A stretch of DNA of 64,000 bases from Marseilla massiliensis (GTDB taxonomy: Bacteria > Bacteroidota > Bacteroidia > Bacteroidales > Bacteroidaceae): assembly GCF_016899955.1 (NCBI RefSeq), contig NZ_JACJJL010000004.1, positions 159,775 to 223,774 of the forward strand, read 5' to 3'. The position numbers were made by a program, and so were the translations under genes. Positions 1 to 64,000 of the stretch are shown piece by piece. The notes below the pieces were generated by a model. That model ran no database searches. It was given only the letters and a program-made list of their open reading frames with translations, and was not told where the DNA came from. Position 1 is the first letter of the stretch. Each line of letters begins with the position of its first letter.

Positions 1-530
1 TCGTCGAGGAAAGTGTATTTTCCGTCCCACTGGTCAATCACCCTGCGCCACGAAGCCCAGCCCCATATCGACATGTACGAGGTGAAGATGTAGTCGTAGG
101 GGCAGTCGTCGAGCCTCTCTTCGCTGTTGAAGCCCGACACCATCACTATCCTCTCGTCGTTCTCATAGCGGTCGAGCATCTCCTTGCAAAACGGGAAGAA
201 CGACTGCGAAGGCACGTCGTCGTCTTCGAGCACGATGCACTTGTCGGCCATCGAGAACGCCCACTTCTGCGAGATATACTCAGACGGGTCGCAGCCATAG
301 TTGCGTTGCTGGTACAGCCGCCGCACATCGCACTCCCAGTCGATGTCGTCCACCACCTCACGGCACTTCATGATGCCCTTCATGTCGCGCTCTCCCCTCG
401 GGCCGTCTTGGTAAAGGAACAGCCGCGAGGGGCGCGCACGGCGCACTTCGTCGAACACTTTCTTGAGCGAGTCGGGGCGGTTGAAGAACAGTATCAGCAC
501 CGCAACGTCAATCTTTGCCGGTTGTTTCAT
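1..530 (-). CDS. Glycosyltransferase family 2-like protein, partial (3' end outside window)
   Basis: The reverse strand from an ATG at 530 stays open to the window edge (about 176 codons), so only the N-terminal part is present. The start reads MKQPAKIDVAVLILFFNRP, a nucleotide-sugar-transferase-like opening. A downstream acidic motif, VLEDDDV, is the expected metal/nucleotide-binding DxD. The motif YMSIWGWASWRR is typical of the group often annotated as hemolysin activation protein, which is in fact GT-A-fold glycosyltransferases. It probably adds a sugar to a surface glycan, in keeping with the neighbouring polysaccharide genes. A well-formed promoter lies about 130 bp upstream inside a duplicated sequence. 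Acceptor and donor cannot be predicted. Confidence 0.75.
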   Translation of the reverse strand, partial: MKQPAKIDVAVLILFFNRPDSLKKVFDEVRRARPSRLFLYQDGPRGERDMKGIMKCREVVDDIDWECDVRRLYQQRNYGCDPSEYISQKWAFSMADKCIVLEDDDVPSQSFFPFCKEMLDRYENDERIVMVSGFNSEERLDDCPYDYIFTSYMSIWGWASWRRVIDQWDGKYTFLD

Positions 531-569
531 ATATGGTAACATTAGGTTTGATAGGAAGACGGCCCAGCC

Positions 570-669
570 ATTGCCGGGCGCAGCTTGTCTTTTGCAAAGA
601 CAATGCCAGCGAGAGCAATGTGAGCTTGCTCACTGATTGCCGAGCGCAGCTTGTCTTATGCAAAGATAA
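570..669 (-). repeat. Direct repeat (two ~34-bp copies) containing the promoter of the leftward glycosyltransferase gene
   Basis: Copies at 570-603 and 636-669 share the pattern ATTGCCGrGCGCAGCTTGTC then TTwTGCAAAGAyAA, offset 66 bp. Read on the minus strand, the 636-669 copy ends in a perfect TATCTTTG box (661-668), with TTG at 688-690 and 19 bp between. The other copy has TGTCTTTG and no proper partner. The repeat therefore looks like a duplicated transcription-start and leader segment for the gene that starts at 530. Confidence 0.6.
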
Positions 670-690
670 GAAAAGTAGGCGTATATTCAA
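661..690 (-). promoter_or_regulatory. Bacteroidetes-type promoter for the gene at 1-530
   Basis: The minus strand reads TTG (688-690), 19 bp, TATCTTTG (661-668). This matches the -33/-7 consensus used by the Bacteroidetes primary sigma factor. It predicts a leader of roughly 125 nt. Confidence 0.6.
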
Positions 691-754
691 AGCAAATAGC
701 AGTTATTTGTTGACAGTGCCCGTATTGTCAAGTCTTTTTCGTAAATTTGCGACC

Positions 755-1621
755 ATGAAAACGACAAATCACAAAGGAAGCCTGACGCTTGTGCCCGCAG
801 GCGGACTGGCCAACAGGATGCGGGCCGTGGCGTCTGCCTACCGGCTGTGCCTCGCCGTGGGCAGCCGGCTCCACGTGGTGTGGTTCCGCGACTGGGCACT
901 CAACGCGCCCTTCGCCGACATTTTCGAGCCTATCGAGGCACCGGGCATCGACCTGCGCGAGGCAGGCGTGGCCGACGCCATTGTCAACGGGCGCCCCCGC
1001 AGGCGCAACCTGTGGCTGCCGGCGCTGCCCCAGGCCCTGGCGTACCAACGGCGGATATACGAGAAAAGCGTCACGCCGCTCAAGCAGCGCGGCTTCGACT
1101 TCGAGGCGTGGGCCGCAGGGCGGCGGTGCTACATGAGCTGCTACCAGGAGTTCGGGGCATATCCCGACGACACCTACAGGCTGCTGTTCCGCCCTGTGGC
1201 AAGCGTGATGCGGAGCGTGGAGGCCAACGCCGGCCTCTTTGCCGACTACACCATAGGCATGCACATACGCCGCACCGACCACGGAGAGGCCACAGCCCAG
1301 AGCCCCACCTCGCTGTTCATCGAGGCCGGCAGGCGCGAACTGGCAGTCCACCCGGGCCTGAAGATATTCCTCGCCACCGACGACCAGGGGGTGAAAGCCG
1401 AGCTCACGGCAGAGTTTGGCGGCAGGGTCATCACGGCAGCGGCGGCGGCATCGCGCAGCAGCGCCGACGGCATCAGGGGCGGACTGGCAGACATGTACAC
1501 ACTGGCACGCACGCAGCGGATATACGGTTCGGCCGGAAGCTCGTTTTCGCCCATGGCCGCAAGGATAGGCGGAGTGGAGATGATAGAGGTTAGGGCCGGC
1601 CGCGTCAGGGAGCAATGCTGA
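755..1621 (+). CDS. Fucosyltransferase-like glycosyltransferase (GT11/GT23-type fold)
   Basis: A 288-residue protein with no membrane segment. The N-terminus has a glycine-rich nucleotide-sugar loop (VPAGGLANRMRAV, residues about 13-25). Residues 170-175 read HIRRTD, the basic HxRRxD motif that binds GDP-fucose in alpha-1,2-, alpha-1,6- and O-fucosyltransferases. Near the C-terminus GSAGSSFSPMAAR resembles the conserved Ser-Ser-Phe segment of those families. The start was placed at 755, although the frame is open upstream, because a signature domain begins there and a TAAATTTG box ends 5 bp before it. It probably transfers a deoxysugar to the local surface glycan; the exact donor is inferred from the motif only. 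It is oriented away from the partial glycosyltransferase gene at 1-530. Confidence 0.65.
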   Translation: MKTTNHKGSLTLVPAGGLANRMRAVASAYRLCLAVGSRLHVVWFRDWALNAPFADIFEPIEAPGIDLREAGVADAIVNGRPRRRNLWLPALPQALAYQRRIYEKSVTPLKQRGFDFEAWAAGRRCYMSCYQEFGAYPDDTYRLLFRPVASVMRSVEANAGLFADYTIGMHIRRTDHGEATAQSPTSLFIEAGRRELAVHPGLKIFLATDDQGVKAELTAEFGGRVITAAAAASRSSADGIRGGLADMYTLARTQRIYGSAGSSFSPMAARIGGVEMIEVRAGRVREQC

Positions 1622-1661
1622 CGCCGCCATCAACCCGCTGATAGCCAACCGGTTGGCCATA

Positions 1662-1749
1662 CGTGCCGTTTTGCAGTGCAAAACGGCACGTATGGCATTG
1701 TGAAACGGGCCGTTTCAGACGGTGAAACGGCCCGTTTTGCAGAGCGCCC
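1662..1749. repeat. 22-bp-period intergenic array A (4 units)
   Basis: Units begin at 1662, 1684, 1706 and 1728, exactly 22 bp apart, each starting CGnnnCG followed by a GTwT-type segment and a trailing GAAA/AAAA. The first two units together form a perfect 19-bp inverted repeat with a one-base centre (1658-1696). Units three and four pair in the same way with one mismatch. The array lies between convergent genes. Confidence 0.85.
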
Positions 1750-1784
1750 GCGCAGCCGCCCCGCGCAGGCGGCATCCCCGGCGG

Positions 1785-2795
1785 CTAATCCAACCGCTGG
1801 CCGCGCTCGAGCAGATAGCGGTAGTTGTAGGCCTGCATCAGCGGGTAGAGCAGGCTGCGGAGCAGGGCCACGGGGTCGGGCTCGTAGGTATAAAACAGCG
1901 TATGGCGGTATTTCACAAACAAGCGCACCATGCGCAGCAGCGGCAACAGGCCCCCGGAGCACTCGCACTCGAGCAGCCTCACGCCGTCGCGGCACACCCG
2001 GCTGTCAGACTTGATGGCCCTGAGGAAGTCGAGCCTGGGCCTGAAGTGCCACGCGATGTACTTTTTCATGCGGCCATAGTTGCAAACGGCCCACCACAGT
2101 ATGTAGGCCCCGTTGGCCGCAGAGCGCTCACGCCGCTTGTCGGGCACGATGTAAGTGTCCGACGTGGCACACCGCCTCTGGTGCACAAGCTCCCTGTCCA
2201 CCATCACTATGCTGTCGTAAGCAGCGGCCGTGATGCTCAGTATCACGTCATAATAAGTGCGGTTGAATATCTCGCCCTTGTGCGGGAATAGGTTCAGCAA
2301 CTCACGCCTGAAGAGCAGCGTGTGGCCCGGGAGCGACGAGAAGAGCAGCCTGAAGAGCCCGTAGTTAGGGCAGCGCCTGTCGTAGTTAAGGCTGATGCGG
2401 CTGTCGTTGCTGAACGGCACCGAACGGCACGTGCACAGCAACTTGCCGCCGATGGCGTCCATCTGCAGCCTTATCTTGTCGGGCTCCCAGATGTCGTCCT
2501 GGTCGCAAATGGCAATGTAGTCGCCCGTGGCAAGGGCCATTGCGCTGAAGAAGTTGGCGTTGACGCCCCTTCCGCCCTTGTTGACACACGGCTTTATGAT
2601 GCTGTTACGTGCAGCATATTCCTCCACAATGGCCATGGTGCCGTCGGTGGAGCCGTCGTCTTGTATGATTATCTCGTGCAGCCCGTATGTCTGGTTGAGC
2701 ACAGAGTCAAGCTGTTCGCGCAAATGCCGCTCCCCGTTGTAGGTGCACATAACAATAGAAACACGTTTACCCAATACGTCCATTACACTGTTCAA
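1785..2795 (-). CDS. Family 2 glycosyltransferase
   Basis: A 336-residue GT-A enzyme. VSIVMCTYNGERHLREQLDS at the N-terminus is the nucleotide-binding start of GT2, DDGSTDGT follows, and CDQDDIW (about residue 97) carries the DxD metal site. The C-terminal third is basic and has no clear membrane helix. An in-frame second Met at 2783 is an equally good start. It is closely similar in its N-terminal half to the GT2 at 14018-14986, so the two look like paralogues acting in the same glycan pathway. A TATCTTTG box lies on the minus strand at 2961-2968, predicting a 160-nt leader. Product specificity is unknown. Confidence 0.85.
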   Translation of the reverse strand: MNSVMDVLGKRVSIVMCTYNGERHLREQLDSVLNQTYGLHEIIIQDDGSTDGTMAIVEEYAARNSIIKPCVNKGGRGVNANFFSAMALATGDYIAICDQDDIWEPDKIRLQMDAIGGKLLCTCRSVPFSNDSRISLNYDRRCPNYGLFRLLFSSLPGHTLLFRRELLNLFPHKGEIFNRTYYDVILSITAAAYDSIVMVDRELVHQRRCATSDTYIVPDKRRERSAANGAYILWWAVCNYGRMKKYIAWHFRPRLDFLRAIKSDSRVCRDGVRLLECECSGGLLPLLRMVRLFVKYRHTLFYTYEPDPVALLRSLLYPLMQAYNYRYLLERGQRLD

Positions 2796-2960
2796 TTGTA
2801 GGATGTTATGTCAAGTAGCCTGATGCGGGGCAGCCGCCACCGTGCCCACAGCCATGCCACCGCCACCGCGATGGCCCCTGCCGGCCCGGCCCCGGGGCAC
2901 GCCTGCCCCACAAAGCCCGTAGCCCCCCGTGCCGGGGGCCGCCCGCCTGAATGTCGGGTG

Positions 2961-2968
2961 CAAAGATA
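2961..2968 (-). promoter_or_regulatory. -7 promoter box (TATCTTTG) for the GT2 gene
   Basis: The minus strand reads TATCTTTG followed by CA, the usual Bacteroidetes -7 sequence. No good TTG is seen 19-21 bp upstream, so only the -7 box supports it. Confidence 0.45.
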
Positions 2969-3043
2969 CTAAAACTTATCCGAACGGCCATGGCGCCACA
3001 GGCTTTTTGCCCCCGGGCGGCAGGCTAAGTGCAGATAATTTAT

Positions 3044-3051
3044 TAACTTTG
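3044..3051 (+). promoter_or_regulatory. -7 promoter box (TAACTTTG) for the membrane protein gene
   Basis: TAACTTTGCAG lies 27 bp before the ATG at 3078, giving a short leader. The -33 element is not clear. It is divergent to the box at 2961-2968. Confidence 0.45.
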
Positions 3052-3077
3052 CAGCCCGGAAATGTAAGTCATACCTT

Positions 3078-4394
3078 ATGAAAATCCCAAGACAGCTATG
3101 CCTGCGCCGCGAAGAGCGCTGGCCGGCCCTCGTGGCGCTGGCCGTCATCGTGGCGCTCAACGCGCTCATGGTGGGCAAATACTACGACGTGTTTGCCAAA
3201 AACATCCACGGCGGCTTCTGGGGCATGTTCACCGGCAAGTTCCATGTGTCGGGCTACGACCCCATCCTCTACCTTGTCATGTCGGTATGGCGGGTGCTTT
3301 TCAACGGCTTCCGCCATCCGCTGCTGCTGTGGATGCTCTACCCTGCGGCCTGCCTCAACGAGTGGCTCATGCCCATAGCGGGCATCAACTGCGCCCAACT
3401 GATAACGGCGGCCATGCTCACCGTGGCCGACTTCGCCTCGTTTGTTCTCTTCCACCGCCTGCTGCGCGACGTGGTGGGGCTCTGCCGGGCCGACACGGCG
3501 CTGCTCACGGCCCTGTTTTTCTCGTTCGCCTATGTGATGGTGCCCATGGTTGTGCCCGACCACTTCGCCTTCTCGCTGTGCCTGCTGCTGCTCACCCTCT
3601 ACGTGTGCGGCCGCCACATGCGCGACGGCACGCCGCTGTCGGCCCCGGCCGCCGCGCTGCTCATGGTGGTCACGGCTGGCGTAACGCTGAGCAACGGGGT
3701 GAAAGTGGCGCTCGGCCAGTGGATGGCCAACGGCCGGCGGTTTTTCGCTTGGCGCAACCTACTTGTGGCCATGGCCCTGCCCTCGGCGCTGCTGCTGTGG
3801 GCCGGCTTCAGCGTGGGGGGCGTGCCCCAGCCCAAGACCGACGCCGACCTGCAGCAGGAAAACGCCAACCTGCGCAAGAACAATATGCCCACCCACGCCG
3901 ACCACGGCGGCGAACCGATAAGCACGGTGGGGTTCATGAACTGGACCGACGCCACCACGTCGCGCCTTGACGCCGCCGTGGAAAACCTGTTCGGCGAATC
4001 CCTGCAGCTGCACAGCGACCATCTGCTGGGCGATGTGTGGATAGACAGGCCGGTGGTGGTGCGCTACAGCCTGGCCGCCAACTACGTGGTCGAGGCCGCG
4101 CTCGTGCTTCTCTTCGCGCTGGGGGCTTGGTGCGGGCGCCGCGAGCGGTTCGCTTGGCTGTGCCTTTCGTGGTTTGCGGTCGACATGGCGCTGTCGATGG
4201 GGCTCGGCTTCGCCATCAACGAGATATACATAATGGGCCCCCACTGGCTCTTCGTCATGCCAATATCCATGGCCTACGCCATGCTCAGGGCCAAAGGCGC
4301 CGCCCTGAAGGCCCTGCGGGTGGCCACGGGCTGCCTTGCCGCATGGCTGTGGGCATACAACGGCACGCTGTTTGTGGGCTTCATGCTGGGCTGA
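3078..4394 (+). CDS. Polytopic inner-membrane protein, DUF6080-like
   Basis: A 438-residue protein with about ten hydrophobic segments, for example residues 17-32 (PALVALAVIVALNALM) and several leucine/valine-rich stretches after residue 75. A soluble, charged loop lies between about residues 248 and 315. The opening, with a short basic tail, an EERW motif and then NALM.GKYYDVF, resembles from memory the Bacteroidales family DUF6080, which is often found in polysaccharide loci. That assignment is from recall, not a search. The architecture, a multi-TM protein with a large extracytoplasmic loop, would also fit a GT-C-type lipid-linked glycosyltransferase, but no catalytic motif can be named. 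It sits among glycosyltransferase genes. Confidence 0.6.
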   Translation: MKIPRQLCLRREERWPALVALAVIVALNALMVGKYYDVFAKNIHGGFWGMFTGKFHVSGYDPILYLVMSVWRVLFNGFRHPLLLWMLYPAACLNEWLMPIAGINCAQLITAAMLTVADFASFVLFHRLLRDVVGLCRADTALLTALFFSFAYVMVPMVVPDHFAFSLCLLLLTLYVCGRHMRDGTPLSAPAAALLMVVTAGVTLSNGVKVALGQWMANGRRFFAWRNLLVAMALPSALLLWAGFSVGGVPQPKTDADLQQENANLRKNNMPTHADHGGEPISTVGFMNWTDATTSRLDAAVENLFGESLQLHSDHLLGDVWIDRPVVVRYSLAANYVVEAALVLLFALGAWCGRRERFAWLCLSWFAVDMALSMGLGFAINEIYIMGPHWLFVMPISMAYAMLRAKGAALKALRVATGCLAAWLWAYNGTLFVGFMLG

Positions 4395-4406
4395 AACCAA
4401 TGCTCA

Positions 4407-4720
4407 CCAGATAAAATCCAAGAGGCTTTTTCAGGAGTGCTGGTGTACAGGAGTGCAGGAGTACAGACAATGGTTTAGTATATATTTTGGAGGCGGGAGG
4501 CAGTAGACGGGAGTACAGACAATAGTTATGGAAACATGGAAGCTGTGGGAGCATGGGGAAAGTGGTGCAGGAAGATAGTCAAATACCATTGTCTTAACTC
4601 CTTTACTCCCTAACTCCTTAACTCCTAAAAATACACTAAACTATTGTCTTTACTCCTAAAAACACACTAAACCATTGTCTGTACTCCTGCACTCCCGTAC
4701 TCCTTAACTCCTAAAAAGCC
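4407..4720. repeat. GGAGTTA-type intergenic element 1
   Basis: About 314 bp made almost wholly of short repeats of the form GGAGTnA / ACTCCTnA. Copies of the tag ACAATrGTTT, or its complement, occur several times. The left end reads CCAGATAAAATCC then GAGGCTTTTTCAGGAG; the right end is the complementary ACTCCTAAAAAGCCCCC. The element is therefore bounded by inverted ends and could fold into a long imperfect hairpin. It fills the gap between convergent genes. Similar elements lie at 13480-13840 and 49347-49576. Confidence 0.7.
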
Positions 4721-4724
4721 CCCG

Positions 4725-5399
4725 TCAGACGATGGCGCGGCGCAACTCTTCGATGTTGTCGCGGTACTTGCTGATGTCGCCCTTGAATATCGACGACGTG
4801 CCGGCGACAAAGATGCTGGCCCCGACATCGCGCAGCTTGCGGGCGTTGTCGGGCGTTATGTTGCCGTCAACCTCCATTATTATGTCCTCGCGGCCCTCGC
4901 GCCGCAGCAGCTCGGCTATCTTTGCGGCCTTGCGCATGGTGCTCGGCACAATCTTCTGGCCTGCAAACCCGGGGTTGACCATGAGCACATTGATGCCGTC
5001 GATATAGTCGAGCACCTCTTCAAGCGAGTTTATCGGCGTGGCCGGATTGATGGCCAGGAAGCGCTTGCAGCCGTAAGGAGCGAGCCAGTCGAGCACGCGC
5101 TGCACCTGGAAGCTGCTCTCGTAGTGTATAGAGACAATGTCGGTAGGCTCTATCCCTATCCATTGCAGCTTGTACTCCGGCTCCTTTATCATTAGATGCA
5201 GGTCGAGCGGTATGCCCGTGAGGCTGCGCAAGCCCCGTATGTAGTCTACGCCGAGCCCGAAGTTTGGCACGAATATGCCGTCCATGACGTCGATGTGGAG
5301 GCGCTCGACGCCCTCCTGCTCGAATATCTCGATGGTCTCCTTGAGGTTGACCAGGTCGGAGCACATCATCGAAGCCGATATCTCGCCTTTCCTTTCCAT
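4725..5399 (-). CDS. Ribulose-phosphate 3-epimerase family protein
   Basis: Interconverts ribulose 5-phosphate and xylulose 5-phosphate, or a related ketose phosphate. Length (224 residues from this start) and motifs fit the TIM-barrel family: HIDVMDGIFVPN (metal-binding His-Asp), DLHLMI, VNPGFAGQ (phosphate loop) and EVDGNI (catalytic Asp). The start at 5399 overlaps the stop of the dehydrogenase gene as TGATG, the usual translational coupling; in-frame Mets at 5408 and 5426 would enlarge the overlap. Being last in a licD - cytidylyltransferase - dehydrogenase operon, its likely job here is to supply the pentulose phosphate that the dehydrogenase reduces, rather than to serve the general pentose pathway. 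The exact sugar is inferred. Confidence 0.8.
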   Translation of the reverse strand: MERKGEISASMMCSDLVNLKETIEIFEQEGVERLHIDVMDGIFVPNFGLGVDYIRGLRSLTGIPLDLHLMIKEPEYKLQWIGIEPTDIVSIHYESSFQVQRVLDWLAPYGCKRFLAINPATPINSLEEVLDYIDGINVLMVNPGFAGQKIVPSTMRKAAKIAELLRREGREDIIMEVDGNITPDNARKLRDVGASIFVAGTSSIFKGDISKYRDNIEELRRAIV

Positions 5400-6409
5400 C
5401 AGTTCCATGTGGTCATTATCTTGCAATAGGGTTCTGAGTGGGCGCGCATTATCTCCAGGCCGCGCCCGAGTTCATTCTGGGCGAACACGTGGGTGACGAG
5501 CCTCTCGGGGCTGATGGCCCCCCGCGCTATGGCTTCGGCGGCCTCGGTCCAGTCGGACGGCTGCGCCCCGTGGTAAGAAGAGTTCCACGTGCCGCGCAGC
5601 GTGATCTGCTTGCGCAGCACGCGCCAGTAGACGTCTTGCGCCAGGGTGATGTCGCCCGACGGGTTGCCCATGAGCACGGCCGTGCCCCCCGGCGCCGTGA
5701 GCCCCACGGCCTGGGCCACAGCCCCGGGCGTGCCCACAGCCTCGATGGCCACGTCATAGCGGCCTGCACAGGCATCGGCGGCGGCCACTGCCGTCAGCCC
5801 CAGTCTCTCGACCATGCGCCGCTTGGCCTCGTTGCGCACCACCACGTCTGCCGTAGAGGCCCCGAGCATGCGGGCCCAGAGCGCCGCCCCGATGCCAATC
5901 ATGCCCGTGCCGACAACGCATGCCGACTGCCCGGTTGCCAGGCGGCTGCGCTTCACGGCATGCAGGGCCACGGCCAGCGGCTCGAGCATGGCCGCCACCG
6001 TTGGCGAGACGCCCTCGGGCAGCGGCAGGAGGTTCCACACCGGCACGGCCACAAGCTCGGCAAAGCCGCCGTCGCGGCGCGACCCCACATAGTCGTAATG
6101 GTCGCACATCTCGTAGTTGCCGGCCTCGCACTGCGGGCACCGGCGGCAGGGGATGAGCGGGAACACGCCAACCGGGCGCCCGCACAGCCCCCCGTCGGCG
6201 GGGCTGCCCACGCTCTCGACCACGCCAGAGAGCTCGTGGCCGGGTATGGTGGGGAAGTGGTAGGTGCCTTTGGTGAATATCCTCGGCACGTCGGAACTGC
6301 AAATGCCGGCAGCCTTGACTCTGACCAGGGCCCACCCCTCGGGGCACTCGGGCGTTGGGGCGTCTTCGTAACGCAGGTCGCCCACGGCGTGTAGTACGTA
6401 TGCTTTCAT
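5399..6409 (-). CDS. Zinc-dependent polyol-phosphate dehydrogenase (TarJ/GatD-like MDR family)
   Basis: A 336-residue medium-chain dehydrogenase. The catalytic zinc region CSSD and GHELSGVV, the structural-zinc cysteines CRRCPQCEAGNYEMC (residues about 93-107) and the Rossmann loop GTGMIGIG are all visible. The start at 6409 overlaps the upstream cytidylyltransferase stop as ATGA; the frame is open further upstream, but that part is the shadow of the other gene. Members of this family reduce ribulose 5-phosphate to ribitol 5-phosphate (TarJ) or oxidise galactitol 1-phosphate (GatD). Coupling to a cytidylyltransferase and a LicD enzyme favours the synthetic role, making a pentitol phosphate for CDP activation. 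Direction and substrate are inferences from context. Confidence 0.8.
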   Translation of the reverse strand: MKAYVLHAVGDLRYEDAPTPECPEGWALVRVKAAGICSSDVPRIFTKGTYHFPTIPGHELSGVVESVGSPADGGLCGRPVGVFPLIPCRRCPQCEAGNYEMCDHYDYVGSRRDGGFAELVAVPVWNLLPLPEGVSPTVAAMLEPLAVALHAVKRSRLATGQSACVVGTGMIGIGAALWARMLGASTADVVVRNEAKRRMVERLGLTAVAAADACAGRYDVAIEAVGTPGAVAQAVGLTAPGGTAVLMGNPSGDITLAQDVYWRVLRKQITLRGTWNSSYHGAQPSDWTEAAEAIARGAISPERLVTHVFAQNELGRGLEIMRAHSEPYCKIMTTWN

Positions 6410-7107
6410 TTCTTTCTTGCTTTGATGATGGTCTTGAAGTTGCTCAAGTCCTCGGGTGTGGTAATCTTGAAGTTCATCGGGTCGCCCTCGATGATGCGGC
6501 AACTGAGGCCCGACTTGAATGCCAGTTCGGTGCTGCCGTTTATTTTCATCAGCTCTGCGGCGTCCATGGCGCGGTGGGCCGCCAGGTACTTGGCGAGCCT
6601 GAACGCCTCGGGCGCCTGCCCGGCCCACAGCTTGCTGCGGTCGAGCAGCGCCGTGATGGTGGTGCCGTCGTCGCTGAGGTAGGTTGTGTCTTTCACCGCT
6701 ATGGCCGGCATCACGGCGTCGGCCGCGGAGCAGGCAGCGAGGCACCGGCCTATGAGGTCGGCGCCGACGAGCGGCCGTGCGCCGTCGTGCACGATGACCA
6801 GGTCGGCGTCGCCGGTGGCCGACCGTGCCGCCACCTCAAGCGCATTGAATATGGAGTACTGCCTGGTCTGGCCGGCCGGGGCCAGGCTCACGGGCTTTTC
6901 GGGGCAGAGGCGGGCGGCAAGGCCGGCCACGAAGTAGCGCCACTGGTCGGCCACGGCCACCACTATGGCGTCGATGTCGGGGTGGGCGGCAAAGGCGGCG
7001 AGGCTGTAGCCCAGCACCGGCATGCCCTCTACCTCGACATACTGCTTGGGCATGTCGATGCCCATGCGGCTGCCCACGCCACCTGAGAGTATGATTGCTA
7101 TGTTCAT
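6406..7107 (-). CDS. Polyol-phosphate cytidylyltransferase (IspD/TarI family)
   Basis: Transfers CMP from CTP to a polyol phosphate. The 233-residue protein opens with MNIAIILSGGVGSRMG and PKQY, the CTP-binding signature shared by IspD and TarI, followed by VHDGARPLV and the C-terminal ITTPEDL. From sequence alone IspD (isoprenoid synthesis) and TarI (ribitol 5-phosphate) cannot be separated with certainty. Its place between licD and a polyol-phosphate dehydrogenase, with the overlap ATGA to the latter and a 21-bp gap to the former, makes TarI-type chemistry giving a CDP-pentitol much more likely than the MEP pathway. Confidence 0.75.
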   Translation of the reverse strand: MNIAIILSGGVGSRMGIDMPKQYVEVEGMPVLGYSLAAFAAHPDIDAIVVAVADQWRYFVAGLAARLCPEKPVSLAPAGQTRQYSIFNALEVAARSATGDADLVIVHDGARPLVGADLIGRCLAACSAADAVMPAIAVKDTTYLSDDGTTITALLDRSKLWAGQAPEAFRLAKYLAAHRAMDAAELMKINGSTELAFKSGLSCRIIEGDPMNFKITTPEDLSNFKTIIKARKK

Positions 7108-7128
7108 TTTCTTTGCTGTTTGCTGTGC

Positions 7129-7938
7129 CTACGCCATCAGTTCGGGCATTATGAACACAGAGTGGAACACACGTTTCTCCTCGGGCGGCACCTGCATGTA
7201 GTCGCCGTAGAGGTCGCGCAGGTAGGCATCGGGGTTGGCAGGGCCCAGAAACCGCTTGCCCTCAAACTCGACCTCAGTGAGCGGGAACACGCTGTCCTTG
7301 CGGTGCATGATGCCGTAACCGTTGTTGGTGGGTATGTTGCCGATGTACGTGCCCTTTGGCTTCAGCGCGCACGCGGCCGCCCACAGCGCGCTGTATGCCG
7401 CATACTTGCCCCCGAACCAGAACAGCTCGGCCGCGGCGCGCACGCTGTAGTGGTGGGCCTTGTGCAGTATTGAGTTGCTCTTTGATATGCCCTTGGTGAT
7501 GCGCTTGACGAAACCGCGGCTCACGGTGGGGTAGTCTTCAAAGGGGAACACGTCGACATAGAGCCCTTTCTGGTAGCCGGCGGCGAAGTTGTCGCCCGCC
7601 TCGATGTAGAAGGAGTTCATGTCGCGCACCTTCACGATGGGCAGCTCCACCTCGGGGTCGGTGGCCCTTGTCTGCAGGAACAGGTCCGGCGGCAGTTCGC
7701 CGGCAGCCTCGGCGGCAAACCGCTCCATGTCTTCGCGCCGCATGGCTATGTCGATGTCGTCGTCCCAGGGGATGAAGCCCCCGTGGCGCACGGCCCCGAG
7801 CAGCGTGCCGCCGTCGAGCCAGTAGCTGATGGAATGGCGGCGGCATAGGCGGTCTATTTCCTCAAGTATGTCGAGCTGCTTAAGCTGGCACACCCTGAGG
7901 TTGCGCCTGTTGTATTCTTCGAGATATCTATTCTTCAT
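7129..7938 (-). CDS. LicD-family phosphotransferase
   Basis: LicD enzymes move phosphocholine or, in the fukutin branch, ribitol phosphate from a CDP donor to a glycan. The 269-residue protein has the defining motif YWLDGGTLLGAVRHGG followed by PWDDDIDIA (about residues 41-67), whose acidic residues bind metal and the CDP donor. VDVFPFEDYP follows. The start at 7938 (MKNRYLEEYN) was preferred to 7995, because the extra 19 residues have no family look. It heads the four-gene operon that ends at 4725; a TAAATTTG box lies upstream at 8033-8040. No choline kinase or choline transporter is nearby, which argues for a pentitol-phosphate substrate made by the downstream genes. Confidence 0.85.
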   Translation of the reverse strand: MKNRYLEEYNRRNLRVCQLKQLDILEEIDRLCRRHSISYWLDGGTLLGAVRHGGFIPWDDDIDIAMRREDMERFAAEAAGELPPDLFLQTRATDPEVELPIVKVRDMNSFYIEAGDNFAAGYQKGLYVDVFPFEDYPTVSRGFVKRITKGISKSNSILHKAHHYSVRAAAELFWFGGKYAAYSALWAAACALKPKGTYIGNIPTNNGYGIMHRKDSVFPLTEVEFEGKRFLGPANPDAYLRDLYGDYMQVPPEEKRVFHSVFIMPELMA

Positions 7939-8032
7939 CACACTTCGGTTTGCAGGCTGCGCCGACACGGTGAACCGGGCCTGCCTGTCGGCCACTGCGG
8001 CTGCCGGGCGGCTGTGCGCTGCTTATCTCGTG

Positions 8033-8040
8033 CAAATTTA
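8033..8040 (-). promoter_or_regulatory. -7 box (TAAATTTG) for the licD operon
   Basis: The minus strand reads TTAAATTTGCACG about 95 bp before the licD start. The -33 partner is not obvious. Confidence 0.45.
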
Positions 8041-8117
8041 ATAAAAATGTTTGAAGTCTGAAACAAAAATGGCGTTTTTGCTCTGCGCCACTGCCGCTAT
8101 TGGCGCCCTGCGAGCCC

Positions 8118-8208
8118 AAACGGCCCGTATGGGGTTGCCGAACGGCCCGTATGGCACCCTGAAACGGGCCGTTCGGCAAGGCAAAACGAGCCGTTTTGCA
8201 AACTGCTG
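8118..8208. repeat. 22-bp-period intergenic array B (4 units)
   Basis: Core units start at 8121, 8143, 8165 and 8187, exactly 22 bp apart, and are preceded by AAA. The first two are nearly identical in their first 12 bases (CGGCCCGTATGG). The third carries the complementary core CGGGCCG, so units two and three can pair. Confidence 0.85.
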
Positions 8209-8655
8209 GGCGCCAAGGGGTTGGCATGGCGCGGCAGGATGCCACCCAGACATGCCGCCACGACCGGGGCCGACAGACCGCCATGCCACGCCCACCCACG
8301 GCAACCACCCGCACGCAACCGGCGCCACCGTGGCAGGCGGCAGGGCAAAGGCTACCGCCCGGGGCCGGCAAGGCGGAGCCGCACGGCTGCTGCCGAAACC
8401 ACCCCAAACGCCCACGGCCAGGGCATGAGGCCAATGCGAGACAGCAACAGCGAAACTGGCGTTTTTTAACATTATGCGAAGATTATGCCAACATATCGGT
8501 GAAACAGCCCTAAGCATAGCCATTTTTCCTTTCATTCTATAAAATATTGCGTTTTCTCAATTAACATTTATCCGATAACACAGAATCATTCTATCAAACC
8601 GTTACCAACGCGCAAAGTTTTAATACTATAAGCCTTAAAATTAAGAAAAGGTTTC

Positions 8656-8663
8656 TAAATTTG
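8656..8663 (+). promoter_or_regulatory. -7 box (TAAATTTG) for susC/susD
   Basis: TAAATTTGTG lies 65 bp before the chosen susC start within an AT-rich stretch. Confidence 0.45.
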
Positions 8664-8728
8664 TGAACGAAACCGGGATTGAATGCCAAAGAGTAAATAA
8701 TTATCCACTTATTAAAACAAAAAGCATC

Positions 8729-11700
8729 ATGAGGAAAAGATTGTTTATCATTTTGTCATTGCTCATCACGACATGCGGATTTGCGATGGCGCAGGCCCTG
8801 ATAAGGGGGTCGGTGGTGTCAGACAGTGACGGCTCTCCTGTAATAGGGGCCACCATCGTTGTAGACGGAACCTCAAAAGGCACAGTGACAAACGGCGACG
8901 GAAAGTTCAGCATAACACTTCCCGCCGGCAAAAAGAATGTGAGGATATCTTACATTGGCTTCGAGCCCCAGACAGTGGCAGCCAAAAACGGCATGAAGGT
9001 CAAGCTGCTGGAAGCCAAGAACGAGCTGGCCGAGACCATCATCACGGGCTACGGCAACTTCAAGAAGGCATCGTTCACCGGCTCGGCCCAGAGCCTGAAG
9101 ACCGACGCCATGCAAGACGTGCCGGTAATCTCGATAGCCGACAAGCTGTCGGGAGGAGTGGCCGGCGTGTCGATAAGCCAGACATCGGGCGCCCCCGGCG
9201 GCACAAAGAGCATCAGGATAAGGGGAATGAGCAGCATCAACGCCGGCAACGACCCGCTCATCGTGGTAGACGGCACACCGGTGCAGAGCGGCGACGCCAA
9301 CCCGTTCTCGGGCTCATACAACGACACTGGCTCCGACCTGCTGTCGACAATCAACCCCAACGACATCGAGTCGATGACGGTGATAAAAGACGCTGCGGCC
9401 GCTTCACTATATGGTTCGCGCGCGGCCAACGGCGTGATTGTCATCACGACGAAGAGCGGCAAGGCCGGAAAGACCAAGCTGTCGTTCCGCAGCGACTGGG
9501 GATTCTCGAACATGGCAATAAACTACAGGCCCACCCTGGGCGGCGACGACAGGCGCGCCCTGCTGAGCAAGGGCCTCGAAAACCAGGCCATCTATGACCT
9601 CGGCATGTCGGCAGCCGACGCCAAAGCCTATGCCGAAAGCAAGATAGACGCATACGCCTCGATGCCCAAGAACGGATGGACCGACTGGAAAGACCTGCTC
9701 TTCCGCACCGGCTCGCACCAGAATTACCAGATGAGCGTCACGGGAGGCAACACCGACACCAAGTTCTATGCGTCGCTCGCATACAACAAGCAGCTGGGCA
9801 TTGCCTACGACCAGGGGCTGGAGCGCATCACCGGCAACGCCAACCTGCAGCACTCTTTCGGGCGGTTCGACCTTCAGGTAACCACGCAGCTGTCGCGCAC
9901 CAGGCAAGACCTGGCCAACGAAGGCACTTCGTTCACCAGCCCGATAATGAACTACGCCTGGGTGCAAAACCCGTCGTCGACACCATACAACGACGACGGC
10001 ACGCTCAACGACGGCTGCGGCTTGTTTGGCGTCAACCCGATATTCGAGCGCGACCACTCATCGGATGTGTACACATTCACCAAGGCATTCAGCACCGTAA
10101 AGCTCACCTACAACATCTGGGACAACCTGAAGCTGAGCGAGAAAATAGCCTACGACTACTTTGACGGCACCGAGGACGTGCTGTGGGACAAGTTCTCTAA
10201 CAACGGCGGACCGGGCGGAGTGATGCAGCGCGACAAGCTCTCTTACCAACAGCTCAACTCGCAAACGCAGCTGACATACGAGAAAACGTTCGGCCAGCAC
10301 AACGTCAACGTGCTGCTGGGCTTTGAGACCGAGAACTTCGTTAACTCCGACAACTACGTCAGCGGACAGAAATATCCGGGGCAGCTCTACGAATTCGGCA
10401 ACGCCGCCGAGACCAATGCGTCGTCGGGCTACAGCTCTTACAGGCTCACGTCTTACCTCGGCCGCATTGACTACAACTACGCAGGGCGATACTACATTGG
10501 CGCAAGCATGCGCACCGACGGCACATCCAAGCTGTCGCGCGACAACCGATGGGGCACGTTCTGGTCGGTGTCGGGAGCATGGCGCTTTATAGACGAGAAG
10601 TTCATGGCGGCCGTCAAGGATGTGCTCTCCGACGGCAAGCTGCGACTGAGCTACGGCGTCAACGGCACGCAGCCGTCCGACTACTATGCCTACATGAACC
10701 TCTACAAGTACAGCAACCAGAACTACAACGGCATGTCGGGCATGGGAATAGTAGGCATTGCCAACCCCGACCTGAGGTGGGAGAAGAACAAGACGTGGAA
10801 CATCGGACTCGACCTGCAGTTCCTGCACCGCATTTCGGTGACGCTCGACTACTACCAGCGCAAGACGTCGGACCTGATATACAACCTGCCCGTGTCAATG
10901 ACAGGAGGCCACTACCGCTATGACGGCAACGCAGGGGCATACGTGTTCACGCAGCCAATGAACGTGGGCGAGATGGAGAACAAGGGATTTGAGATGACCG
11001 TCACCTCGGTGAACTTCGACACGAAAGACTTCAACTGGACCACCTCTCTTAACCTTTCGCACAACAGCAACAAGCTCACCAAGCTCGACGGCGAGAGCCA
11101 GGAGATAATAAGCGGGCCTATGATACACCGCGTGGGCGAGCCTTACTATTCGTACTACCTGTATGAATACGCCGGCGTGGACGCCCAGACGGGCAAGCCC
11201 CTCTACTACATCAACGACGGAACCGACAACGCCCGCAACACCACCACCGAGATAGCACAGGCCAACAAGACCATTGTGGGCAAGCACGACCCGGCCATAG
11301 AGGGCGGACTGACCAACACCCTGCGCTACAAGTTCATCGACCTGAGCTTCACGCTGACCTACTCCGTGGGTGGCGAAGCGTTCGACTACGCCACATGGCA
11401 GCACACCGACGGCGGCAGATACCTTTACGGCGGCGCCGTGCCGGCGTCATACGACCTGTCGGAAATGTGGACGGGCCCTGGCGACACCAACGCCAAGCTG
11501 CCCAAGTTCCAGTACGGAAGCGCATCGACAACGGCCTCGTCGCGATGGCTCATGCCCACCGACTACCTGCGGCTGAAGAGCCTCACCATAGGCTTCAGCG
11601 CCCCGACAAGCTTCATCAGCAAGCTCGGACTGACCAAGGCCCGCGCATACTTCTCGGGCTCCAACCTGCTGACATGGAAGTCGAAAGACCTCGTGGTAGA

Positions 11701-11785
11701 CCCGGAGATGAGCCCGAGCGGAATAATGACGTTTGAGACGCCGGCCTACAGGACGTTTGCCTTCGGCGTGGAGCTCGACTTCTGA
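8729..11785 (+). CDS. SusC/RagA-family TonB-linked outer-membrane transporter
   Basis: A 1018-residue outer-membrane protein that imports glycans or peptides with its SusD partner, powered by TonB. Domains in order: signal peptide (residues 1-22, ending AMAQ), a carboxypeptidase-D regulatory-like beta domain (about 25-100, with GSPVIGATIVVDGT), the plug with SIRIRGMSSINAGNDPLIVV and the ASLYGSRAANGVIVITTKSG segment, then the barrel, ending in the aromatic FGVELDF. The start at 8729 gives a normal signal peptide; an in-frame upstream Met at 8663 would add 22 residues and overlap the promoter. susD follows after 60 bp. There is no glycoside hydrolase, sulfatase or regulator beside the pair, so the substrate cannot be guessed. 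Confidence 0.93.
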   Translation: MRKRLFIILSLLITTCGFAMAQALIRGSVVSDSDGSPVIGATIVVDGTSKGTVTNGDGKFSITLPAGKKNVRISYIGFEPQTVAAKNGMKVKLLEAKNELAETIITGYGNFKKASFTGSAQSLKTDAMQDVPVISIADKLSGGVAGVSISQTSGAPGGTKSIRIRGMSSINAGNDPLIVVDGTPVQSGDANPFSGSYNDTGSDLLSTINPNDIESMTVIKDAAAASLYGSRAANGVIVITTKSGKAGKTKLSFRSDWGFSNMAINYRPTLGGDDRRALLSKGLENQAIYDLGMSAADAKAYAESKIDAYASMPKNGWTDWKDLLFRTGSHQNYQMSVTGGNTDTKFYASLAYNKQLGIAYDQGLERITGNANLQHSFGRFDLQVTTQLSRTRQDLANEGTSFTSPIMNYAWVQNPSSTPYNDDGTLNDGCGLFGVNPIFERDHSSDVYTFTKAFSTVKLTYNIWDNLKLSEKIAYDYFDGTEDVLWDKFSNNGGPGGVMQRDKLSYQQLNSQTQLTYEKTFGQHNVNVLLGFETENFVNSDNYVSGQKYPGQLYEFGNAAETNASSGYSSYRLTSYLGRIDYNYAGRYYIGASMRTDGTSKLSRDNRWGTFWSVSGAWRFIDEKFMAAVKDVLSDGKLRLSYGVNGTQPSDYYAYMNLYKYSNQNYNGMSGMGIVGIANPDLRWEKNKTWNIGLDLQFLHRISVTLDYYQRKTSDLIYNLPVSMTGGHYRYDGNAGAYVFTQPMNVGEMENKGFEMTVTSVNFDTKDFNWTTSLNLSHNSNKLTKLDGESQEIISGPMIHRVGEPYYSYYLYEYAGVDAQTGKPLYYINDGTDNARNTTTEIAQANKTIVGKHDPAIEGGLTNTLRYKFIDLSFTLTYSVGGEAFDYATWQHTDGGRYLYGGAVPASYDLSEMWTGPGDTNAKLPKFQYGSASTTASSRWLMPTDYLRLKSLTIGFSAPTSFISKLGLTKARAYFSGSNLLTWKSKDLVVDPEMSPSGIMTFETPAYRTFAFGVELDF

Positions 11786-11845
11786 TTGCCGCTCCGGCCA
11801 TACATCAAGTTAATTAGCACAATAACAACATAAATCAAACGAAAT

Positions 11846-13402
11846 ATGAAAACAGCAAGAATATATAGAGCAATGGCCATCCTGTCGATTATAGCCGGCA
11901 TGACGTCGTGCGGCAACGACTGGCTCGACCAGACACCGTCTGACGGAATAGACGCCAACGGGGCTGTGACAACGGTGAGCGACCTCGAGACTGTGCGCAA
12001 CGGCGTTTACGCCTCGCTGAAAGGCATCAGAGACTTTGTCGACTATTACGGCCGCAACATGTTCATCTACGGCGACATGAGAGGCGAAGACGTGCAGTAC
12101 AACTGGGTGGACGGAAGCGGACGCGGCAATTTCTACTACTACATGACCTACTCCACGGCCGACAACTTCTCAGGCGGCAACACTCCGTGGCAGTCGGCTT
12201 TCATAGTCACCGAAAGGGCCAACCGCGTGATAGAGGCCGCCGAGAGCGGCACACTGGGCGACGACGAGGCCATAGCACAATACGAGGCCGAGGCCAAGAC
12301 ACTCAGAGCCATGGCACTGTTCGACCTGACGCGCATCTACGGCAAGCCCTACACCATGGACAAAGGGGCTTCGCTCGGCGCGCCGATAATGCTCAAGCCT
12401 GTTGAAAACGCATACGCCAACAAGCCGAAACGCAACACTGTGGCCGAATGCTACACACAGATAGAGAAAGACCTGGACGACGCCGTGAAGTCGGGGGCGC
12501 TGCCCACATCAAACAAAGGCGACGCATCGGTGTACATCAACCTGTGGGCAGCCAAGGCACTGCAGGTGCGTGTGTACATGACAAAGGGCGAATGGGGCAA
12601 GGCCCTGGCCACCGCGCGCGACATAATAAGCAACTCTCCCTACGTGCTGTGGACTCCCGGGGAGTATGCCGAGGCATGGGCAAAGACCAGCAACGCACAC
12701 AACAACGAGATAATATTCGAGCTGTCTATCAACGACAACAAGGACTGGACCGACCGCGAGGGCATAGCCTACTGCATGAGCGACGCCCATGGTGATGTTC
12801 CCGGCTACGGCGACATCATGGTGACCAAGGCATTTGCCGAGGCAATGGAGGCCGACCCGGCCGACGCACGCAACAACGTGCTGCTCAAGCCGGGCGGCGA
12901 CCCCGAGACCTATGCCGGCAAATTTGAAACCGACGGCAACGACTTTGTGAAACACGGGGTGTTCATCAACAAGATGCCGGCGCACAACGGCGACGTGCGC
13001 TATGCCAACGTGCCTATGCTGCGCCTGTCGGAGGTGTACCTTAGCGCTGCCGAGGCCGCATTCCAGACGGGCGACAAGGCTGCCGCCGCACAGCTGCTCA
13101 ACAAGCTGATAACCAACCGCACCACCGACGCAACGAAGGTGGTGACGGCCCAAGACATCACGCTCGACCGCATATACATGGAGCGGCGAAAGGAGCTTGT
13201 GGGCGAAGGACAGCGCTACTTCGACGTGATAAGGCGCGGAGAGACCGTGGTTCGCTACACCGACTCTAACAACCGCGGGTGGCACGACGTGCTGACGGAA
13301 GAGGCACGCACATTCAACCGCGACTCGAAGAAGGCCCTGCCGCTGATACCCGTGGCCGAAATCAACGCTAACCCGAACATTCTGCAGAATCCCCTTTACT
13401 AA
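11846..13402 (+). CDS. SusD/RagB-family surface lipoprotein
   Basis: Binds the ligand on the cell surface and closes like a lid over the SusC barrel. The 518-residue protein has a lipoprotein signal with lipobox AGMTSC (Cys at about residue 22), then SusD-type sequence: NDWLDQTP, the TPR-like helices around AEAKTLRAMALFDLTRIYGK, and the C-terminal ERRKELVGEGQRYFDVIRRG typical of the family. It follows susC by 60 bp in one operon and is closed by a hairpin terminator at 13440-13473. Confidence 0.93.
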   Translation: MKTARIYRAMAILSIIAGMTSCGNDWLDQTPSDGIDANGAVTTVSDLETVRNGVYASLKGIRDFVDYYGRNMFIYGDMRGEDVQYNWVDGSGRGNFYYYMTYSTADNFSGGNTPWQSAFIVTERANRVIEAAESGTLGDDEAIAQYEAEAKTLRAMALFDLTRIYGKPYTMDKGASLGAPIMLKPVENAYANKPKRNTVAECYTQIEKDLDDAVKSGALPTSNKGDASVYINLWAAKALQVRVYMTKGEWGKALATARDIISNSPYVLWTPGEYAEAWAKTSNAHNNEIIFELSINDNKDWTDREGIAYCMSDAHGDVPGYGDIMVTKAFAEAMEADPADARNNVLLKPGGDPETYAGKFETDGNDFVKHGVFINKMPAHNGDVRYANVPMLRLSEVYLSAAEAAFQTGDKAAAAQLLNKLITNRTTDATKVVTAQDITLDRIYMERRKELVGEGQRYFDVIRRGETVVRYTDSNNRGWHDVLTEEARTFNRDSKKALPLIPVAEINANPNILQNPLY

Positions 13403-13439
13403 ATTATTAATCCAGGAGTAAACGCTCCAAACATTGCAG

Positions 13440-13473
13440 AAAGCGCGTCTATGGGAATAGGCGCGCTTTTTTG
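13440..13473 (+). terminator. Intrinsic terminator after susD
   Basis: AAAGCGCG pairs with CGCGCTTT across a 14-nt loop and is followed directly by a run of T, 38 bp after the susD stop. Confidence 0.75.
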
Positions 13474-13479
13474 GGCCCA

Positions 13480-13840
13480 CTGGATAAATCCCAGGGGCTT
13501 TTTAGGAGTTAAGGAGTTAGGGAGTAAAGGAGTTAAGACAATAGTTTTTCTTGCGGGAGTTAGGGAGTTAAGAGGAGTTAGATGGAGTTATAAGGAGTTA
13601 GAGGGAGTTAGGGGACAATAGCATTTGACTGACGCCTCACAGCCCATCCCTTAATTAGGAGTTGCAGGAGACAGGAGTTCAGGAGTGCAGACTTTTGCAT
13701 TTGACTGACACTGCGCATGGCATATTTTCTTAACTCTTAATTTTTAATTGTTTATTTTTAATTCTTTGTTCGGAGTTAAGACAATAGTCTTTCTTGCGGG
13801 AGTTAGGGAGTTAAGAGGAGTTAGATGGAGTTAGATGGCA
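13480..13840. repeat. GGAGTTA-type intergenic element 2
   Basis: The element begins CTGGATAAATCCCAGGGGCT then TTTTAGGAGTTAAGG, and consists of irregular AGGAGTTA / GGGAGTTA repeats, some with the ACAATAG tag. It includes two near-identical stretches, around 13539-13590 and 13777-13835. Unlike elements 1 and 3 it has no clear inverted right end. It lies in the 615-bp gap between convergent susD and a glycosyltransferase gene, next to array C. Confidence 0.65.
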
Positions 13841-13900
13841 AAGGCTCTTTGCGCAGCCACGGCCATGGCCGCCCAACAGCCTGTAAACAAGCACGTTGCG

Positions 13901-13991
13901 AAACGTGCCGTATCAGACTGCGAAACGGCACGTATGACCATGCAAAACGGCACGCCTTGAATGACGAAACGGCTTGTATGGCAACTCCAGG
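13901..13991. repeat. 22-bp-period intergenic array C (4 units)
   Basis: Cores start at 13904, 13926, 13948 and 13970, each preceded by AAA and exactly 22 bp apart (CGTGCCGTAT, CGGCACGTAT, CGGCACGCCT, CGGCTTGTAT). Units one and two are complementary in their cores. Confidence 0.85.
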
Positions 13992-14017
13992 CGATTGCGC
14001 ATGGCCTGCAAGGCCAT

Positions 14018-14986
14018 TCAGTCGTCGAAGTCGGAGTTGCGGTAAGCGAATATGAGCGGATAGAAAAAGCCGCGCACCGCGCCCATCAGTCCGCCGGCCT
14101 TTGCCTTATTATAATATGTGGAACGGCGATGCCTCATGCAACAAAGGCACAGGCGCAGCAACGGCAATGCGCCCGGCGAGAGCATGCAACGGGCCATGGT
14201 GTGCTCTGTGCGCAACGCATCCGATGCCGTCTGGGCACAGACATGGGTGTAAAGGCGGCGCCACTTGCCCTTGTGCTGCAGCTGGCGGTAATGGCGGTAG
14301 CCCACCACATAAGGGGCAAGCGGGCCAAGGGCGGCAGCTGCGGCGCCGACAGAAGGCCCACCGCCCACCCTCCTGGCCGCCTCGTCCGGGTGGGTGCGGT
14401 GCCAGTTGAGCGGCTCGGCAATGTAGGTTATGGCCTTATCGCGATAGAAATAAGCGTTGAGCGCAAGGCTCCAGTCGTAGATGATGCAGTCGAGCCACGC
14501 CCCCTCGCGCTGCACATAGTCGCGGCGCAGCAGCATGGTGTGGCCCGCAAAGCCGTGGAAAAGCAACGCCTTGAGCGAATGCTGCGGCTCCACCCGGCGG
14601 GCACCCTCAAGGCGGCTGCCGCGCACGTGGGCCGAGAAGCAGATGTTGTGGCCTCCGATGGCCTCGACCTGGCGGGCTATCTTGTCGGCAAACCACACGT
14701 CGTCCTGGTCGGAAATAGCCACGAAGTCGGCCGTGGCACGCATGACGGCCGACTTGAAGTTGAGGTTGTAGCCAAGGTTGCGCCCGTTGACATAGAGGCT
14801 GATGAAGGGGTAACGGGCGGCATATTCCCTGACAATGGCCACGGTGCCGTCGGTCGAACGGTCGTCTTGCACAATGAGCCTGTGTATCGGATAGGTCTGC
14901 CCGATGATTGAGTCGAGCTGCTCGCGCAGGTAGCGCTCGCCGTTGTAGGTACACATCACCACATCCACCGTCTTGCTTGTGTCCAT
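14018..14986 (-). CDS. Family 2 glycosyltransferase
   Basis: A 322-residue GT2 enzyme. DVVMCTYNGERYLREQLDS, DDRSTDGT and ISDQDDVWFADKIARQ (DxD) are visible. It is a paralogue of the enzyme at 1785-2795, sharing the N-terminal domain layout almost residue for residue. The start at 14986 lies 2 bp after the flippase stop; an in-frame Met 16 codons upstream lies inside that gene and is unlikely. Co-transcribed with the flippase, so it probably builds the same lipid-linked glycan. Linkage and sugar unknown. Confidence 0.87.
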   Translation of the reverse strand: MDTSKTVDVVMCTYNGERYLREQLDSIIGQTYPIHRLIVQDDRSTDGTVAIVREYAARYPFISLYVNGRNLGYNLNFKSAVMRATADFVAISDQDDVWFADKIARQVEAIGGHNICFSAHVRGSRLEGARRVEPQHSLKALLFHGFAGHTMLLRRDYVQREGAWLDCIIYDWSLALNAYFYRDKAITYIAEPLNWHRTHPDEAARRVGGGPSVGAAAAALGPLAPYVVGYRHYRQLQHKGKWRRLYTHVCAQTASDALRTEHTMARCMLSPGALPLLRLCLCCMRHRRSTYYNKAKAGGLMGAVRGFFYPLIFAYRNSDFDD

Positions 14987-14988
14987 GA

Positions 14989-16437
14989 TCAATGCTTGCG
15001 TTTGAACAACTTGTTGACAATAAACTGCTGGCACTCATTGAGGATGTGGACGCGGGCCACACGCATAACAGCGTAATACAGCACGGCGGCCACGGCTATG
15101 CGCGCCACGAGCAGCACGGCCATGTTGCCTATCCACGCCGTGGCGAAGTAGGTGGCGGCCATCACCGCCATGGCGGCGATGGCAAAAGGAAGCGTGTCGC
15201 GCATGAACATCACGAAGCCGTAGCCAGTGAGCCGGCGCACAAAAAAGTGCCACACAAGCACCCACAGCAGGTTGAGCGCCGTATACCCTACCACCATCGA
15301 GCGTATGCCGAGCGGCCAAATGCACACCATCAGCACTATAGAGGCCAGCCCCAAGCCGCACGTGCACCACAGGTTGACACCCGAGCGCCCGCAGCTGAGC
15401 ACCACATTAGACAGGAATGTGTGCAGAGGCATGACCGCGCCGCTGATGCACAGTATCTGCATCAGCCCGGCCGAGAACAGCCATTTGTCGGTTATGGCCA
15501 GCACTATGAACTCGCGGGCCACAAGGCCGAGGCCGAATAGCAGCGGGAACGACACGAAAGAGATGAGCCTCACCATCTTGCGCATGGCACCGAGGCGGCG
15601 CGAGCTCTGCCCGCTGAGGTCGGCCAGCACCGGCTGCGTCACCTGCTGCACGGTGCCCTGCACGAGGTAATAGCACTTGTTGTCCCACTGATAAGCCTGG
15701 TTGTAGCACCCCGTGGCGTATGGCGAGAAGTAGCGTCCCAGCAAGATGTTGAGCACATTGCTGTTCACATTGTTCAGTATGCCGGTGGCAAGCACCTTGA
15801 CGCTGAAGCGGAACATGCGCCAGACAGGGCCGAAGTCGATGCGCAACGACGGGCGCCACGGCGAGCACCGCCACAGCAACACGGTGTTGACACCCACGAA
15901 GACAAGCCCCTGGGTGGCCAGCGACCAGTAGCCCATGCCCGAGAAAGCCATGCTCACGCCCACTATGTTGGAACAGAGCACGGCCGTCATCCCGGCCTTC
16001 GCCTGCTGCTTTACCATGAGGTTTTTGAACAGGTAGGCCGACTGGGCTGTGGCAAAGCTGGCAAAAAGTATGTTGAGAAAGGCATAACGGCACAGCGGCA
16101 CGAGCTTGTCGGTATGGTAATAGTCGGCTATCAGCGGTGCACAAAAGAAGAGCAGCGCATACATGGCCGTGCCTACGATGACATTAAACCAGAACACCGA
16201 GTTGTACTCCCGGTGTCCTGGTTGCTTTATGTTGGTAAGGGCCACGGTGAAACCACTGTTCTGCAGCGTTATGGCAATCTGCGGGAAGATGGTTATCATG
16301 GCTATCATGCCGTAGTCGTCGGGCGATAGCAACCGCCCCATCATTATGCCGAAGCACAGTCCGAGCGCCTGCTGGATGAAGTTGTTCATCCCGCCCCAAA
16401 GTATTCCCTTGGCCGTTTTCTCCTTCAGCGATTCCAT
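14989..16437 (-). CDS. Wzx-type polysaccharide flippase (WzxC/TuaB group)
   Basis: Moves a lipid-linked glycan across the inner membrane. The 482-residue protein has about 12-14 hydrophobic helices, beginning GILWGGMNNFIQQALGLCFG and GRLLSPDDYGMIAM, the N-terminal signature of the polysaccharide-synthesis type 3 family in the MOP superfamily. Cytosolic loops are rich in Arg and Lys. It lies 36 bp downstream of metG in the same direction, so it may read through from the metG promoter, and 2 bp upstream of a glycosyltransferase gene. Confidence 0.88.
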   Translation of the reverse strand: MESLKEKTAKGILWGGMNNFIQQALGLCFGIMMGRLLSPDDYGMIAMITIFPQIAITLQNSGFTVALTNIKQPGHREYNSVFWFNVIVGTAMYALLFFCAPLIADYYHTDKLVPLCRYAFLNILFASFATAQSAYLFKNLMVKQQAKAGMTAVLCSNIVGVSMAFSGMGYWSLATQGLVFVGVNTVLLWRCSPWRPSLRIDFGPVWRMFRFSVKVLATGILNNVNSNVLNILLGRYFSPYATGCYNQAYQWDNKCYYLVQGTVQQVTQPVLADLSGQSSRRLGAMRKMVRLISFVSFPLLFGLGLVAREFIVLAITDKWLFSAGLMQILCISGAVMPLHTFLSNVVLSCGRSGVNLWCTCGLGLASIVLMVCIWPLGIRSMVVGYTALNLLWVLVWHFFVRRLTGYGFVMFMRDTLPFAIAAMAVMAATYFATAWIGNMAVLLVARIAVAAVLYYAVMRVARVHILNECQQFIVNKLFKRKH

Positions 16438-16473
16438 TGAGTGGTGTTGTCAATAAGCCTGCAGGGCGCTGTG

Positions 16474-18519
16474 TCAGCACACCTTGCTGCCGGGGTTCAC
16501 CTTGCGCAGTATGGTGGTCACGCTCAGCGAGCCGTCAAAATTCTCGGCCGAGAGTATCATTCCCTGACTCTCTATGCCCATGAGCTTGCGCGGCGCGAGG
16601 TTGGCAATGAACAGCACGTCTTTGCCCACGAGCTCTTCGGGCTCGTAAAACTTGGCTATGCCGCTGACGATGGTGCGGTCGGTGCCGCTACCGTCGTCTA
16701 TTGTGAACTTGAGCAACTTGTTTGCCTTCTTCACCTTCTCGCAGGCCTTGATGTGCCCTACACGTATGTCAATCTTCTCGAAGTCGGCAAAATCGACCGT
16801 AGCCTTCACCGGGTCGGCCTTGTGGGCAGCGGCCTCGTTGGCCTTCTTGGCGTCGTCGAGCTTCTTGAGCTGGTAGTCAATGGCCTCGTCGTCAATCTTC
16901 TCGAAGAGCAACTCGGGCTCGCCGAGCTTGTGGCCGGGGGCCAGCAGGTCTGTGCGCCCGAGGCTTCCCCAGTCGGCCCCGTCCATGTTTATCATCTTGC
17001 GCAGGCGGGCGCTGCTGAACGGGAGGAACGGCTCGAAGGCTATTGCGAGGTTGGCCACAATCTGGAGCGACACATATAATATGGTCTCGACGCGCTTCGG
17101 GTCGGTCTTCCATATCTTCCACGGCTCGCACTCGGTGATGTACCTGTTGCCAATGCGGGCCAGGTTCATGGCCTCCTTCTGGGCATCGCGGAACTTGAAC
17201 ACGTCGAGCAGTGCCTCGACCTTCTGCTTCACGTCCTTGAACTCGTCGAGCGCGGCATGGTCGGTTGGCGTGAGCTCGCCGCAGGCAGGCACCACCCCGT
17301 CCCAATATTTCTTGGTAAGCTGGAGGGCACGGTTGACGAAATTGCCATAGACGGCCACCAGTTCGTTGTTGTTCCTGTCCTGGAAATCGCGCCAGGTGAA
17401 GTTGTTGTCCTTGGTCTCGGGGGCGTTGGCAGTGAGCACATAGCGCATCACGTCTTGCTTGCCCGGCATCTCCAGCAGGTAGTCATGAAGCCATACGGCC
17501 CAGTTGCGCGACGTGGATATCTTGTCGTTCTCAAGGTTCAGGAACTCGTTGGCCGGCACATTGTCGGGCAGTATGTAGCCCCCGTGGGCCTTGAGCATCG
17601 ACGGGAACACTATGCAATGGAACACAATGTTGTCTTTTCCGATGAAATGCACGAGCCGGGTCTCGGGGTCTTTCCACCATTTCTCCCAGTCGTCGGGCAT
17701 CAGTTCCTTTGTGTTTGATATGTAGCCGATGGGCGCGTCAAACCACACATAGAGCACCTTGCCCTCCGCCCCGTCCACGGGCACGGGTATGCCCCAGTCG
17801 AGGTCGCGCGTCATGGCGCGTGGCTGGAGGTCGAGGTCGAGCCAGCTCTTGCACTGGCCGTAGACGTTAGGGCGCCACTCCTTGTGCCCCTCGAGTATCC
17901 ATTGCTTGAGCCAGTCCTGGTATTCGTTCAATGGCAAGTACCAGTTCTTGGTTTTCCGCAGCACAGGCTTGGAGCCGCTGATGGCCGACTGCGGGTTGAT
18001 GAGCTCCGTCGGGTCAAGGTCGCTGCCGCATTTCTCGCATTGGTCGCCATAGGCCTTGGGGTTATGGCAGTGCGGGCACTCGCCCGTGATGTATCTGTCG
18101 GCGAGGAACTGGTGGGCCTCCTCGTCGTAGTATTGCTCGCTCTCGCGCTCTATGAGCTTGCCGTCGTCATAGAGCTTGCGGAAGAAATCCGACGCCGTCT
18201 GGCTGTGAATGCCCGACGTGGTGCGGCTATAGATGTCGAATGAAATGCCGAAATCCTCGAAACTCTTCTTTATCATGGCGTGATAACGGTCGACGACAGC
18301 CTGCGGCGTGATGCCCTCTTTCTTGGCGCGGATGGTTATTGGCACACCGTGCTCGTCGCTTCCGCAGATGAACCGCACGTCCTCACCCTTGAGCCTGAGG
18401 TAGCGCACGTATATGTCGGCCGGCACATACACACCGGCCAAATGGCCAATATGCACCCCCCCGTTGGCGTATGGCAGTGCTGCCGTGACGGTGGTGCGCT
18501 TGTAATGCTTCTCTTCCAT
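16474..18519 (-). CDS. metG: Methionyl-tRNA synthetase
   Basis: Charges tRNA-Met with methionine. The 681 residues fit the long, dimeric form. HIGH is at residues 23-26, the zinc knuckle cysteines are at 148, 151, 161 and 164 (CPHC and CEKC), and the KMSKS loop appears as KISTS at residue 333. The C-terminal 110 residues (from about 570, [12 protein letters not shown]) form the EMAP/Trbp111-type tRNA-binding domain. The promoter box TAACTTTG is on the minus strand at 18560-18567. The polysaccharide flippase gene follows after 36 bp. Confidence 0.97.
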
Positions 18520-18876
18520 ATTCGAGTGATGTATCTATTGTTTGCTTTTTATTTTGGTGCAAAGTTAATGCAAATTATCGATTAACCGAAAGGAAAGCAG
18601 ATATTTTTACGCCGCGGCACTGCCGAAAGCCCGGCACGGCAGCAACAGACAAACCGAACAATAACGCCGACCAACGCCACAAAGGGCACGCCACCGGCGC
18701 CACCGCATGCCATAATTGCGCGCGAAGGATTAATAAAACATAAAAATTTGTCGGAATTTCTTCTAATACAGAATTAGATGTTTATCTTTGCAGCAGTGTA
18801 AAACGAAAGGAGGCAGGCTGCAAGCTAACCAGGCTGCAGGCTAACAGCACGCATATCCTTGTAAATATCTAATAAA
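18520..18876. other. Divergent promoter region, 357 bp
   Basis: The -7 boxes face outward: TAACTTTG on the minus strand (18560-18567, for metG, with a weak TTTC about 20 bp upstream) and TATCTTTG on the plus strand (18783-18790, for the TPR lipoprotein gene). The rest is featureless to the eye; no T-box-like or SAM-riboswitch-like structure was recognised before metG. Confidence 0.5.
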
Positions 18877-20556
18877 ATGCAAAAGAAGAATCTTGTTTTC
18901 TTGTCAGCCGCATCATTGTTGTTGCTGACATCGTGTTCGAAGCTTGGCCCGCTGACGGCCGACGACTTCAAGGTGGTTCCCAACCCGCTGGAATCTCACG
19001 CCGGACAGGTGCCTGCCACAATCAACGGCTCCTTCCCTGAGAAGTACATGAAGAAAAAGGCTGTTGTCACCGTTACTCCGGAGCTGCGCTACGGCAACGG
19101 GCAAGTGGCACGCGGCACAAGCGCCACGTTCCAGGGCGAGAAGGTGGAAGGCAACGACCAGACCATCTCCTACCAGGTAGGCGGCAACTACACAATGAAG
19201 ACCAACTTCAAGTATGTGCCCGAGATGCAGAAGAGCGAGCTCTACCTCACCTTCGACGCCAAGATAGGCAAGAAAGAAAAGGAAATACCTGCCGTGAAGG
19301 TGGCCGACGGCGTGATTGCCACTTCAGAGCTGGTGGGTCGCACTGTGAAGAGCGCCCAAGCCTGCATTGCCCCCGACTCGTTCCGCCGCGTGACAGAAGC
19401 AAAGCAAGTTGCCAACATCAAGTTCCTCATCCAGCAGGCCAACCTGCGCAAGAGCGAGCTGAAGAACAACTCGGTTACAGAATTCGTGGAGTTGCTCAAG
19501 AAAATCAACGCAGACAAGGAAGGCCTCAACCTGAACAACATAGAGATATCGGCTTATGCATCGCCTGACGGAGGTGTGGAGCTGAACGACAAGCTTGCCA
19601 ACCAGCGCCAGAAGAACACCGAGAAGTATGTTGACCAGCAGCTCAAGAAGGCAGAACTGGCCGACGCCAACGTCGACGCCAAGTACACCGCACAAGACTG
19701 GGAAGGCTTCCAGGAGCTCGTGCAGGCATCGAACATACAGGACAAGGATGTCATCCTGCGCGTCCTCTCGATGTACAAAGACCCCGAAGAGCGTGAGCGC
19801 CAGATCAAGAACATGAGCGCCGGATTCCGCGAGCTGGCCGACGGCATCCTGCCGCAGCTGCGCCGTTCGCGCATGACCATCAACTATGAGGTCATCGGCC
19901 GCGACGACGACCAGATACTGGCACAGTATAAGGAAGACCCGAAGCAGCTCAGCGTAGAGGAGCTTCTGTATGCCGCAACGCTCAAAGACAACGCCGACGA
20001 GCAGGAGCAGATATACAAGACAACGACCGAGGTTTACCCCAACGACTGCCGCGCATATAACAATGTAGCCACCATAGAGTATGCAAAGGGCAACTACGAC
20101 GAAGCCAAGAACTACCTGCAGAAGGCCCTTGCCATCGACGCAAACAACGGAGAGGCCAACGCCAACCTCGGCTTGCTGGCATTGCAGGCTGGCGACGCCA
20201 AGACAGCAGAGACCTACATATCGAAGGCTTCAAACGCCAACGGCCTGGCAGAAGTGCTCGGCAACCTGCACCTGGCACAGGGCAACTACGCCCTTGCAGA
20301 GCAGGACTTCGCCAAAGTCAACTCAAACAGCGCCGCGCTTGCCCAGATTCTGAACAAGAACTACTCTGCTGCGTCAAACACGCTCAACAACATAAAGAAC
20401 TCTGACGGCATGACCGACTACCTCAAGGCCATACTCTATGCACGCCAGGGCAACAACACAGAGGCTGCCAACGCTCTGCGCAGCGCTGTGAGCAAGGACG
20501 CCTCGCTGGCTGCCTACGCCGCCAACGACCTCGAACTGGCTAACGTCAGCAAGTAA
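18877..20556 (+). CDS. Lipoprotein with OmpA-like and TPR domains
   Basis: A 559-residue envelope protein of Bacteroidales type. The signal peptide ends in lipobox LLTSC (Cys at about residue 20). The N-terminal 190 residues are beta-rich. Around residues 220-255, IEISAYASPDGGVELNDKLA followed by Arg/Lys-rich helix resembles the peptidoglycan-binding OmpA C-terminal fold. Residues about 370-540 hold three or four TPR-like repeats (YNNVATIEYAKGNYDEAKNY and others). It probably tethers the outer membrane to peptidoglycan or scaffolds a complex. A promoter box is 87 bp upstream. A strong hairpin with a T run follows at 20583-20727 and overlaps the next gene's start. Confidence 0.7.
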   Translation: MQKKNLVFLSAASLLLLTSCSKLGPLTADDFKVVPNPLESHAGQVPATINGSFPEKYMKKKAVVTVTPELRYGNGQVARGTSATFQGEKVEGNDQTISYQVGGNYTMKTNFKYVPEMQKSELYLTFDAKIGKKEKEIPAVKVADGVIATSELVGRTVKSAQACIAPDSFRRVTEAKQVANIKFLIQQANLRKSELKNNSVTEFVELLKKINADKEGLNLNNIEISAYASPDGGVELNDKLANQRQKNTEKYVDQQLKKAELADANVDAKYTAQDWEGFQELVQASNIQDKDVILRVLSMYKDPEERERQIKNMSAGFRELADGILPQLRRSRMTINYEVIGRDDDQILAQYKEDPKQLSVEELLYAATLKDNADEQEQIYKTTTEVYPNDCRAYNNVATIEYAKGNYDEAKNYLQKALAIDANNGEANANLGLLALQAGDAKTAETYISKASNANGLAEVLGNLHLAQGNYALAEQDFAKVNSNSAALAQILNKNYSAASNTLNNIKNSDGMTDYLKAILYARQGNNTEAANALRSAVSKDASLAAYAANDLELANVSK

Positions 20557-20582
20557 AAACGGCACACTTCACTTCACATAAG

Positions 20583-20727
20583 GAGAGGGAACGAGCAATG
20601 GGATTTGCCTTTACAACAGGGCCCGACACCAGGCGCAAGCCCGGACAGCAGGCAACAGCCGGCACCAACGGGCGGACAGCCACTTGGGCCAGGCACATCC
20701 CATCGCTACGTTCCCTCTCTTTTTTTT
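20583..20727 (+). terminator. Long hairpin with T run, overlapping the next coding start
   Basis: GAGAGGGAACG-AGC-ATGGGA at 20583-20603 is complementary, with one bulge and one mismatch, to 20698-20718, and is followed by eight Ts (20720-20727). The loop is about 95 nt. It looks like a terminator or attenuator after the TPR lipoprotein gene, but the ATG at 20598 lies in its left arm. Confidence 0.6.
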
Positions 20728-21764
20728 CACCATCAGTCCATGCCATCGCTGCCATGGCAGCCGTGACATTGCTCACGGCGTGCGGGGCGGGCAACGGCAG
20801 GTTCCGCATTGAAGGGCGGTTCCGCAACCTCAACCGCGGCGAGTTCTACGTATACAGCCCCGACGGGGGCACACAGGGCCGCGACACGATACAAGTGGCA
20901 GACGGACGGTTCTCATACAACGTGCCACTGTCTGACAAAGCAACATTCATACTCATATTCCCAAACTTCTCCGAGCTTGTAGTGTTCGGCGACAACGGCA
21001 AGGTGGCCAAGCTCAGCGGCGACGTCTCGCACATGAAGGAAATCGAGGTGTCGGGCTCCGACGACAACGAGCTCATGACCAAGTTCCGCATGTCGGCCAA
21101 CAGGATGGCCCCGCCCGAGGTGAAAAAAGCCGTGGCCGACTTCGTCGGCGAGCACCCCGCGTCGCCCGTAAGCATGTACCTGGTAGACCGCTACTACATA
21201 CGCACCGACGAACCCGACTACGCCGCGGCAGCCAAACTGCTAAAGACAATGCTCAAGGCCGACCCGACCAACGGGCGCACAGCCCTGCTGCTCAAGCAGA
21301 CGGAGACGCTGAAGCCATCGGCCATAGGGGCCAAGCTGCCCCAGTTTGCCGCCACCGACACCGACGGCAAAGCCATAAGCCTGAAAAACCTCAACGGAAA
21401 AGTAAACGTGGTCAGCGCATGGGCGTCGTGGAGCTACGACAGCCAGAACATACAGCGCTGGCTCAGGAGGTACAAGACCGCCAAGGGCAACGACCTGGCC
21501 GTGGTCAGCCTGTGCCTCGACGGCGACAAAGCCACATGCCTGCGCGAGCTGAAGGCCGACTCAATAAACTGGCCCACCGTGTGCGACGGGCTCATGTGGG
21601 ACACGCCACTGATGGCGCGCTTCGGCCTGGCAACAGTGCCGGGCAACATCGTGGCCGACGCCGACGGCCGCATAGTGGCCCGCAACCTCAGCACGCGCGA
21701 GATGAGAGAACAGCTGGAAAAGATGCTCGGCAAGCTTGACTTCGGCGGCAGCCGCGAGCGTTGA
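20598..21764 (+). CDS. Thioredoxin-fold lipoprotein lacking the CXXC motif (DUF4369/TlpA-like)
   Basis: The N-terminal part after LLTACG is a DUF4369-like beta domain (IEGRFRNLNRGEFYVYSPDG). The C-terminal 140 residues are an AhpC/TSA-TlpA-type thioredoxin fold beginning GAKLPQFAATDTDGKAISL. Where a thiol-disulfide enzyme has WASWCPPC, this one has WASWSYDSQ, so both redox cysteines are missing and oxidoreductase activity is unlikely. The start is uncertain. From 20598 the lipobox Cys is residue 62, preceded by a plausible basic-then-hydrophobic signal. From the internal Met at 20754 the signal would be only nine residues. The 20598 start sits inside a terminator-like hairpin. Confidence 0.65.
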   Translation: MGFAFTTGPDTRRKPGQQATAGTNGRTATWARHIPSLRSLSFFSPSVHAIAAMAAVTLLTACGAGNGRFRIEGRFRNLNRGEFYVYSPDGGTQGRDTIQVADGRFSYNVPLSDKATFILIFPNFSELVVFGDNGKVAKLSGDVSHMKEIEVSGSDDNELMTKFRMSANRMAPPEVKKAVADFVGEHPASPVSMYLVDRYYIRTDEPDYAAAAKLLKTMLKADPTNGRTALLLKQTETLKPSAIGAKLPQFAATDTDGKAISLKNLNGKVNVVSAWASWSYDSQNIQRWLRRYKTAKGNDLAVVSLCLDGDKATCLRELKADSINWPTVCDGLMWDTPLMARFGLATVPGNIVADADGRIVARNLSTREMREQLEKMLGKLDFGGSRER

Positions 21765-21872
21765 CACCCACGCCTGGCTGCCGCAACGGGCAGCCACCCC
21801 AAAGCCGCTTACGGCAGCCAACGCCGGCTGCCATTACTAACCACCACCATCCCACCGAAAACCCATACCACA

Positions 21873-23420
21873 ATGCTTGTAAAGACATACTGCGCAGCCG
21901 TGACCGGACTCGAAGCCACCACCGTAACCGTGGAGGTGAGCCTGTCGCGCGGCGTGCTGTTCCACCTCACCGGGCTGCCCGACAACGCCGTGCGCGAGAG
22001 CCACGACCGCATAGTGGCCGCGCTGCAAAACAACGGCTACAAGTTTCCCGTGGCCGACATCACCGTCAACATGGCACCGGCCGACCTGCGCAAGGAAGGC
22101 AGCGGCTACGACCTGCCGCTGGCCATAGGCCTGCTGGCCGCCTCGGGAAAAGTGGAGACAAGCCGGCTGGGCAGCTACATGATGATAGGCGAGCTGGGGC
22201 TCGACGGCCGCATGCAACCCGTGCGCGGAGCCCTGCCCATAGCCATAAAAGCCCGAGCAGAACAGTTCAAGGGCCTGATTGTGCCCCGGCAAAACGTGCG
22301 CGAAGCCGCAGTGGTCGACAAGCTCGACGTCTACGGCATGGAAAGCATCACCGACGTGATAGCCTTTCTCAACGGCTCCGGGGCATACGAGCCCACGGTG
22401 GTGGACACGCGGGCCGAGTTCTACGCCAACCAAAACCACTTCGAGCACGACTTTGCCGACGTGCGCGGGCAGGAAAGCGTGAAGCGCGCGCTCGAGGTGG
22501 CAGCAGCCGGAGGCCACAACCTCATCATGATTGGCCCGCCGGGCAGCGGCAAGTCGATGATGGCCAAGCGCCTGCCGTCGATATTGCCGCCGCTGTCGCT
22601 GGCCGAGAGCCTGGAAACGACACAGGTGCACAGCGTGGCGGGCAAGCTAAGCCGCGACACGTCGCTAATATCGCAGCGACCGTTCCGCTCGCCCCACCAC
22701 ACCATATCGCCCGTGGCGCTCGTGGGCGGCGGCACCAACCCCCAGCCGGGCGAGATATCGCTGGCCCACAACGGGGTGCTGTTCTGCGACGAACTGCCCG
22801 AGTTCAACCGCAGCGTGCTTGAGGTATTGCGGCAGCCACTGGAAGACAGGCGCATCACGATATCGCGCTCCAAGTACACAGTGGAATACCCCTGCTCGTT
22901 CATGTTCGTGGCCTCTATGAACCCATGCCCCTGCGGCTACTACGGAGACCCCACCCACAAGTGCGTATGCTCGCCCGGACAGATACAGCGTTACATGAAC
23001 AAGATATCGGGCCCGCTGCTCGACCGCATCGACATACAGGTGGAGATAACGCCCGTGCCATTCGACGACATTTCACGGTCGGCACCGGGTGAGCCCAGCG
23101 AAGCCATCAGGCAACGGGTGGTCAGGGCGCGCCGCATGCAGGAGGAGCGCTACCGCAGCCACCCCGGCACGCACTGCAACGCCCAGATGACCGAACGGAT
23201 GATACACCAGTATGCCGAGCCCGACTCCGACGGCATAGAGATTCTGCGCATGGCCATGAAGCGGCTAAGCCTGAGCGCAAGGGCCTACAACCGCATACTG
23301 AAGGTGGCGCGCACCATTGCCGACCTCGACTCGAGCGCCAACGTGCGCACAGAGCACCTGGCCGAAGCCATCGGCTACCGCAACCTTGACCGCGGCGACT
23401 GGGCCGAGCGCGGGGCATGA
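21873..23420 (+). CDS. comM: YifB/ComM-family Mg-chelatase-like AAA+ ATPase
   Basis: A 515-residue ATPase. ComM in naturally competent bacteria is a hexameric helicase that promotes branch migration during integration of transformed DNA; the role in Bacteroidetes is untested here. The N-terminal domain (about 1-165) is the ATP-dependent-protease-like fold (VEVSLSRGVLFHLTGLPD). Walker A is GPPGSGKS at about residues 221-228, followed by RPFRSPHHTISP, Walker B FCDELPEF and the four-cysteine segment NPCPCGYYGDPTHKCVCS. The C-terminus is the Mg-chelatase lid domain. Length is normal. Confidence 0.93.
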   Translation: MLVKTYCAAVTGLEATTVTVEVSLSRGVLFHLTGLPDNAVRESHDRIVAALQNNGYKFPVADITVNMAPADLRKEGSGYDLPLAIGLLAASGKVETSRLGSYMMIGELGLDGRMQPVRGALPIAIKARAEQFKGLIVPRQNVREAAVVDKLDVYGMESITDVIAFLNGSGAYEPTVVDTRAEFYANQNHFEHDFADVRGQESVKRALEVAAAGGHNLIMIGPPGSGKSMMAKRLPSILPPLSLAESLETTQVHSVAGKLSRDTSLISQRPFRSPHHTISPVALVGGGTNPQPGEISLAHNGVLFCDELPEFNRSVLEVLRQPLEDRRITISRSKYTVEYPCSFMFVASMNPCPCGYYGDPTHKCVCSPGQIQRYMNKISGPLLDRIDIQVEITPVPFDDISRSAPGEPSEAIRQRVVRARRMQEERYRSHPGTHCNAQMTERMIHQYAEPDSDGIEILRMAMKRLSLSARAYNRILKVARTIADLDSSANVRTEHLAEAIGYRNLDRGDWAERGA

Positions 23421-23453
23421 AGCCAAGCCGCTGAGTCTCAGCGCATTGGCAAA

Positions 23454-23541
23454 CCACCCGTTCGGGCCGGCAAAACGGCCCGAACGGCAAGGCAAAACGG
23501 CCTCCGCGACACGGCGAAACGGCCCCCGCGGCAACGCCACA
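23454..23541. repeat. 22-bp-period intergenic array D (3 good units plus 1 degenerate)
   Basis: Cores start at 23476, 23498 and 23520, each preceded by AAAA or GAAA, and the 22-bp phase also fits a degenerate unit at 23454. It lies between codirectional genes in a 198-bp gap. Confidence 0.75.
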
Positions 23542-23618
23542 AGGGCCACCGCGCTACAACAACGCCGCGGCGGCACGACAGGCAAACCATCACGACACTA
23601 ACAAAACTAAAACCAACT

Positions 23619-24932
23619 ATGAAGAAAACCATCATCACCGCGCTGCTGGCCATCATGGCATTGGCCCACGCCGGGGCAGCAAAGAACTACCCGGAAAACA
23701 GCGACTACCTGTGGGTGACCGTGCCCGACCATGACAACTGGACGTACAAGGTGGGCGAAGAGGCCATCATCGACGTACAGTTCTATAAATACGGCATACC
23801 GCGCGACGCCACGATAGAATACTCCATCGGAGGCGACTGCCTGCCCGACGACACCCACGGCAAGGCCACCATGAAGCGGGGCAAGGCCACCATCAACATG
23901 GGCACGAGCCGGAAACCGGGATTCCGCGACCTGAGGCTGACGGCCAACGTCGACGGAAAGAAATACACCCACCACGTGAAAGTGGGGTTCAGCCCCGACA
24001 AAATAAGGCCTTACACCGCCGAACCGGCCGACTTCACGGAATTCTGGCAGTCGAACCTGAGCCGGGCGGCAGCCTTCCCCCTGAAATACACGCGCGAACC
24101 GGCGCCCGAATACACCACCGACCGGGTGGAGGCATGGCTCATAAAACTACAGACAGACCGCGAGGGCCACTCGCTCTACGCCTACCTGCTCGTGCCACGC
24201 GGGGCCAAGCCGGGCTCATGCCCCGTGGTGCTCACACCGCCGGGAGCGGGCGTCAAGCGCATCAAGAGGGTGGCCGAAGGCATGTACTACCCCGAAAACG
24301 GCGTCATACGCCTCGTGACCGAGATACACGGACTCGACCCAAGACTGCCCGAGACCACCTTCGACGACATCAGGGCCGCCTTCGACGGCCGCGTGAAGGG
24401 ATACCTGTACCAAGGGCTCGACAACCGCGACAACTACTACATGCGCCACGTCTACACCGGGCTCGTCAGGTGCATAGACCTGCTTACGTCGCTGCCAGAG
24501 TGGGACGGACGCAACGTAATCACGCAGGGAGGCAGCCAGGGAGGGGCGCTGGCCATCATAGCAGCCGCCCTCGACACGCGGGTGACGCTGTGCGTGGCCA
24601 ACCACCCGGCGCTGAGCGACATGGCGGCGGCCGCCGCCGGGCTCACGGGCGGCTACCCGCACTTCACAGAAAAAGACGGGATGCTTACCCCCGAAAAGCT
24701 GGAGACGATGGCTTACTACGACGTGGCCAACTTTGCCCGCCACGTGAAAGCCACCACATTCATGACGTGGGGATACAACGACAACACCTGCCCGCCCACC
24801 ACTTCGTATGCCGTATGGAACACGCTGGCGTGCCCCAAGGAATGCCTTGTAACGCCAATCAACGAGCACTGGACGTCGGCTGCCACCGACAGGGCGCAGC
24901 TCGACTGGATTCTCTCAAAACTGAAAAAATGA
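23619..24932 (+). CDS. Secreted acetylxylan esterase-like alpha/beta hydrolase (CE7/AXE1)
   Basis: A 437-residue protein with a signal peptide (residues 1-20). An N-terminal beta-sandwich of about 120 residues precedes an AXE1-type alpha/beta hydrolase that removes acetyl groups from oligosaccharides or related esters. The nucleophile elbow GGSQGG places Ser at 306. WGYNDNTCPP carries the expected acid, and the late NEHW the catalytic His. EFWQSNL and TPPGAGVKR are family features. No polysaccharide-utilisation genes are next to it, so the substrate is open. A bidirectional hairpin at 25032-25070 follows. Confidence 0.85.
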   Translation: MKKTIITALLAIMALAHAGAAKNYPENSDYLWVTVPDHDNWTYKVGEEAIIDVQFYKYGIPRDATIEYSIGGDCLPDDTHGKATMKRGKATINMGTSRKPGFRDLRLTANVDGKKYTHHVKVGFSPDKIRPYTAEPADFTEFWQSNLSRAAAFPLKYTREPAPEYTTDRVEAWLIKLQTDREGHSLYAYLLVPRGAKPGSCPVVLTPPGAGVKRIKRVAEGMYYPENGVIRLVTEIHGLDPRLPETTFDDIRAAFDGRVKGYLYQGLDNRDNYYMRHVYTGLVRCIDLLTSLPEWDGRNVITQGGSQGGALAIIAAALDTRVTLCVANHPALSDMAAAAAGLTGGYPHFTEKDGMLTPEKLETMAYYDVANFARHVKATTFMTWGYNDNTCPPTTSYAVWNTLACPKECLVTPINEHWTSAATDRAQLDWILSKLKK

Positions 24933-25031
24933 CTCTAACCCACAAGAAGCCGTGGCCATGAGCCTTGGAGCATGGCCCCTACGACGCAAAACCGACGCCG
25001 CACATGGCACGCGGCCAACAAGCGGGCAACA

Positions 25032-25070
25032 GAAATGGGCTGCACCACGCTAAGTGATGCAGCCCATTTC
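25032..25070. terminator. Bidirectional hairpin between the esterase gene and tRNA-Leu
   Basis: A perfect 13-bp stem, GAAATGGGCTGCA with TGCAGCCCATTTC, and a 13-nt loop. It is flanked by T-rich and A-rich ends so that it could stop transcription from both sides of these convergent genes. Confidence 0.65.
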
Positions 25071-25107
25071 CATAAAACCGATGCCCCAAACCACAGCCGG
25101 GGCTTCG

Positions 25108-25193
25108 TGCCGCGAGCGGGACTCGAACCCGCACAGCCATTTCTGGCCAAGGGATTTTAAGTCCCTCGTGTCTACCAATTCCACCATTGCGGC
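25108..25193 (-). tRNA. tRNA-Leu (anticodon UAA)
   Basis: The 86-nt minus-strand sequence folds as a class II tRNA. The 5' end is GCCGCAA and the 3' acceptor is TCGCGGC with discriminator A. The D arm is GGTGGAATTGGTAGACAC, the anticodon loop TTAAAAT sits between GGGAC and CCCTT-type arms, there is a long variable arm, and the T loop is GTTCGAGTC. The acceptor stem has one A-C mismatch. CCA is not encoded. Confidence 0.93.
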
Positions 25194-25675
25194 AACCGTC
25201 GAAGCCGGGCTTTCGCCCAACCGCGTGCAAAGTTATCACTATTTCCCGTAAACACCAAACGTTTCGCCAACATTTTTGTGCTCTACGCCCTAAACACTGG
25301 CCTCAAACCACAGGCAAACCATGATGCAACGAAATGCAAAACGATGACCTTTGTCCTGTATTTTGTCCATAAATACGACAAAATCAATACTCTTATATGT
25401 TTAAAAAACATTAAATATATAACACTATGACGTTCATTTTATAAAATAATAAGTAACTTAGAGGCCGGAAGATAACACGTAATGTACATTTTATACAACT
25501 AAAACGACAAAAAAGACCAATAACAAGCAGCAAAAGGAGAATGACTATCCCCGTTGCCGTTCGTACCACTGAGACTGGACGAATTGAACGGCCCGCGGCA
25601 TCGGACAGAAAGACCAAAAACAAGTAAAGGCGCAAACGGACCGCAAGGCGCTACTAAAACAGACGAAATAACATA
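25194..25675. other. AT-rich intergenic region, 482 bp
   Basis: Upstream of the large secreted-protein gene. It is AT-rich between about 25370 and 25520 and probably contains that gene's promoter, but no box matches TAnnTTTG exactly. No gene, repeat or structured RNA was recognised. Confidence 0.5.
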
Positions 25676-28600
25676 ATGAAGAAAGTTTATTCCTTATTAT
25701 TGGCAGTCATCGCTCTGTTCTCTGTCAACACAGCAAAAGGACAGGAATACACTGTTGTCAAGTCGTGGGATTTCTCCACACTCGAAAACAAAGAGGGTGT
25801 GACCTACTCTGACGAAGTGGTGACAATCAACAAGATTGACTGCAACCTGGGCACAGGAGAGTACGAAGGGCTTGCATGGCAGGGTGCAAACAATTGGTTC
25901 GGCTATGACACCGGAGGCTTCGGACTGCGCAACCACAATGGCGGAGCCCGCACGATGGGCATCCTGGGTGTTACCACCGGCCAGAGAGTGGAAATCGTTG
26001 CAGGCACAGCCGGCAACCTGAACCTTGAGACTCCTGAGGTGGCAACACTCGCTGGCACCGAAGATGCCACCCCGAGCGGCAACGAGGTGAGCAGGACAAA
26101 ATACACATTCGACATCATTGCCGACGGCAATCTCGGTGTCAAGCTTGACCGCTACAACAACATCTTCAGCGTGACAATAAGCGAAGCCAACGGCGGCGGC
26201 GAGCCCGAAGAGCCGTCATACGCCACCGGCAAGTTGGTATTGGCCGACATTGAAGGCATCACGGCCGGCAGCATTGCCGACGGCACGGTGCTCGACGGCG
26301 GCGAGTTCACAGTGACCGTTGACGGCGACGGCGAGTTCCGCACGTACAACAGCAACTGGTATCTCGACATCACCAACGGCACGCTCACGTTCAAGGGCGT
26401 CGACGGCAAGCACATCAACAAGATTGTTCTCGACTGCACAGGCACATGGGGCATCGTCAAGGCCGACGTAGGCACACTCGACGGCACGACAAAGACATGG
26501 ACAGGCGACGCCGAGACAGTGACCTTCACGTTCAGCGTCTTCCAGTCGACATTTACCGGCTTCACCGTTGGCGACTATGTTGAGCCTGCCACCGAGGTGG
26601 CAAACATCGGCGCCCTTTCTACAATTGAGAGCGGCGAAAACATCAACCTCGCGCTCAACGGGGCAAAGGTGACATTCGTAAAGGATGACATCGCATTCAT
26701 CGAAGACGAGACCGGAGCCATCAAGCTCAGCAACATCGGACTCGAACTGACAGCCAACACCGCCCTCACCGGCAACCTCTACGCTACCTACGCACGCGGC
26801 AGCATACCCCAGCTCAGCGCCAACGGCCAGACCGCAAGCTCGGAATTCACAGCAGAGCAGACCACCGTCACACCGACCCTGGCCACTGTGCAGGGCCTCA
26901 ACGGCATGCAATACACCAACCGGCTCATCAAGCTTGTCGGCTCAATGTCTGTAGAGGGCAACTGGCTTTCGTTCGGAGGCACATCCGTTTGGATTGACGA
27001 CGCATTCGGAGTGCTGCCGGCCGACTACTCATGGCCTGCCAACATAGGCAGCATCCTTGCCATAGGCGGCTCTGACGGAGCAGCCCAGGAGGTTTACCCC
27101 GTAAGCGCCGACGACATCGTTGACGCAGCCAACGTACAGCCGGAGGTGGCTGCCAACATTGCAGCACTGAAGGACATGCCAACCGGCATCGACGTTGAGC
27201 TGAAGCTCGAGGGCGCCGTGGTTACGGTTGACGAGACCGTCGAGGCAAGCACCGAGGAGCCCGGCGGCGACGAAGAGCCCGGCATAGACCCGTATGCAGA
27301 GGGCGAGCGCACCATCATCATTGAGGACGCTACAGGCGCAGTGGCAATCAACGCCAGCGTGGCCGAGGCCCTGGCCGAGACATTCACCGGCAACGGCATC
27401 TCGCTCAACGGCTCGCTCATCGCAACGCTCTCTAACAACGACGGCGACATCAGCCTGGGCGCCAACGACAAGACAGCTACGTCGCAGATTACCACAGAGG
27501 CCGCCGAGCCGGTTGCCACTGTCATGGGCGTTGCCGAGTCGAAGGCAGCCGAGAACTCACTCAGGCTCATACAGTATGCCGACGTCACCATCACCTACGA
27601 CGAGGCTACCACCACCTATACCATAGCACAGGGCGAGGAGACAATCACTTTGGTCGACAAGTTCCAGAAGATGGAGTATGCCGACGGCGCAATGGTATTG
27701 CCGACAGAGCCTACAACAATCAGCGGAATAGTCTTCCACGACGTAAACACCGACACTTATGAGTTCTGGCCAACCGCCATCGCAAGCGCCGAGCCCGAGA
27801 CGGTTTACAAGGAAGTGACCGAGACCGAGGTGTTCCTGCCCACTGAAGAAAACGTTGCAGCTGCACAGCAAGAGGGCTGGCTCATCGGAGCTGCCGCACG
27901 CGTAGACAACAAGAAGGGCAACATCGACCCGGCAACAGGCGAGACCCTCGAGAGCGCTACGGCATTCCCCGGCGTCGGAGTGAAGAGTGGCAACAGCGAG
28001 AAGACGCTTGTTATCTACGTGACCGGCGTAGACGCAGTGACCGGATACGGTGTTACGACAAGCAGCGGCGAGTCACGCTCGCTCGTGATCACAGCCACAC
28101 CGGCCGACGGTGGCGAGGCTGTCACAGCAACGGCTGAGAGCGCCCCGAACACCACGGCTGTGGCAACGGTAGAGCTCGACAAGTCGAAGAAGTACATGAT
28201 CGACTTCACCGGCGTCAACACCGACGGCAGTGGCGGCGACGTGGCAGTACACGGCGTCAAGCTGACAGTGGCCAAGGCAGAGCCGCAGGAGTACCGCAAG
28301 TGGGACTTCACCACATGGAGCGAGACCACGAAGGAGAACCTCGAGGCTGAAGCCAAGAACTACATCGACGGCCCGGCATCCGAAGGCACAGAGACCGGAT
28401 GGCGCCGCTACGAGAAAGACGGTGCCGAATGGACAGAGGCAGACGGCCTGAAAGACCCGTACACCATCTACTGGTATGGCAGCTACATCAATGAGCCCAC
28501 AGAGCTGAAGGCCAACGGCGAGACCATTGCCGAGACCGCAGGCCTGCTCTTCAACAATGTAACCAAGCTGAACAACACCGTTGCCCTGGCCATCGACTAC

Positions 28601-29077
28601 CCGCAGACAAGCATCGGAACCTACGCCGGCGGTTCATACCTCTGGCTCAACGGCACAGACCTGCAGTTCACCATACCTGCAGTACAGCCCGGACAGAAGA
28701 TCCTGATGGAAATAGAGTCGCACAAGAACACCGGCGACAATGCCCGCGGAGTGCGCTTGAGCGTCGACGGAACAGAGATTGGCGAAGGCATACCTGTGGA
28801 GAAGACATCTTACGAGTGGATTGTTCCCGAGACCCTCGGCACCGATCCTGTTGATGTGCTCGTTACTTCTACCAGCGGTTGCCACATCTATCTCATCGAG
28901 GTTGGCAATGCCGACTTGATCAGCGTTGGCATCAACGAAGTGAACACAAACGTTGACACAGACAACAACAACGTCTACACCATCAATGGCGTGATGGTTC
29001 GCAAGGCAGGCGAGTCGCTCGACGGCCTGGCCAAGGGCCTCTACATCATCGGCGGCAAGAAGGTTGTCATCAAGTAA
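25676..29077 (+). CDS. Large secreted repeat protein with C-terminal sorting-like domain
   Basis: An 1133-residue protein with a signal peptide (residues 1-22). Two similar domains start at about residues 305 and 488. Each has the pattern ANI.AL, then a hydrophobic strand, a V/A-V-T strand, EDaTGAi and an NG.TA-type ending, reminiscent of OB-fold or DUF5689-like modules found in Bacteroidales surface proteins. The beginning (WDFSTLENKEGVTY) and a later segment (WDFTTWSETT, near residue 880) also resemble each other. The last 50 residues, with NVYTINGVMVRKAGESLDG and a GLYIIGGKKVVIK ending, look like the C-terminal signal common in Prevotella secreted proteins, consistent with type IX secretion. 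No catalytic motif was found; adhesion or glycan binding is possible. A strong terminator follows. Confidence 0.7.
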   Translation: MKKVYSLLLAVIALFSVNTAKGQEYTVVKSWDFSTLENKEGVTYSDEVVTINKIDCNLGTGEYEGLAWQGANNWFGYDTGGFGLRNHNGGARTMGILGVTTGQRVEIVAGTAGNLNLETPEVATLAGTEDATPSGNEVSRTKYTFDIIADGNLGVKLDRYNNIFSVTISEANGGGEPEEPSYATGKLVLADIEGITAGSIADGTVLDGGEFTVTVDGDGEFRTYNSNWYLDITNGTLTFKGVDGKHINKIVLDCTGTWGIVKADVGTLDGTTKTWTGDAETVTFTFSVFQSTFTGFTVGDYVEPATEVANIGALSTIESGENINLALNGAKVTFVKDDIAFIEDETGAIKLSNIGLELTANTALTGNLYATYARGSIPQLSANGQTASSEFTAEQTTVTPTLATVQGLNGMQYTNRLIKLVGSMSVEGNWLSFGGTSVWIDDAFGVLPADYSWPANIGSILAIGGSDGAAQEVYPVSADDIVDAANVQPEVAANIAALKDMPTGIDVELKLEGAVVTVDETVEASTEEPGGDEEPGIDPYAEGERTIIIEDATGAVAINASVAEALAETFTGNGISLNGSLIATLSNNDGDISLGANDKTATSQITTEAAEPVATVMGVAESKAAENSLRLIQYADVTITYDEATTTYTIAQGEETITLVDKFQKMEYADGAMVLPTEPTTISGIVFHDVNTDTYEFWPTAIASAEPETVYKEVTETEVFLPTEENVAAAQQEGWLIGAAARVDNKKGNIDPATGETLESATAFPGVGVKSGNSEKTLVIYVTGVDAVTGYGVTTSSGESRSLVITATPADGGEAVTATAESAPNTTAVATVELDKSKKYMIDFTGVNTDGSGGDVAVHGVKLTVAKAEPQEYRKWDFTTWSETTKENLEAEAKNYIDGPASEGTETGWRRYEKDGAEWTEADGLKDPYTIYWYGSYINEPTELKANGETIAETAGLLFNNVTKLNNTVALAIDYPQTSIGTYAGGSYLWLNGTDLQFTIPAVQPGQKILMEIESHKNTGDNARGVRLSVDGTEIGEGIPVEKTSYEWIVPETLGTDPVDVLVTSTSGCHIYLIEVGNADLISVGINEVNTNVDTDNNNVYTINGVMVRKAGESLDGLAKGLYIIGGKKVVIK

Positions 29078-29102
29078 ACAACAGGCTTAAGCCAAACAAC
29101 AA

Positions 29103-29141
29103 GGCGGCATCCGGCACTACACCGGGTGCCGCCTTTCTTTT
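29103..29141 (+). terminator. Intrinsic terminator after the secreted repeat protein
   Basis: GGCGGCATCCGG pairs with CCGGGTGCCGCC, one G-T pair in 12, across a short loop and is followed by TTTCTTTT. Confidence 0.8.
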
Positions 29142-29447
29142 GGAATGGCCTTGACCGGCACGCAGTGGCCGCAGACAGCGCCCCCGAGACCACAGCCGGC
29201 AGCCCGCGGCAAGGCCCTCACCACAGCTCCGGCAGCCACCCCATTCACCCCGGCAAAGGCCATGGCGGCATAAGCGAAATCACCCGCCAACGCCACCGAC
29301 GGCACGCATGGCGCAACATGCCGCAACAGATCAAGGCACAGGGCGCAACATTCCGGCAAGGCAAAGCCGACACCCCGCCACGCGAGCCACACCGCACGGA
29401 ACAGCAACCAGTTTAACACAACCACATCAAAAAATCAGGGCAAGCTG
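29142..29447. other. Intergenic spacer of about 300 bp
   Basis: GC-rich sequence between the terminator of the secreted-protein gene and the argR control region. I see no credible gene or repeat in it. Confidence 0.5.
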
Positions 29448-29522
29448 GAAATTTATGCACATTTTCTTTGGTAGTTCGCATAAATATGTATATCTTTGCA
29501 GCCGAACTCGCATAAACATACA
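29448..29522 (+). promoter_or_regulatory. argR promoter with candidate ARG boxes
   Basis: TTG (29468-29470), 20 bp, TATCTTTG (29491-29498): a full Bacteroidetes promoter, giving a leader of about 23 nt. Three copies of GCATAAA-type sequence surround it: TTTATGCA near 29454, GCATAAATATGT at about 29478 and GCATAAACATAC at about 29510. The last two are imperfect palindromes (CATA..TATG) reminiscent of AT-rich arginine-repressor operators. One lies between the two promoter elements and one just downstream, as expected for autoregulation. That they are ArgR sites is inference. Confidence 0.55.
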
Positions 29523-29527
29523 CACGC

Positions 29528-30016
29528 ATGAAATCAAAGAAAGACAGACTTGAAACGCTGAGACTGATTATCTCAAGCCAAGAGATGGGCAATCAGGAAG
29601 AGTTGCTTGCTGCACTGCGAAAGGAAGGATACGTGGTTACGCAAGCCACCCTCAGCCGAGACCTCAAACAACTCAAGGTGGCCAAGGCTGCCACCATGCG
29701 AGGCAACTACATCTATGTGCTGCCCAACGTGACAATGTACAAGCGCGTCAGCACCCCGGCACAGGTGAAAGAAATGATGCAGGTGCCCGGATTCCTGTCG
29801 ATACACTTCTCCGGCAACATGGGCGTAATAAAGACACGGCCGGGTTATGCCAGCAGCATTGCATACAACATCGACGCCAGTCACATAAGCTGCATACTTG
29901 GCACCATTGCCGGCGACGACACAATATTCATCGTCGTGGCCGAAGGCACCCAGCAGAAAGACGTTGTCAGCGCCCTGGCAGCCGTGGTGCCGGAGATGGC
30001 GAAGGCCGACTACTGA
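29528..30016 (+). CDS. argR: Arginine repressor
   Basis: A 162-residue ArgR/AhrC-type regulator. The N-terminal winged helix (residues 1-70) contains QEELLAALRKEGYVVTQATL and SRDLKQLKV, the recognition segment. The C-terminal half is the hexamerisation and arginine-binding domain (IAGDDTIFIVVAEG, with the GDDT arginine-binding loop). It is the first gene of a run of arginine genes in the same direction, so it probably represses its own operon when arginine is plentiful. Confidence 0.93.
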   Translation: MKSKKDRLETLRLIISSQEMGNQEELLAALRKEGYVVTQATLSRDLKQLKVAKAATMRGNYIYVLPNVTMYKRVSTPAQVKEMMQVPGFLSIHFSGNMGVIKTRPGYASSIAYNIDASHISCILGTIAGDDTIFIVVAEGTQQKDVVSALAAVVPEMAKADY

Positions 30017-30137
30017 CGCCCGGGCGCCAGCCGTCAACAGCACTCGCCGCCGAAACCGCCGCGCCGCGACGGCAGCAGCATAGAACGAGACTACAGAAAA
30101 ACGACAATAAAACGAAACATCAGTTACACTGACAGAC

Positions 30138-30716
30138 ATGGAAGAGATTAAGGTAATGGTGGCCGATGCAAGCCATGAACGCTACGTAGACACAATACTC
30201 GACACGATGGCAGCCGCAGCCAAGGTGCGCGGCACAGGCATAGCCAGGCGCACCCATGAGTACATTGCCACAAAGATGAAGGAGGGCAAGGCCGTGATAG
30301 CACTCTGCGGAGGCGCCTTCGCCGGTTTCAGCTACATCGAGACATGGGGCAACAAGCAGTACGTCACCACATCCGGCCTCATCGTGGCGCCCGAATACCG
30401 CAACCGCGGCGTGGCAAAGCGCATCAAGGACCTGACGTTCTCACTGGCCCGCACCCGCTGGCCCAATGCCAAGATATTCAGCCTGACCAGCGGTTCGGCC
30501 GTGATGAAGATGAACACCCACCTGGGCTACCTGCCCGTGACATTCGCCGAGCTCACCGACGACGAGGCGTTCTGGCGCGGATGCGAAGGCTGCGTCAATG
30601 TCGACGTGCTCAAGCGCACCGGCCGCCGTTACTGCATCTGCACCGGCATGCTCTACGACCCGGCCGACCACCCGGGCGAAAAGCCCCCCATCGACATTGC
30701 GGCAGCCAAGGGGTGA
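30138..30716 (+). CDS. GNAT N-acyltransferase, probable first step of arginine synthesis
   Basis: A 192-residue acetyltransferase with the acyl-CoA-binding GNAT core: SGLIVAPEYRNRGVAKRIKD (motif A, with R-N-R-G-V-A), then an arginine-rich helix and FSLTSGSAVMKMNTHLGYLP. Located between argR and argG, it most likely acylates glutamate, as ArgA or its equivalent does. Because the carbamoyltransferase downstream is of the succinylornithine type, the acyl group could be succinyl rather than acetyl. The specificity cannot be read from the sequence. No amino-acid-kinase domain is present, unlike classical ArgA. Confidence 0.75.
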   Translation: MEEIKVMVADASHERYVDTILDTMAAAAKVRGTGIARRTHEYIATKMKEGKAVIALCGGAFAGFSYIETWGNKQYVTTSGLIVAPEYRNRGVAKRIKDLTFSLARTRWPNAKIFSLTSGSAVMKMNTHLGYLPVTFAELTDDEAFWRGCEGCVNVDVLKRTGRRYCICTGMLYDPADHPGEKPPIDIAAAKG

Positions 30717-30894
30717 GGCCGACGCCCATGGCGGCCCGTGGCGTCGGAGGCGCCACACCGGGCCACCACACATCCCCGCCCACGGCGCGGCGCGCCCGCA
30801 TCCGCACGCCAGGCCACTACGCCACAGCCGCCCGGCAGCACAGGGCAGACTAAAACAAACAAAGAAACAACAACCGTAAAAAAACGACAACGAC

Positions 30895-32094
30895 ATGGCA
30901 AACAAGAAAGTTGTGGTGGCCTTCTCCGGAGGGCTGGACACCTCGTACACAGTAATGAAACTGGCAAAAGACGGTTACGACGTTTACGCCGCATGCGCCA
31001 ACACTGGCGGGTTCAGCCCCGCGCAGCTCCAGAAAAACGAAGAGAACGCATACAAGCTGGGCGCCAAGCAATACGTAACGCTCGACGTAACGCACGAGTA
31101 CTACGAGAAATCGCTCAAGTACATGATATTCGGCAACGTGCTGCGCAACAACTGCTACCCCATCTCGGTGAGCTCGGAGCGCATATTCCAGGCCATGGCC
31201 ATAGCACGCTATGCCAACGAGATAGGCGCCGACGCCATTGCCCACGGCTCGACGGGGGCCGGCAACGACCAGATACGCTTCGACATGACCTTCCTCGTGA
31301 TGGCCCCGGGGGTAGAGATAATCACGCTCACGCGCGACAAGGCGCTCAGCAGGAAGGAAGAGGTTGACTTCCTCAATGCCAACGGGTTCACCGCCGACTT
31401 CGCGAAGCTGAAATACTCGTACAACGTTGGCATCTGGGGAACGAGCATCTGCGGCGGCGAGCTGCTCGACCCGACGCAGGGCCTGCCCGAGGAAGCATAC
31501 CTGAAGCATGTCGCCAAAGACGGCGAGGAGTTGCTGAAGATAACATTCGAGAAGGGAGAGATAGTGGCCGTCAACGGCGAGGCGTTCGCCGACAAGGTTG
31601 CCGCCATACAGAAAATCGAGGAGATTGGCTCTGCCTACGCCATAGGGCGCGACTGCAACGTGGGCGACACCATCATCGGCATCAAGGGCCGCGTGGGCTT
31701 TGAGGCCGCCGCCCCCAAGCTCATCATCGAGGCCCACCGCCTGCTGGAGAAGTCGACGCTGAGCAAATGGCAGCAGTATTGGAAAGACCAGGTGGCCAAC
31801 TGGTACGGCATGTTCCTGCACGAGAGCCAGTATCTCGAGCCCGTGATGCCCGACATAGAGGCCATGCTCACCTCGTCGCAGCGCAATGTCAACGGCACGG
31901 CCATACTCAAGCTCAGGCCCATGGGCTTCGAGACGGTGGGTGTCGACTCGGCCGACGACCTCACCAAGTCGAAGCTCGGCGAGTATGGCGAGATGCAGCA
32001 CGGCTGGACGGCCGACGAGGCAAAGGGGTTCATCAAGGTGCTGAGCACCCCGCTCAGGGTGTACTACGGCATACACAACGACGAAAAGCGCTGA
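30895..32094 (+). CDS. argG: Argininosuccinate synthase
   Basis: Joins citrulline and aspartate using ATP. The 399-residue protein has the PP-loop AFSGGLDTSYTV at residues 8-19, AHGSTGAGNDQIRFD (citrulline/aspartate site) and YGIHNDEK at the end. Length is normal. It lies 178 bp after the GNAT gene; a two-membrane-segment PspC-type gene follows only 3 bp later. Confidence 0.95.
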   Translation: MANKKVVVAFSGGLDTSYTVMKLAKDGYDVYAACANTGGFSPAQLQKNEENAYKLGAKQYVTLDVTHEYYEKSLKYMIFGNVLRNNCYPISVSSERIFQAMAIARYANEIGADAIAHGSTGAGNDQIRFDMTFLVMAPGVEIITLTRDKALSRKEEVDFLNANGFTADFAKLKYSYNVGIWGTSICGGELLDPTQGLPEEAYLKHVAKDGEELLKITFEKGEIVAVNGEAFADKVAAIQKIEEIGSAYAIGRDCNVGDTIIGIKGRVGFEAAAPKLIIEAHRLLEKSTLSKWQQYWKDQVANWYGMFLHESQYLEPVMPDIEAMLTSSQRNVNGTAILKLRPMGFETVGVDSADDLTKSKLGEYGEMQHGWTADEAKGFIKVLSTPLRVYYGIHNDEKR

Positions 32095-32097
32095 GCC

Positions 32098-32289
32098 ATG
32101 TACAGCGGAAAGCGGCTCACGCTCTCTGACGACAGGATGCTCGGCGGTGTATGCGGCGGCCTGGCCGAATACTTCGGCCTCGACCCTACGCTCGTGCGCA
32201 TAGCCTACGCCCTGCTCACCGCGTTCACAGCCTTCAGCGGCATCATTCTTTACCCGATACTTTACTGGATAATACCAAGCAAGAATTGA
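32098..32289 (+). CDS. PspC-domain small membrane protein
   Basis: A 63-residue protein consisting of little more than a PspC domain: RLTLSDDRMLGGVCGGLAEY, then LDPTLVRIAYAL, and a hydrophobic segment LTAFTAFSGIILYPILYWII ending PSKN. It starts 3 bp after argG stops and ends 2 bp before argC starts, so it is transcribed, and perhaps translationally coupled, with them. PspC domains in other bacteria help sense membrane stress; a role in arginine synthesis is not known. It may be a hitch-hiker, or may link the operon to the envelope state. Confidence 0.88.
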   Translation: MYSGKRLTLSDDRMLGGVCGGLAEYFGLDPTLVRIAYALLTAFTAFSGIILYPILYWIIPSKN

Positions 32290-32291
32290 CG

Positions 32292-33266
32292 ATGGAAAAA
32301 GTGAGAATAGGAATCCTCGGGGCGGCCGGATACACCGGCGGCGAACTGATACGCCTGCTCATGGGGCACCCCGGGGCCGAGATAGTGTTTGCCAACAGCG
32401 AGAGCAACGCCGGCAACGCCGTGGCCGACGTGCACGAGGGGCTCGTCGGCGACACCGACATGGCCTTCACGGCCGACATGCCATTCGACTCTGTCGACGT
32501 GGTGTTCTTTTGCTTCGGCCACGGAAAGAGCGCCGCGTTCATCAACGAACACCCGCTGCCGGCCCACCTCAGGGTAATCGACCTGGCGCAAGACTTCAGG
32601 CTGGCCGCCCCGGGCAACGACTTTGTCTACGGGCTGCCCGAAATCAACCGTGACCGCATTGCCGCTGCAAGGCACGTGGCCAACCCCGGATGCTTTGCCA
32701 CGTGCATACAGCTGGGGCTGCTGCCCGCCGCCAAGATGGGACTGCTGCACGACGACGTGGCCGTGAACGCCATCACGGGCTCCACCGGGGCCGGCCAGAA
32801 GCCCGGCGCCACCACCCATTTCTCGTGGCGGGCCGACAACCTGAGCATATACAAGGCCTTCAGCCACCAGCACGTGCCCGAGATAAGGCAGAGCCTGGGC
32901 CAGGTGCAGGGCTCGCCGGCGGCAGGCATCGACTTCATCCCCTACAGGGGCAACTTCACGCGAGGCATCTTTGCCACAGCCGTGGTGCGCACCGATGCAC
33001 CCGCCGACGAGATAACGGCTGCCTACAAAGAGTTTTTCGAGGGCGAGCCGTTCACCCACTACACCGACAGGGCCATAGACATGAAGCAGGTTGTGAACAC
33101 AAACAAGTGCCTCGTACACTGCGACAAGCATGGCGACAAGCTGCTTGTGACCTCAACGATAGACAACCTGCTGAAAGGCGCCGTGGGCCAAGCCGTGCAG
33201 AACATGAACATCATGTTCGGGCTCGACGAGGCCGAGGGCCTGAGGCTAAAGGCCTCGGCCTTCTGA
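32292..33266 (+). CDS. argC: N-acyl-gamma-glutamyl-phosphate reductase
   Basis: NADPH-dependent third step of arginine synthesis. The 324-residue protein has the Rossmann start MEKVRIGILGAAGYTGGEL and the catalytic cysteine at residue 134 in HVANPGCFATC, followed by GSTGAGQ. The start at 32292 is 2 bp after the PspC-type gene; the frame is open further upstream, but only as that gene's shadow. In this pathway the acyl group may be succinyl. Confidence 0.95.
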   Translation: MEKVRIGILGAAGYTGGELIRLLMGHPGAEIVFANSESNAGNAVADVHEGLVGDTDMAFTADMPFDSVDVVFFCFGHGKSAAFINEHPLPAHLRVIDLAQDFRLAAPGNDFVYGLPEINRDRIAAARHVANPGCFATCIQLGLLPAAKMGLLHDDVAVNAITGSTGAGQKPGATTHFSWRADNLSIYKAFSHQHVPEIRQSLGQVQGSPAAGIDFIPYRGNFTRGIFATAVVRTDAPADEITAAYKEFFEGEPFTHYTDRAIDMKQVVNTNKCLVHCDKHGDKLLVTSTIDNLLKGAVGQAVQNMNIMFGLDEAEGLRLKASAF

Positions 33267-33280
33267 CGGGGAGAGCGGCC

Positions 33281-33373
33281 ATGGCAAAGTTCAACACCGA
33301 CACCTTCGCCAACTCGTTCATCATCGGGGCATTGATAGGCGGGGTGATATACATCGTTTTCAAAGTAATCTGA
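33281..33373 (+). CDS. Thirty-residue membrane peptide inside the arginine operon
   Basis: The ATG at 33281 opens a 30-codon frame encoding MAKFNTDTFANSF followed by a glycine-containing transmembrane stretch IIGALIGGVIYIVFKVI. It lies 14 bp after argC and 6 bp before argD, with tight spacing on both sides and a sensible hydrophobic helix, so it is probably a real gene. Function unknown. Together with the PspC-domain gene it makes two membrane microproteins within one biosynthetic operon. Confidence 0.65.
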   Translation: MAKFNTDTFANSFIIGALIGGVIYIVFKVI

Positions 33374-33379
33374 AGCAAA

Positions 33380-34522
33380 ATGAAACTATTCGACGTTTAT
33401 CCGTTATTCGACATAAACATTGTCAAGGGCCGGGGCTGCACCGTGTGGGATGACAACGGGCAGGAATACCTCGACCTGTATGGCGGCCATGCCGTGATAA
33501 GCATCGGCCACTGCCACCCGCATTACATCGAGATGGTGGGGCGCCAGCTCGACATGCTGGGCTTCTACAGCAACTCGGTAATAAACAGGCTGCAGGCCGA
33601 GCTGGCCGAACGGCTGGGCCGCGCCTGCGGGTATGACGACTACCAGCTGTTTCTCATCAACAGCGGGGCTGAGGCAAACGAGAACGCCCTGAAGCTGGCC
33701 TCGTTCACAAACGGGCGCACAAGGGTGCTCTCGGCCGAGAAAGCGTTCCACGGGCGCACATCGCTGGCGGTCGAGGTGACCAACAACCCCAAGATAATAG
33801 CGCCCATCAACGACTGCGGCCACACCACCTACCTGCCGCTCAACGACCTTGCGGCGTGGGAGGCCGAGCTGGCCAAGGGCGACGTGTGCGCCTGCATCAT
33901 AGAGTGCATACAGGGCGTTGGCGGCATTCGCCTGGCCACGCCCGAGTTTGCACAGGGCCTGGCCGAGGCATGCAAGCGCCACGGCGCGGTGCTGATATGC
34001 GACGAGATACAATGCGGCTACGGGCGCAGCGGGCGCTTCTTTGCCCACCAGTGGCTCGGCATACGCCCCGACCTCATCACAGTGGCCAAGGGCATCGGCA
34101 ACGGGTTCCCCATGGGCGCCGTGCTCATATCGCCCGAGTTCAAGCCTGTCTACGGGCAGCTCGGCACCACCTTCGGGGGCAACCACCTGGCCTGCACGGC
34201 CGCCCTGGCCGTGCTCGACGTGATGGAGGAAGAGCGGCTGGTCGACAACGCACGCGAAACGGGCAGCTACCTGATGGGGCAGCTCAAGGCCCTGCAGGCC
34301 TCGTGCAGCCACATCACCGACGTGCGCGGCCGCGGCCTGATGGTTGGCATCGAGCTCGACATGCCATACAAAGACGTGCGCAACAGGCTCGTCTACGAAG
34401 AGCATGTGTTCACGGGATGCTCGGGCACCAACACCCTGCGCCTGTTGCCGCCGCTGTGCTTTACCAAGGCAATGGCCGACGAGTTTGTGGCAAGGCTCAA
34501 AAAATGCCTCGACGCACAATGA
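33380..34522 (+). CDS. argD: Acetyl/succinyl-ornithine aminotransferase
   Basis: PLP-dependent class III aminotransferase, 380 residues. INSGAEANENALKLA binds the PLP phosphate, ICDEIQCGYGRSG carries the Asp and Gln near the cofactor, and Lys237 in VAKGIGNGFPMGA forms the Schiff base. It converts N-acylglutamate semialdehyde to N-acylornithine, feeding the carbamoyltransferase at 41534. Preceded by the 30-residue membrane peptide gene; proC follows after 81 bp. Confidence 0.93.
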   Translation: MKLFDVYPLFDINIVKGRGCTVWDDNGQEYLDLYGGHAVISIGHCHPHYIEMVGRQLDMLGFYSNSVINRLQAELAERLGRACGYDDYQLFLINSGAEANENALKLASFTNGRTRVLSAEKAFHGRTSLAVEVTNNPKIIAPINDCGHTTYLPLNDLAAWEAELAKGDVCACIIECIQGVGGIRLATPEFAQGLAEACKRHGAVLICDEIQCGYGRSGRFFAHQWLGIRPDLITVAKGIGNGFPMGAVLISPEFKPVYGQLGTTFGGNHLACTAALAVLDVMEEERLVDNARETGSYLMGQLKALQASCSHITDVRGRGLMVGIELDMPYKDVRNRLVYEEHVFTGCSGTNTLRLLPPLCFTKAMADEFVARLKKCLDAQ

Positions 34523-34603
34523 CGGCATTCGCCGGCGGGCCGCACCGCGGCAAGTCCGGCATGGCACAAAACGAGTAACAAGAGAAAAAACAAATACATC
34601 GAA

Positions 34604-35392
34604 ATGAAAATAGCAATCATAGGGGCCGGGGCCATGGGCGGCTCGCTGGCCAAAGGCCTGCTGAAAAGCGGCAGGTGGCAGGCAGGAAACATCACCGTGG
34701 CCAACCGCACGGAGGCCGCGCTAAGGCCCTTTGCCGACCTTGGAGCGCATACCACCACAGACAACGTGGCGGCTGCCACAGGGGCCGACGTGGTGTTTGT
34801 GGTAGTCAAGCCATGGGTGGTAGAGGGCGTGCTCGCCGAAATAAAAGGCTCGCTCGACATTTCGGCACAAACCGTGGTGGTGATAGCGGCCGGGGTGGGC
34901 TCGGCCGACATGGCCCGATGGCTGGCCGACAGCGGGGGGCGCACGCCGGCCCTGATGCTGGCCATGCCCAACATCGCCGTGGCCGAGCTGTGCTCAATGA
35001 CGTTTGTCGTGCCGGTAAAGGCCACCCGCCAACAAACCGAGAGCGTATGCGCCGTGCTCGACAGCGTGGGCCGCACGCTGATAACCGAAGAGCGGCTGCT
35101 GCCCGCAGCCACCACACTGGCATCGTGCGGCATAGCCTATGCCATGCGCTACGTGCGCGCCGCCACCGAGGGTGGCGTCGAACTGGGCTTCAAGGCCCAG
35201 GCCGCACGCGACATTGTACTGCAGACGGTGCGCGGGGCCGTCGAACTGCTGCAGGCGTCGGGCGACCACCCCGAGGCGGCCATCGACACGGTGACCACCC
35301 CCGGCGGCGTCACCATACGCGGGCTCAACGAGATGGAGCACGCCGGATTCTCAAGCGCAGTCATACGTGGGCTGAAGGCCGGCTTGCAATAA
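34604..35392 (+). CDS. proC: Pyrroline-5-carboxylate reductase
   Basis: Last step of proline synthesis. The 262-residue protein has the NADPH-binding start MKIAIIGAGAMGGSLAKGLL and the C-terminal dimerisation helices ending with TTPGGVTIRGLNEMEH, a ProC signature. It is the last rightward gene of this stretch. A 44-bp perfect palindrome lies 45 bp after its stop. Confidence 0.94.
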   Translation: MKIAIIGAGAMGGSLAKGLLKSGRWQAGNITVANRTEAALRPFADLGAHTTTDNVAAATGADVVFVVVKPWVVEGVLAEIKGSLDISAQTVVVIAAGVGSADMARWLADSGGRTPALMLAMPNIAVAELCSMTFVVPVKATRQQTESVCAVLDSVGRTLITEERLLPAATTLASCGIAYAMRYVRAATEGGVELGFKAQAARDIVLQTVRGAVELLQASGDHPEAAIDTVTTPGGVTIRGLNEMEHAGFSSAVIRGLKAGLQ

Positions 35393-35437
35393 GGCTGCCT
35401 ATGCGGCATGGCACGGCAGCAACATGCCAGGCAGAAA

Positions 35438-35481
35438 GGCAATCCCTCCGGCCGGAATGCATTCCGGCCGGAGGGATTGCC
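35438..35481. repeat. Perfect 44-bp palindrome after proC
   Basis: GGCAATCCCTCCGGCCGGAA plus TG is followed at once by its exact complement, with no loop (22-bp arms). It could act as a terminator or extrude as a cruciform; there is no T run on either side, so termination is uncertain. Confidence 0.85.
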
Positions 35482-35620
35482 ATATATCCATGTGCCGTCT
35501 GGCCGCCACCACATGCGGCGCCGTCGGCCGTTGTCACCGACGGCATCCGACCGCGGCACAAGCCAACCCGCACAGCAAGGCCAACCATCTGGCAATCAGC
35601 GCCTTGCGCCCCGGGCAGCA

Positions 35621-35711
35621 AAACGGCCCATATGACCATGCAAAACCTACTGTTTTGCAAGCCCGAACGGCCTGTATTGGCGAACCGAACGGCCCGTTTG
35701 CCAACGGAGGG
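35621..35711. repeat. 22-bp-period intergenic array E (4 units)
   Basis: Cores start at 35624, 35646, 35668 and 35690. The second (CCTACTGTTTTGCAAG) has lost the core but keeps the phase and the flanking AAAA. The array lies between convergent proC and the small secreted-protein gene, within a 489-bp gap that otherwise holds only the palindrome and GC-rich sequence. Confidence 0.8.
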
Positions 35712-35881
35712 CAAACAGCCGTGGCAGCCACCGCGGCAAAGGCGGGCGGAAGACAGCGCAGCTACATGGCGTAACTATTCGTGCCTCCGGCGGCCATACT
35801 GGCATCCACAGCCACGGCCCGCCGCAAAGATTGACCTTCGGCCATCCGCAGCCCACGGGCAGGCGGGGCCGCAGACGGCGC

Positions 35882-36355
35882 TCAACCGCGCTTGGCGCCC
35901 TGGCCGGCAAGCCGGGCGTTGTGCGGCTGGCCGAACGGCATGCGCAAGCCGGGGGCAGCGCGCCTCTCGTTGAAAAGCTGCTTCAGCTGTCGCGCATTGA
36001 GCATGCCCTTGAACTTCTTGTAGTAGCTTTTCTTCACGTCAATCACCTTTTGCTGTGCGTCAAGCTCACGCTCTATGCCCTCAAGTATCTCCTTGTCGGT
36101 CTGGGCTGAACCCTTGGCTGTGCCTGTGCGGCCCGACTTGCGGGCCTCGGCGAGCTCGCCCAAATACTTCTGGTATAGGGGCACGAACTCGGCACGGGCC
36201 CCGTCGCCCAGCATAAGCCTGTCGGCCACTGCCTCGGCCCTGCGCTGGGCCACCTGCTCCTTTGTCGGCTTCGCGTCCTTGTTGCCGTTGCCTTGCGCGA
36301 CAGACGGCATCGCTGCCATGCACACCATGGCCAGCGCTATCAGAATTTTCTTCAT
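35882..36355 (-). CDS. Small secreted helical protein, Spy/CpxP-like
   Basis: A 157-residue protein with a cleavable signal (residues 1-20, ending SVAQ). The mature part is mostly charged helix. EQVAQRRAEAVADRLMLGDG, FVPLYQKYLGELAEA and LNARQLKQLF resemble, by periodicity and the LT/Q-like turns, the Spy/CpxP periplasmic chaperones and the small secreted proteins common in Bacteroidetes. The C-terminus (after residue 130) is basic and Gly/Pro-rich. No neighbour gives a clear function. Confidence 0.6.
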   Translation of the reverse strand: MKKILIALAMVCMAAMPSVAQGNGNKDAKPTKEQVAQRRAEAVADRLMLGDGARAEFVPLYQKYLGELAEARKSGRTGTAKGSAQTDKEILEGIERELDAQQKVIDVKKSYYKKFKGMLNARQLKQLFNERRAAPGLRMPFGQPHNARLAGQGAKRG

Positions 36356-36500
36356 GACTGTAGTCTCCTTTACCTTTAGTTAAGTTATACCATTACTGTA
36401 ATGCACTGCCAGGCCACGCCAGCCGAACGCCCTGCACCGCCGGTACCATCACGCAGCATGCGCCCCGGGCCGCGTTTTCCTGTATGCTTTTTAGACTCGC

Positions 36501-36537
36501 CGGCCGGCGGCCTGTTTAACCGCGCCGGCCGTTTTTT
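36501..36537 (+). terminator. Rightward intrinsic terminator in a divergent gap
   Basis: CGGCCGGCG pairs with CGCCGGCCG and is followed by TTTTTT. The nearest rightward gene upstream ends more than 1.1 kb away, and the gene in between is on the other strand. Confidence 0.7.
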
Positions 36538-36664
36538 ATGATATTTTCAACAATGGCGGGCCAAGTCTTGCACACAAAAAGACGGCGTGTGCAATGATTT
36601 TCAGATAATTAATACAACGAACCATAAAATGGAACGAACGTTTCAATATGTCGGATATTATTGT

Positions 36665-36672
36665 TATTTTTG
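36665..36672 (+). promoter_or_regulatory. -7 box (TATTTTTG) for the Xre-cupin gene
   Basis: TATTTTTGCACG lies 22 bp before the ATG, in an AT-rich stretch. No good -33 TTG was found. Confidence 0.45.
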
Positions 36673-36694
36673 CACGAATTAAAACAAAATCTAC

Positions 36695-37249
36695 ATGGAC
36701 GAAGCAATCAAACAAATCGGGCAACGCCTTAAAGGACTCCGCGAGGTGCTCGACATACCGGCAGAAGAGGTGGCCGAACTGTGTGGCATCACCCTCGACC
36801 ACTACCTGAAGATAGAAGCCGGCGAGGCCGACCCGTCGGTTTACCGCCTCTCGCGCATAGCCAAGCGCTACGGCATATCGCTCGACGTGCTGCTGTTTGG
36901 CGAAGAACCGCGCATGAGCGCCTACTTCCTGACACGCAAAGGCCAGGGGCTGAGCGTCGAAAGGCGCAAGGAGTACAAGTACCAGAGCCTGGCCAGCGGG
37001 TTCCGCGGGCGCAAGGTAGACCCGTTTCTCACCCAGGTCGACCCGCTGCCGGGCGACCGCAAGTACAGCAAGAACTCTCACGACGGACAGGAGTTCAACT
37101 ATATTGTGGAGGGACGGATGGAGATTACCATCGGCGACAAGGTGATGGAGCTCGGCGAGGGCGACAGCATCTACTTCGATGCCACACAGCCCCACTGCAT
37201 GAGGGCGCTCGACGGCAAGCCCGTCAGGTTTCTCGTCGTGGTGATATGA
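36695..37249 (+). CDS. Xre-family regulator with C-terminal cupin domain
   Basis: A 184-residue transcription regulator. Residues 5-60 form a helix-turn-helix of the Xre type (GQRLKGLREVLDIPAEEVAE, then KIEAGEADPSVYRLSRIAKR). Residues about 110-180 form a cupin barrel (HDGQEFNYIVEGRMEITIGD, then EGDSIYFDATQPHCMRAL) whose histidines may bind metal or ligand. Such proteins often control the adjacent gene in response to a small acid or its CoA ester. The acyl-CoA synthetase that begins 126 bp downstream is the natural target and source of ligand; this is inference. Confidence 0.85.
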   Translation: MDEAIKQIGQRLKGLREVLDIPAEEVAELCGITLDHYLKIEAGEADPSVYRLSRIAKRYGISLDVLLFGEEPRMSAYFLTRKGQGLSVERRKEYKYQSLASGFRGRKVDPFLTQVDPLPGDRKYSKNSHDGQEFNYIVEGRMEITIGDKVMELGEGDSIYFDATQPHCMRALDGKPVRFLVVVI

Positions 37250-37375
37250 CGGGCACGGCCTGACGCAGCCACACTCTCCACAACAAACTAAACGCTACGC
37301 AGCCGGGCGCAGGCCAAACGGCCGACCCGGCCGACGGACAGACAAATACACCAAGCAACAAGCAAAGAAGAAGAG

Positions 37376-39034
37376 ATGATAGAAAGATTTCTAAAGCAGA
37401 CTTCATTCGTTTCTCAGGATGACTACAAGAAAAACCTGGAGTTCATCGTGCCCGACAACTTCAATTTCGCATACGACGTGATGGACGCATGGGCCGAAGA
37501 ACGCCCCGACAAGGTGGCACTGATATGGACAAACGACGAGGGCGACTGCCGCAAGTCGACCTTCGGCGACCTCAAGGAAGAGACCGACCGCACGGCAGCC
37601 TACTTCCAGCAGCTCGGCATAGGGCACGGCGACATGGTGATGCTAATACTAAAGCGCCGCTATGAGTTCTGGCTCTCCATGCTGGCCCTGCACAAGATAG
37701 GGGCCGTGGCCATACCCGCCACGCACATGCTTACCAAGCACGACATCGTATACCGCAACACCCGCGCCGGCATAAAGGCCATCGTGTGCGTGGGCGAAGA
37801 CTACGTGCTCGAGCAGGTAAGCCAGGCCATGCCCGAAAGCCCCTCGGTACAGGTGCTCGTGAGCGTTGGGCCGAAGGTGCCCGAAGGCTTCCACGACTGG
37901 CACAGCGAGTGGGCCGTGGCACCGGCTTTCGTGCGCCCGGCACACGTGAACACCAACGACGACACCATGCTGATGTACTTCACCAGCGGCACGAGCGGCG
38001 AGCCCAAGATGGTGGCCCACGACTTTCTCTACGCCCTGGGGCACCTCACAACCGGCGTTTTCTGGCACAACCTGGCAGAAGACAGCATACACCTGACCGT
38101 GGCCGACACCGGATGGGGCAAGGCCGTGTGGGGAAAGCTCTACGGACAGTGGTTCGCCGGCGCGGCAGTATTCGTGTTCGACCACGAGAAGTTCACCGCC
38201 GACAAGATACTGCGACAGATAGAGAAGCACCGCATCACGTCGTTCTGCGCCCCTCCAACGGTCTACAGGTTCATGATACACGAAGACTTCTCGAAGTACG
38301 ACCTGTCGTCGTTGCGCTACTGCTGCACGGCAGGCGAAGCGCTCAACCCGGCCGTATTCGACAAGTTCGAGAAGCTTACGGGCATACGGCTCATGGAGGG
38401 TTTCGGCCAGACGGAGACCACCATGACACTGGGCACCATGCCCTGGACAACGCCGAAGCCCGGCTCGATGGGCCTGCCCAACCCGCAGTATGACATCGAC
38501 CTGGTGAAGCCCGACGGCACACCATGCGAAGACGGCGAGAAAGGCGAGATAGTGATACGCACCGACAAGGGCAAGCCCATAGGGCTGTTCAAGGAATACT
38601 ACCGCGACGAAGAGCTGACCCGGCGCGTTTGGCACGACGGTGTCTACCACACAGGCGACGAGGCTTGGCGCGACGAAGACGGCTACTACTGGTTTGTGGG
38701 GCGCATCGACGACGTGATCAAGAGCAGCGGATACCGCATCGGCCCGTTCGAGGTTGAAAGCGCACTGATGACCCATCCGGCCGTGCTTGAGTGCGCAATA
38801 ACGGGCGTTCCCGACGAGATAAGGGGCATGGTGGTCAAGGCCACCGTCGTGCTGAGCAAGGCATGGCGCGACAAGGCGGGCGACGAGCTGGTCAAAGAGC
38901 TGCAGAACCACGTCAAGCACGAGACGGCCCCATACAAGTATCCGCGCGTCATCGAGTTCGTCGACGAGCTGCCCAAGACCATCAGCGGCAAGATACGCCG
39001 AGTGGAGATAAGAGAGAAAGACAAGAAGAAATAA
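37376..39034 (+). CDS. AMP-forming acyl-CoA synthetase
   Basis: Activates a carboxylic acid with ATP and CoA. The 552-residue protein has the P-loop-like MYFTSGTSGEPKMV, the GFGQTETT motif, TGDEAWRDEDGYYWFVGRID and the catalytic lysine in TISGKIRR near the C-terminus. Overall it resembles the medium-chain/acetyl (ACSM/ACS-like) group, without the long N-terminus of AcsA. Preceded by an Xre-cupin regulator and followed after 54 bp by proB; it interrupts the amino-acid genes without an obvious pathway link. Confidence 0.88.
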   Translation: MIERFLKQTSFVSQDDYKKNLEFIVPDNFNFAYDVMDAWAEERPDKVALIWTNDEGDCRKSTFGDLKEETDRTAAYFQQLGIGHGDMVMLILKRRYEFWLSMLALHKIGAVAIPATHMLTKHDIVYRNTRAGIKAIVCVGEDYVLEQVSQAMPESPSVQVLVSVGPKVPEGFHDWHSEWAVAPAFVRPAHVNTNDDTMLMYFTSGTSGEPKMVAHDFLYALGHLTTGVFWHNLAEDSIHLTVADTGWGKAVWGKLYGQWFAGAAVFVFDHEKFTADKILRQIEKHRITSFCAPPTVYRFMIHEDFSKYDLSSLRYCCTAGEALNPAVFDKFEKLTGIRLMEGFGQTETTMTLGTMPWTTPKPGSMGLPNPQYDIDLVKPDGTPCEDGEKGEIVIRTDKGKPIGLFKEYYRDEELTRRVWHDGVYHTGDEAWRDEDGYYWFVGRIDDVIKSSGYRIGPFEVESALMTHPAVLECAITGVPDEIRGMVVKATVVLSKAWRDKAGDELVKELQNHVKHETAPYKYPRVIEFVDELPKTISGKIRRVEIREKDKKK

Positions 39035-39088
39035 CCGGCCCGTGCCGCCACAGGCACAGGCCAACGACACAAAAAGACCAACGACAAC

Positions 39089-40165
39089 GTGCGCTTAGTA
39101 ATAAAGGTGGGCAGCAACGTGCTGACCCGCGACAACGGCAAGCTCGACATCACCCGCATGTCGGCCCTTGTCGACCAGGTGGCGGCACTCAGGGCCGGCG
39201 GCCACGAGGTGATTCTCGTGTCAAGCGGGGCCGTGGCCTGCGGCCGCAGTGAGCTCAAGGTGGGCCACAAGCTCGGCAGCGTTGAGCAGCGCCAGCTGTT
39301 CTCCGCCCTCGGGCAAGCCAAGCTCATCAACCTCTACTACGACCTTTTCCGCGAATACCGCATACCCGTCGGCCAGGTGCTGACGATGAAAGAGAGCTTC
39401 GCAACAAGGCGCGAGTACCTCAACCAACGCTCGTGCATGACGGTGATGATAGCCAACGGGGTGATACCTATAGTCAACGAGAACGACACAATAAGCGTCA
39501 CCGAGCTGATGTTCACCGACAACGACGAGCTGTCGGGGCTCATCGCGGCCATGATGGACGCCGACGCGCTCGTCATATTGAGCAACATCGACGGCATCTA
39601 CGACGGAGAGCCGGGCGCGCCCGGGGCCCGGGTGATAAGGCGGGTTGAGCCAGGCAGTGACCTCAGCACATACATACGGCAGGAAAAGAGCGGCTTCGGG
39701 CGCGGCGGTATGCTCACCAAATGCCACATTGCAAGGAAGGTGGCAGAAGAAGGCATCAGGGTAATCATTGCCAACGGCAAGCGCGACAACATACTTACCG
39801 ACCTGCTGTCGAACCCCGAAGGCACCCTGCACACGGAGTTTACGCCCAACGCCGAGCCTGCATCAAACATGAAAAAGTGGCTCGCCCACAGCGCGAGCTT
39901 CGCCAAGGGCCTGGTGCACATCAACGACAAGGCGGCCAAGGTGCTACGCGGCGACCGCGCCGTGAGCCTGTTGCTGGTGGGCGTCACCGCCATCGAAGGC
40001 GAGTTTGAGGAGGGCGACATCGTGACCATCGCCGACGGCGAAGGCCGGCGCATGGGCGTGGGCCGCAGCGCCTACGGCAGCAACGACGCACGGAGGCTCA
40101 TAGGAAAGCACGACGTGAAACCGCTCGTGCACTACGACTACCTGTGCCTTGACCCGCAAGAGTGA
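39089..40165 (+). CDS. proB: Glutamate 5-kinase (GTG start)
   Basis: First step of proline synthesis. The protein begins at a GTG codon (39089) reading MRLVIKVGSNVLTR, the exact start of the amino-acid-kinase domain; no in-frame ATG is available. SSGAVACGR, NENDTIS and GRGGMLTK (substrate and ATP sites) follow. Residues from about 270 to the end form a PUA domain (HINDKAAKVLRG), as in long ProB forms. Length 358 residues. proA follows after 62 bp. Confidence 0.95.
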   Translation: MRLVIKVGSNVLTRDNGKLDITRMSALVDQVAALRAGGHEVILVSSGAVACGRSELKVGHKLGSVEQRQLFSALGQAKLINLYYDLFREYRIPVGQVLTMKESFATRREYLNQRSCMTVMIANGVIPIVNENDTISVTELMFTDNDELSGLIAAMMDADALVILSNIDGIYDGEPGAPGARVIRRVEPGSDLSTYIRQEKSGFGRGGMLTKCHIARKVAEEGIRVIIANGKRDNILTDLLSNPEGTLHTEFTPNAEPASNMKKWLAHSASFAKGLVHINDKAAKVLRGDRAVSLLLVGVTAIEGEFEEGDIVTIADGEGRRMGVGRSAYGSNDARRLIGKHDVKPLVHYDYLCLDPQE

Positions 40166-40227
40166 CACGCCGGAAGCCAACCGCGCCTGCCGGCATCACA
40201 ATACACTGACACGAAAAAGCAAAGACT

Positions 40228-41475
40228 ATGACTCTTACAGACACATTCAAAAGCGTGAGAAGGGCTGCCGGCACACTTGCCGACATGACCGACGATGAAC
40301 GCAACGCGGTGTTGGCCGACGTGGCCGACGCCATCGTGGCCGGCAAAGAGCGGCTGCTCGCGGCCAACGAGGCCGACCTGGCCCGCATGGACAAGGCCAA
40401 CCCGCTCTACGACAGGCTCCGGCTGACGGCCGAAAGGCTCGACGCCATTGCCGCCGACATGCGCAACGTGGCACTGCTGCCGTCGCCGCTGAGCCGCACG
40501 AGCCACGACCGCACACTGCCCAACGGGCTGCACATAAGGCGCGTCAGCGTGCCTTTCGGCGTCATCGGCATTGTATACGAGGCACGGCCCAACGTTACTT
40601 TCGACGTGTTCGCGCTATGCTTCAAGAGCGGAAGCGCCTGCATACTGAAAGGGGGGAAGGATGCCGACAGCTCAAACCGCGAAGGCGTGGCACTGATACA
40701 CGAGGCACTGCAACGCCACGGGGTCGACACGGCCGCCGTGCAGCTGCTGCCCTCGACCCACGAAGCCACAGCCGAGATGCTCGGGGCCACCGGCTACATA
40801 GACCTGTGCATACCCCGAGGCGGGCGCAAGCTGATTGACTTTGTGCGCAACACGGCACGCATACCGGTGATAGAGACCGGGGCCGGGGTGGTGAACACTT
40901 ACTTCGACGCCTCGGGAGACCTCGATATGGGGCGGCGGATAGTGTGCAACGCCAAGACCAGGCGCGTCAGCGTGTGCAACGCCCTCGACTGCCTTATCGT
41001 CCACTCGGCGCGCACTGCCGACCTGCCGCAGCTGTGCGAGCCGCTGGCCGGAAAGGGGGTGACGCTCTACGCCGACGAGCGCGCCTACGCGGCGCTAAGC
41101 GGGCGCTATCCCGACAGACTGCTCTGCCACGCCACCACAGAGAGCTTCGGCACGGAGTTCATGGACTACAAGATGGCCATACGCACGGTCGACTCTGCCG
41201 ACGAGGCCCTGCAGCACATAGCGACCTACGGCTCGGGCCACAGCGAGTGCATCATAACCGAAAGCGAAGCCGTGGCCGAGAGATTCAGGCGCAAGGCCGA
41301 CGCGGCATGCGTATACGTCAACGCCCCAACAAGCTTCACCGACGGGGCACAGTTCGGGCTGGGCGCCGAGATTGGCATAAGCACCCAAAAGCTGGGCCCG
41401 AGAGGCCCCATGGGACTGGAAGAAATCACCACCTACAAGTGGTTGATTGACGGACAGGGGCAGACAAGGCCGTAG
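40228..41475 (+). CDS. proA: Gamma-glutamyl-phosphate reductase
   Basis: Second step of proline synthesis, using NADPH. The 415-residue protein of the aldehyde-dehydrogenase fold has [27 protein letters not shown], and the nucleophile Cys in [14 protein letters not shown]. The C-terminus [17 protein letters not shown] is diagnostic. proB, proA and the carbamoyltransferase gene are closely spaced and codirectional. Confidence 0.96.
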
Positions 41476-41533
41476 GACGGGCCGCAGGCAAGCCACAGTA
41501 AACAACAGGAAACAACATTTAAACAGACAAGAC

Positions 41534-42496
41534 ATGAGAACATTCATCAACGTAGAAGACATCGGCGACCTTGGAAAGGCACTCGCCGAGGCACGCGAGA
41601 TAAAGGACGACCGTTTCAAATTCCAGGCCCTTGGGAAGAACAAGACGCTCATGATGATTTTCTTCAACAACAGCCTGCGCACAAGGCTGAGCACGCAGAA
41701 GGCCGCAATGAACCTTGGCATGAACGTGATAGTGCTCGATGTCAACGCCGGGGCATGGAAACTGGAGACCGAGCGGGGCGTTATCATGGACGGCGACAAG
41801 AGCGAGCACCTGCTCGAAGCCATACCGGTGATGGGCTGCTACTGCGACATGATTGGCGTGCGTAGCTTCGCCGGGCTGCAAGACCGCGACTACGACTATG
41901 CCGAGACGGTGCTCAACCAGTTCATAAAATACAGCGGCAGGCCCGTGTTTGCCATGGAGACGGCCACCGTACACCCACTGCAGGCGTTTGCCGACCTCAT
42001 TACCATCGAGGAACACAAGACGAAGAAGCGCCCCAAGGTGGTGCTGTCGTGGGCCCCGCATTGCAGGGCGCTGCCCCAGGCTGTGCCCAACTCGTTTGCG
42101 CAATGGATGAATGCGGCCGACGTAGACTTCGTGATAACCCACCCCGAAGGCTATGAGCTCGACCCGAAATTCACCGGCAGCGCGCGCATAGAGTACAACC
42201 AGATGAAGGCTCTCGAGGGCGCCGACTTCGTTTACGCCAAAAACTGGAGTTGCCCCGGGGTGACCAACCCTGCCGACTACGGCAAGATACTGAGCCGCGA
42301 CATGGGCTGGACCATCGACGCGGCGCACATGGCCGTAACCGACCACGGCAAGTTCATGCACTGCCTGCCGGTAAGGCGCGGCCTGATAGTAACCGACGAC
42401 GTCATCGAAAGCCCCGACTCGCTGGTAATACCCGAGGCCGCCAACCGTGAGATTTCGGCCTCGGTGGTCATCAAGCGGATGCTCGAGAGCCTCTGA
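41534..42496 (+). CDS. argF': N-succinyl-L-ornithine carbamoyltransferase (ArgF')
   Basis: Carbamoylates an N-acylated ornithine in the Bacteroidetes arginine pathway. The 320-residue protein has FFNNSLRTRLSTQKAAMN, the carbamoyl-phosphate loop in the form found in the succinylornithine and acetylornithine enzymes rather than STRTR of ordinary OTC. HCLPVRRG and TATVHPLQAFADL follow. At the loop position that decides between succinyl- and acetyl-ornithine (Pro90 in the Bacteroides fragilis enzyme, Glu92 in the Xanthomonas enzyme, as I recall), this protein has Ser90 (GDKSEHL), so it is not of the Glu/acetyl type. The start at 41534 was chosen over an in-frame Met at 41447 inside proA. A terminator is at 42517-42556. 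Confidence 0.9.
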   Translation: MRTFINVEDIGDLGKALAEAREIKDDRFKFQALGKNKTLMMIFFNNSLRTRLSTQKAAMNLGMNVIVLDVNAGAWKLETERGVIMDGDKSEHLLEAIPVMGCYCDMIGVRSFAGLQDRDYDYAETVLNQFIKYSGRPVFAMETATVHPLQAFADLITIEEHKTKKRPKVVLSWAPHCRALPQAVPNSFAQWMNAADVDFVITHPEGYELDPKFTGSARIEYNQMKALEGADFVYAKNWSCPGVTNPADYGKILSRDMGWTIDAAHMAVTDHGKFMHCLPVRRGLIVTDDVIESPDSLVIPEAANREISASVVIKRMLESL

Positions 42497-42516
42497 CGCC
42501 ACAGCAACCCAATACG

Positions 42517-42556
42517 AGTGCCCCGCATACCGCCGCCACGGCGTATGCGGGGCACT
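42517..42556 (+). terminator. Hairpin after argF'
   Basis: A 14-bp perfect stem, AGTGCCCCGCATAC with GTATGCGGGGCACT, and a 12-nt GC-rich loop, 20 bp after the stop. It lacks a clear T run. Confidence 0.6.
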
Positions 42557-42608
42557 TGCGCTCAAGCAAGGCCCGGGGGCGATGCTTCGCCACGCCTCAT
42601 GGCCGATA

Positions 42609-42696
42609 CGGCCTGTTTTGCAATGCGAAACGTGCCGTATTGACTGTCCAAACGGCACGTTTTAAGAGCCCGAACGGCCCATTTTGCAAACTGCTG
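42609..42696. repeat. 22-bp-period intergenic array F (4 units)
   Basis: Cores start at 42609, 42631, 42653 and 42675 (CGGCCTGTTTTGCA, CGTGCCGTATTGAC, CGGCACGTTTTAAG, CGGCCCATTTTGCA). Units two and three have complementary cores. The array sits in the 537-bp gap between argF' and the threonine aldolase gene; 42697-42850 shows nothing recognisable. Confidence 0.85.
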
Positions 42697-42854
42697 CAAA
42701 CCAGACCGTTAGCCTATCCATGCCCCGACCACACGCCAACAGGGCCGACGCCAACGGCAACCGCCGTCGGCGGACTGTTGGAAAACGCAGGCAAGGGCAC
42801 CGGGCATCCGCCATGCTGCGAGCCGCGGCAAACGAAAAAATCATGGATTTTGCT

Positions 42855-42884
42855 TTGAACTTTCTCGCAGTTGAAGTATCTTTG
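42855..42884 (+). promoter_or_regulatory. Promoter of the threonine aldolase gene
   Basis: TTG (42855-42857), 19 bp, TATCTTTG (42877-42884) fits the Bacteroidetes consensus well. It predicts a leader of about 145 nt before the ATG at 43034. Confidence 0.65.
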
Positions 42885-43033
42885 CATAAGATAAGCGGCA
42901 CCCGGAAGATTCAGAGCAAGCTCACTTGCCGCTCTCTTGCTGCATCACTGCAACGCCAAACCGGCAATGGCGGCACCGGCGGAGCGCCCGCCGCCACGAC
43001 AGGGCCGCCAAAGGCCCACTTAACACACAGCTT

Positions 43034-44059
43034 ATGATTTCATTTGAAAACGATTATAACAACGGGGCACACCCAAAGGTGTTGCAACGACTGGTTGAGA
43101 CAAACGAGGAGCGGACACTGCCCTACGGGGCCGACCAATTCTGCGAAAGCGCAAAGGCCAAGATAATGGCAGCCTGCGACGACGAAGACGCCGTGATATT
43201 CTTCCTGACCGGGGGCACACAGACCAACGCCACCGTCATCGACTCTTTGCTCAGCCAATACGAGGGAGTGGTAGCCGCAGACAGCGGCCACATCAATGTG
43301 CATGAGGCAGGAGCCATAGAGTTCACCGGGCACAAGGTGATAACATTGCCCGGCCACGGGGGAAAGATGAGGGCGGAAGACCTGGACAAATACCTCGAAG
43401 GCTTCAACAACGACGAAAACAACGCCCATTCGGTGTTCCCGGGCCTTGTCTACATCACCCTCCCAACGGAATTGGGAACCATCTACAGCGCTGCCGAGCT
43501 CGACGCGATATACCGCATTTGCCGCCGAAACAACATACCGCTGTATGTCGACGGGGCGCGCCTTGGCTACGGCCTGGCCGCCGACGGCAACGACATCACG
43601 CTGCCCTACCTTGCCCGCCACTGCGATGCGTTCTACATCGGGGGCACCAAGGCAGGGGCACTATGCGGCGAAGCCGTGGTGTTCACGCACGGAAACGCCC
43701 CGCGCAACTTCTTCACCATACAGAAGCAACACGGGGCGCTCATGGCCAAGGGACGCCTGCTGGGCGCACAATTCGACGCCCTGTTCACCGACGGGCTTTA
43801 TTTCGACATCTCGCGCCATGCCATAGACATGGCCAAGAGAATGCGCATGATGTTTGAAAAGAAAGGTTACCGCTTCTGGATCGACTCGCCCACCAACCAG
43901 CAGTTTGTGATAATAGGCAACGACGACGTTGAGCGCCTGTCGCGCGACGTGCTGTTCACCCATTGGGGAAAGGCCGACGAAAGCCACACCGTCTGCCGCT
44001 TCGTGACGAGCTGGGCCACTACCGAGGCCGAGCTCGAACAGCTGCAGTCACTGCTCTGA
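43034..44059 (+). CDS. ltaE: Low-specificity L-threonine aldolase
   Basis: PLP enzyme that splits threonine or allo-threonine to glycine and acetaldehyde. The 341-residue protein opens MISFENDYNNGAHPKVLQRL and contains FLTGGTQTNATVI, YVDGARLGYGL and the PLP lysine at 206 in GGTKAG, all typical of the beta-eliminating lyase family. The start at 43034 was chosen by homology with the family; an upstream in-frame Met at 42926 falls in leader sequence. Its 3' end overlaps that of the converging lipoprotein gene by 12 bp. Confidence 0.9.
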   Translation: MISFENDYNNGAHPKVLQRLVETNEERTLPYGADQFCESAKAKIMAACDDEDAVIFFLTGGTQTNATVIDSLLSQYEGVVAADSGHINVHEAGAIEFTGHKVITLPGHGGKMRAEDLDKYLEGFNNDENNAHSVFPGLVYITLPTELGTIYSAAELDAIYRICRRNNIPLYVDGARLGYGLAADGNDITLPYLARHCDAFYIGGTKAGALCGEAVVFTHGNAPRNFFTIQKQHGALMAKGRLLGAQFDALFTDGLYFDISRHAIDMAKRMRMMFEKKGYRFWIDSPTNQQFVIIGNDDVERLSRDVLFTHWGKADESHTVCRFVTSWATTEAELEQLQSLL

Positions 44060-44713
44060 CAGTCGGAAGCAGCGCACCGACGTGCCATCGTAGGTCTCGA
44101 CGGCCAGCTCCACCGAGTCGGCACGCAACGAGGCGCAGCCTATGCTGACGTAAGTCTTCGACGAATAGTACTGCGGCACGCCTCCCTGGTCGTGATAAAA
44201 GCGCAGGTAAGCGGTGCGGCCCCCGGCCTGGGACACACCGACGGAGTCGCACACAAGGCCCACGGTGTGCCTTGCCCCCTGCGGTCCGCCCTCGCCTACC
44301 TTTACGTAAAGCCCGATGTTGAGATACTTTCCCGACGGGCTGAGCCACACGCTCTCAAGGTCGACGGGGTCGGTGCGCACCGTGCCAAAAGCCGACGGAG
44401 GGTTTGGCCGCAGCACCGGCACCTGCACAATGCTCCTTGCCCGCACCTCTGTGCCGTCGGCATGGTCGTAATACAGTATGGCCCTGTATAGCGTGTCGGC
44501 CTTGTCGGCCCAGTCGGCGCTCAGCGGCTGCTGCATTACGAGCGAGTCGCCGCCGTCGGTGACGGCATAGTCTACGGCAGAGGCTTGCGACGTATGCGCC
44601 TCGACAAAGTCGGCAGTGAGCAGCGAGTATTCGCCGTCGCCACTGTCGTAGCTGTCCACCTGGCAAGCAGCGAGCACGGTTGCCAGCAAAAAGAGAATAG
44701 ACTTCTTAATCAT
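44048..44713 (-). CDS. NigD-like lipoprotein
   Basis: A 221-residue predicted outer-membrane lipoprotein with lipobox LAAC at residues 14-17. The mature part is beta-rich and has the NigD-type layout: a small N-terminal barrel (LLTADFVEAHTSQASAVDYA, then a TDGGDSL turn), a YYDHADG strand pair, and a C-terminal sandwich (YLNIGLYVKVGE, YLRFYHDQGGVPQYY). NigD proteins were first named in Prevotella bacteriocin loci and occur widely in Bacteroidales; their function is unclear. It converges with ltaE, the two coding sequences overlapping by 12 bp. A second NigD-like protein is encoded at 52770. Confidence 0.72.
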   Translation of the reverse strand: MIKKSILFLLATVLAACQVDSYDSGDGEYSLLTADFVEAHTSQASAVDYAVTDGGDSLVMQQPLSADWADKADTLYRAILYYDHADGTEVRARSIVQVPVLRPNPPSAFGTVRTDPVDLESVWLSPSGKYLNIGLYVKVGEGGPQGARHTVGLVCDSVGVSQAGGRTAYLRFYHDQGGVPQYYSSKTYVSIGCASLRADSVELAVETYDGTSVRCFRLSEQ

Positions 44714-44774
44714 AATAATGTGGAAACATTGCGGCGGCGCCTTGCCTTTGGAGCGAGGTGCCGCCGCTGATGGT

Positions 44775-45938
44775 TCAAACTGTAGCTGCTAATGCCGCCC
44801 TGTTGTTGCGCACGGGGTTGGCATACATCCTTAGAATGCACTCGCGCAAGAACGGCTCGTCCTTGCCTTCAAGCTCAATCCTGGCCAGCTGCCCGCCCAC
44901 GTAATCTTCAAACACACGGCGCTCGGCCTCGGTGAAATGCTCGCCGTAGCCCTCGCCGGGCCACAATGTGTCGGCAGCCACATAGTTGCCGGCATACAGC
45001 CTGTAGTTGCAGTGAATGGCACGGTCTATGTGCCTGGCCACAGTGTCGAACAGCTCGCCCTTAGGCATGGCCGGGTCGAGCGTGTCGAGGAACGCGTCGA
45101 TGCACGTCGAGCAGTGGTAGTGTATGCGCCCCTTGCGGCCCATGATGCCCGTCTGCATGCTCATCACGTCGTCGGCCTTGGTCTTCTTCCACCCCGGCAC
45201 GTCGCGCCTGAGCTGGAACTCCATGGCCTTGAGATAGTCGCACGGGTCGTATTCATACGAAATGGCCAGCGGCACGATATGCAGCTGCCGCAGCCTGTCG
45301 ATGGCAGAGCCGTCGCCCCCCATGGCCATCATCTTGAGCACAGACGGTTGTGTGCGGTCGTCGCTGTCCTTGGCCCGGCCCTCGCGCTGCGCAATCCAGA
45401 TGTTGTCGTGCTTGCGGGCAATCACGTAGTGCATGTAGTCGGCCATGCGCTTGCTGCTGGCAAGCATCTCCCTGAGCCCGGCACTGCGCTCTACGATGAA
45501 CGACTTGTTAAGCCTCACGAGGTCTTTTATCCACGGAGCGGCCAGCAGGTTGTCGCCTATTGCAATCTCGCAAGTGGTCCCGAAGCCAGCGTCAATCAAG
45601 AGCATGTCGAGCAACGCCGAGTCGAGCACGATGTCGCGGTGGTTGCTCACGAAGGTGTAGCGGCTGGCCCTGTCGACAGCCGAGCAGTCCATGTCGCACC
45701 CGTCGCTGGCAGTCTTGACAAGCCTCTTGAGGAAACCATAGCAGAACTTCACCTGGAAGTCGAGGCACGACTTGCACTTCCTCACTTCCCCGGCCAGCGC
45801 CTCGAAGGGCACTCCCGGCACGGCTGCGGCCAGCACAGCCCTGAACTGCCCGTCGGCCAGCAGCCTGTCGTACGCTTCAGGCAGCTCTTCGGGCTCAAAC
45901 GGCCTTATGGCGTCATAGCGCCTCAACTCATCATCCAT
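44775..45938 (-). CDS. PlsC-like glycerolipid acyltransferase
   Basis: A 387-residue protein with the acyltransferase box as NHRDIVLD (about residue 99), a variant of HX4D in which His and Asp catalyse transfer. Later IAQREGRAKDSDD matches the EGxRS-type glycerophosphate-binding motif. The N-terminal 85 and C-terminal 110 residues are extra helices. It probably acylates lysophosphatidate or a related lipid at the membrane. It lies 54 bp after ddl at the end of the leftward operon that starts with the PASTA protein gene. Confidence 0.78.
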   Translation of the reverse strand: MDDELRRYDAIRPFEPEELPEAYDRLLADGQFRAVLAAAVPGVPFEALAGEVRKCKSCLDFQVKFCYGFLKRLVKTASDGCDMDCSAVDRASRYTFVSNHRDIVLDSALLDMLLIDAGFGTTCEIAIGDNLLAAPWIKDLVRLNKSFIVERSAGLREMLASSKRMADYMHYVIARKHDNIWIAQREGRAKDSDDRTQPSVLKMMAMGGDGSAIDRLRQLHIVPLAISYEYDPCDYLKAMEFQLRRDVPGWKKTKADDVMSMQTGIMGRKGRIHYHCSTCIDAFLDTLDPAMPKGELFDTVARHIDRAIHCNYRLYAGNYVAADTLWPGEGYGEHFTEAERRVFEDYVGGQLARIELEGKDEPFLRECILRMYANPVRNNRAALAATV

Positions 45939-45992
45939 GGCAGAATAAAGTGTTTGGGCCGGCCTCCGGTGGGCAGCCGGCGCGTTGTTGTC

Positions 45993-47009
45993 TTAATTAA
46001 ACTGGTTCTCGACAATCTCCGTGAGCACTTCGGTCATGGTCATGCCGGCGGCACGCACCTGCTGCGGTATGAAGCTCGTGGCGGTCATGCCCGGCGTGGT
46101 GTTTATTTCAAGCATGTATATCTTGTCTACCTCTTTGCCGTCCTTGCCCGGCCCGCGGCCTATGATGTAGTCTATGCGGATGATGCCGTTGCAGTGCAGT
46201 ATGTCGTAGATGTGGCTTGTGAGCTCCCTCACTCGGCGCGTGGTGTCCTCGCTGAGGCGCGCCGGGGTTATCTCCTGCACCTGCCCGTTGTACTTGGCGT
46301 CGTAGTCGAAGAACTCGTTCTTCGTCACCACCTCGGTAGCGGGCAGCACCACCGACCGCTCACGCGTCTTGTAGCATCCCACCGAAATCTCCGTGCCGTT
46401 GATGCAGGCCTCGACCATCACCTCCGGGCTCTCGAGCATGGCCTTGCGTATGGCCGGTGCCAGCTGGTCCTTGTTCTTCACCTTGGATATGCCGAAGCTG
46501 CTTCCGTCGGCTGCCGGCTTCACGAAACAGGGCATGCCGATGCGTGCCTCCACCTCGTCGTCGCTCACAAGCTCCTCGTAGCCGCTGCGTATGAGCAGGC
46601 TGTCGGCCACGAGCACGCCGTAGCCGCGCAGATACTGGTTGAGCACGAACTTGTCGAAGGTCATCGCCTCGACAAGAACGCCGCTCGTGGAGTAAGGTAT
46701 TCCAATCAGGTCGAAGTATCCCTGGAGCACTCCGTTCTCTCCCGGCGTGCCGTGAATGGTTATGTATGCATAATCGAAGAGCACGGCTTTACCGTCTTTC
46801 ACAAACGAGAAGTCATTGCGGTCGATGGAGGCCGTGGTGCCGTCGCCGAGGTCGACGTGCCAGTCGAGGCCCTTCACGTCTACTATATATACATTGTATC
46901 GTTCCTTGTCGAAGAATGAGTAAAGCCCTTGCGCGGAGCGCATGGACACATCGTGTTCCGACGAATCGCCGCCGCAAACGATGGCGATGTTTCTCTTTAT
47001 TTGTTTCAT
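45993..47009 (-). CDS. ddl: D-alanine--D-alanine ligase
   Basis: ATP-grasp enzyme of peptidoglycan synthesis, 338 residues. VCGGDSSEHDVSMRSAQGLY at the N-terminus, PCFVKPAADGSSFGISKV (ATP lid), RIDYIIGR and LEINTTPGMTATSFIP (metal and second D-Ala site) are all visible. It starts 2 bp after the pseudouridine synthase gene ends. Length and motifs are normal. Confidence 0.95.
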   Translation of the reverse strand: MKQIKRNIAIVCGGDSSEHDVSMRSAQGLYSFFDKERYNVYIVDVKGLDWHVDLGDGTTASIDRNDFSFVKDGKAVLFDYAYITIHGTPGENGVLQGYFDLIGIPYSTSGVLVEAMTFDKFVLNQYLRGYGVLVADSLLIRSGYEELVSDDEVEARIGMPCFVKPAADGSSFGISKVKNKDQLAPAIRKAMLESPEVMVEACINGTEISVGCYKTRERSVVLPATEVVTKNEFFDYDAKYNGQVQEITPARLSEDTTRRVRELTSHIYDILHCNGIIRIDYIIGRGPGKDGKEVDKIYMLEINTTPGMTATSFIPQQVRAAGMTMTEVLTEIVENQFN

Positions 47010-47011
47010 CG

Positions 47012-48100
47012 TTATATTGTTGTTATGTCATTGTTAGCGTTCATATACCTGCGCCACCTGTCAACAAGCTGCTCCATGTCGGCGGGCAGCTCCGAGGTGA
47101 AGTCCATCTGCCGCCCTGTGCGTGGGTGGACGAAGCCCAGCGTGCGCGCGTGCAGCGCCTGGCGCGGGCACAGCTTGAAGCCGTTGGCCACAAACTGGCG
47201 GTAGCTGCCCGTGCGCTCGCCGCGCAGAATCTCGGTGCCCCCATACCGTTCGTCGCCGAATAGCGGGTGGCCCTCATGCCTCATGTGCGCCCTTATCTGG
47301 TGCGTGCGCCCTGTCTCGAGGATGCACTCCACGAGAGTGACGTAGCCGAAGCGCTCCATCACGCGCCAGTGGGTGACGGCGGCCTTGCCCACTTCGGAGC
47401 CCGGGGGGAACACGGCCATGCGCAGCCTGTCCTTGGGGTCGCGCCCGATGTTGCCCTCTATGGTGCCTGTGTCGGCGGTGAAGTTGCCCCACACGAGGGC
47501 GTTGTAGCTCCGGTGGGTGGTCTTGTTGTAGAACTGTGCGCCGAGCGATGTCTTTGCCTCGGGCGTCTTGGCCACCACCAGCAGTCCGCTGGTGTCTTTG
47601 TCGATGCGGTGTACGAGCCCCACCTGCGGGTCGTTGGGGTCGTATGAGTCGAGCCCGCGCAGATGCCAGGCCACGGCATTGACGAGCGTGCCGCTGAAAT
47701 TGCCGCACCCGGGGTGCACCACCAGGCCCGCCGGCTTGTTTATCACCATGAGGTCGTCGTCTTCATACACCACGTCGAGCGGAATGTCCTCCGGCTCTAT
47801 GGTGGTGTCGTAGTGCGGGCGGTCGAGCATCAGCGTCACCACCTCGCCCGGCCTGACCTTGTAGCTGCTCTTCACCGGGCGCCCGCCAACGTGGACGAAG
47901 CCCGCGTCGGCGGCTTTCTGTATGCGGTTGCGGCTTGAGTGCTGCAGTTTCTCGAAGAGGAACTTGTCGACCCTCACCGGCGCCTGCCCGCGATCCACCT
48001 CTACGCGGAAGTGCTCGTAGAGCTGCCCCTGCTCCGCCCCGGCGTCGCCATCGGGCTCCTGTCCCGGCTCAAGGTAGTCTATCTCGTCGTCGAATGTCAT
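47012..48100 (-). CDS. RluA-family 23S rRNA pseudouridine synthase (RluD-like)
   Basis: A 362-residue protein. The N-terminal S4 RNA-binding domain is at about residues 35-95 (RVDKFLFEKL, AGFVHVGGRPVKSSYKVRPG). The catalytic core has VGLVHRIDKDTSGLLVVAKT, whose Asp is the nucleophile, and TGRTHQIRAHMRHEGHPL. S4 plus this core is typical of RluD/RluC-type enzymes modifying large-subunit rRNA. Start and upstream stop overlap by 4 bp (ATGA), and ddl follows after 2 bp. Confidence 0.92.
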   Translation of the reverse strand: MTFDDEIDYLEPGQEPDGDAGAEQGQLYEHFRVEVDRGQAPVRVDKFLFEKLQHSSRNRIQKAADAGFVHVGGRPVKSSYKVRPGEVVTLMLDRPHYDTTIEPEDIPLDVVYEDDDLMVINKPAGLVVHPGCGNFSGTLVNAVAWHLRGLDSYDPNDPQVGLVHRIDKDTSGLLVVAKTPEAKTSLGAQFYNKTTHRSYNALVWGNFTADTGTIEGNIGRDPKDRLRMAVFPPGSEVGKAAVTHWRVMERFGYVTLVECILETGRTHQIRAHMRHEGHPLFGDERYGGTEILRGERTGSYRQFVANGFKLCPRQALHARTLGFVHPRTGRQMDFTSELPADMEQLVDRWRRYMNANNDITTI

Positions 48101-48813
48101 TGCGCTCCCTCCTTCCCTGCCTCCGCCTGGGTGGCGATGCCGCCCTGGGCCTGCGTCTCGCCGGCCTGTTCGCCCACCACCTCAAAGTCGTCTTCGCCGC
48201 CGTAGGTCACTGTCACCTCGGCCGGGTCTACATAATTTATGTCCATCAGGCTGTCGTCATACGTGCCGCTTCCCACCATAAGCGTCAGCGGCACGTCGAT
48301 GGGCACGCGGTCGCCCATGCCTACCCGCCGTCCGCGGGCCTTTATCCCGTACACCCAGTCCTTTTCGCCTGTCACCTCTTCGGGCGGCGTCAGGCGGAAG
48401 CCCATGGCCTTAAGCCGGGCCTCGGCCTCGCGCACACTGCTGTTGTCGGCTATGTCGGGTATCGTCAGCGTGGGCGTCGACTCCGAGTTGACCGTAAGGT
48501 AAACCATGCGGCCCGATTTCACGCGCGCGCCCCCCATGGGCGTCTGCAGCAGCACGCAGTCGGCGGGCATGCGCTTGTTGTAGCCGGTGTCGGCCACGGC
48601 CACCCTCAGTCCGTTGCTCTCTATCAGCGCCCGGGCCTCGTTGAAGCCCATGCCCCTGACGTTGGGCACAGGTATCTCCTCGCCGTGGTGGGTGTAGACG
48701 TCGAGGCCGTACTTCACTCCAAAGCACAGCGCCGCCACCACCACAGCCATGGCCAATAGGTTGCCCCAGAGCCGCCTGTCGAGGAACTTGCCGAAAAACT
48801 CTTTTGACTTCAT
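48097..48813 (-). CDS. PASTA-domain membrane protein
   Basis: A 238-residue protein with a short cytoplasmic tail, one TM helix at about residues 18-38 (LLAMAVVVAALCFGVKYGLD) and PASTA repeats beginning EIPVPNVRGMGFNEARALIE, TLTIPDIADNSSVREAEARL and, less clearly, RVPIDVPLTLMVG. The last 40 residues are low-complexity (QAQGGIATQAEAG). PASTA domains bind peptidoglycan or muropeptides; here there is no kinase or transpeptidase domain. It is the first gene of the operon PASTA - rluA-type - ddl - acyltransferase and has a good promoter at 48965-48994. Confidence 0.88.
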   Translation of the reverse strand: MKSKEFFGKFLDRRLWGNLLAMAVVVAALCFGVKYGLDVYTHHGEEIPVPNVRGMGFNEARALIESNGLRVAVADTGYNKRMPADCVLLQTPMGGARVKSGRMVYLTVNSESTPTLTIPDIADNSSVREAEARLKAMGFRLTPPEEVTGEKDWVYGIKARGRRVGMGDRVPIDVPLTLMVGSGTYDDSLMDINYVDPAEVTVTYGGEDDFEVVGEQAGETQAQGGIATQAEAGKEGAQ

Positions 48814-48964
48814 TGCTTGATATCTGTGTCATTGCCGTGACTTCACTTGCCGTTGGCCCGCACCTCACGGCCTGTGCTGCCGGCCATCAACCCGCATGAG
48901 CCTTGCCGGCGGGCCACCGGGGCCGTTGCCCCCGCCGCCTCCGTCGCTCACGGCTTGCATCATG

Positions 48965-48994
48965 CAAAGATAATGCTTTTGGCTCTGACAGCAA
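48965..48994 (-). promoter_or_regulatory. Promoter of the PASTA-ddl operon
   Basis: The minus strand reads TTG (48992-48994), 19 bp, TATCTTTG (48965-48972). It predicts a leader of about 145 nt. Confidence 0.65.
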
Positions 48995-49191
48995 AACAAT
49001 TGGCTGTTTTTGTGCCTCGGCGGCTGCCAAAAGGGCGTGGCCGGGCTGTGCGGGAGTGCCCCGGTGGCCGGCATAGCCGCCGCGGGCAGCCCCACGGGTA
49101 GTGGCCGCAGCCTTACGGCTGGCCGGATTGGGGCATGCGATGTTGGAAACAAATATTGACAAATGGGGCACTGCGGCCACCCGCCGTTGCC

Positions 49192-49282
49192 AAATGGCCC
49201 GTATTGGCTTGCAAAACGGCCCCCGCCACGCTCCCGAACGGCCCGTTCCGGCGGGCCAAACGGCATCCGCCGGCTAGCCCCT
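49192..49282. repeat. 22-bp-period intergenic array G (4 units)
   Basis: Cores start at 49195 (TGGCCCGTATTGG), 49217, 49239 and 49261, each preceded by AAA or GAA. It lies in the long gap between the PASTA promoter and the rpmH terminator. 48995-49190 and 49283-49346 show no other feature. Confidence 0.8.
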
Positions 49283-49346
49283 GGCGGCGAGGGGGTTGGC
49301 CGCCAACAAAAAAAACGCGACACAAAGGGGACACCCGACAAACATA

Positions 49347-49576
49347 GGGGGCTTTTTAGGAGTTAGGGAGTTAGGGAGTAAAGGAGTTAAGACAATAGTA
49401 TTCGACTGTCTTCCTGCAACACCTTACCAATGCTCCTAGAGATTCCATGTTTCCAAAACTATTGTCTGTACTCCTGTCTCCTGCCTCCCGTCTCCAAAAT
49501 AAACCCCAAAAACTATTGTCTTAACTCCTTTACTCCCTAACTCCCCAACTCCCACAAAGCCACTGGATTTATCTGG
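49347..49576. repeat. GGAGTTA-type intergenic element 3
   Basis: The left end is GGGGGCTTTTTAGGAGTTAG; the right end, read on the minus strand, is CCAGATAAATCCAGTGGCTT. In between are AGGAGTTA / TAACTCCT repeats and three ACAATAG-type tags in opposite orientations on the two halves, so the element can fold on itself. The minus-strand right end matches the left ends of elements 1 and 2. Confidence 0.7.
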
Positions 49577-49610
49577 CGCGCCACCACGGGCGCCCCTTGC
49601 GCCACGGCAC

Positions 49611-49658
49611 AAAAAAGCCGAAGTGGAGCAAAGGCACACGCCCATGCTCCACTTCGGC
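49611..49658 (-). terminator. Intrinsic terminator of rpmH
   Basis: On the minus strand GCCGAAGTGGAGCA pairs perfectly with TGCTCCACTTCGGC across a 14-nt loop and is followed by TTTTTT. Confidence 0.85.
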
Positions 49659-49696
49659 AGCCAGCCGGAGCGGCCCCGGCTGCGGCCCACGGACTG

Positions 49697-49852
49697 TTAT
49701 TTTCCGTGGTGCTCGTCAGAAACGGTCAGCTTCTTGCGGCCCTTGGCGCGGCGTGAAGCCAGCACGCGGCGGCCGTTCTTTGTTGACATTCTCTCGCGGA
49801 AACCGTGCTTGTTCACTCTCCTTCTGTTGTGAGGCTGAAATGTTCTTTTCAT
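49697..49852 (-). CDS. rpmH: 50S ribosomal protein L34
   Basis: A 51-residue basic protein starting [20 protein letters not shown] and continuing [20 protein letters not shown], unmistakably L34. The C-terminal extension TVSDEHHGK is somewhat longer than in many bacteria. It is monocistronic: its own promoter is at 49898-49927 and its own terminator at 49611-49658. Usual L34 neighbours (rnpA, dnaA) are not next to it, which is normal for Bacteroidetes. Confidence 0.97.
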
Positions 49853-49897
49853 CGTCCTTATTTTTATTTATTGTTATTATTCGTACACTTTGGGGTG

Positions 49898-49927
49898 CAA
49901 AGGTAGTCATTTTTTTCGAACCCACAA
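49898..49927 (-). promoter_or_regulatory. Promoter of rpmH
   Basis: The minus strand reads TTG (49925-49927), 19 bp, TACCTTTG (49898-49905), about 45 bp before the start codon. Confidence 0.7.
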
Positions 49928-50021
49928 AACTTTGGGCCTTTTTTAGCCAAAACTTTTGCCATAAGCCCGCTCTTTTGTGCCCGCGAGGTGGCGCGTGGCA
50001 TCAAAAAACGCAAAAATTCCT

Positions 50022-50051
50022 TTGCTGTTCACTTGATTTTCAGTAACTTTG
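50022..50051 (+). promoter_or_regulatory. Promoter of efp
   Basis: TTG (50022-50024), 19 bp, TAACTTTG (50044-50051), divergent from the rpmH promoter and 46 bp before the efp start. Confidence 0.7.
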
Positions 50052-50097
50052 CAGCCGCTTAGGAAAGTTTAAACGAAACAGTAAAACAATAAAAACA

Positions 50098-50664
50098 ATG
50101 ATTAACTCACAGGAAATTAAGAAAGGCACCTGCATACGCCTGGACAACCAGGTGTGGGTATGCATCGACTTCCAGCACGTAAAGCCCGGCAAAGGCAACA
50201 CCGTGATGCGCACCAAGCTGAAGAACGTCACCGACGGCCGTGTGCTCGACCGCACCTTCCAGGTAGGCTTCAAGCTTGAGGACGTGCGCATAGAGCGCCG
50301 CCCCTACCAGTATCTCTACGAGGATCCCACCGGCCGCATATTCATGAACCAGGAGACCTTCGAACAGATACCCATAGCCAACGACCTTGTAATAGGCAGC
50401 GAGTACATGAAAGAGGGCGACGTGGTCGAGGTTGTCACCGACACTACCGACGGTACCATACTCTACGCCGAGATGCCCGTGAAGACCAACCTGCGCGTGG
50501 CCCACAGCGAGCCCGGCATCAAGGGCGACACGGCCACCAACGCCACCAAGCCCGCCACGCTCGAGACAGGCGTCGAGATACGCGTGCCGCTGTTCATCAA
50601 CGAGGGCGACCTCATACAGGTTGACACCCGCGACGGCAGCTACCTCAGCCGCGTGAAGGAATAA
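50098..50664 (+). CDS. efp: Translation elongation factor P
   Basis: Relieves ribosome stalling at polyproline. The 188-residue protein has the three-barrel EF-P layout: KOW-like domain I (MINSQEIKKGTCIRLDNQVW), the loop VKPGKGNTVMR, whose lysine is the usual modification site of many EF-Ps, domain II with YLYEDPTGRIFMNQETFEQI, and domain III ending IQVDTRDGSYLSRVKE. It is transcribed alone, with promoter and terminator on either side. Confidence 0.95.
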   Translation: MINSQEIKKGTCIRLDNQVWVCIDFQHVKPGKGNTVMRTKLKNVTDGRVLDRTFQVGFKLEDVRIERRPYQYLYEDPTGRIFMNQETFEQIPIANDLVIGSEYMKEGDVVEVVTDTTDGTILYAEMPVKTNLRVAHSEPGIKGDTATNATKPATLETGVEIRVPLFINEGDLIQVDTRDGSYLSRVKE

Positions 50665-50721
50665 GGCTGCGCCACGGCGCGACATATACCGCCCGCCACC
50701 ACAGGCAAGGCGGCACTCATG

Positions 50722-50775
50722 GCAATGCACAATCCATAATCTGCCGATTATGCGGATTATGGGCTGTGCATTTTC
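50722..50775 (+). terminator. Intrinsic terminator of efp
   Basis: AATGCACA..CCATAATC pairs with GATTATGG..TGTGCATT (two mismatched bases in the stem) around the loop, followed by TTTT. Confidence 0.65.
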
Positions 50776-50853
50776 AGGATAAGGGCAGGGCCCAAAGCGC
50801 GGGCCCGCCCACCACCACAACCCTAAAGCCCGGCGCCAAGCCGACCAACAGAC

Positions 50854-51900
50854 ATGACTAACTGCGAATACTCCATCATCGTACCCGTATACAACCGCCC
50901 CGACGAAGTGGCCGAGCTGCTCGAGAGCCTCACCGCGCAGACAGTGAAAGACTTTGAGGTCATAATAGTGGAAGACGGCTCCGAGCGCGACTGCCGGGCT
51001 GTGGCCGAGCAGTATGCCGGCAAGCTCGACGTCAGATACTTTGCCAAGAAGAACTCCGGGCCGGGGCCCAGCCGCAACTACGGCGCCGAGCGCGCCAAGG
51101 GCGAGTGGCTCATAGTGCTCGACTCCGACGTCGTGGTGCCGCCGGGCTACCTGCAAGCCATTGCCGACGAACTGGCCTCCGCGCCGGCCGACGCCTTTGG
51201 CGGGCCCGACCGCGCCCACCCGTCGTTCACCGACACGCAGAAGGCCATAAGCTACTCGATGACAAGCTTCTTCACCACCGGGGGCATACGCGGCGGCAAG
51301 AAAAAGCTCGACAAGTTTTACCCAAGGTCGTTCAACATGGGCGTGCGCCGCGATGTCTACCTGCGGCTCGGGGGCTTCTCGAAGATGCGCTTCGGCGAAG
51401 ACATCGACTTCAGCCTGCGCATTGTCGAGGCGGGATGCCGCTGCCGCCTGTTCCCCGGGGCATGGGTGTGGCACAAGCGGCGCACTGACATGCGCAAGTT
51501 TTTCCGCCAGGTATACAACAGCGGCATAGCCCGCATCAACCTGCAGAAAAGGCACCCGGGCTCGCTCAAGCTCGTCCACCTGCTGCCCACGGTGTTCACG
51601 GTGGGCGTAATGGCCCTCTTGCTGACGTCGGCCGCCGGCAGGCTGCTCATGCACTACGACGACCCGCACCGCTGGTACTGGCTCTGCGCCGCGCCGTGGC
51701 TGCCCATACTGGCCTACTGCGCCATCATAGCGGCCGACTCGGCCGTGCGCAACAGGAGCCTGAAGATAGGGCTGCTGTCGGTGGGCGCCGCCTTCGTGCA
51801 GCTCATGGGCTACGGCTTCGGATTCATCGAGGCATGGTGGAAGCGGTGCATATTGGGCAAAGACGAGTTCCAGGCTTTCGAGCGCAATTTCTACAAATAG
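50854..51900 (+). CDS. Family 2 glycosyltransferase with C-terminal membrane segments
   Basis: A 348-residue GT2 enzyme. YSIIVPVYNRPDEVAELLES, VEDGSERD, the DSDVVVPPGYL metal site and FNMGVRRDVYLRLGGFSKMR are clear. EDIDFSLRIVEAGCRCRLFP and GAWVWHKRR follow (ED and the final acceptor-loop His). The last 90 residues contain three hydrophobic helices, anchoring it in the inner membrane. It is not beside the other polysaccharide genes; radC follows after 25 bp in the same direction. Confidence 0.87.
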   Translation: MTNCEYSIIVPVYNRPDEVAELLESLTAQTVKDFEVIIVEDGSERDCRAVAEQYAGKLDVRYFAKKNSGPGPSRNYGAERAKGEWLIVLDSDVVVPPGYLQAIADELASAPADAFGGPDRAHPSFTDTQKAISYSMTSFFTTGGIRGGKKKLDKFYPRSFNMGVRRDVYLRLGGFSKMRFGEDIDFSLRIVEAGCRCRLFPGAWVWHKRRTDMRKFFRQVYNSGIARINLQKRHPGSLKLVHLLPTVFTVGVMALLLTSAAGRLLMHYDDPHRWYWLCAAPWLPILAYCAIIAADSAVRNRSLKIGLLSVGAAFVQLMGYGFGFIEAWWKRCILGKDEFQAFERNFYK

Positions 51901-51925
51901 CCACGCAGGCCGGGCAAGCAAGGGC

Positions 51926-52651
51926 ATGGGAAACAACAACGACAACACCCCAAGGGACGAGGCACGGCCCAGGCTCACCATAGCCGACTGGGCCGAAGAC
52001 GACAGGCCGCGCGAGAAGCTGGCACTAAGGGGGCCGGCGGCACTGTCGAACGCCGAGCTGCTGGCCATACTCATAGGCTCGGGCTCGGCGGGAGAAAGCG
52101 CTGTGGAGCTGACCAAGAGAGTGCTCAACGACTGCCGCAACAACCTCAACACGCTCGGCAAGCTCTCGATTGCCGATCTGACACGGTATAAAGGCATGGG
52201 GCCGGCCAAGGCCATCACGATACTCGCGGCATGCGAACTGGGCAAGCGGCGACAGATGGAGAAAGCCGAGGAACGCCCCGACCTCGGGTCGGCCACTGCC
52301 ATTTACAACCACCTGCACCCGCTCATGCAGGACCTCGACACCGAAGAGGCCTGGATACTGCTGATGAACCAGAACTTCAAGCTGATAAAGCGCGAGCGCA
52401 TATCGCACGGCGGCATAAGCGAGACGGCCGTCGACGTGCGCATCATCATGCGCGAGGCGCTGCTCAACAACGCCACCGTGGTGGCGCTGGCCCACAACCA
52501 CCCGAGCCAGAGCCCGAGGCCGAGCAAAGACGACGACAGGATAACGCAAAAGCTCAACGACGCCTGCGGCACCATGCGCATATTCTTTGCCGACCACGTG
52601 ATAATAACCGACGGACGCTACTACTCATACCGCGAAGAGGGACGGCTGTGA
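51926..52651 (+). CDS. radC: RadC-family JAB/MPN domain protein
   Basis: A 241-residue protein. The N-terminal helix-hairpin-helix part (ERPREKLALRGPAALSNAEL-like, with GMGPAKAITILAACEL) precedes a metal-dependent JAMM fold carrying NHPSQSPRPSKDD, where two His and an Asp bind metal. The old name comes from a misassigned DNA-repair mutation; the real function is unsettled. Length and motifs are normal. Confidence 0.93.
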   Translation: MGNNNDNTPRDEARPRLTIADWAEDDRPREKLALRGPAALSNAELLAILIGSGSAGESAVELTKRVLNDCRNNLNTLGKLSIADLTRYKGMGPAKAITILAACELGKRRQMEKAEERPDLGSATAIYNHLHPLMQDLDTEEAWILLMNQNFKLIKRERISHGGISETAVDVRIIMREALLNNATVVALAHNHPSQSPRPSKDDDRITQKLNDACGTMRIFFADHVIITDGRYYSYREEGRL

Positions 52652-52769
52652 TGCCACCCGCAACATCACGGCCAAAAACCACGTTAACTTTATTTAATCC
52701 AAGACGAAGCAAGCATCGCACGCAAACAGAGTTATATAGGCAGATGACAATGACAAAAACGACACTGAC

Positions 52770-53468
52770 ATGAAAAAAATTGCAACAGCCCTGTTAAGCG
52801 TGTGGCTCTTGGCTACGGCCGCCACACTGCAGTCGTGCGACAACGACGACGATGACTACTACATCTATCCCTACGCCAGGCCCACGGCCATTGTGACCGT
52901 GAAGCCCAACGCCGACAACTCTTCGTTCTACCTGCAGGTGGACGACTCGACAACGTTCATACCGACCAACATGAAGGTGTCGCCCTTCGGCAACAAGGAG
53001 GTGAGGGCGCTGGTAAACTGCACACCGACGGAAAACCCTACGGCCCACCAGGGGCAAACGGTGACCATAAACTGGATTGACAGCATACTGACCAAGCCCA
53101 CCGTTGCCAACCTTGCCGAGAAAAACGACTCGGCCTACGGCAACGACCCCGTGGAGATAGTAAACAGCTTCGAGACCGTGGCCGAAGACGGCTACCTCAC
53201 GCTGCGCTTCCGCACACGGTGGGCCTCGGGCAGGCCGCACAGGGTGAACCTGGTGCACCGCACCGACGTCAACACCCCATACCTGCTGCAGTTCTACCAC
53301 GACGCGGCCCCCGAGTCGGCCGCAGGCCCCGTGGCCGACGGACTCGTGGCGTTCAGGCTCGACAGCACGTTCAACGAACCTGACACGACAATAAACATCA
53401 CGCTACAGTGGAACTCATACAGCGGCACAAAGACGCACACGTTCAAGTATAAGCCGCGGAAAGACTGA
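52770..53468 (+). CDS. NigD-like lipoprotein
   Basis: A 232-residue lipoprotein. The signal peptide ends in LQSCDNDDDD: a lipid-anchored Cys followed by Asp residues, consistent with the surface-export type of signal in Bacteroidetes. The mature protein is beta-rich, with PTAIVTVKPNADNSSFYLQV, VRALVNCTP and the late YLLQFYHDAA, the same pattern (YlrFyHD) seen in the protein encoded at 44048. It lies 119 bp after radC and 18 bp before the sigma-factor gene, so it may share a transcript with the latter. Confidence 0.75.
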   Translation: MKKIATALLSVWLLATAATLQSCDNDDDDYYIYPYARPTAIVTVKPNADNSSFYLQVDDSTTFIPTNMKVSPFGNKEVRALVNCTPTENPTAHQGQTVTINWIDSILTKPTVANLAEKNDSAYGNDPVEIVNSFETVAEDGYLTLRFRTRWASGRPHRVNLVHRTDVNTPYLLQFYHDAAPESAAGPVADGLVAFRLDSTFNEPDTTINITLQWNSYSGTKTHTFKYKPRKD

Positions 53469-53486
53469 CACCGCCCTAAAGAAAAA

Positions 53487-54062
53487 GTGAGCACACCCTA
53501 CGAGAACACAAAGGAAGACAGCGAACAGAACCTGGCCAACGGTCTGCGCCGTGGCGACACCACAGCCGTGGCACGCTTCTACACCATGCACGCCCCGTAC
53601 CTCGCCGGGGTGTGCTCACGCTATGTGGCCTCACCCGACGACACCAAGGACGTGTTCCACGACGCCATGGTAAAGATAATGCAACACGCCGGGGAATTCA
53701 GCTACAGGGGGCCGGGCTCGCTCAGGTCATGGGCAACACGAATAGTGGCCAACGAGGCCGTCAACTTCCTGAGGGCAAGGCGAAAGACCGACTTCGCTTC
53801 GCTTGACAACATGCCGGACACACCCGACGAACCGACGCCCGACGTGACGGAAATAACACCTGAAGAAATACACAGCTTGATACGCAAACTGCCCGACGGC
53901 TACCGCACGGTGTTCAACCTCTACGCCATCGAGGGCAAGTCGCACCGCGAAATAGCCAACATGCTCGGCATCAAGGAAGCATCATCGGCATCTCAATACC
54001 ACAGGGCAAGGAACATGCTTGCCCACATGATACACGAATATCGACAACAACGACAACAATGA
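53487..54062 (+). CDS. ECF-type RNA polymerase sigma factor (GTG start)
   Basis: A 191-residue sigma-70-family factor beginning at a GTG codon. Region 2 (ARFYTMHAPYLAGVCSRYVA then DTKDVFHDAMVKIMQ) and region 4 (LPDGYRTVFNLYAIEGKSHR, EIANMLGIKEASSASQYHRA) are complete. The next gene, 10 bp downstream, encodes a protein with one inner-membrane helix and an outer-membrane barrel and is the likely cognate regulator. A NigD-like lipoprotein gene is immediately upstream. Target genes unknown. Confidence 0.92.
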   Translation: MSTPYENTKEDSEQNLANGLRRGDTTAVARFYTMHAPYLAGVCSRYVASPDDTKDVFHDAMVKIMQHAGEFSYRGPGSLRSWATRIVANEAVNFLRARRKTDFASLDNMPDTPDEPTPDVTEITPEEIHSLIRKLPDGYRTVFNLYAIEGKSHREIANMLGIKEASSASQYHRARNMLAHMIHEYRQQRQQ

Positions 54063-54072
54063 AGCTCAGCCC

Positions 54073-55329
54073 ATGAACCACGACTGGACAGACGACATAC
54101 GCGACAAGCTCGCCAATTACACCGAAGAGCCGCCCACCATCGACCCGGCACTGCTGCGCAGCCAGATGGTGCACGCCGCGCATATGGCACGGATGAAGAC
54201 GACACTGGCCTGGGGCAGAAGGCTCGTTGCCGCCGCAGCCATCGCCGCCATTGCGCTGCCACCGGCCATGACGCTGCTCACAAGGCAGGGCGATACCACC
54301 CCGCCAACCGCGGGCCGGGGGGCTGACATGGTGAAAACGGCGACCACCGCCAGGCCCGACAAGGCCCAACCCACGACGGGGCTGAACACCACGGCCGGCC
54401 AGGCCGAGCCTAAGCCCCTAATGGCCTTGGCGGGCACCGGGCGCAGACCGGCACCGGCCCAAGATGGCCGAGCCCAGGCCGAGCCCGCCGAAACTAACGC
54501 GGCGGCCCCCACCCCCACCGACGGCACGGCACAGGTGGCAACACCGCAACAAGAGACGCAACAGCACGACAAGCGGCAGCAGCACGCCGCCAGGCAGCCA
54601 CAGCCATACGGCCTCACGCAAGAGCATGGACTAACGCCACGAAGGCAACGCCTGAGGGCCGCACTGGCCATGGGTTCGTCGACAACGACCACGGGCGCCA
54701 CCACGGCACTGCCGGCACTGCTGGCCAAGGCCGACCCGATAGGATGGCACGCGGCACAGTTTAGGGGCGACAACAGCCTGCCCACCCTGGCGCAAGACAA
54801 CCCCACGACAACGAGCGTGAGCCACAACCAGCCCATAACAGCTTCAGCAAGCCTCAACTACCGCATAAACGACCGGTGGAGCGTAAGCGCCGGACTGTCA
54901 TACAGCTACCAGCGCTCCGAGCTCACCGCCATAGGCGACAACTACGCAGCCCAGACCACCCGGCGACTGCACTACGTGGGGGTGCCGATAGCTGCCAGCT
55001 ACACCTTTTGGGCCAACAAGCACTTCGGCGTATATGCCACAGCAGGCGGAATGGTCGAGAAGATGGTGAGCGGGCGCGACGAGACCAGCACCATAGTAGA
55101 CGGCGCAGAGCAGTCGACCACACGCGACAAGGTGACCATAAAGCCGCTGCAGCTGTCGGCAAATGCCGCCATCGGCGCCGAGTGGCGGTTTGCGCCACGG
55201 TTGGCCATATACGCCGAACCGGGCATAAGCTACCATTTCGACAACGGCAGCAACGTCACTTCGTTCTATTCTGACAACCCGCTCGCATTCAGCCTCAACG
55301 TCGGACTGAGGTTCGACGTCAACAAATAA
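54073..55329 (+). CDS. Trans-envelope protein: inner-membrane anchor, long linker and outer-membrane beta-barrel
   Basis: A 418-residue protein. Residues 1-47 are cytoplasmic and charged, where an anti-sigma domain would be. Residues about 48-68 form one TM helix (WGRRLVAAAAIAAIALPPAM). Residues 70-215 are a Pro/Ala/Thr/Gln-rich linker. Residues about 225-418 form an outer-membrane barrel (NQPITASASLNYRINDRWSV, GLSYSYQRSEL, YVGVPIAASYTF, ending SLNVGLRFDVNK). Directly after an ECF sigma gene, this layout suggests a single protein that senses at the outer membrane and holds or releases the sigma factor in the cytoplasm. No canonical zinc anti-sigma motif is seen; function is inference. Confidence 0.7.
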   Translation: MNHDWTDDIRDKLANYTEEPPTIDPALLRSQMVHAAHMARMKTTLAWGRRLVAAAAIAAIALPPAMTLLTRQGDTTPPTAGRGADMVKTATTARPDKAQPTTGLNTTAGQAEPKPLMALAGTGRRPAPAQDGRAQAEPAETNAAAPTPTDGTAQVATPQQETQQHDKRQQHAARQPQPYGLTQEHGLTPRRQRLRAALAMGSSTTTTGATTALPALLAKADPIGWHAAQFRGDNSLPTLAQDNPTTTSVSHNQPITASASLNYRINDRWSVSAGLSYSYQRSELTAIGDNYAAQTTRRLHYVGVPIAASYTFWANKHFGVYATAGGMVEKMVSGRDETSTIVDGAEQSTTRDKVTIKPLQLSANAAIGAEWRFAPRLAIYAEPGISYHFDNGSNVTSFYSDNPLAFSLNVGLRFDVNK

Positions 55330-55437
55330 ACCTTGGTGGCCAACCACAACGACAAGCGAAGCACACCAAAACAATACCGCCAACTGACGACAAAGCACAT
55401 CAGATGTCTGTTGCAAAGAGCGCAACAATTTTCCACC

Positions 55438-55490
55438 GCCACAACCCGAGGGCCTCTCACCAACGGCCACCGGGTTGTGGCTTGATTTTT
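55438..55490 (+). terminator. Intrinsic terminator of the sigma-barrel operon
   Basis: GCCACAACCCG pairs with CGGGTTGTGGC, with an internal hairpin between, and is followed by TTGATTTTT, about 108 bp after the stop. Confidence 0.7.
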
Positions 55491-55622
55491 CCTGCAATCC
55501 CGGCCGAGACAACGGAAAGCGGCAGGCGCCATACCACACTGCCGCAGGGCGACGTTGCCGGCGTCAGTTAGCCGTTAGTTCGCAAAAACAGGTTAAAAAC
55601 CGGCAAGCCAAGCAACCGGTGC

Positions 55623-55653
55623 TTGGCAATGCCGAACAAATGCATTAACTTTG
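55623..55653 (+). promoter_or_regulatory. Promoter of the ABC-F gene
   Basis: TTG (55623-55625), 20 bp, TAACTTTG (55646-55653). It predicts a leader of about 130 nt containing the hairpin at 55674-55747. Confidence 0.65.
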
Positions 55654-55673
55654 CAGGAAATTATTTTCCACGA

Positions 55674-55747
55674 TGTAAAAACAACTCACTATACACCACA
55701 AAACCACCCACGGGCCTGTTCAAGTCCGGTGTATAGACCGTTTTACA
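55674..55747 (+). promoter_or_regulatory. Leader hairpin of the ABC-F gene (possible attenuator)
   Basis: CTATACACC (55689-55697) is exactly complementary to GGTGTATAG (55728-55736), and the outer TGTAAAA (55674) to TTTTACA (55747). The stem lies wholly within the predicted leader. No T run follows, and no leader peptide was recognised. Confidence 0.5.
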
Positions 55748-55787
55748 CGCAAACAACACTTACACATCTTAATCCCAACAAACAACC

Positions 55788-57382
55788 ATGAGCTTGCAAG
55801 TTCAAGGGGTGGCATATGTCCACCCCGACAAAGAGCCCCTGTTCCAAAACATAAGTTTCACTGTTCAACAGGGCGAAAAATGCGCAATCATCGGAAACAA
55901 CGGCATAGGCAAGTCAACGCTATTGTCAATAATGGCCGGCAAGACGGCCTGTGCCGCCGGCACGGTGGCATGCGACAGCACACCCTACCTCATACCGCAA
56001 CATTTCGGCCAGTACGACAGCATGACCGTGGCCGAAGCCTTAGGCGTGGCCGAAAAGCTGGCTGCCATGGAGGCAATACTCGGCGGACAGGGCACGGAGC
56101 ACGACTTCACTCTGCTAAACGACGAGTGGGACACAGAAGACCGGCTGGCGGAAGCGTTCGCCCGATGGCACCTCAACGGCATGTCGCCCTGCACGCCGAT
56201 GGGCAAACTCAGCGGAGGCGAAAAGACCAAAGCGTTCCTGGCCGGGCTGAATGTCTTTCAACCGTCGGTCGTATTGATGGACGAGCCTACCAACCACCTC
56301 GACGCAACAGGCAGGAGCCTGCTCTACGAGTTTGTGAGCCAGACCAACCGGACGGTGGTCGTGGTAAGCCACGACAGGACGCTGCTCGACATGATGCCCG
56401 CAATATATGAGATGTCTGCCTCTGGGATAAAATACTATCCCATGAGCTACAACATGTACAAGGAAACGGTTGACGCAGAAAACGCCGCCAAGGCCGCACG
56501 CCTGCAAAACCGGCAGAAGGAACTGAAGAAAGCCGAGATGTCGGCACAACGGGCCATGGAGCGCCAACAAAAGCACGCATCAAGGGGTGAGAAGCTAAGC
56601 GCGAAGAAATGCGTGGCCCGAATAGCCATGGGCAACATGCGCGACAAATCGGAGGCCTCGGCGTCAAGGCTCAACAAGATGCAACAGGAAAAGCTGGCGG
56701 CCATGAAGCAGGACCTTAACGCGGCACAAACCGAACTGCACAAACTGCCGGAAATGAAACTGGACATTGGCAACCCTACCATGCCAGCCAACAAACTGTT
56801 GGTGGAAACAACAGACGTAACATTCGGATATCCCGGCCGGGAACCATTGTGGCAACGCTCGCCATTGAGCATATCCTTATACAGCGGCGAGCGCGTATGG
56901 CTCCGGGGTGACAACGGATGCGGCAAAAGCACCTTGATAAAGCTGTTGACCGGCGCATTGAATCCCACAAGCGGCAATGTGCGCCGAAGCCAAACGCTAA
57001 ACATTGTATGCCTCGACCAGAAGTATTCTTTGATTGATGACAAACAGACTGTTTACACACAGCTTGAGGCTTACAACGGAAAGAGACCTGAGCACGAACT
57101 GAAAATGCTATTGAACCGTTTCTCGCTGACGGCGGCGTCGTGGAACAAGAAATGCGCCTTTCTAAGCGGCGGCGAAAGAATGAAACTGGCATTATGCTGC
57201 CTGCTTGTATGCGAGGATGCCCCTGACATGATAATCGCAGACGAGCCTACCAACAACATCGACATATCAAGCATGGAGTGCTGGCCGCCACACTGAGTAC
57301 CTATACCGGAACGCTGCTCATTGTAAGCCACGACAAACAGTTCATTCAAGACATAGGCATCGACCGAACCATAAGCATCTGA
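55788..57382 (+). pseudogene. ABC-F ATPase, frameshifted close to the 3' end
   Basis: ABC-F proteins are soluble twin ATPases that act on ribosomes; some protect against antibiotics. Domain 1 has Walker A GNNGIGKST, signature LSGGEKTKAF and Walker B VVLMDEPTNHLD. The inter-domain linker (about residues 215-335) is Lys/Arg/Glu-rich. Domain 2 has GDNGCGKST, LSGGERMKLA and IIADEPTNNID. The frame as read stops at 57296 after SSMECWPPH. One base appears to be missing at 57276-57277: in the next frame the sequence runs on as VLAATLSTYTGTLLIVSHDK (with the H-loop) to a stop at 57382, the normal family end. It may be a true mutation or a sequence error. Subfamily and resistance spectrum cannot be told. 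Confidence 0.8.
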
Positions 57383-57849
57383 CAGGAAGCCGCAGGGCCG
57401 GGACACCCCTACCACCATATAGGCAATGAGCGTGGTGCAGGGGTGTGCCACGGCCTTATTTCATGCCGCCACGACACCCGTGAATCATCCATCCACAACC
57501 TTCGTCGCCATGACGGCAAGATTTACCTGTGAAAATACATTGTCCACTACCCTACTTGGCGAATGCCCCCTGAAGCTGGCTTGGTCTTATCAACATCGGG
57601 CTTGAGTTGGACTACCAAGGCAGAAGCACGTGATTGCGGAATAGCATAGACGGCTATGAGAAGAAGCAAACGGGGCAATCTATAAGGCAACGTAAGTAGA
57701 ATACAAACATGCCGGGCTCTTCAATCTTAAAACTATAGTGGTCGTTTTGATGCCAAATGTAATTCAGAAATCACAATTATACAGATTTTCAATAGCAAAT
57801 TGCCTGAATAAACTTATATTTGCAATCACAATATTAGCCTAAAAAATCC
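57383..57849. other. Boundary region, 467 bp, degenerate
   Basis: Composition shifts here from GC-rich to AT-rich. Short open stretches have no recognisable product. A TATATTTG box lies at 57815-57822, 28 bp before the next gene. It may hold the edge of an inserted segment, but no direct repeat or tRNA end was found. Confidence 0.45.
57815..57822 (+). promoter_or_regulatory. -7 box (TATATTTG) for the Rhs-type toxin gene
   Basis: TATATTTGCAATC lies 28 bp upstream of the ATG at 57850. No TTG at the usual distance. Confidence 0.4.
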
Positions 57850-59130
57850 ATGAGCAGAGCCGTTATTACGCAGCGCACCGACACCTTGACCCACCCACGG
57901 CTGGGTTGGCACTTGCTGTGGATGCTGCACATGGCATTTTTCCTTTGTTTGCTTTCCGCCAATGCTTGCGCCTCCAAGGAAAAGATTGAAGACAGCCGGA
58001 TGGAAACGGACGGAGAATGGCGTTACGGCTACGACAAGGACGGCAACCTCGTGGAACGCTACAAAGGAAGCGGCAAATGGTGGGATGCCAAGCGTGAGCA
58101 CTGGAAGTACGCATGGAACGATTTCGTTAAGCCAAATGAGCAAAGCGGAACTTGTTCAGGCTTTGCCATGGCAAGAAATCGCATTCTTAAGAACCAAAAC
58201 GGAAGTCTTGCGGGCGTGCAGCGTCCCGACAGACACGGGCATTGGGTGGAGTTCACTTATGATGCCCTTGGCAGACGACTGAGTAAATCGGCATCTGAGC
58301 AGACCAACTGGTTGTGGAACGGAAACGTACCGCTACACGAATGGACGAGCGGACAACGTTATGAGGACAAGGGCTGGAAACCTTATGAGGAAGACTTCAA
58401 GACATGGATTTTTGAAGAAAGCAGCTTTGTACCTTTGGCTTTGTTGCAGGACGGGCATACCTATTCCATCATGACCGACCATTTGGGTACCCCTACTGAG
58501 ATGTACGATGAGAACGGCGAGGAAGTATGGTACAGACGGCTTGATATGAACGGGAAGATTATCAAGGAGGAATGCCATAGAAGGACTTCCTACTATAAGA
58601 ACGTGACGGTTCCGTTCCTCTTCCAAGGGCAGTACTATGACTATGAGACCGAGCTGGCATACAACCGATTCAGGTACTATTCCCCCAATATGGGATGTTA
58701 TATCTCGCAGGACCCGATTGGATTGGTGGGAAATAATCCAACGTTATATGGATATGTTGAAACTACTAATGTGCAGATAGATCTGTTTGGGTTGAATTAT
58801 TCTAAAACAAATAAAAATAGTAGTATAATCCCGAATTTAGGGAGGAAATTAGATTTTCTTTTTGGGAAAGCAACTGGCAGAATTCATAATATACAAAGAT
58901 ATACAGATATGCTTAGAAATCTGAATAGAATAGGTATTCAAGATAATTCTGCGGGACGAGCTTTATTGAAAAGTCATTTATGTCAAGTGTTCAATAATAC
59001 AGAAGGGATTCCCCTAACTAATGGAAGAGTGCTTAGAGAATCTTTATTGATGGGACCACGGGGAGGTGTTAAAGTCGAGAGTATTTGGGAAGGAGATAAG
59101 TTAATTACTATAATGCTTAAAGGAGGATAA
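57850..59130 (+). CDS. Short Rhs-repeat protein with C-terminal polymorphic toxin domain
   Basis: A 426-residue protein, a fraction of a normal Rhs/YD-repeat cage (often above 1000 residues). A hydrophobic stretch at residues 18-42 may be a signal or anchor. YD-type repeats (YGYDKDGNLVERYKG, VEFTYDALGRRLSK, DHLGTPTEMYDENGEEVW) lead into the Rhs core end: GQYYDYETELAYNRFRYYSP and DPIGL at residues 288-292, with a second D-x-x-G-L at 311-315. The last 111 residues are the variable toxin: FGKATGRIHNIQR, GRALLKSHL, GRVLRESLLMGPRGG, KVESIWEGDKLITI. They resemble, from memory, predicted RNase toxins of the Ntox group (type 35-like); the fold is not proven. The toxin coding part is clearly more AT-rich than the Rhs part. 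An immunity-like gene starts 4 bp later. Confidence 0.8.
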   Translation: MSRAVITQRTDTLTHPRLGWHLLWMLHMAFFLCLLSANACASKEKIEDSRMETDGEWRYGYDKDGNLVERYKGSGKWWDAKREHWKYAWNDFVKPNEQSGTCSGFAMARNRILKNQNGSLAGVQRPDRHGHWVEFTYDALGRRLSKSASEQTNWLWNGNVPLHEWTSGQRYEDKGWKPYEEDFKTWIFEESSFVPLALLQDGHTYSIMTDHLGTPTEMYDENGEEVWYRRLDMNGKIIKEECHRRTSYYKNVTVPFLFQGQYYDYETELAYNRFRYYSPNMGCYISQDPIGLVGNNPTLYGYVETTNVQIDLFGLNYSKTNKNSSIIPNLGRKLDFLFGKATGRIHNIQRYTDMLRNLNRIGIQDNSAGRALLKSHLCQVFNNTEGIPLTNGRVLRESLLMGPRGGVKVESIWEGDKLITIMLKGG

Positions 59131-59133
59131 AAT

Positions 59134-59649
59134 ATGATAATAAATTGTGACAATATAATAATTGAATCTTTTTCGTCTGAAAGATATTCAGAAGTACAGA
59201 CGTACTTTTTTAATCAAAAAAGTACAAATAAAATATATCTACAAGATACATATGGAGATAATCACTGTGTCCTTAAATTAGTTGATTCATTATCAAAAAG
59301 AATTAAGTTTTGCATAGGGTTTAGTTCTGAAACACATCCAAGCAAATTAAATTTAATTGTTTTAGGCCAATATGATAGACTTATAATAGAAGTCGATAAA
59401 TTTTTATATTTTATTTCTTTATCAAAAGGTGATGTTATTTCCAAAATAGAGTTGTTTACACCATTAATTGGGTTACATTACAAGAAAGAAAAATTGCTTG
59501 TTCTTGAAGAAGCAGAGCTGAAAGTTGTAAATATTAATGGGATAGTAAATAAATAAGAGTTTTTTGACTTAATAGAAGATTTCACTTTCGTTGATAATAC
59601 TCTATATTTAACAACAATGGAAGGAGAGAAAAAAAAGATTGAAATTTAG
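59134..59649 (+). pseudogene. Immunity-like gene with an internal stop codon
   Basis: It begins 4 bp after the toxin gene, the usual place for immunity. The first frame encodes 140 residues (MIINCDNIIIESFSSERYSE through ELKVVNINGIVNK) and stops at TAA, 59554-59556. The same frame then continues for 30 more codons (EFFDLIEDFTFVDNTLYLTT, MEGEKKKIEI) to TAG at 59649. The extension reads like the natural end of the beta-rich protein, so the TAA is probably a nonsense mutation of GAA. Either a truncated protein of 140 residues still works, or immunity is lost. Base composition matches the toxin tail, as expected if both were acquired together. Confidence 0.6.
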
Positions 59650-59679
59650 AAAGAAACATGTCGCAAACATATACTAAAC

Positions 59680-59814
59680 ATGAGTGCAAGATTGATTTCT
59701 GGGTATAAAAATGTGGAGGGTATAATTGCTTGTGGTAATTATGCTATTACGTACTATCAGTTGAATTTAGGATCTTCAACAGACAGGAAAACTACAAACG
59801 AAATTATTTTATAA
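59680..59814 (+). CDS. Small AT-rich open frame, possible gene remnant
   Basis: 44 codons (MSARLISGYKNVEGIIACGN and on), beginning 31 bp after the immunity-like gene and ending just before the insertion sequence. Codon composition resembles the toxin and immunity genes. It could be the tail of a second immunity gene cut by rearrangement, or chance. Nothing is recognised. Confidence 0.3.
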   Translation: MSARLISGYKNVEGIIACGNYAITYYQLNLGSSTDRKTTNEIIL

Positions 59815-59827
59815 ACAATTAAGATAT

Positions 59828-60779
59828 TGAAGTGATTTAAACTTTTTGTTTTCGTGAAATTTTCTTCAGTAACAAGACTGCAAATGCCAAGTAATTCCAA
59901 GACATCCAACTTGAAACAGTTGTATCGAACCGGTTCAGTAGCGTCCTGAAACTGTCCATCCAAGCGTTGGTTCGTTCGATGGAATACCTTTCAGCATATA
60001 GTTCATCATCAACAAAGATGTCATCGGCATTTTCTCTCCGTTTATTGATGCAGATGTTTGCGATGATCTCTTTTTCACCCAGGAAACCACGTAAGACATC
60101 ACAATCGAATCCGGCATCGGCATTGAGGAAAAGACCATCAACCCGGATATGGGATTTCTCAAGGTCGTTGAACATGTCACCGATGACCTTTTCTATGTCA
60201 TGTACGTCATGGTGTTCGCCAGATTTCGGAGAAGACATGGCAATCGGAAGTCCTTGCCTGTCTGTCTGGTAGAGTGCGTTGGTCGTCTTCCGTTTCTTCC
60301 GTCCCTGGTATCCGACTTCTTCACCGCCACGGAGTGCAGCCGTGTGGCTCCCGTCCAAATCCACGCTGGACATGTCCAACTTATGGCGGTGTTTGTCAAG
60401 CAACCTGACCCACATGGATTTCCACTCGCCCGACTTGCTCCATTTGTTGTAATGATGATACACGGCACCATAGCTCAGTACCTTGCCGCTAAACTGGGCT
60501 TCCACAGGAAGGAACGCCCATTGACAACCGGTCTTCAACTTGTACAAGATGGCGTTTACCACCTCTATGAGACAACTTTGAGTGGCATAACCACGTTTTG
60601 CCTTGGAAAGATGAGGCAATATTTCATTTTTTATCGTATCTTTGTCGAGCATAGTGTACATTGGACTTTCACTATATATGAGTTTGGTCACCATAATATA
60701 GGGAACAATTCAATTTGTACGCTGTGCTTTAACATTTTGATACGATTTTAAGAGAATGAAATAAGTTTAAATCACTTCA
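59828..60779 (-). mobile_element. IS5-family insertion sequence, 952 bp
   Basis: Terminal inverted repeats TGAAGTGATTTAAACTT at 59828-59844 and the complement at 60763-60779 match over 17 bp. One transposase gene fills the element. A 2-bp TA target duplication is possible, but the flanks are too short to be sure. The right end is only 10 bp from the start codon of the TonB-dependent receptor gene. Confidence 0.85.
59837..60694 (-). CDS. IS5-family transposase
   Basis: A 285-residue DDE transposase. The N-terminal region (KAKRGYATQSCLIEVVNAIL, KTGCQWAFLP) is the DUF4096-type insertion-sequence domain. The acidic residues of the catalytic triad are seen in SSVDLDGSHTAA, FLNADAGFD and YSIERTNAWMD (D-D-E). 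The start could be internal (Met at 60661 or 60652), since family members begin near MLDKDTIK. The frame is intact, so the element may be active. Confidence 0.9.
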   Translation of the reverse strand: MVTKLIYSESPMYTMLDKDTIKNEILPHLSKAKRGYATQSCLIEVVNAILYKLKTGCQWAFLPVEAQFSGKVLSYGAVYHHYNKWSKSGEWKSMWVRLLDKHRHKLDMSSVDLDGSHTAALRGGEEVGYQGRKKRKTTNALYQTDRQGLPIAMSSPKSGEHHDVHDIEKVIGDMFNDLEKSHIRVDGLFLNADAGFDCDVLRGFLGEKEIIANICINKRRENADDIFVDDELYAERYSIERTNAWMDSFRTLLNRFDTTVSSWMSWNYLAFAVLLLKKISRKQKV

Positions 60780-60789
60780 TAGTGCATAA

Positions 60790-63174
60790 ATGAAAAAAAG
60801 TAGACGTAAATCCCAATTAAGCGCACGACTTTCCATAAATCACAAATTTTGGAAGACGAGCATAAGCCAAAGAGTAATAGTTCTCTTGACATATGTTTTT
60901 AGCGTTTGCACTGCTCTTGCTCAAGGTATCACTGGTAAGGTCGTTGATGCGAGCAATGTTCCGATAGAGTTCGTGAACGTTATACTTCTTTCCGGTGAAG
61001 ATTCTACATATATTGCCGGAACGGTTACAAAAGCCGACGGGAGTTTCTTGTTTGAGAATCATGACGCGACAACCAAGTTGGTAAGACTTACTTCAATAGG
61101 ATATGTTGAGCAAATAAAGCCTGTTCCTCCAACAGGCGATTTAGGTACGATTACGATGTCGCTGGATAACATCATGCTTGGCGAGGTTATCGTTAAGTCA
61201 AACCGTCCTGTTACGGCAATCAAAGGGAACGCGCTTGTAACAAGTGTAGAAAACAGTGTACTTGCCCATGCCGGTACGGCAAACGACGTGTTGAGCCAAG
61301 TCCCGATGGTGTCGGGGCGAGACGGCAATTTTGAAGTGTTTGGCAAGGGGACGCCTCTGATTTATGTCAACGGCAGGAAGATTTTGGATATGACAGAACT
61401 TTCGCATATCAACTCTTCCGACATAAAAAACGTTGAAGTAATAACAAATCCCGGAGCAAAATATGACGCATCAGTAAAATCAGTTATCCGAATACAGATG
61501 AAACGGCCGCAGGGCGACGGTTGGAGCGGCACGCTGCGCAGCCAGAACGGTTTTCAGCATTATTTCGTAACAAGAGAACAAGCAAACTTAAAGTATCGCA
61601 CCGGCGGTCTTGAAGTGTTCACCAATTTCGGATATATGAATGGAAAGTTTCAAAACCATGTATCCAACGATATGGTAACTTATGGAAGCAGGCTTATCGA
61701 CCAGCAAATAGACTCAAAAGGCAATATGCGCAATAATGAGTTTTATGGGAAAGCGGGGTTCTCTTACTTGTTCAATGAGAACAATTCAATTGGCGCATAC
61801 TATTCCAACGGGTTCTCCAAACAGACAGACAACGGCGGTTATGACAGTGAGATAAAGATAGATGACATTCTTGAAGACAAGATTTCATCAACGGCAAAAA
61901 GCAAGAGAGATAATTATCCAAGACATTATACAAACCTGTATTACAACGGACTTGTCGGTAAGCTCGGCATAGACCTCAACGTTGATTTTATGTGGAATAA
62001 AAACCGTAATAACATACTTAATGAAGAACAGGGCACAACCTCTGGATATACACAGGTTAATTCATCAAGTGTAAATCACGGACGCATGTTCGCCCAAAAA
62101 CTTACCTTGAGTTATCCCGTATGGAAAGGACAACTTGAAATCGGCGAAGAATTTACATCGTCACGCTTTAAAAATATTTATAACACCGATGCTGAACTGG
62201 TTAGCGATGCAGCGTCGCAAGTTGAAGAGAATAACATTGCCGGATTTACCCAACTGACACAACGGTTCGGTATGGTTGAGATTGCTGCAGGGTTGAGGTA
62301 TGAGCATGTGAATTTCAGCTATATCGAGAACGGGGTGACGAATCCTGAACAAGATAAGACTTACAACAACCTGTTTCCATCGTTGTCGGTGTCAACAATG
62401 ATTAAGAACGTGCAACTTGCACTTAGCTACACTAATAAGACACAACGTCCAAGCTACGCTGACCTTGACGGCACAGTGGATTATATTAACCGCTTCACCC
62501 TTGAGGGTGGAAATCCATACCTGAAGCCGGAAAAGATACACTCTTTCGAGCTGATGGGTGCATGGCGGCAAATCTTTGCGCAAGTGTCGTTCACCTATAA
62601 CAAGAATCCTCTTCTTAACACTACCGTGCCATACGATGAGAGCGGTGAGGTGAAGCTTATAACAAAAGACAACCTGTCGGGTATAAAGAAGCTGGAAGCA
62701 TTCATCGGGTGCCAGTTCCAATTCGGCTTCTGGCAGCCTAAGTTGAATGTTGGTGTATTGAAGCAATGGTTTATGATTGACTTCGCTGACGGACGTAAAA
62801 AACTGAATGACCCGATAGCCCTTGTACAATGGCAAAACGCCATACACTTGCCGTTGGATATTTGGATGAATGTTGATGTGCAATGGATGAGCAAAGGAAA
62901 CGAAGACAATATGGCGATAAAACCGACTTCTTATGTAAACGTCAAACTTTATAAGGCATTCTTCAACAATAGGTTTAGCATTACATTTGAAGCCAACGAT
63001 ATATTAAACAAAAGCGGAAGGAACTTTACATTCTATAATAAGGACGTGACGCTCTTCCAAATAAACAAGGCTGACAATCGTTCTTTCCAATTGACTTTCC
63101 AATATAACTTCAATACAACTCGCGACCGCTACCGTGGTAGTGGAGCAGGACAAACTGAGAAAAATAGATTTTAA
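60790..63174 (+). CDS. TonB-dependent receptor with CarboxypepD_reg-like N-terminus
   Basis: A 794-residue outer-membrane receptor. A long, basic N-terminus (residues 1-45) precedes the cleavage-like site TALAQ, then a regulatory beta domain (GITGKVVDASNVPIEFVNVI), a plug (VENSVLAHAGTANDVLSQVP, then FGKGTPLIYVNGRKI) and a barrel of the OMP_b-brl_3 type. There is no SusD partner. AT-richer than the core genes. The IS end lies 10 bp upstream, so the native promoter has been displaced and expression would depend on the IS or be off. An in-frame later start might give a more normal signal peptide. A 42-residue double-glycine peptide gene follows 64 bp downstream. Confidence 0.88.
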   Translation: MKKSRRKSQLSARLSINHKFWKTSISQRVIVLLTYVFSVCTALAQGITGKVVDASNVPIEFVNVILLSGEDSTYIAGTVTKADGSFLFENHDATTKLVRLTSIGYVEQIKPVPPTGDLGTITMSLDNIMLGEVIVKSNRPVTAIKGNALVTSVENSVLAHAGTANDVLSQVPMVSGRDGNFEVFGKGTPLIYVNGRKILDMTELSHINSSDIKNVEVITNPGAKYDASVKSVIRIQMKRPQGDGWSGTLRSQNGFQHYFVTREQANLKYRTGGLEVFTNFGYMNGKFQNHVSNDMVTYGSRLIDQQIDSKGNMRNNEFYGKAGFSYLFNENNSIGAYYSNGFSKQTDNGGYDSEIKIDDILEDKISSTAKSKRDNYPRHYTNLYYNGLVGKLGIDLNVDFMWNKNRNNILNEEQGTTSGYTQVNSSSVNHGRMFAQKLTLSYPVWKGQLEIGEEFTSSRFKNIYNTDAELVSDAASQVEENNIAGFTQLTQRFGMVEIAAGLRYEHVNFSYIENGVTNPEQDKTYNNLFPSLSVSTMIKNVQLALSYTNKTQRPSYADLDGTVDYINRFTLEGGNPYLKPEKIHSFELMGAWRQIFAQVSFTYNKNPLLNTTVPYDESGEVKLITKDNLSGIKKLEAFIGCQFQFGFWQPKLNVGVLKQWFMIDFADGRKKLNDPIALVQWQNAIHLPLDIWMNVDVQWMSKGNEDNMAIKPTSYVNVKLYKAFFNNRFSITFEANDILNKSGRNFTFYNKDVTLFQINKADNRSFQLTFQYNFNTTRDRYRGSGAGQTEKNRF

Positions 63175-63238
63175 ATAATCAAACAGAGGAATCCGAAAAT
63201 CTTGAAAAGAGTAGGAATAACCGTAAACTATTTTCGAT

Positions 63239-63367
63239 ATGGAAGAAAAAGGTTTAATCAAGCTTGCTGAGAGTTTGGATTTGAGTCGCTTGGAGGATGA
63301 ATGCATAATCCTTGATGACGAAAAGGCAGACGATATTTATGGTGGCAAATTTGTATGCTGGGGGTAA
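63239..63367 (+). CDS. 42-residue peptide with double-glycine leader
   Basis: The ATG at 63239 encodes MEEKGLIKLAESLDLSRLED, ECIILDDEKADDIYGG and KFVCWG, then TAA. An acidic, amphipathic leader ending in Gly-Gly followed by a very short, Cys- and Trp-containing tail is the pattern of secreted Bacteroidales peptides and RiPP precursors cleaved after GG by a peptidase-type ABC transporter. The core of only six residues is unusually short: either a small signal or product, or a truncated gene. It follows a TonB-dependent receptor gene. No transporter or modifying enzyme is seen before the window ends. Confidence 0.5.
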   Translation: MEEKGLIKLAESLDLSRLEDECIILDDEKADDIYGGKFVCWG

Positions 63368-64000
63368 AACCATTTCACCTTAGGAAATCGAGATTGCGAA
63401 TCCAGCTTAATTTCTCAGTTACATCGTTGTATTCCAGCATGTTTCTATCTGATCCTCAGCCATACCGTCGTTCTGCCATTATCGTCAAACTCCGCTGTTG
63501 GCTCTGTCTACTTATTGGCCAACCCCTTTTTTGTTACAAGTAAAATTCACAAGACATTATGCGGCTATACTTTCGTTCTCGTTACAAGAAAAGCTCAAGA
63601 TGCAAATCACCGAATATGCGTTGTTGTTTTAAAAGTTTTATCGACCACACCTTTTTTGATTCGTTCTTAATTCATTTTCTTCGATTTTTTTAAATCCTTT
63701 CTAACGACATTGACTTGTTCCCAGAATATGGTTAGTGTGGAATCCATACCAACCGTTTCCGTCAGTTTCTCGTATGCCTTGACGGTCAAAGCCAGTTCCG
63801 GGTACAATTCATTGAGCATAATCGTAGTCACTTGATGTTTGTTGGCAACCGTTGGAAAAGCCACGCGAATTTGACCCTTTTGGCCAAGCAGTATTTGCCC
63901 ACCTTTGGCTACAATATGATTGACCCTTTAAAGTCCTGGTGTTGGGGGTCAATTTTATTTTACCCTTTTAAAATTTCCCGTTTTTCTTAGACCTTAACTT
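63368..64000. other. Degenerate AT-rich end of the window
   Basis: No intact gene is evident on the plus strand. Short frames such as the one around 63560-63630 could be transposase remnants, but none is recognised. Near 63920-63960 the sequence has the close repeats TTGACCC and GGGGGTCAATTTTATTTTACCC-like, suggesting the edge of a further insertion sequence (IS21-like ends come to mind), which cannot be confirmed. Confidence 0.35.
63667..63921 (-). CDS. Unrecognised open frame, possibly a remnant
   Basis: The minus strand is open for about 84 codons; the first possible start is a GTG at 63864 (65 residues: MAFPTVANKHQVTTIMLNEL through RKDLKKSKKMN). In-frame sequence continues upstream to a stop near 63922 with no start codon, which suggests a 5'-truncated gene. 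The protein is helical and ends with a lysine-rich tail. I do not recognise it. Confidence 0.3.
   Translation of the reverse strand, partial: NHIVAKGGQILLGQKGQIRVAFPTVANKHQVTTIMLNELYPELALTVKAYEKLTETVGMDSTLTIFWEQVNVVRKDLKKSKKMN

Follow-up and report, generated by a model that had tools for sequence, protein, structure and literature searches.

The nucleoid-occlusion systems SlmA and Noc use DNA sites that are scattered round the chromosome (PMC4117426 and PMC4331003, in the parts accessible), and the arrays described here resemble them in that respect. They differ in having four boxes in a fixed register and a box word that varies by species, with a reader protein that is putative. No description of a matching chromosome-organising system in Bacteroidota was found in the titles and abstract openings searched. 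A second comparison is with BrickBuilt of P. gingivalis, also from Bacteroidales, which according to the accessible part of its description consists of intergenic tandem units of about the same length (23 nt) with a leader, a tail and a limited host range (PMC4596501). By contrast, the same part of that description gives BrickBuilt 19 copies in one strain, a repeat number variable from 1 up and small inverted-repeat ends (PMC4596501), whereas the arrays of Marseilla massiliensis, a member of the Prevotella group, number at least 160, have four degenerate, near-palindromic boxes spaced 22 bp apart, and show a polar module and even spacing. REP/BIME elements, as far as the accessible text goes, are high-copy intergenic palindromes with boxes in both orientations (PMC3733652; PMC2817692). 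The present arrays share these features but have a 4 x 22 bp layout, a consensus without the GTAG or CGTC foot, no tracking of a RAYT, and mutual exclusion.

Architecture of the arrays and their end module

An earlier note had described seven intergenic arrays in the window (the whole 64,000-nucleotide stretch of M. massiliensis DNA that was analysed), and all seven were recovered where it had placed them, each made of four units at an exact 22-bp period (Table 1). The inverted repeat of array A, given there as perfect and 19 bp long, really has 20-bp arms (1656-1675 and 1677-1696) around one base at 1676. The three convergent gaps that it listed were also found; however, gene predictions gave two tandem and two divergent gaps in place of three and one.

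Table 1. Arrays and end modules in the window
Feature	Position	Strand	Context and score
Array A, four 13-bp boxes	1659..1737	- (polarity from module)	convergent gap, 73.3 bits
End module of array A	1629..1661	-	oriented consensus match, confident
Array B, four boxes	8118..8196	+	divergent gap, 70.9 bits
End module of array B (TTTTGCAAACTGCTGGGCGCCAAGGGGTTGGCA)	8194..8226	+	confident
Array C, four boxes	13901..13979	-	convergent gap, 55.0 bits
End module of array C	13871..13903	-	confident
Array D, four degenerate boxes	23451..23529	unoriented	tandem gap, 33.7 bits, under the 36-bit strong cut
Array E, four boxes	35621..35699	unoriented	convergent gap, 56.3 bits; no confident module
Array F, four boxes	42606..42684	+	tandem gap, 66.8 bits
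End module of array F (TTTTGCAAACTGCTGCAAACCAGACCGTTAGCC)	42682..42714	+	confident
Array G, four boxes	49192..49270	unoriented	divergent gap, 41.2 bits
Possible end module of array G	49268-49300	+	not confident

The exact phase and the four-unit copy number were borne out far beyond the window. A four-box matrix detected 160 arrays at ≥20 bits and 141 at ≥36 bits (strong arrays) in 1,611,180 bp of M. massiliensis; the scanned portion was 1.61 Mb out of a 4.13-Mb genome, and 160 is a lower bound. Each array matrix scores the arrays that also served to train it, a circularity guarded against by sequence nulls; a Markov-3 simulation and the reversed M. massiliensis sequence each yielded 0 arrays. 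With the spacing kept outside the window and the nulls at zero, the original observation was not refuted. A search pattern spanning a whole unit and the first three bases of its successor (≤3 mismatches) gave 171 forward and 170 reverse matches in this species, compared with 3 and 1 for the reversed-pattern control.

The box is 13 bp long and near-palindromic (AAACGGsCCGTTT). Boxes of ≥9 bits were separated by 22 bp 324 times, by 44 bp 189 times, by 66 bp 69 times and by 88 bp five times, and every other spacing between 10 and 130 bp occurred at most three times. No fifth adjoining box of ≥5 bits was present in 135 of the 141 strong arrays; the other six had one. When one interval was allowed to shift, 132/143 arrays kept all three at 22 bp, and a shifted middle interval was preferred by none of the 143. 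One box scored under 5 bits in 45/141 arrays and two did so in 3/141; because the matrix requires four boxes, shorter arrays would escape detection. Boxes were more constrained than spacers, with a mean column identity of 0.64 against 0.45 (flanks, 0.27-0.28). The highest likeness between any two of 140 M. massiliensis arrays was at most 77%, indicating, together with the conserved boxes and register, that phase and boxes are maintained without recent copying.

A polar end module, overlooked by the earlier note, was found in 91 of 140 strong M. massiliensis arrays, about two thirds; this matrix, too, was built from the arrays that it scores, and 19/140 were positive at both ends. In M. massiliensis, module matches numbered 162 near arrays and 40 away from them, and the reversed null gave 49, showing that the distant matches are at chance level. 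In the second species, G058, 24/25 matches lay ≤200 bp from a counted array, and the remaining one, roughly 1 kb into the examined contig stretch, was beside array units. On these counts from both species the idea of the module as a stand-alone site was rejected. A direct TTTACA-type motif flanks part of the elements on both sides (15/91 at +134; 17/91 at -47/-48). These motifs are direct and common to several elements, and insertion with private target duplications was set aside on this account; the left and right flanks of 18 P. lacticifex elements were compared by eye.

Placement relative to genes

Nearly all arrays were intergenic, only 2/72 overlapping predicted genes. They occurred in all gap types (17/70 in divergent gaps) and were more numerous per intergenic base in convergent gaps. 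In the divergent (17) and tandem (34) gaps, every array kept at least 114 bp away from any predicted start that it faced. Of the 19 tandem arrays with an assigned orientation, 12 ran along and 7 opposed the gene direction.

An RNA function, whether as structured elements or as bidirectional terminators where genes end, appears improbable from this placement, since divergent gaps hold 17/70 arrays and the tandem orientation is 12 with and 7 against the genes. Neighbouring boxes are able to pair, and one inter-box base pair co-varies in M. massiliensis (z 4.3, 3.6, 2.9); however, total pairs in 140 arrays of that species were at expectation (observed/expected 1366/1358, 1417/1428 and 1407/1389). 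The signal was partial in the 57 arrays of G058, where pairs between boxes 3 and 4 numbered 706 against 657 expected, single pairs reached z 9.9, and boxes 1 and 2 contributed one pair with z 9.4. Selection for hairpins, sought through covariation, gave no general signal in M. massiliensis and a partial one in G058. Promoter activity in parts of the BrickBuilt MITE of P. gingivalis, given in the accessible section of PMC4596501, would suit an RNA-level role. The seven window arrays had no match in Rfam, and with arrays in all gap types, the 12/7 orientation and no general stem covariation in M. massiliensis, the suggestion of structured RNA 3' ends in the earlier note was left unsupported.

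Classical REP/BIME elements moved by a RAYT would also be intergenic, high-copy palindromes with boxes in both orientations, and the enrichment of arrays in convergent gaps would fit them. We nevertheless regard this origin as highly improbable. Y1_Tnp was present in 9/21 array-rich, 0/5 register-shifted and 11/20 array-poor genomes, with none in M. massiliensis and none in G058, and the oriented majority consensus of module-bearing arrays contained neither a GTAG nor a CGTC foot. An association with RAYT was rejected because Y1_Tnp does not follow the arrays over the 46 genomes. One array of a relative looks recently copied, in line with the REP/BIME-like element that the earlier note proposed, but the Rayt-type transposase of that proposal had no counterpart among the Y1_Tnp results.

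Spacing along the chromosome

Arrays mutually exclude one another along the chromosome in both M. massiliensis and G058. In M. massiliensis, the 149 intervals between midpoints of gaps with arrays included a single one shorter than 2.5 kb, while 30.7 were expected with gaps drawn equally; the corresponding values in G058 were 1/53 and 13.5. Weighting by gap length gave expectations of 20.2 and 10.7, respectively. When the longest gaps lacking an array were taken in the same number, they produced 34 short intervals in M. massiliensis (expected 30.7) and 13 in G058 (expected 13.6), showing that array-free gaps behave randomly. These counts, under both expectations, involved no void splitting and excluded the opening 124 kb of contig C40, which carries one array. 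The interval CV was 0.38 (39 gaps), 0.44 (30) and 0.17 (15), compared with 0.80-0.84, and regularity was not significant on every contig singly (C128, p 0.23). A 3-kb exclusion by itself accounted for the regularity on the longest contigs in an analysis that split runs at 25-kb voids, a choice favouring regularity.

Uptake words are evenly spaced, and they are single and scattered. DNA-uptake-type signals with a species dialect would agree with the even spacing and the species-specific word of the arrays, but boxes of ≥9 bits here often stand in 22-bp register and genes are touched by only 2/72 arrays; we consider this reading very improbable.

Other genomes and the nature of the arrays

The four-box 22-bp architecture, with other box words, was frequent in 32 of the 398 genomes surveyed from the genus, including P. 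lacticifex; 197 genomes from elsewhere in the order showed background levels. Counts were low in most of the 398, and copy number differed greatly among species. The reversed control pattern of the genus survey was not neutral, as it also matches arrays shifted by 11 bp (L180 of G124 and L177 of G418), and it exceeded the array count in 2/32 array-rich genomes (G010 and G423). Box words differ between species. At gene pairs shared by M. massiliensis and G058, the gap held an array in both species four times, in M. massiliensis alone once and in G058 alone seven times, and positional conservation weakened under gap-length control (Fisher 0.0006, 0.011, 0.034, 0.25).

Such presence/absence differences at shared gaps are among the signs that the arrays may be cores of miniature mobile elements, moved by some recombinase or transposase, the chief rival explanation, which we find possible but somewhat doubtful. 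Target immunity would then produce the even spacing, the need for recognition would fix the architecture, and separate amplification bursts would yield species-specific boxes. The wide variation in copy number, array subfamilies with common flanks, the TTTACA-type motif on both sides of part of the elements and the uneven spacing in P. lacticifex are in line with mobility. In G058, one pair of arrays was 98% identical across 88 bp with dissimilar flanks. Further pairs (86-93% identical) shared parts of their flanks, and in the 93% pair of G058 the likeness continued into the module; the 98% and 93% pairs look like mobility or conversion. However, neither terminal inverted repeats nor target duplications were noticed in an unsystematic look at flank alignments. 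No Y1_Tnp gene was found in M. massiliensis and none tracks the arrays across 46 genomes, a viral collection gave two exact matches, of which one was array-like, and M. massiliensis maintains phase and boxes although it has no recent array copies.

We tentatively prefer, at less than even confidence, to read the arrays as cooperative docking sites for a putative sequence-specific DNA-binding protein that would organise the chromosome. This reading is favoured by the fixed phase, by the constraint on boxes above spacers and by mutual exclusion in two species, which likewise speak for the nucleoid- or chromosome-organising sites put forward in the earlier note. Each near-palindromic box would be the target of a dimeric protein, and 22 bp, being about two helical turns, would place all four boxes on one face of the DNA, while the end module would give the complex its polarity. 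Selection may maintain the spacing because neighbours within a few kb would be redundant or harmful. The reader protein would evolve in step with the box word, with occasional copying between loci homogenising the boxes inside one genome. The organising role could be, for example, loop anchoring or marking of the origin half. The clustering of loci in P. lacticifex and the parS-like sites described below also count in favour of this docking reading. Points against docking sites are the near-identical pairs of G058, the uneven spacing of P. lacticifex, the contigs not significant singly, the differing presence of arrays at shared gene pairs, the uncertain origin position and the low counts in most genomes of the genus.

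Mutual exclusion, strict architecture and a word that changes by species would together indicate a kind of chromosome-organising system in Bacteroidota that the searched titles and abstract openings do not describe. Should mobility be the right explanation, the element would have target immunity acting over a short range, likewise an unusual property. P. lacticifex is a cultured species, so direct experiment is feasible under either reading.

A more specific proposal, which we consider unlikely, is that in the Prevotella group the arrays form evenly spaced, origin-weighted, centromere-like or loop-anchor stations, with a word rewritten per species, a fixed architecture and a putative reader protein. 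Spacing in P. lacticifex was uneven (CV 1.04 over 31 intervals, 200-960 kb, from an incomplete array list), with no interval <6.8 kb. On an incomplete map of the 2.66-Mb contig, 48 loci were concentrated round 479 kb (Rayleigh p 6e-6), and this cluster perhaps surrounds the origin. The position of the origin is uncertain, since parS-like matches were no more numerous than in the reversed control and the GC skew of P. lacticifex was noisy. One parS-like site lay at 339 kb in P. lacticifex. In M. massiliensis, whose contigs are unordered, three parS-like sites fell inside 4 kb and adjoined the densest stretch of arrays.

Architecture of the arrays

The seven arrays proposed in the earlier note were confirmed in the window, each made of four units that keep an exact 22-bp register. 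Genome-wide alignment in Marseilla massiliensis showed that each unit consists of a near-palindromic box of 13 bp, AAACGGsCCGTTT, and then a spacer of 9 bp, so that dyad centers fall every 11 bp, alternately in box and spacer. A four-box matrix detected 160 arrays of at least 20 bits, 141 of them strong (at least 36 bits), in a census that covered 1.61 Mb, or 39%, of the genome (4.13 Mb); the same matrix detected 0 arrays in a Markov-3 simulation and 0 in reversed sequence. By proportion, the whole genome would hold about 400 arrays. Distances between boxes of at least 9 bits were 22 bp in 324 cases, 44 bp in 189, 66 bp in 69 and 88 bp in 5; every other distance in the 10-130 bp range occurred at most three times. 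The array search itself required four boxes; no further in-register box of at least 5 bits was present in 135/141 strong arrays, and a fifth box occurred in six. One of the four boxes was weak (<5 bits) in 45/141 strong arrays, and two were weak in 3/141.

Column identity over 140 arrays was 0.64 in boxes, 0.45 in spacers, 0.35 at mid-spacer and 0.27-0.28 in flanks. No two of these arrays were more than 77% alike, showing that no recent copying is visible in this set, yet the 22-bp phase was intact. When one interval was left free to shift, all three stayed at 22 bp in 132/143 arrays; a shifted outer interval fitted better in 11/143 and a shifted middle interval in none. Paired bases across successive adjacent boxes matched column expectation (observed/expected 1366/1358, 1417/1428 and 1407/1389), except that one position pair per adjacent box pair co-varied (z 4.3, 3.6 and 2.9). 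In a second species (G058), pairing between boxes 3 and 4 exceeded expectation (706/657), with a few strong single pairs, and could not be separated from subfamily structure. The suggestion that the arrays are structured 3' ends of RNAs was not supported on present evidence.

A conserved end module, TTTTGCAAnnCgCTGnnnnnCAGGcnGTTGCG, was found at one end of 91/140 strong arrays and confers polarity on the element; its matrix was trained on the arrays it scored, and 19/140 were positive at both ends. The module without an array was not above chance. The same position reads about GTAACCCCaCTGATTATCAATGnGTTACAG in relatives. Part of the elements had a TTTACA-type motif on either side as a direct repeat, at +134 in 15/91 and at -47/-48 in 17/91; such motifs were about 180 bp apart in one Prevotella lacticifex element measured by hand. 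Many outer boxes in P. lacticifex were near reverse complements, ATACATGCCATTT and AAATGGCATGTAT, enclosing inner AAACGGNCCGTTT boxes, a scheme that some of the 18 elements compared did not fit. Among known kinds in this order, BrickBuilt of Porphyromonas gingivalis comes closest: it has 19 copies, in which a 23-nt unit is repeated in tandem between a leader and a tail (PMC4596501). Among the open-licence PMC papers listed, titles and abstract openings contained no description of the present element.

Spacing and placement

Array-bearing gaps, taken at their midpoints, were far more regular than a random choice among available intergenic gaps in both M. massiliensis and G058.

Regularity of array-bearing gaps by contig (CV, coefficient of variation of intervals)
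Contig	Genome	Gaps	CV	Null CV	p
C40, from 124 kb on	M. massiliensis	39	0.38	0.80	
C73	M. massiliensis	30	0.44	0.84	
C128	M. massiliensis	16	0.76	0.94	0.23 (alone not significant)
C22	G058	15	0.17	0.81	
C35	G058	34	0.47	0.86	

Intervals below 2.5 kb numbered 1/149 over eight M. massiliensis contigs (30.7 expected) and 1/53 over three G058 contigs (13.5 expected); with gap-length-weighted placement of array positions, 20.2 and 10.7 were expected. As a control, the longest gaps without arrays, taken in matching numbers, gave 34 against 30.7 expected and 13 against 13.6, respectively, with some regularity on one of 11 contigs (C84, p 0.011). When the null itself included an exclusion zone, the combined p was 4e-9 for 2 kb and 4e-4 for 3 kb, in a test biased towards regularity because runs were split at 25-kb voids. 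Most of the spacing effect amounts to arrays excluding one another over about 2-3 kb. The facts fit best, as a tentative reading, with cooperative docking sites: the four boxes would lie on one helix face and be read by a putative protein, and distance between arrays would be maintained since close neighbors would be redundant or harmful.

Of 72 arrays (at least 40 bits, first 850 kb), 2 overlapped genes predicted by our own gene callers; of the remaining 70, 34 were in tandem gaps, 19 in convergent gaps and 17 in divergent gaps. Where an array in a divergent or tandem gap faced a predicted start, at least 114 bp separated the two. Low-GC stretches with one or no arrays included C40:10-80 kb, C117:110-163 kb and the end of the window; array-free stretches of normal GC also occurred (C40:80-120 kb, 58-61% GC). 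The AT-rich window end contained a DUF805b cis-regulatory RNA match (63183-63217, + strand; RF02914, 47.5 bits), and Rfam placed a tRNA gene at 25108-25193 (- strand; RF00005, 56.1 bits).

Chromosome position and turnover

In P. lacticifex, all matches to a right-end pattern with 0-2 mismatches, which fell within the best 100 of 182, gave 48 loci on the 2.66-Mb contig. These loci gathered around 479 kb (R 0.50, Rayleigh p 6e-6). Weak signals there were a parS-like word at 338,660 (2 mismatches) and a sign change in GC skew somewhere near 0.5 Mb. Sites were called with a parS consensus. Three such sites in M. massiliensis lay inside 4 kb (C40:121,669-125,627), adjoining the densest array stretch; genome-wide, the count of 3 per strand was not above the reversed control (4 and 5), and of these matches the clustering alone is telling. 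The site at C40:125612-125627 overlaps the left edge of an array. Evenly spaced, origin-weighted stations, with a word rewritten by species for a putative reader protein, would be an unlikely reading. SlmA sites occur more often close to the origin (PMC4117426).

Even spacing was not repeated in P. lacticifex, where the 31 intervals from 200 to 960 kb had a CV of 1.04 and a shortest interval of 6.8 kb in a list of better-matching elements only. This unevenness slightly weakens both the docking and the origin-weighted readings and slightly strengthens a rival, in which the arrays are mobile elements.

M. massiliensis and G058 shared 166 reciprocal best hits (median protein identity 82%). Gaps of shared adjacent gene pairs held arrays in both genomes in 4 cases, in M. 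massiliensis only in 1, in G058 only in 7 and in neither in 91. In the same order, the counts were 4/1/5/16 where the gap reached 180 bp or more in both genomes (Fisher 0.034) and 3/1/4/9 where it reached 250 bp or more (Fisher 0.25). At one shared gap (C40 203,671; G058 C35 74,317), the arrays stood at similar distances with the same polarity and diverged sequence. One G058 pair was 98% identical over 88 bp, with flanks of 40% (40 bp, left) and 50% (52 bp, right); a second was 93% identical (left 38%, right 62%), the likeness extending through the module, and further pairs, 86-90% identical, had more flank in common. These pairs show copying of arrays; in one clear case the surrounding sequence was not copied with the array. 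Mobility accounts for copying and turnover, would need target immunity to give the spacing, and is somewhat doubtful as a full explanation; docking and mobility may each be partly right, a mobile array having gained a use. The RAYT-driven REP element envisaged in the earlier note found no support; REPs mostly have GTAG or CGTC feet, the GTAG type being linked to RAYTs (PMC3733652).

Distribution among genomes

M. massiliensis sits in one large genus by the genome tool's placement. A generic two-box pattern, in which AAANGNNNCNTTT recurs after 22 bp (at most 2 mismatches), gave at least 100 matches per strand in 32/398 genus genomes and at most 30 in most others; the reversed control, which also matches shifted arrays, exceeded the count in two of the 32. 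The box word varied with species: AAAGGTCACCTTT in G350, AAAGGTTACCTTT in G010, AAAGGTGGCATTT or AAAGGTGCCCTTT in Xylanibacter caecicola and AAAGGGCACGTTT in G053. Among 198 genomes of the order, a three-box pattern (at most 3 mismatches), which would miss arrays with other box words, matched 84 times in M. massiliensis and once or twice in each of 10 others.

A public scan returned at least 120 matching stretches; among the 80 matches listed, 75 were Prevotellaceae by title, two came from a "Bacillota" MAG and three were others. Named group members included P. lacticifex, X. caecicola, Leyella stercorea, Palleniella muris and many Prevotella MAGs. The matches inspected outside the group (L216, L224, L272, L295, L299, L304) were either isolated cases or plain tandem repeats. 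Of two viral-contig matches, L341 resembled Prevotella arrays and L342 was a plain tandem repeat. MAG NALB_7861_17 (L267, L275, L293), titled Bacillota, had the pattern counts of G184, a genome of the same genus as M. massiliensis; the label is probably wrong. Tandem tracts of the TTTTTACC type with an 8-bp period were seen in Prevotella relatives, at L139:10656-10772 and in the flank of L162.
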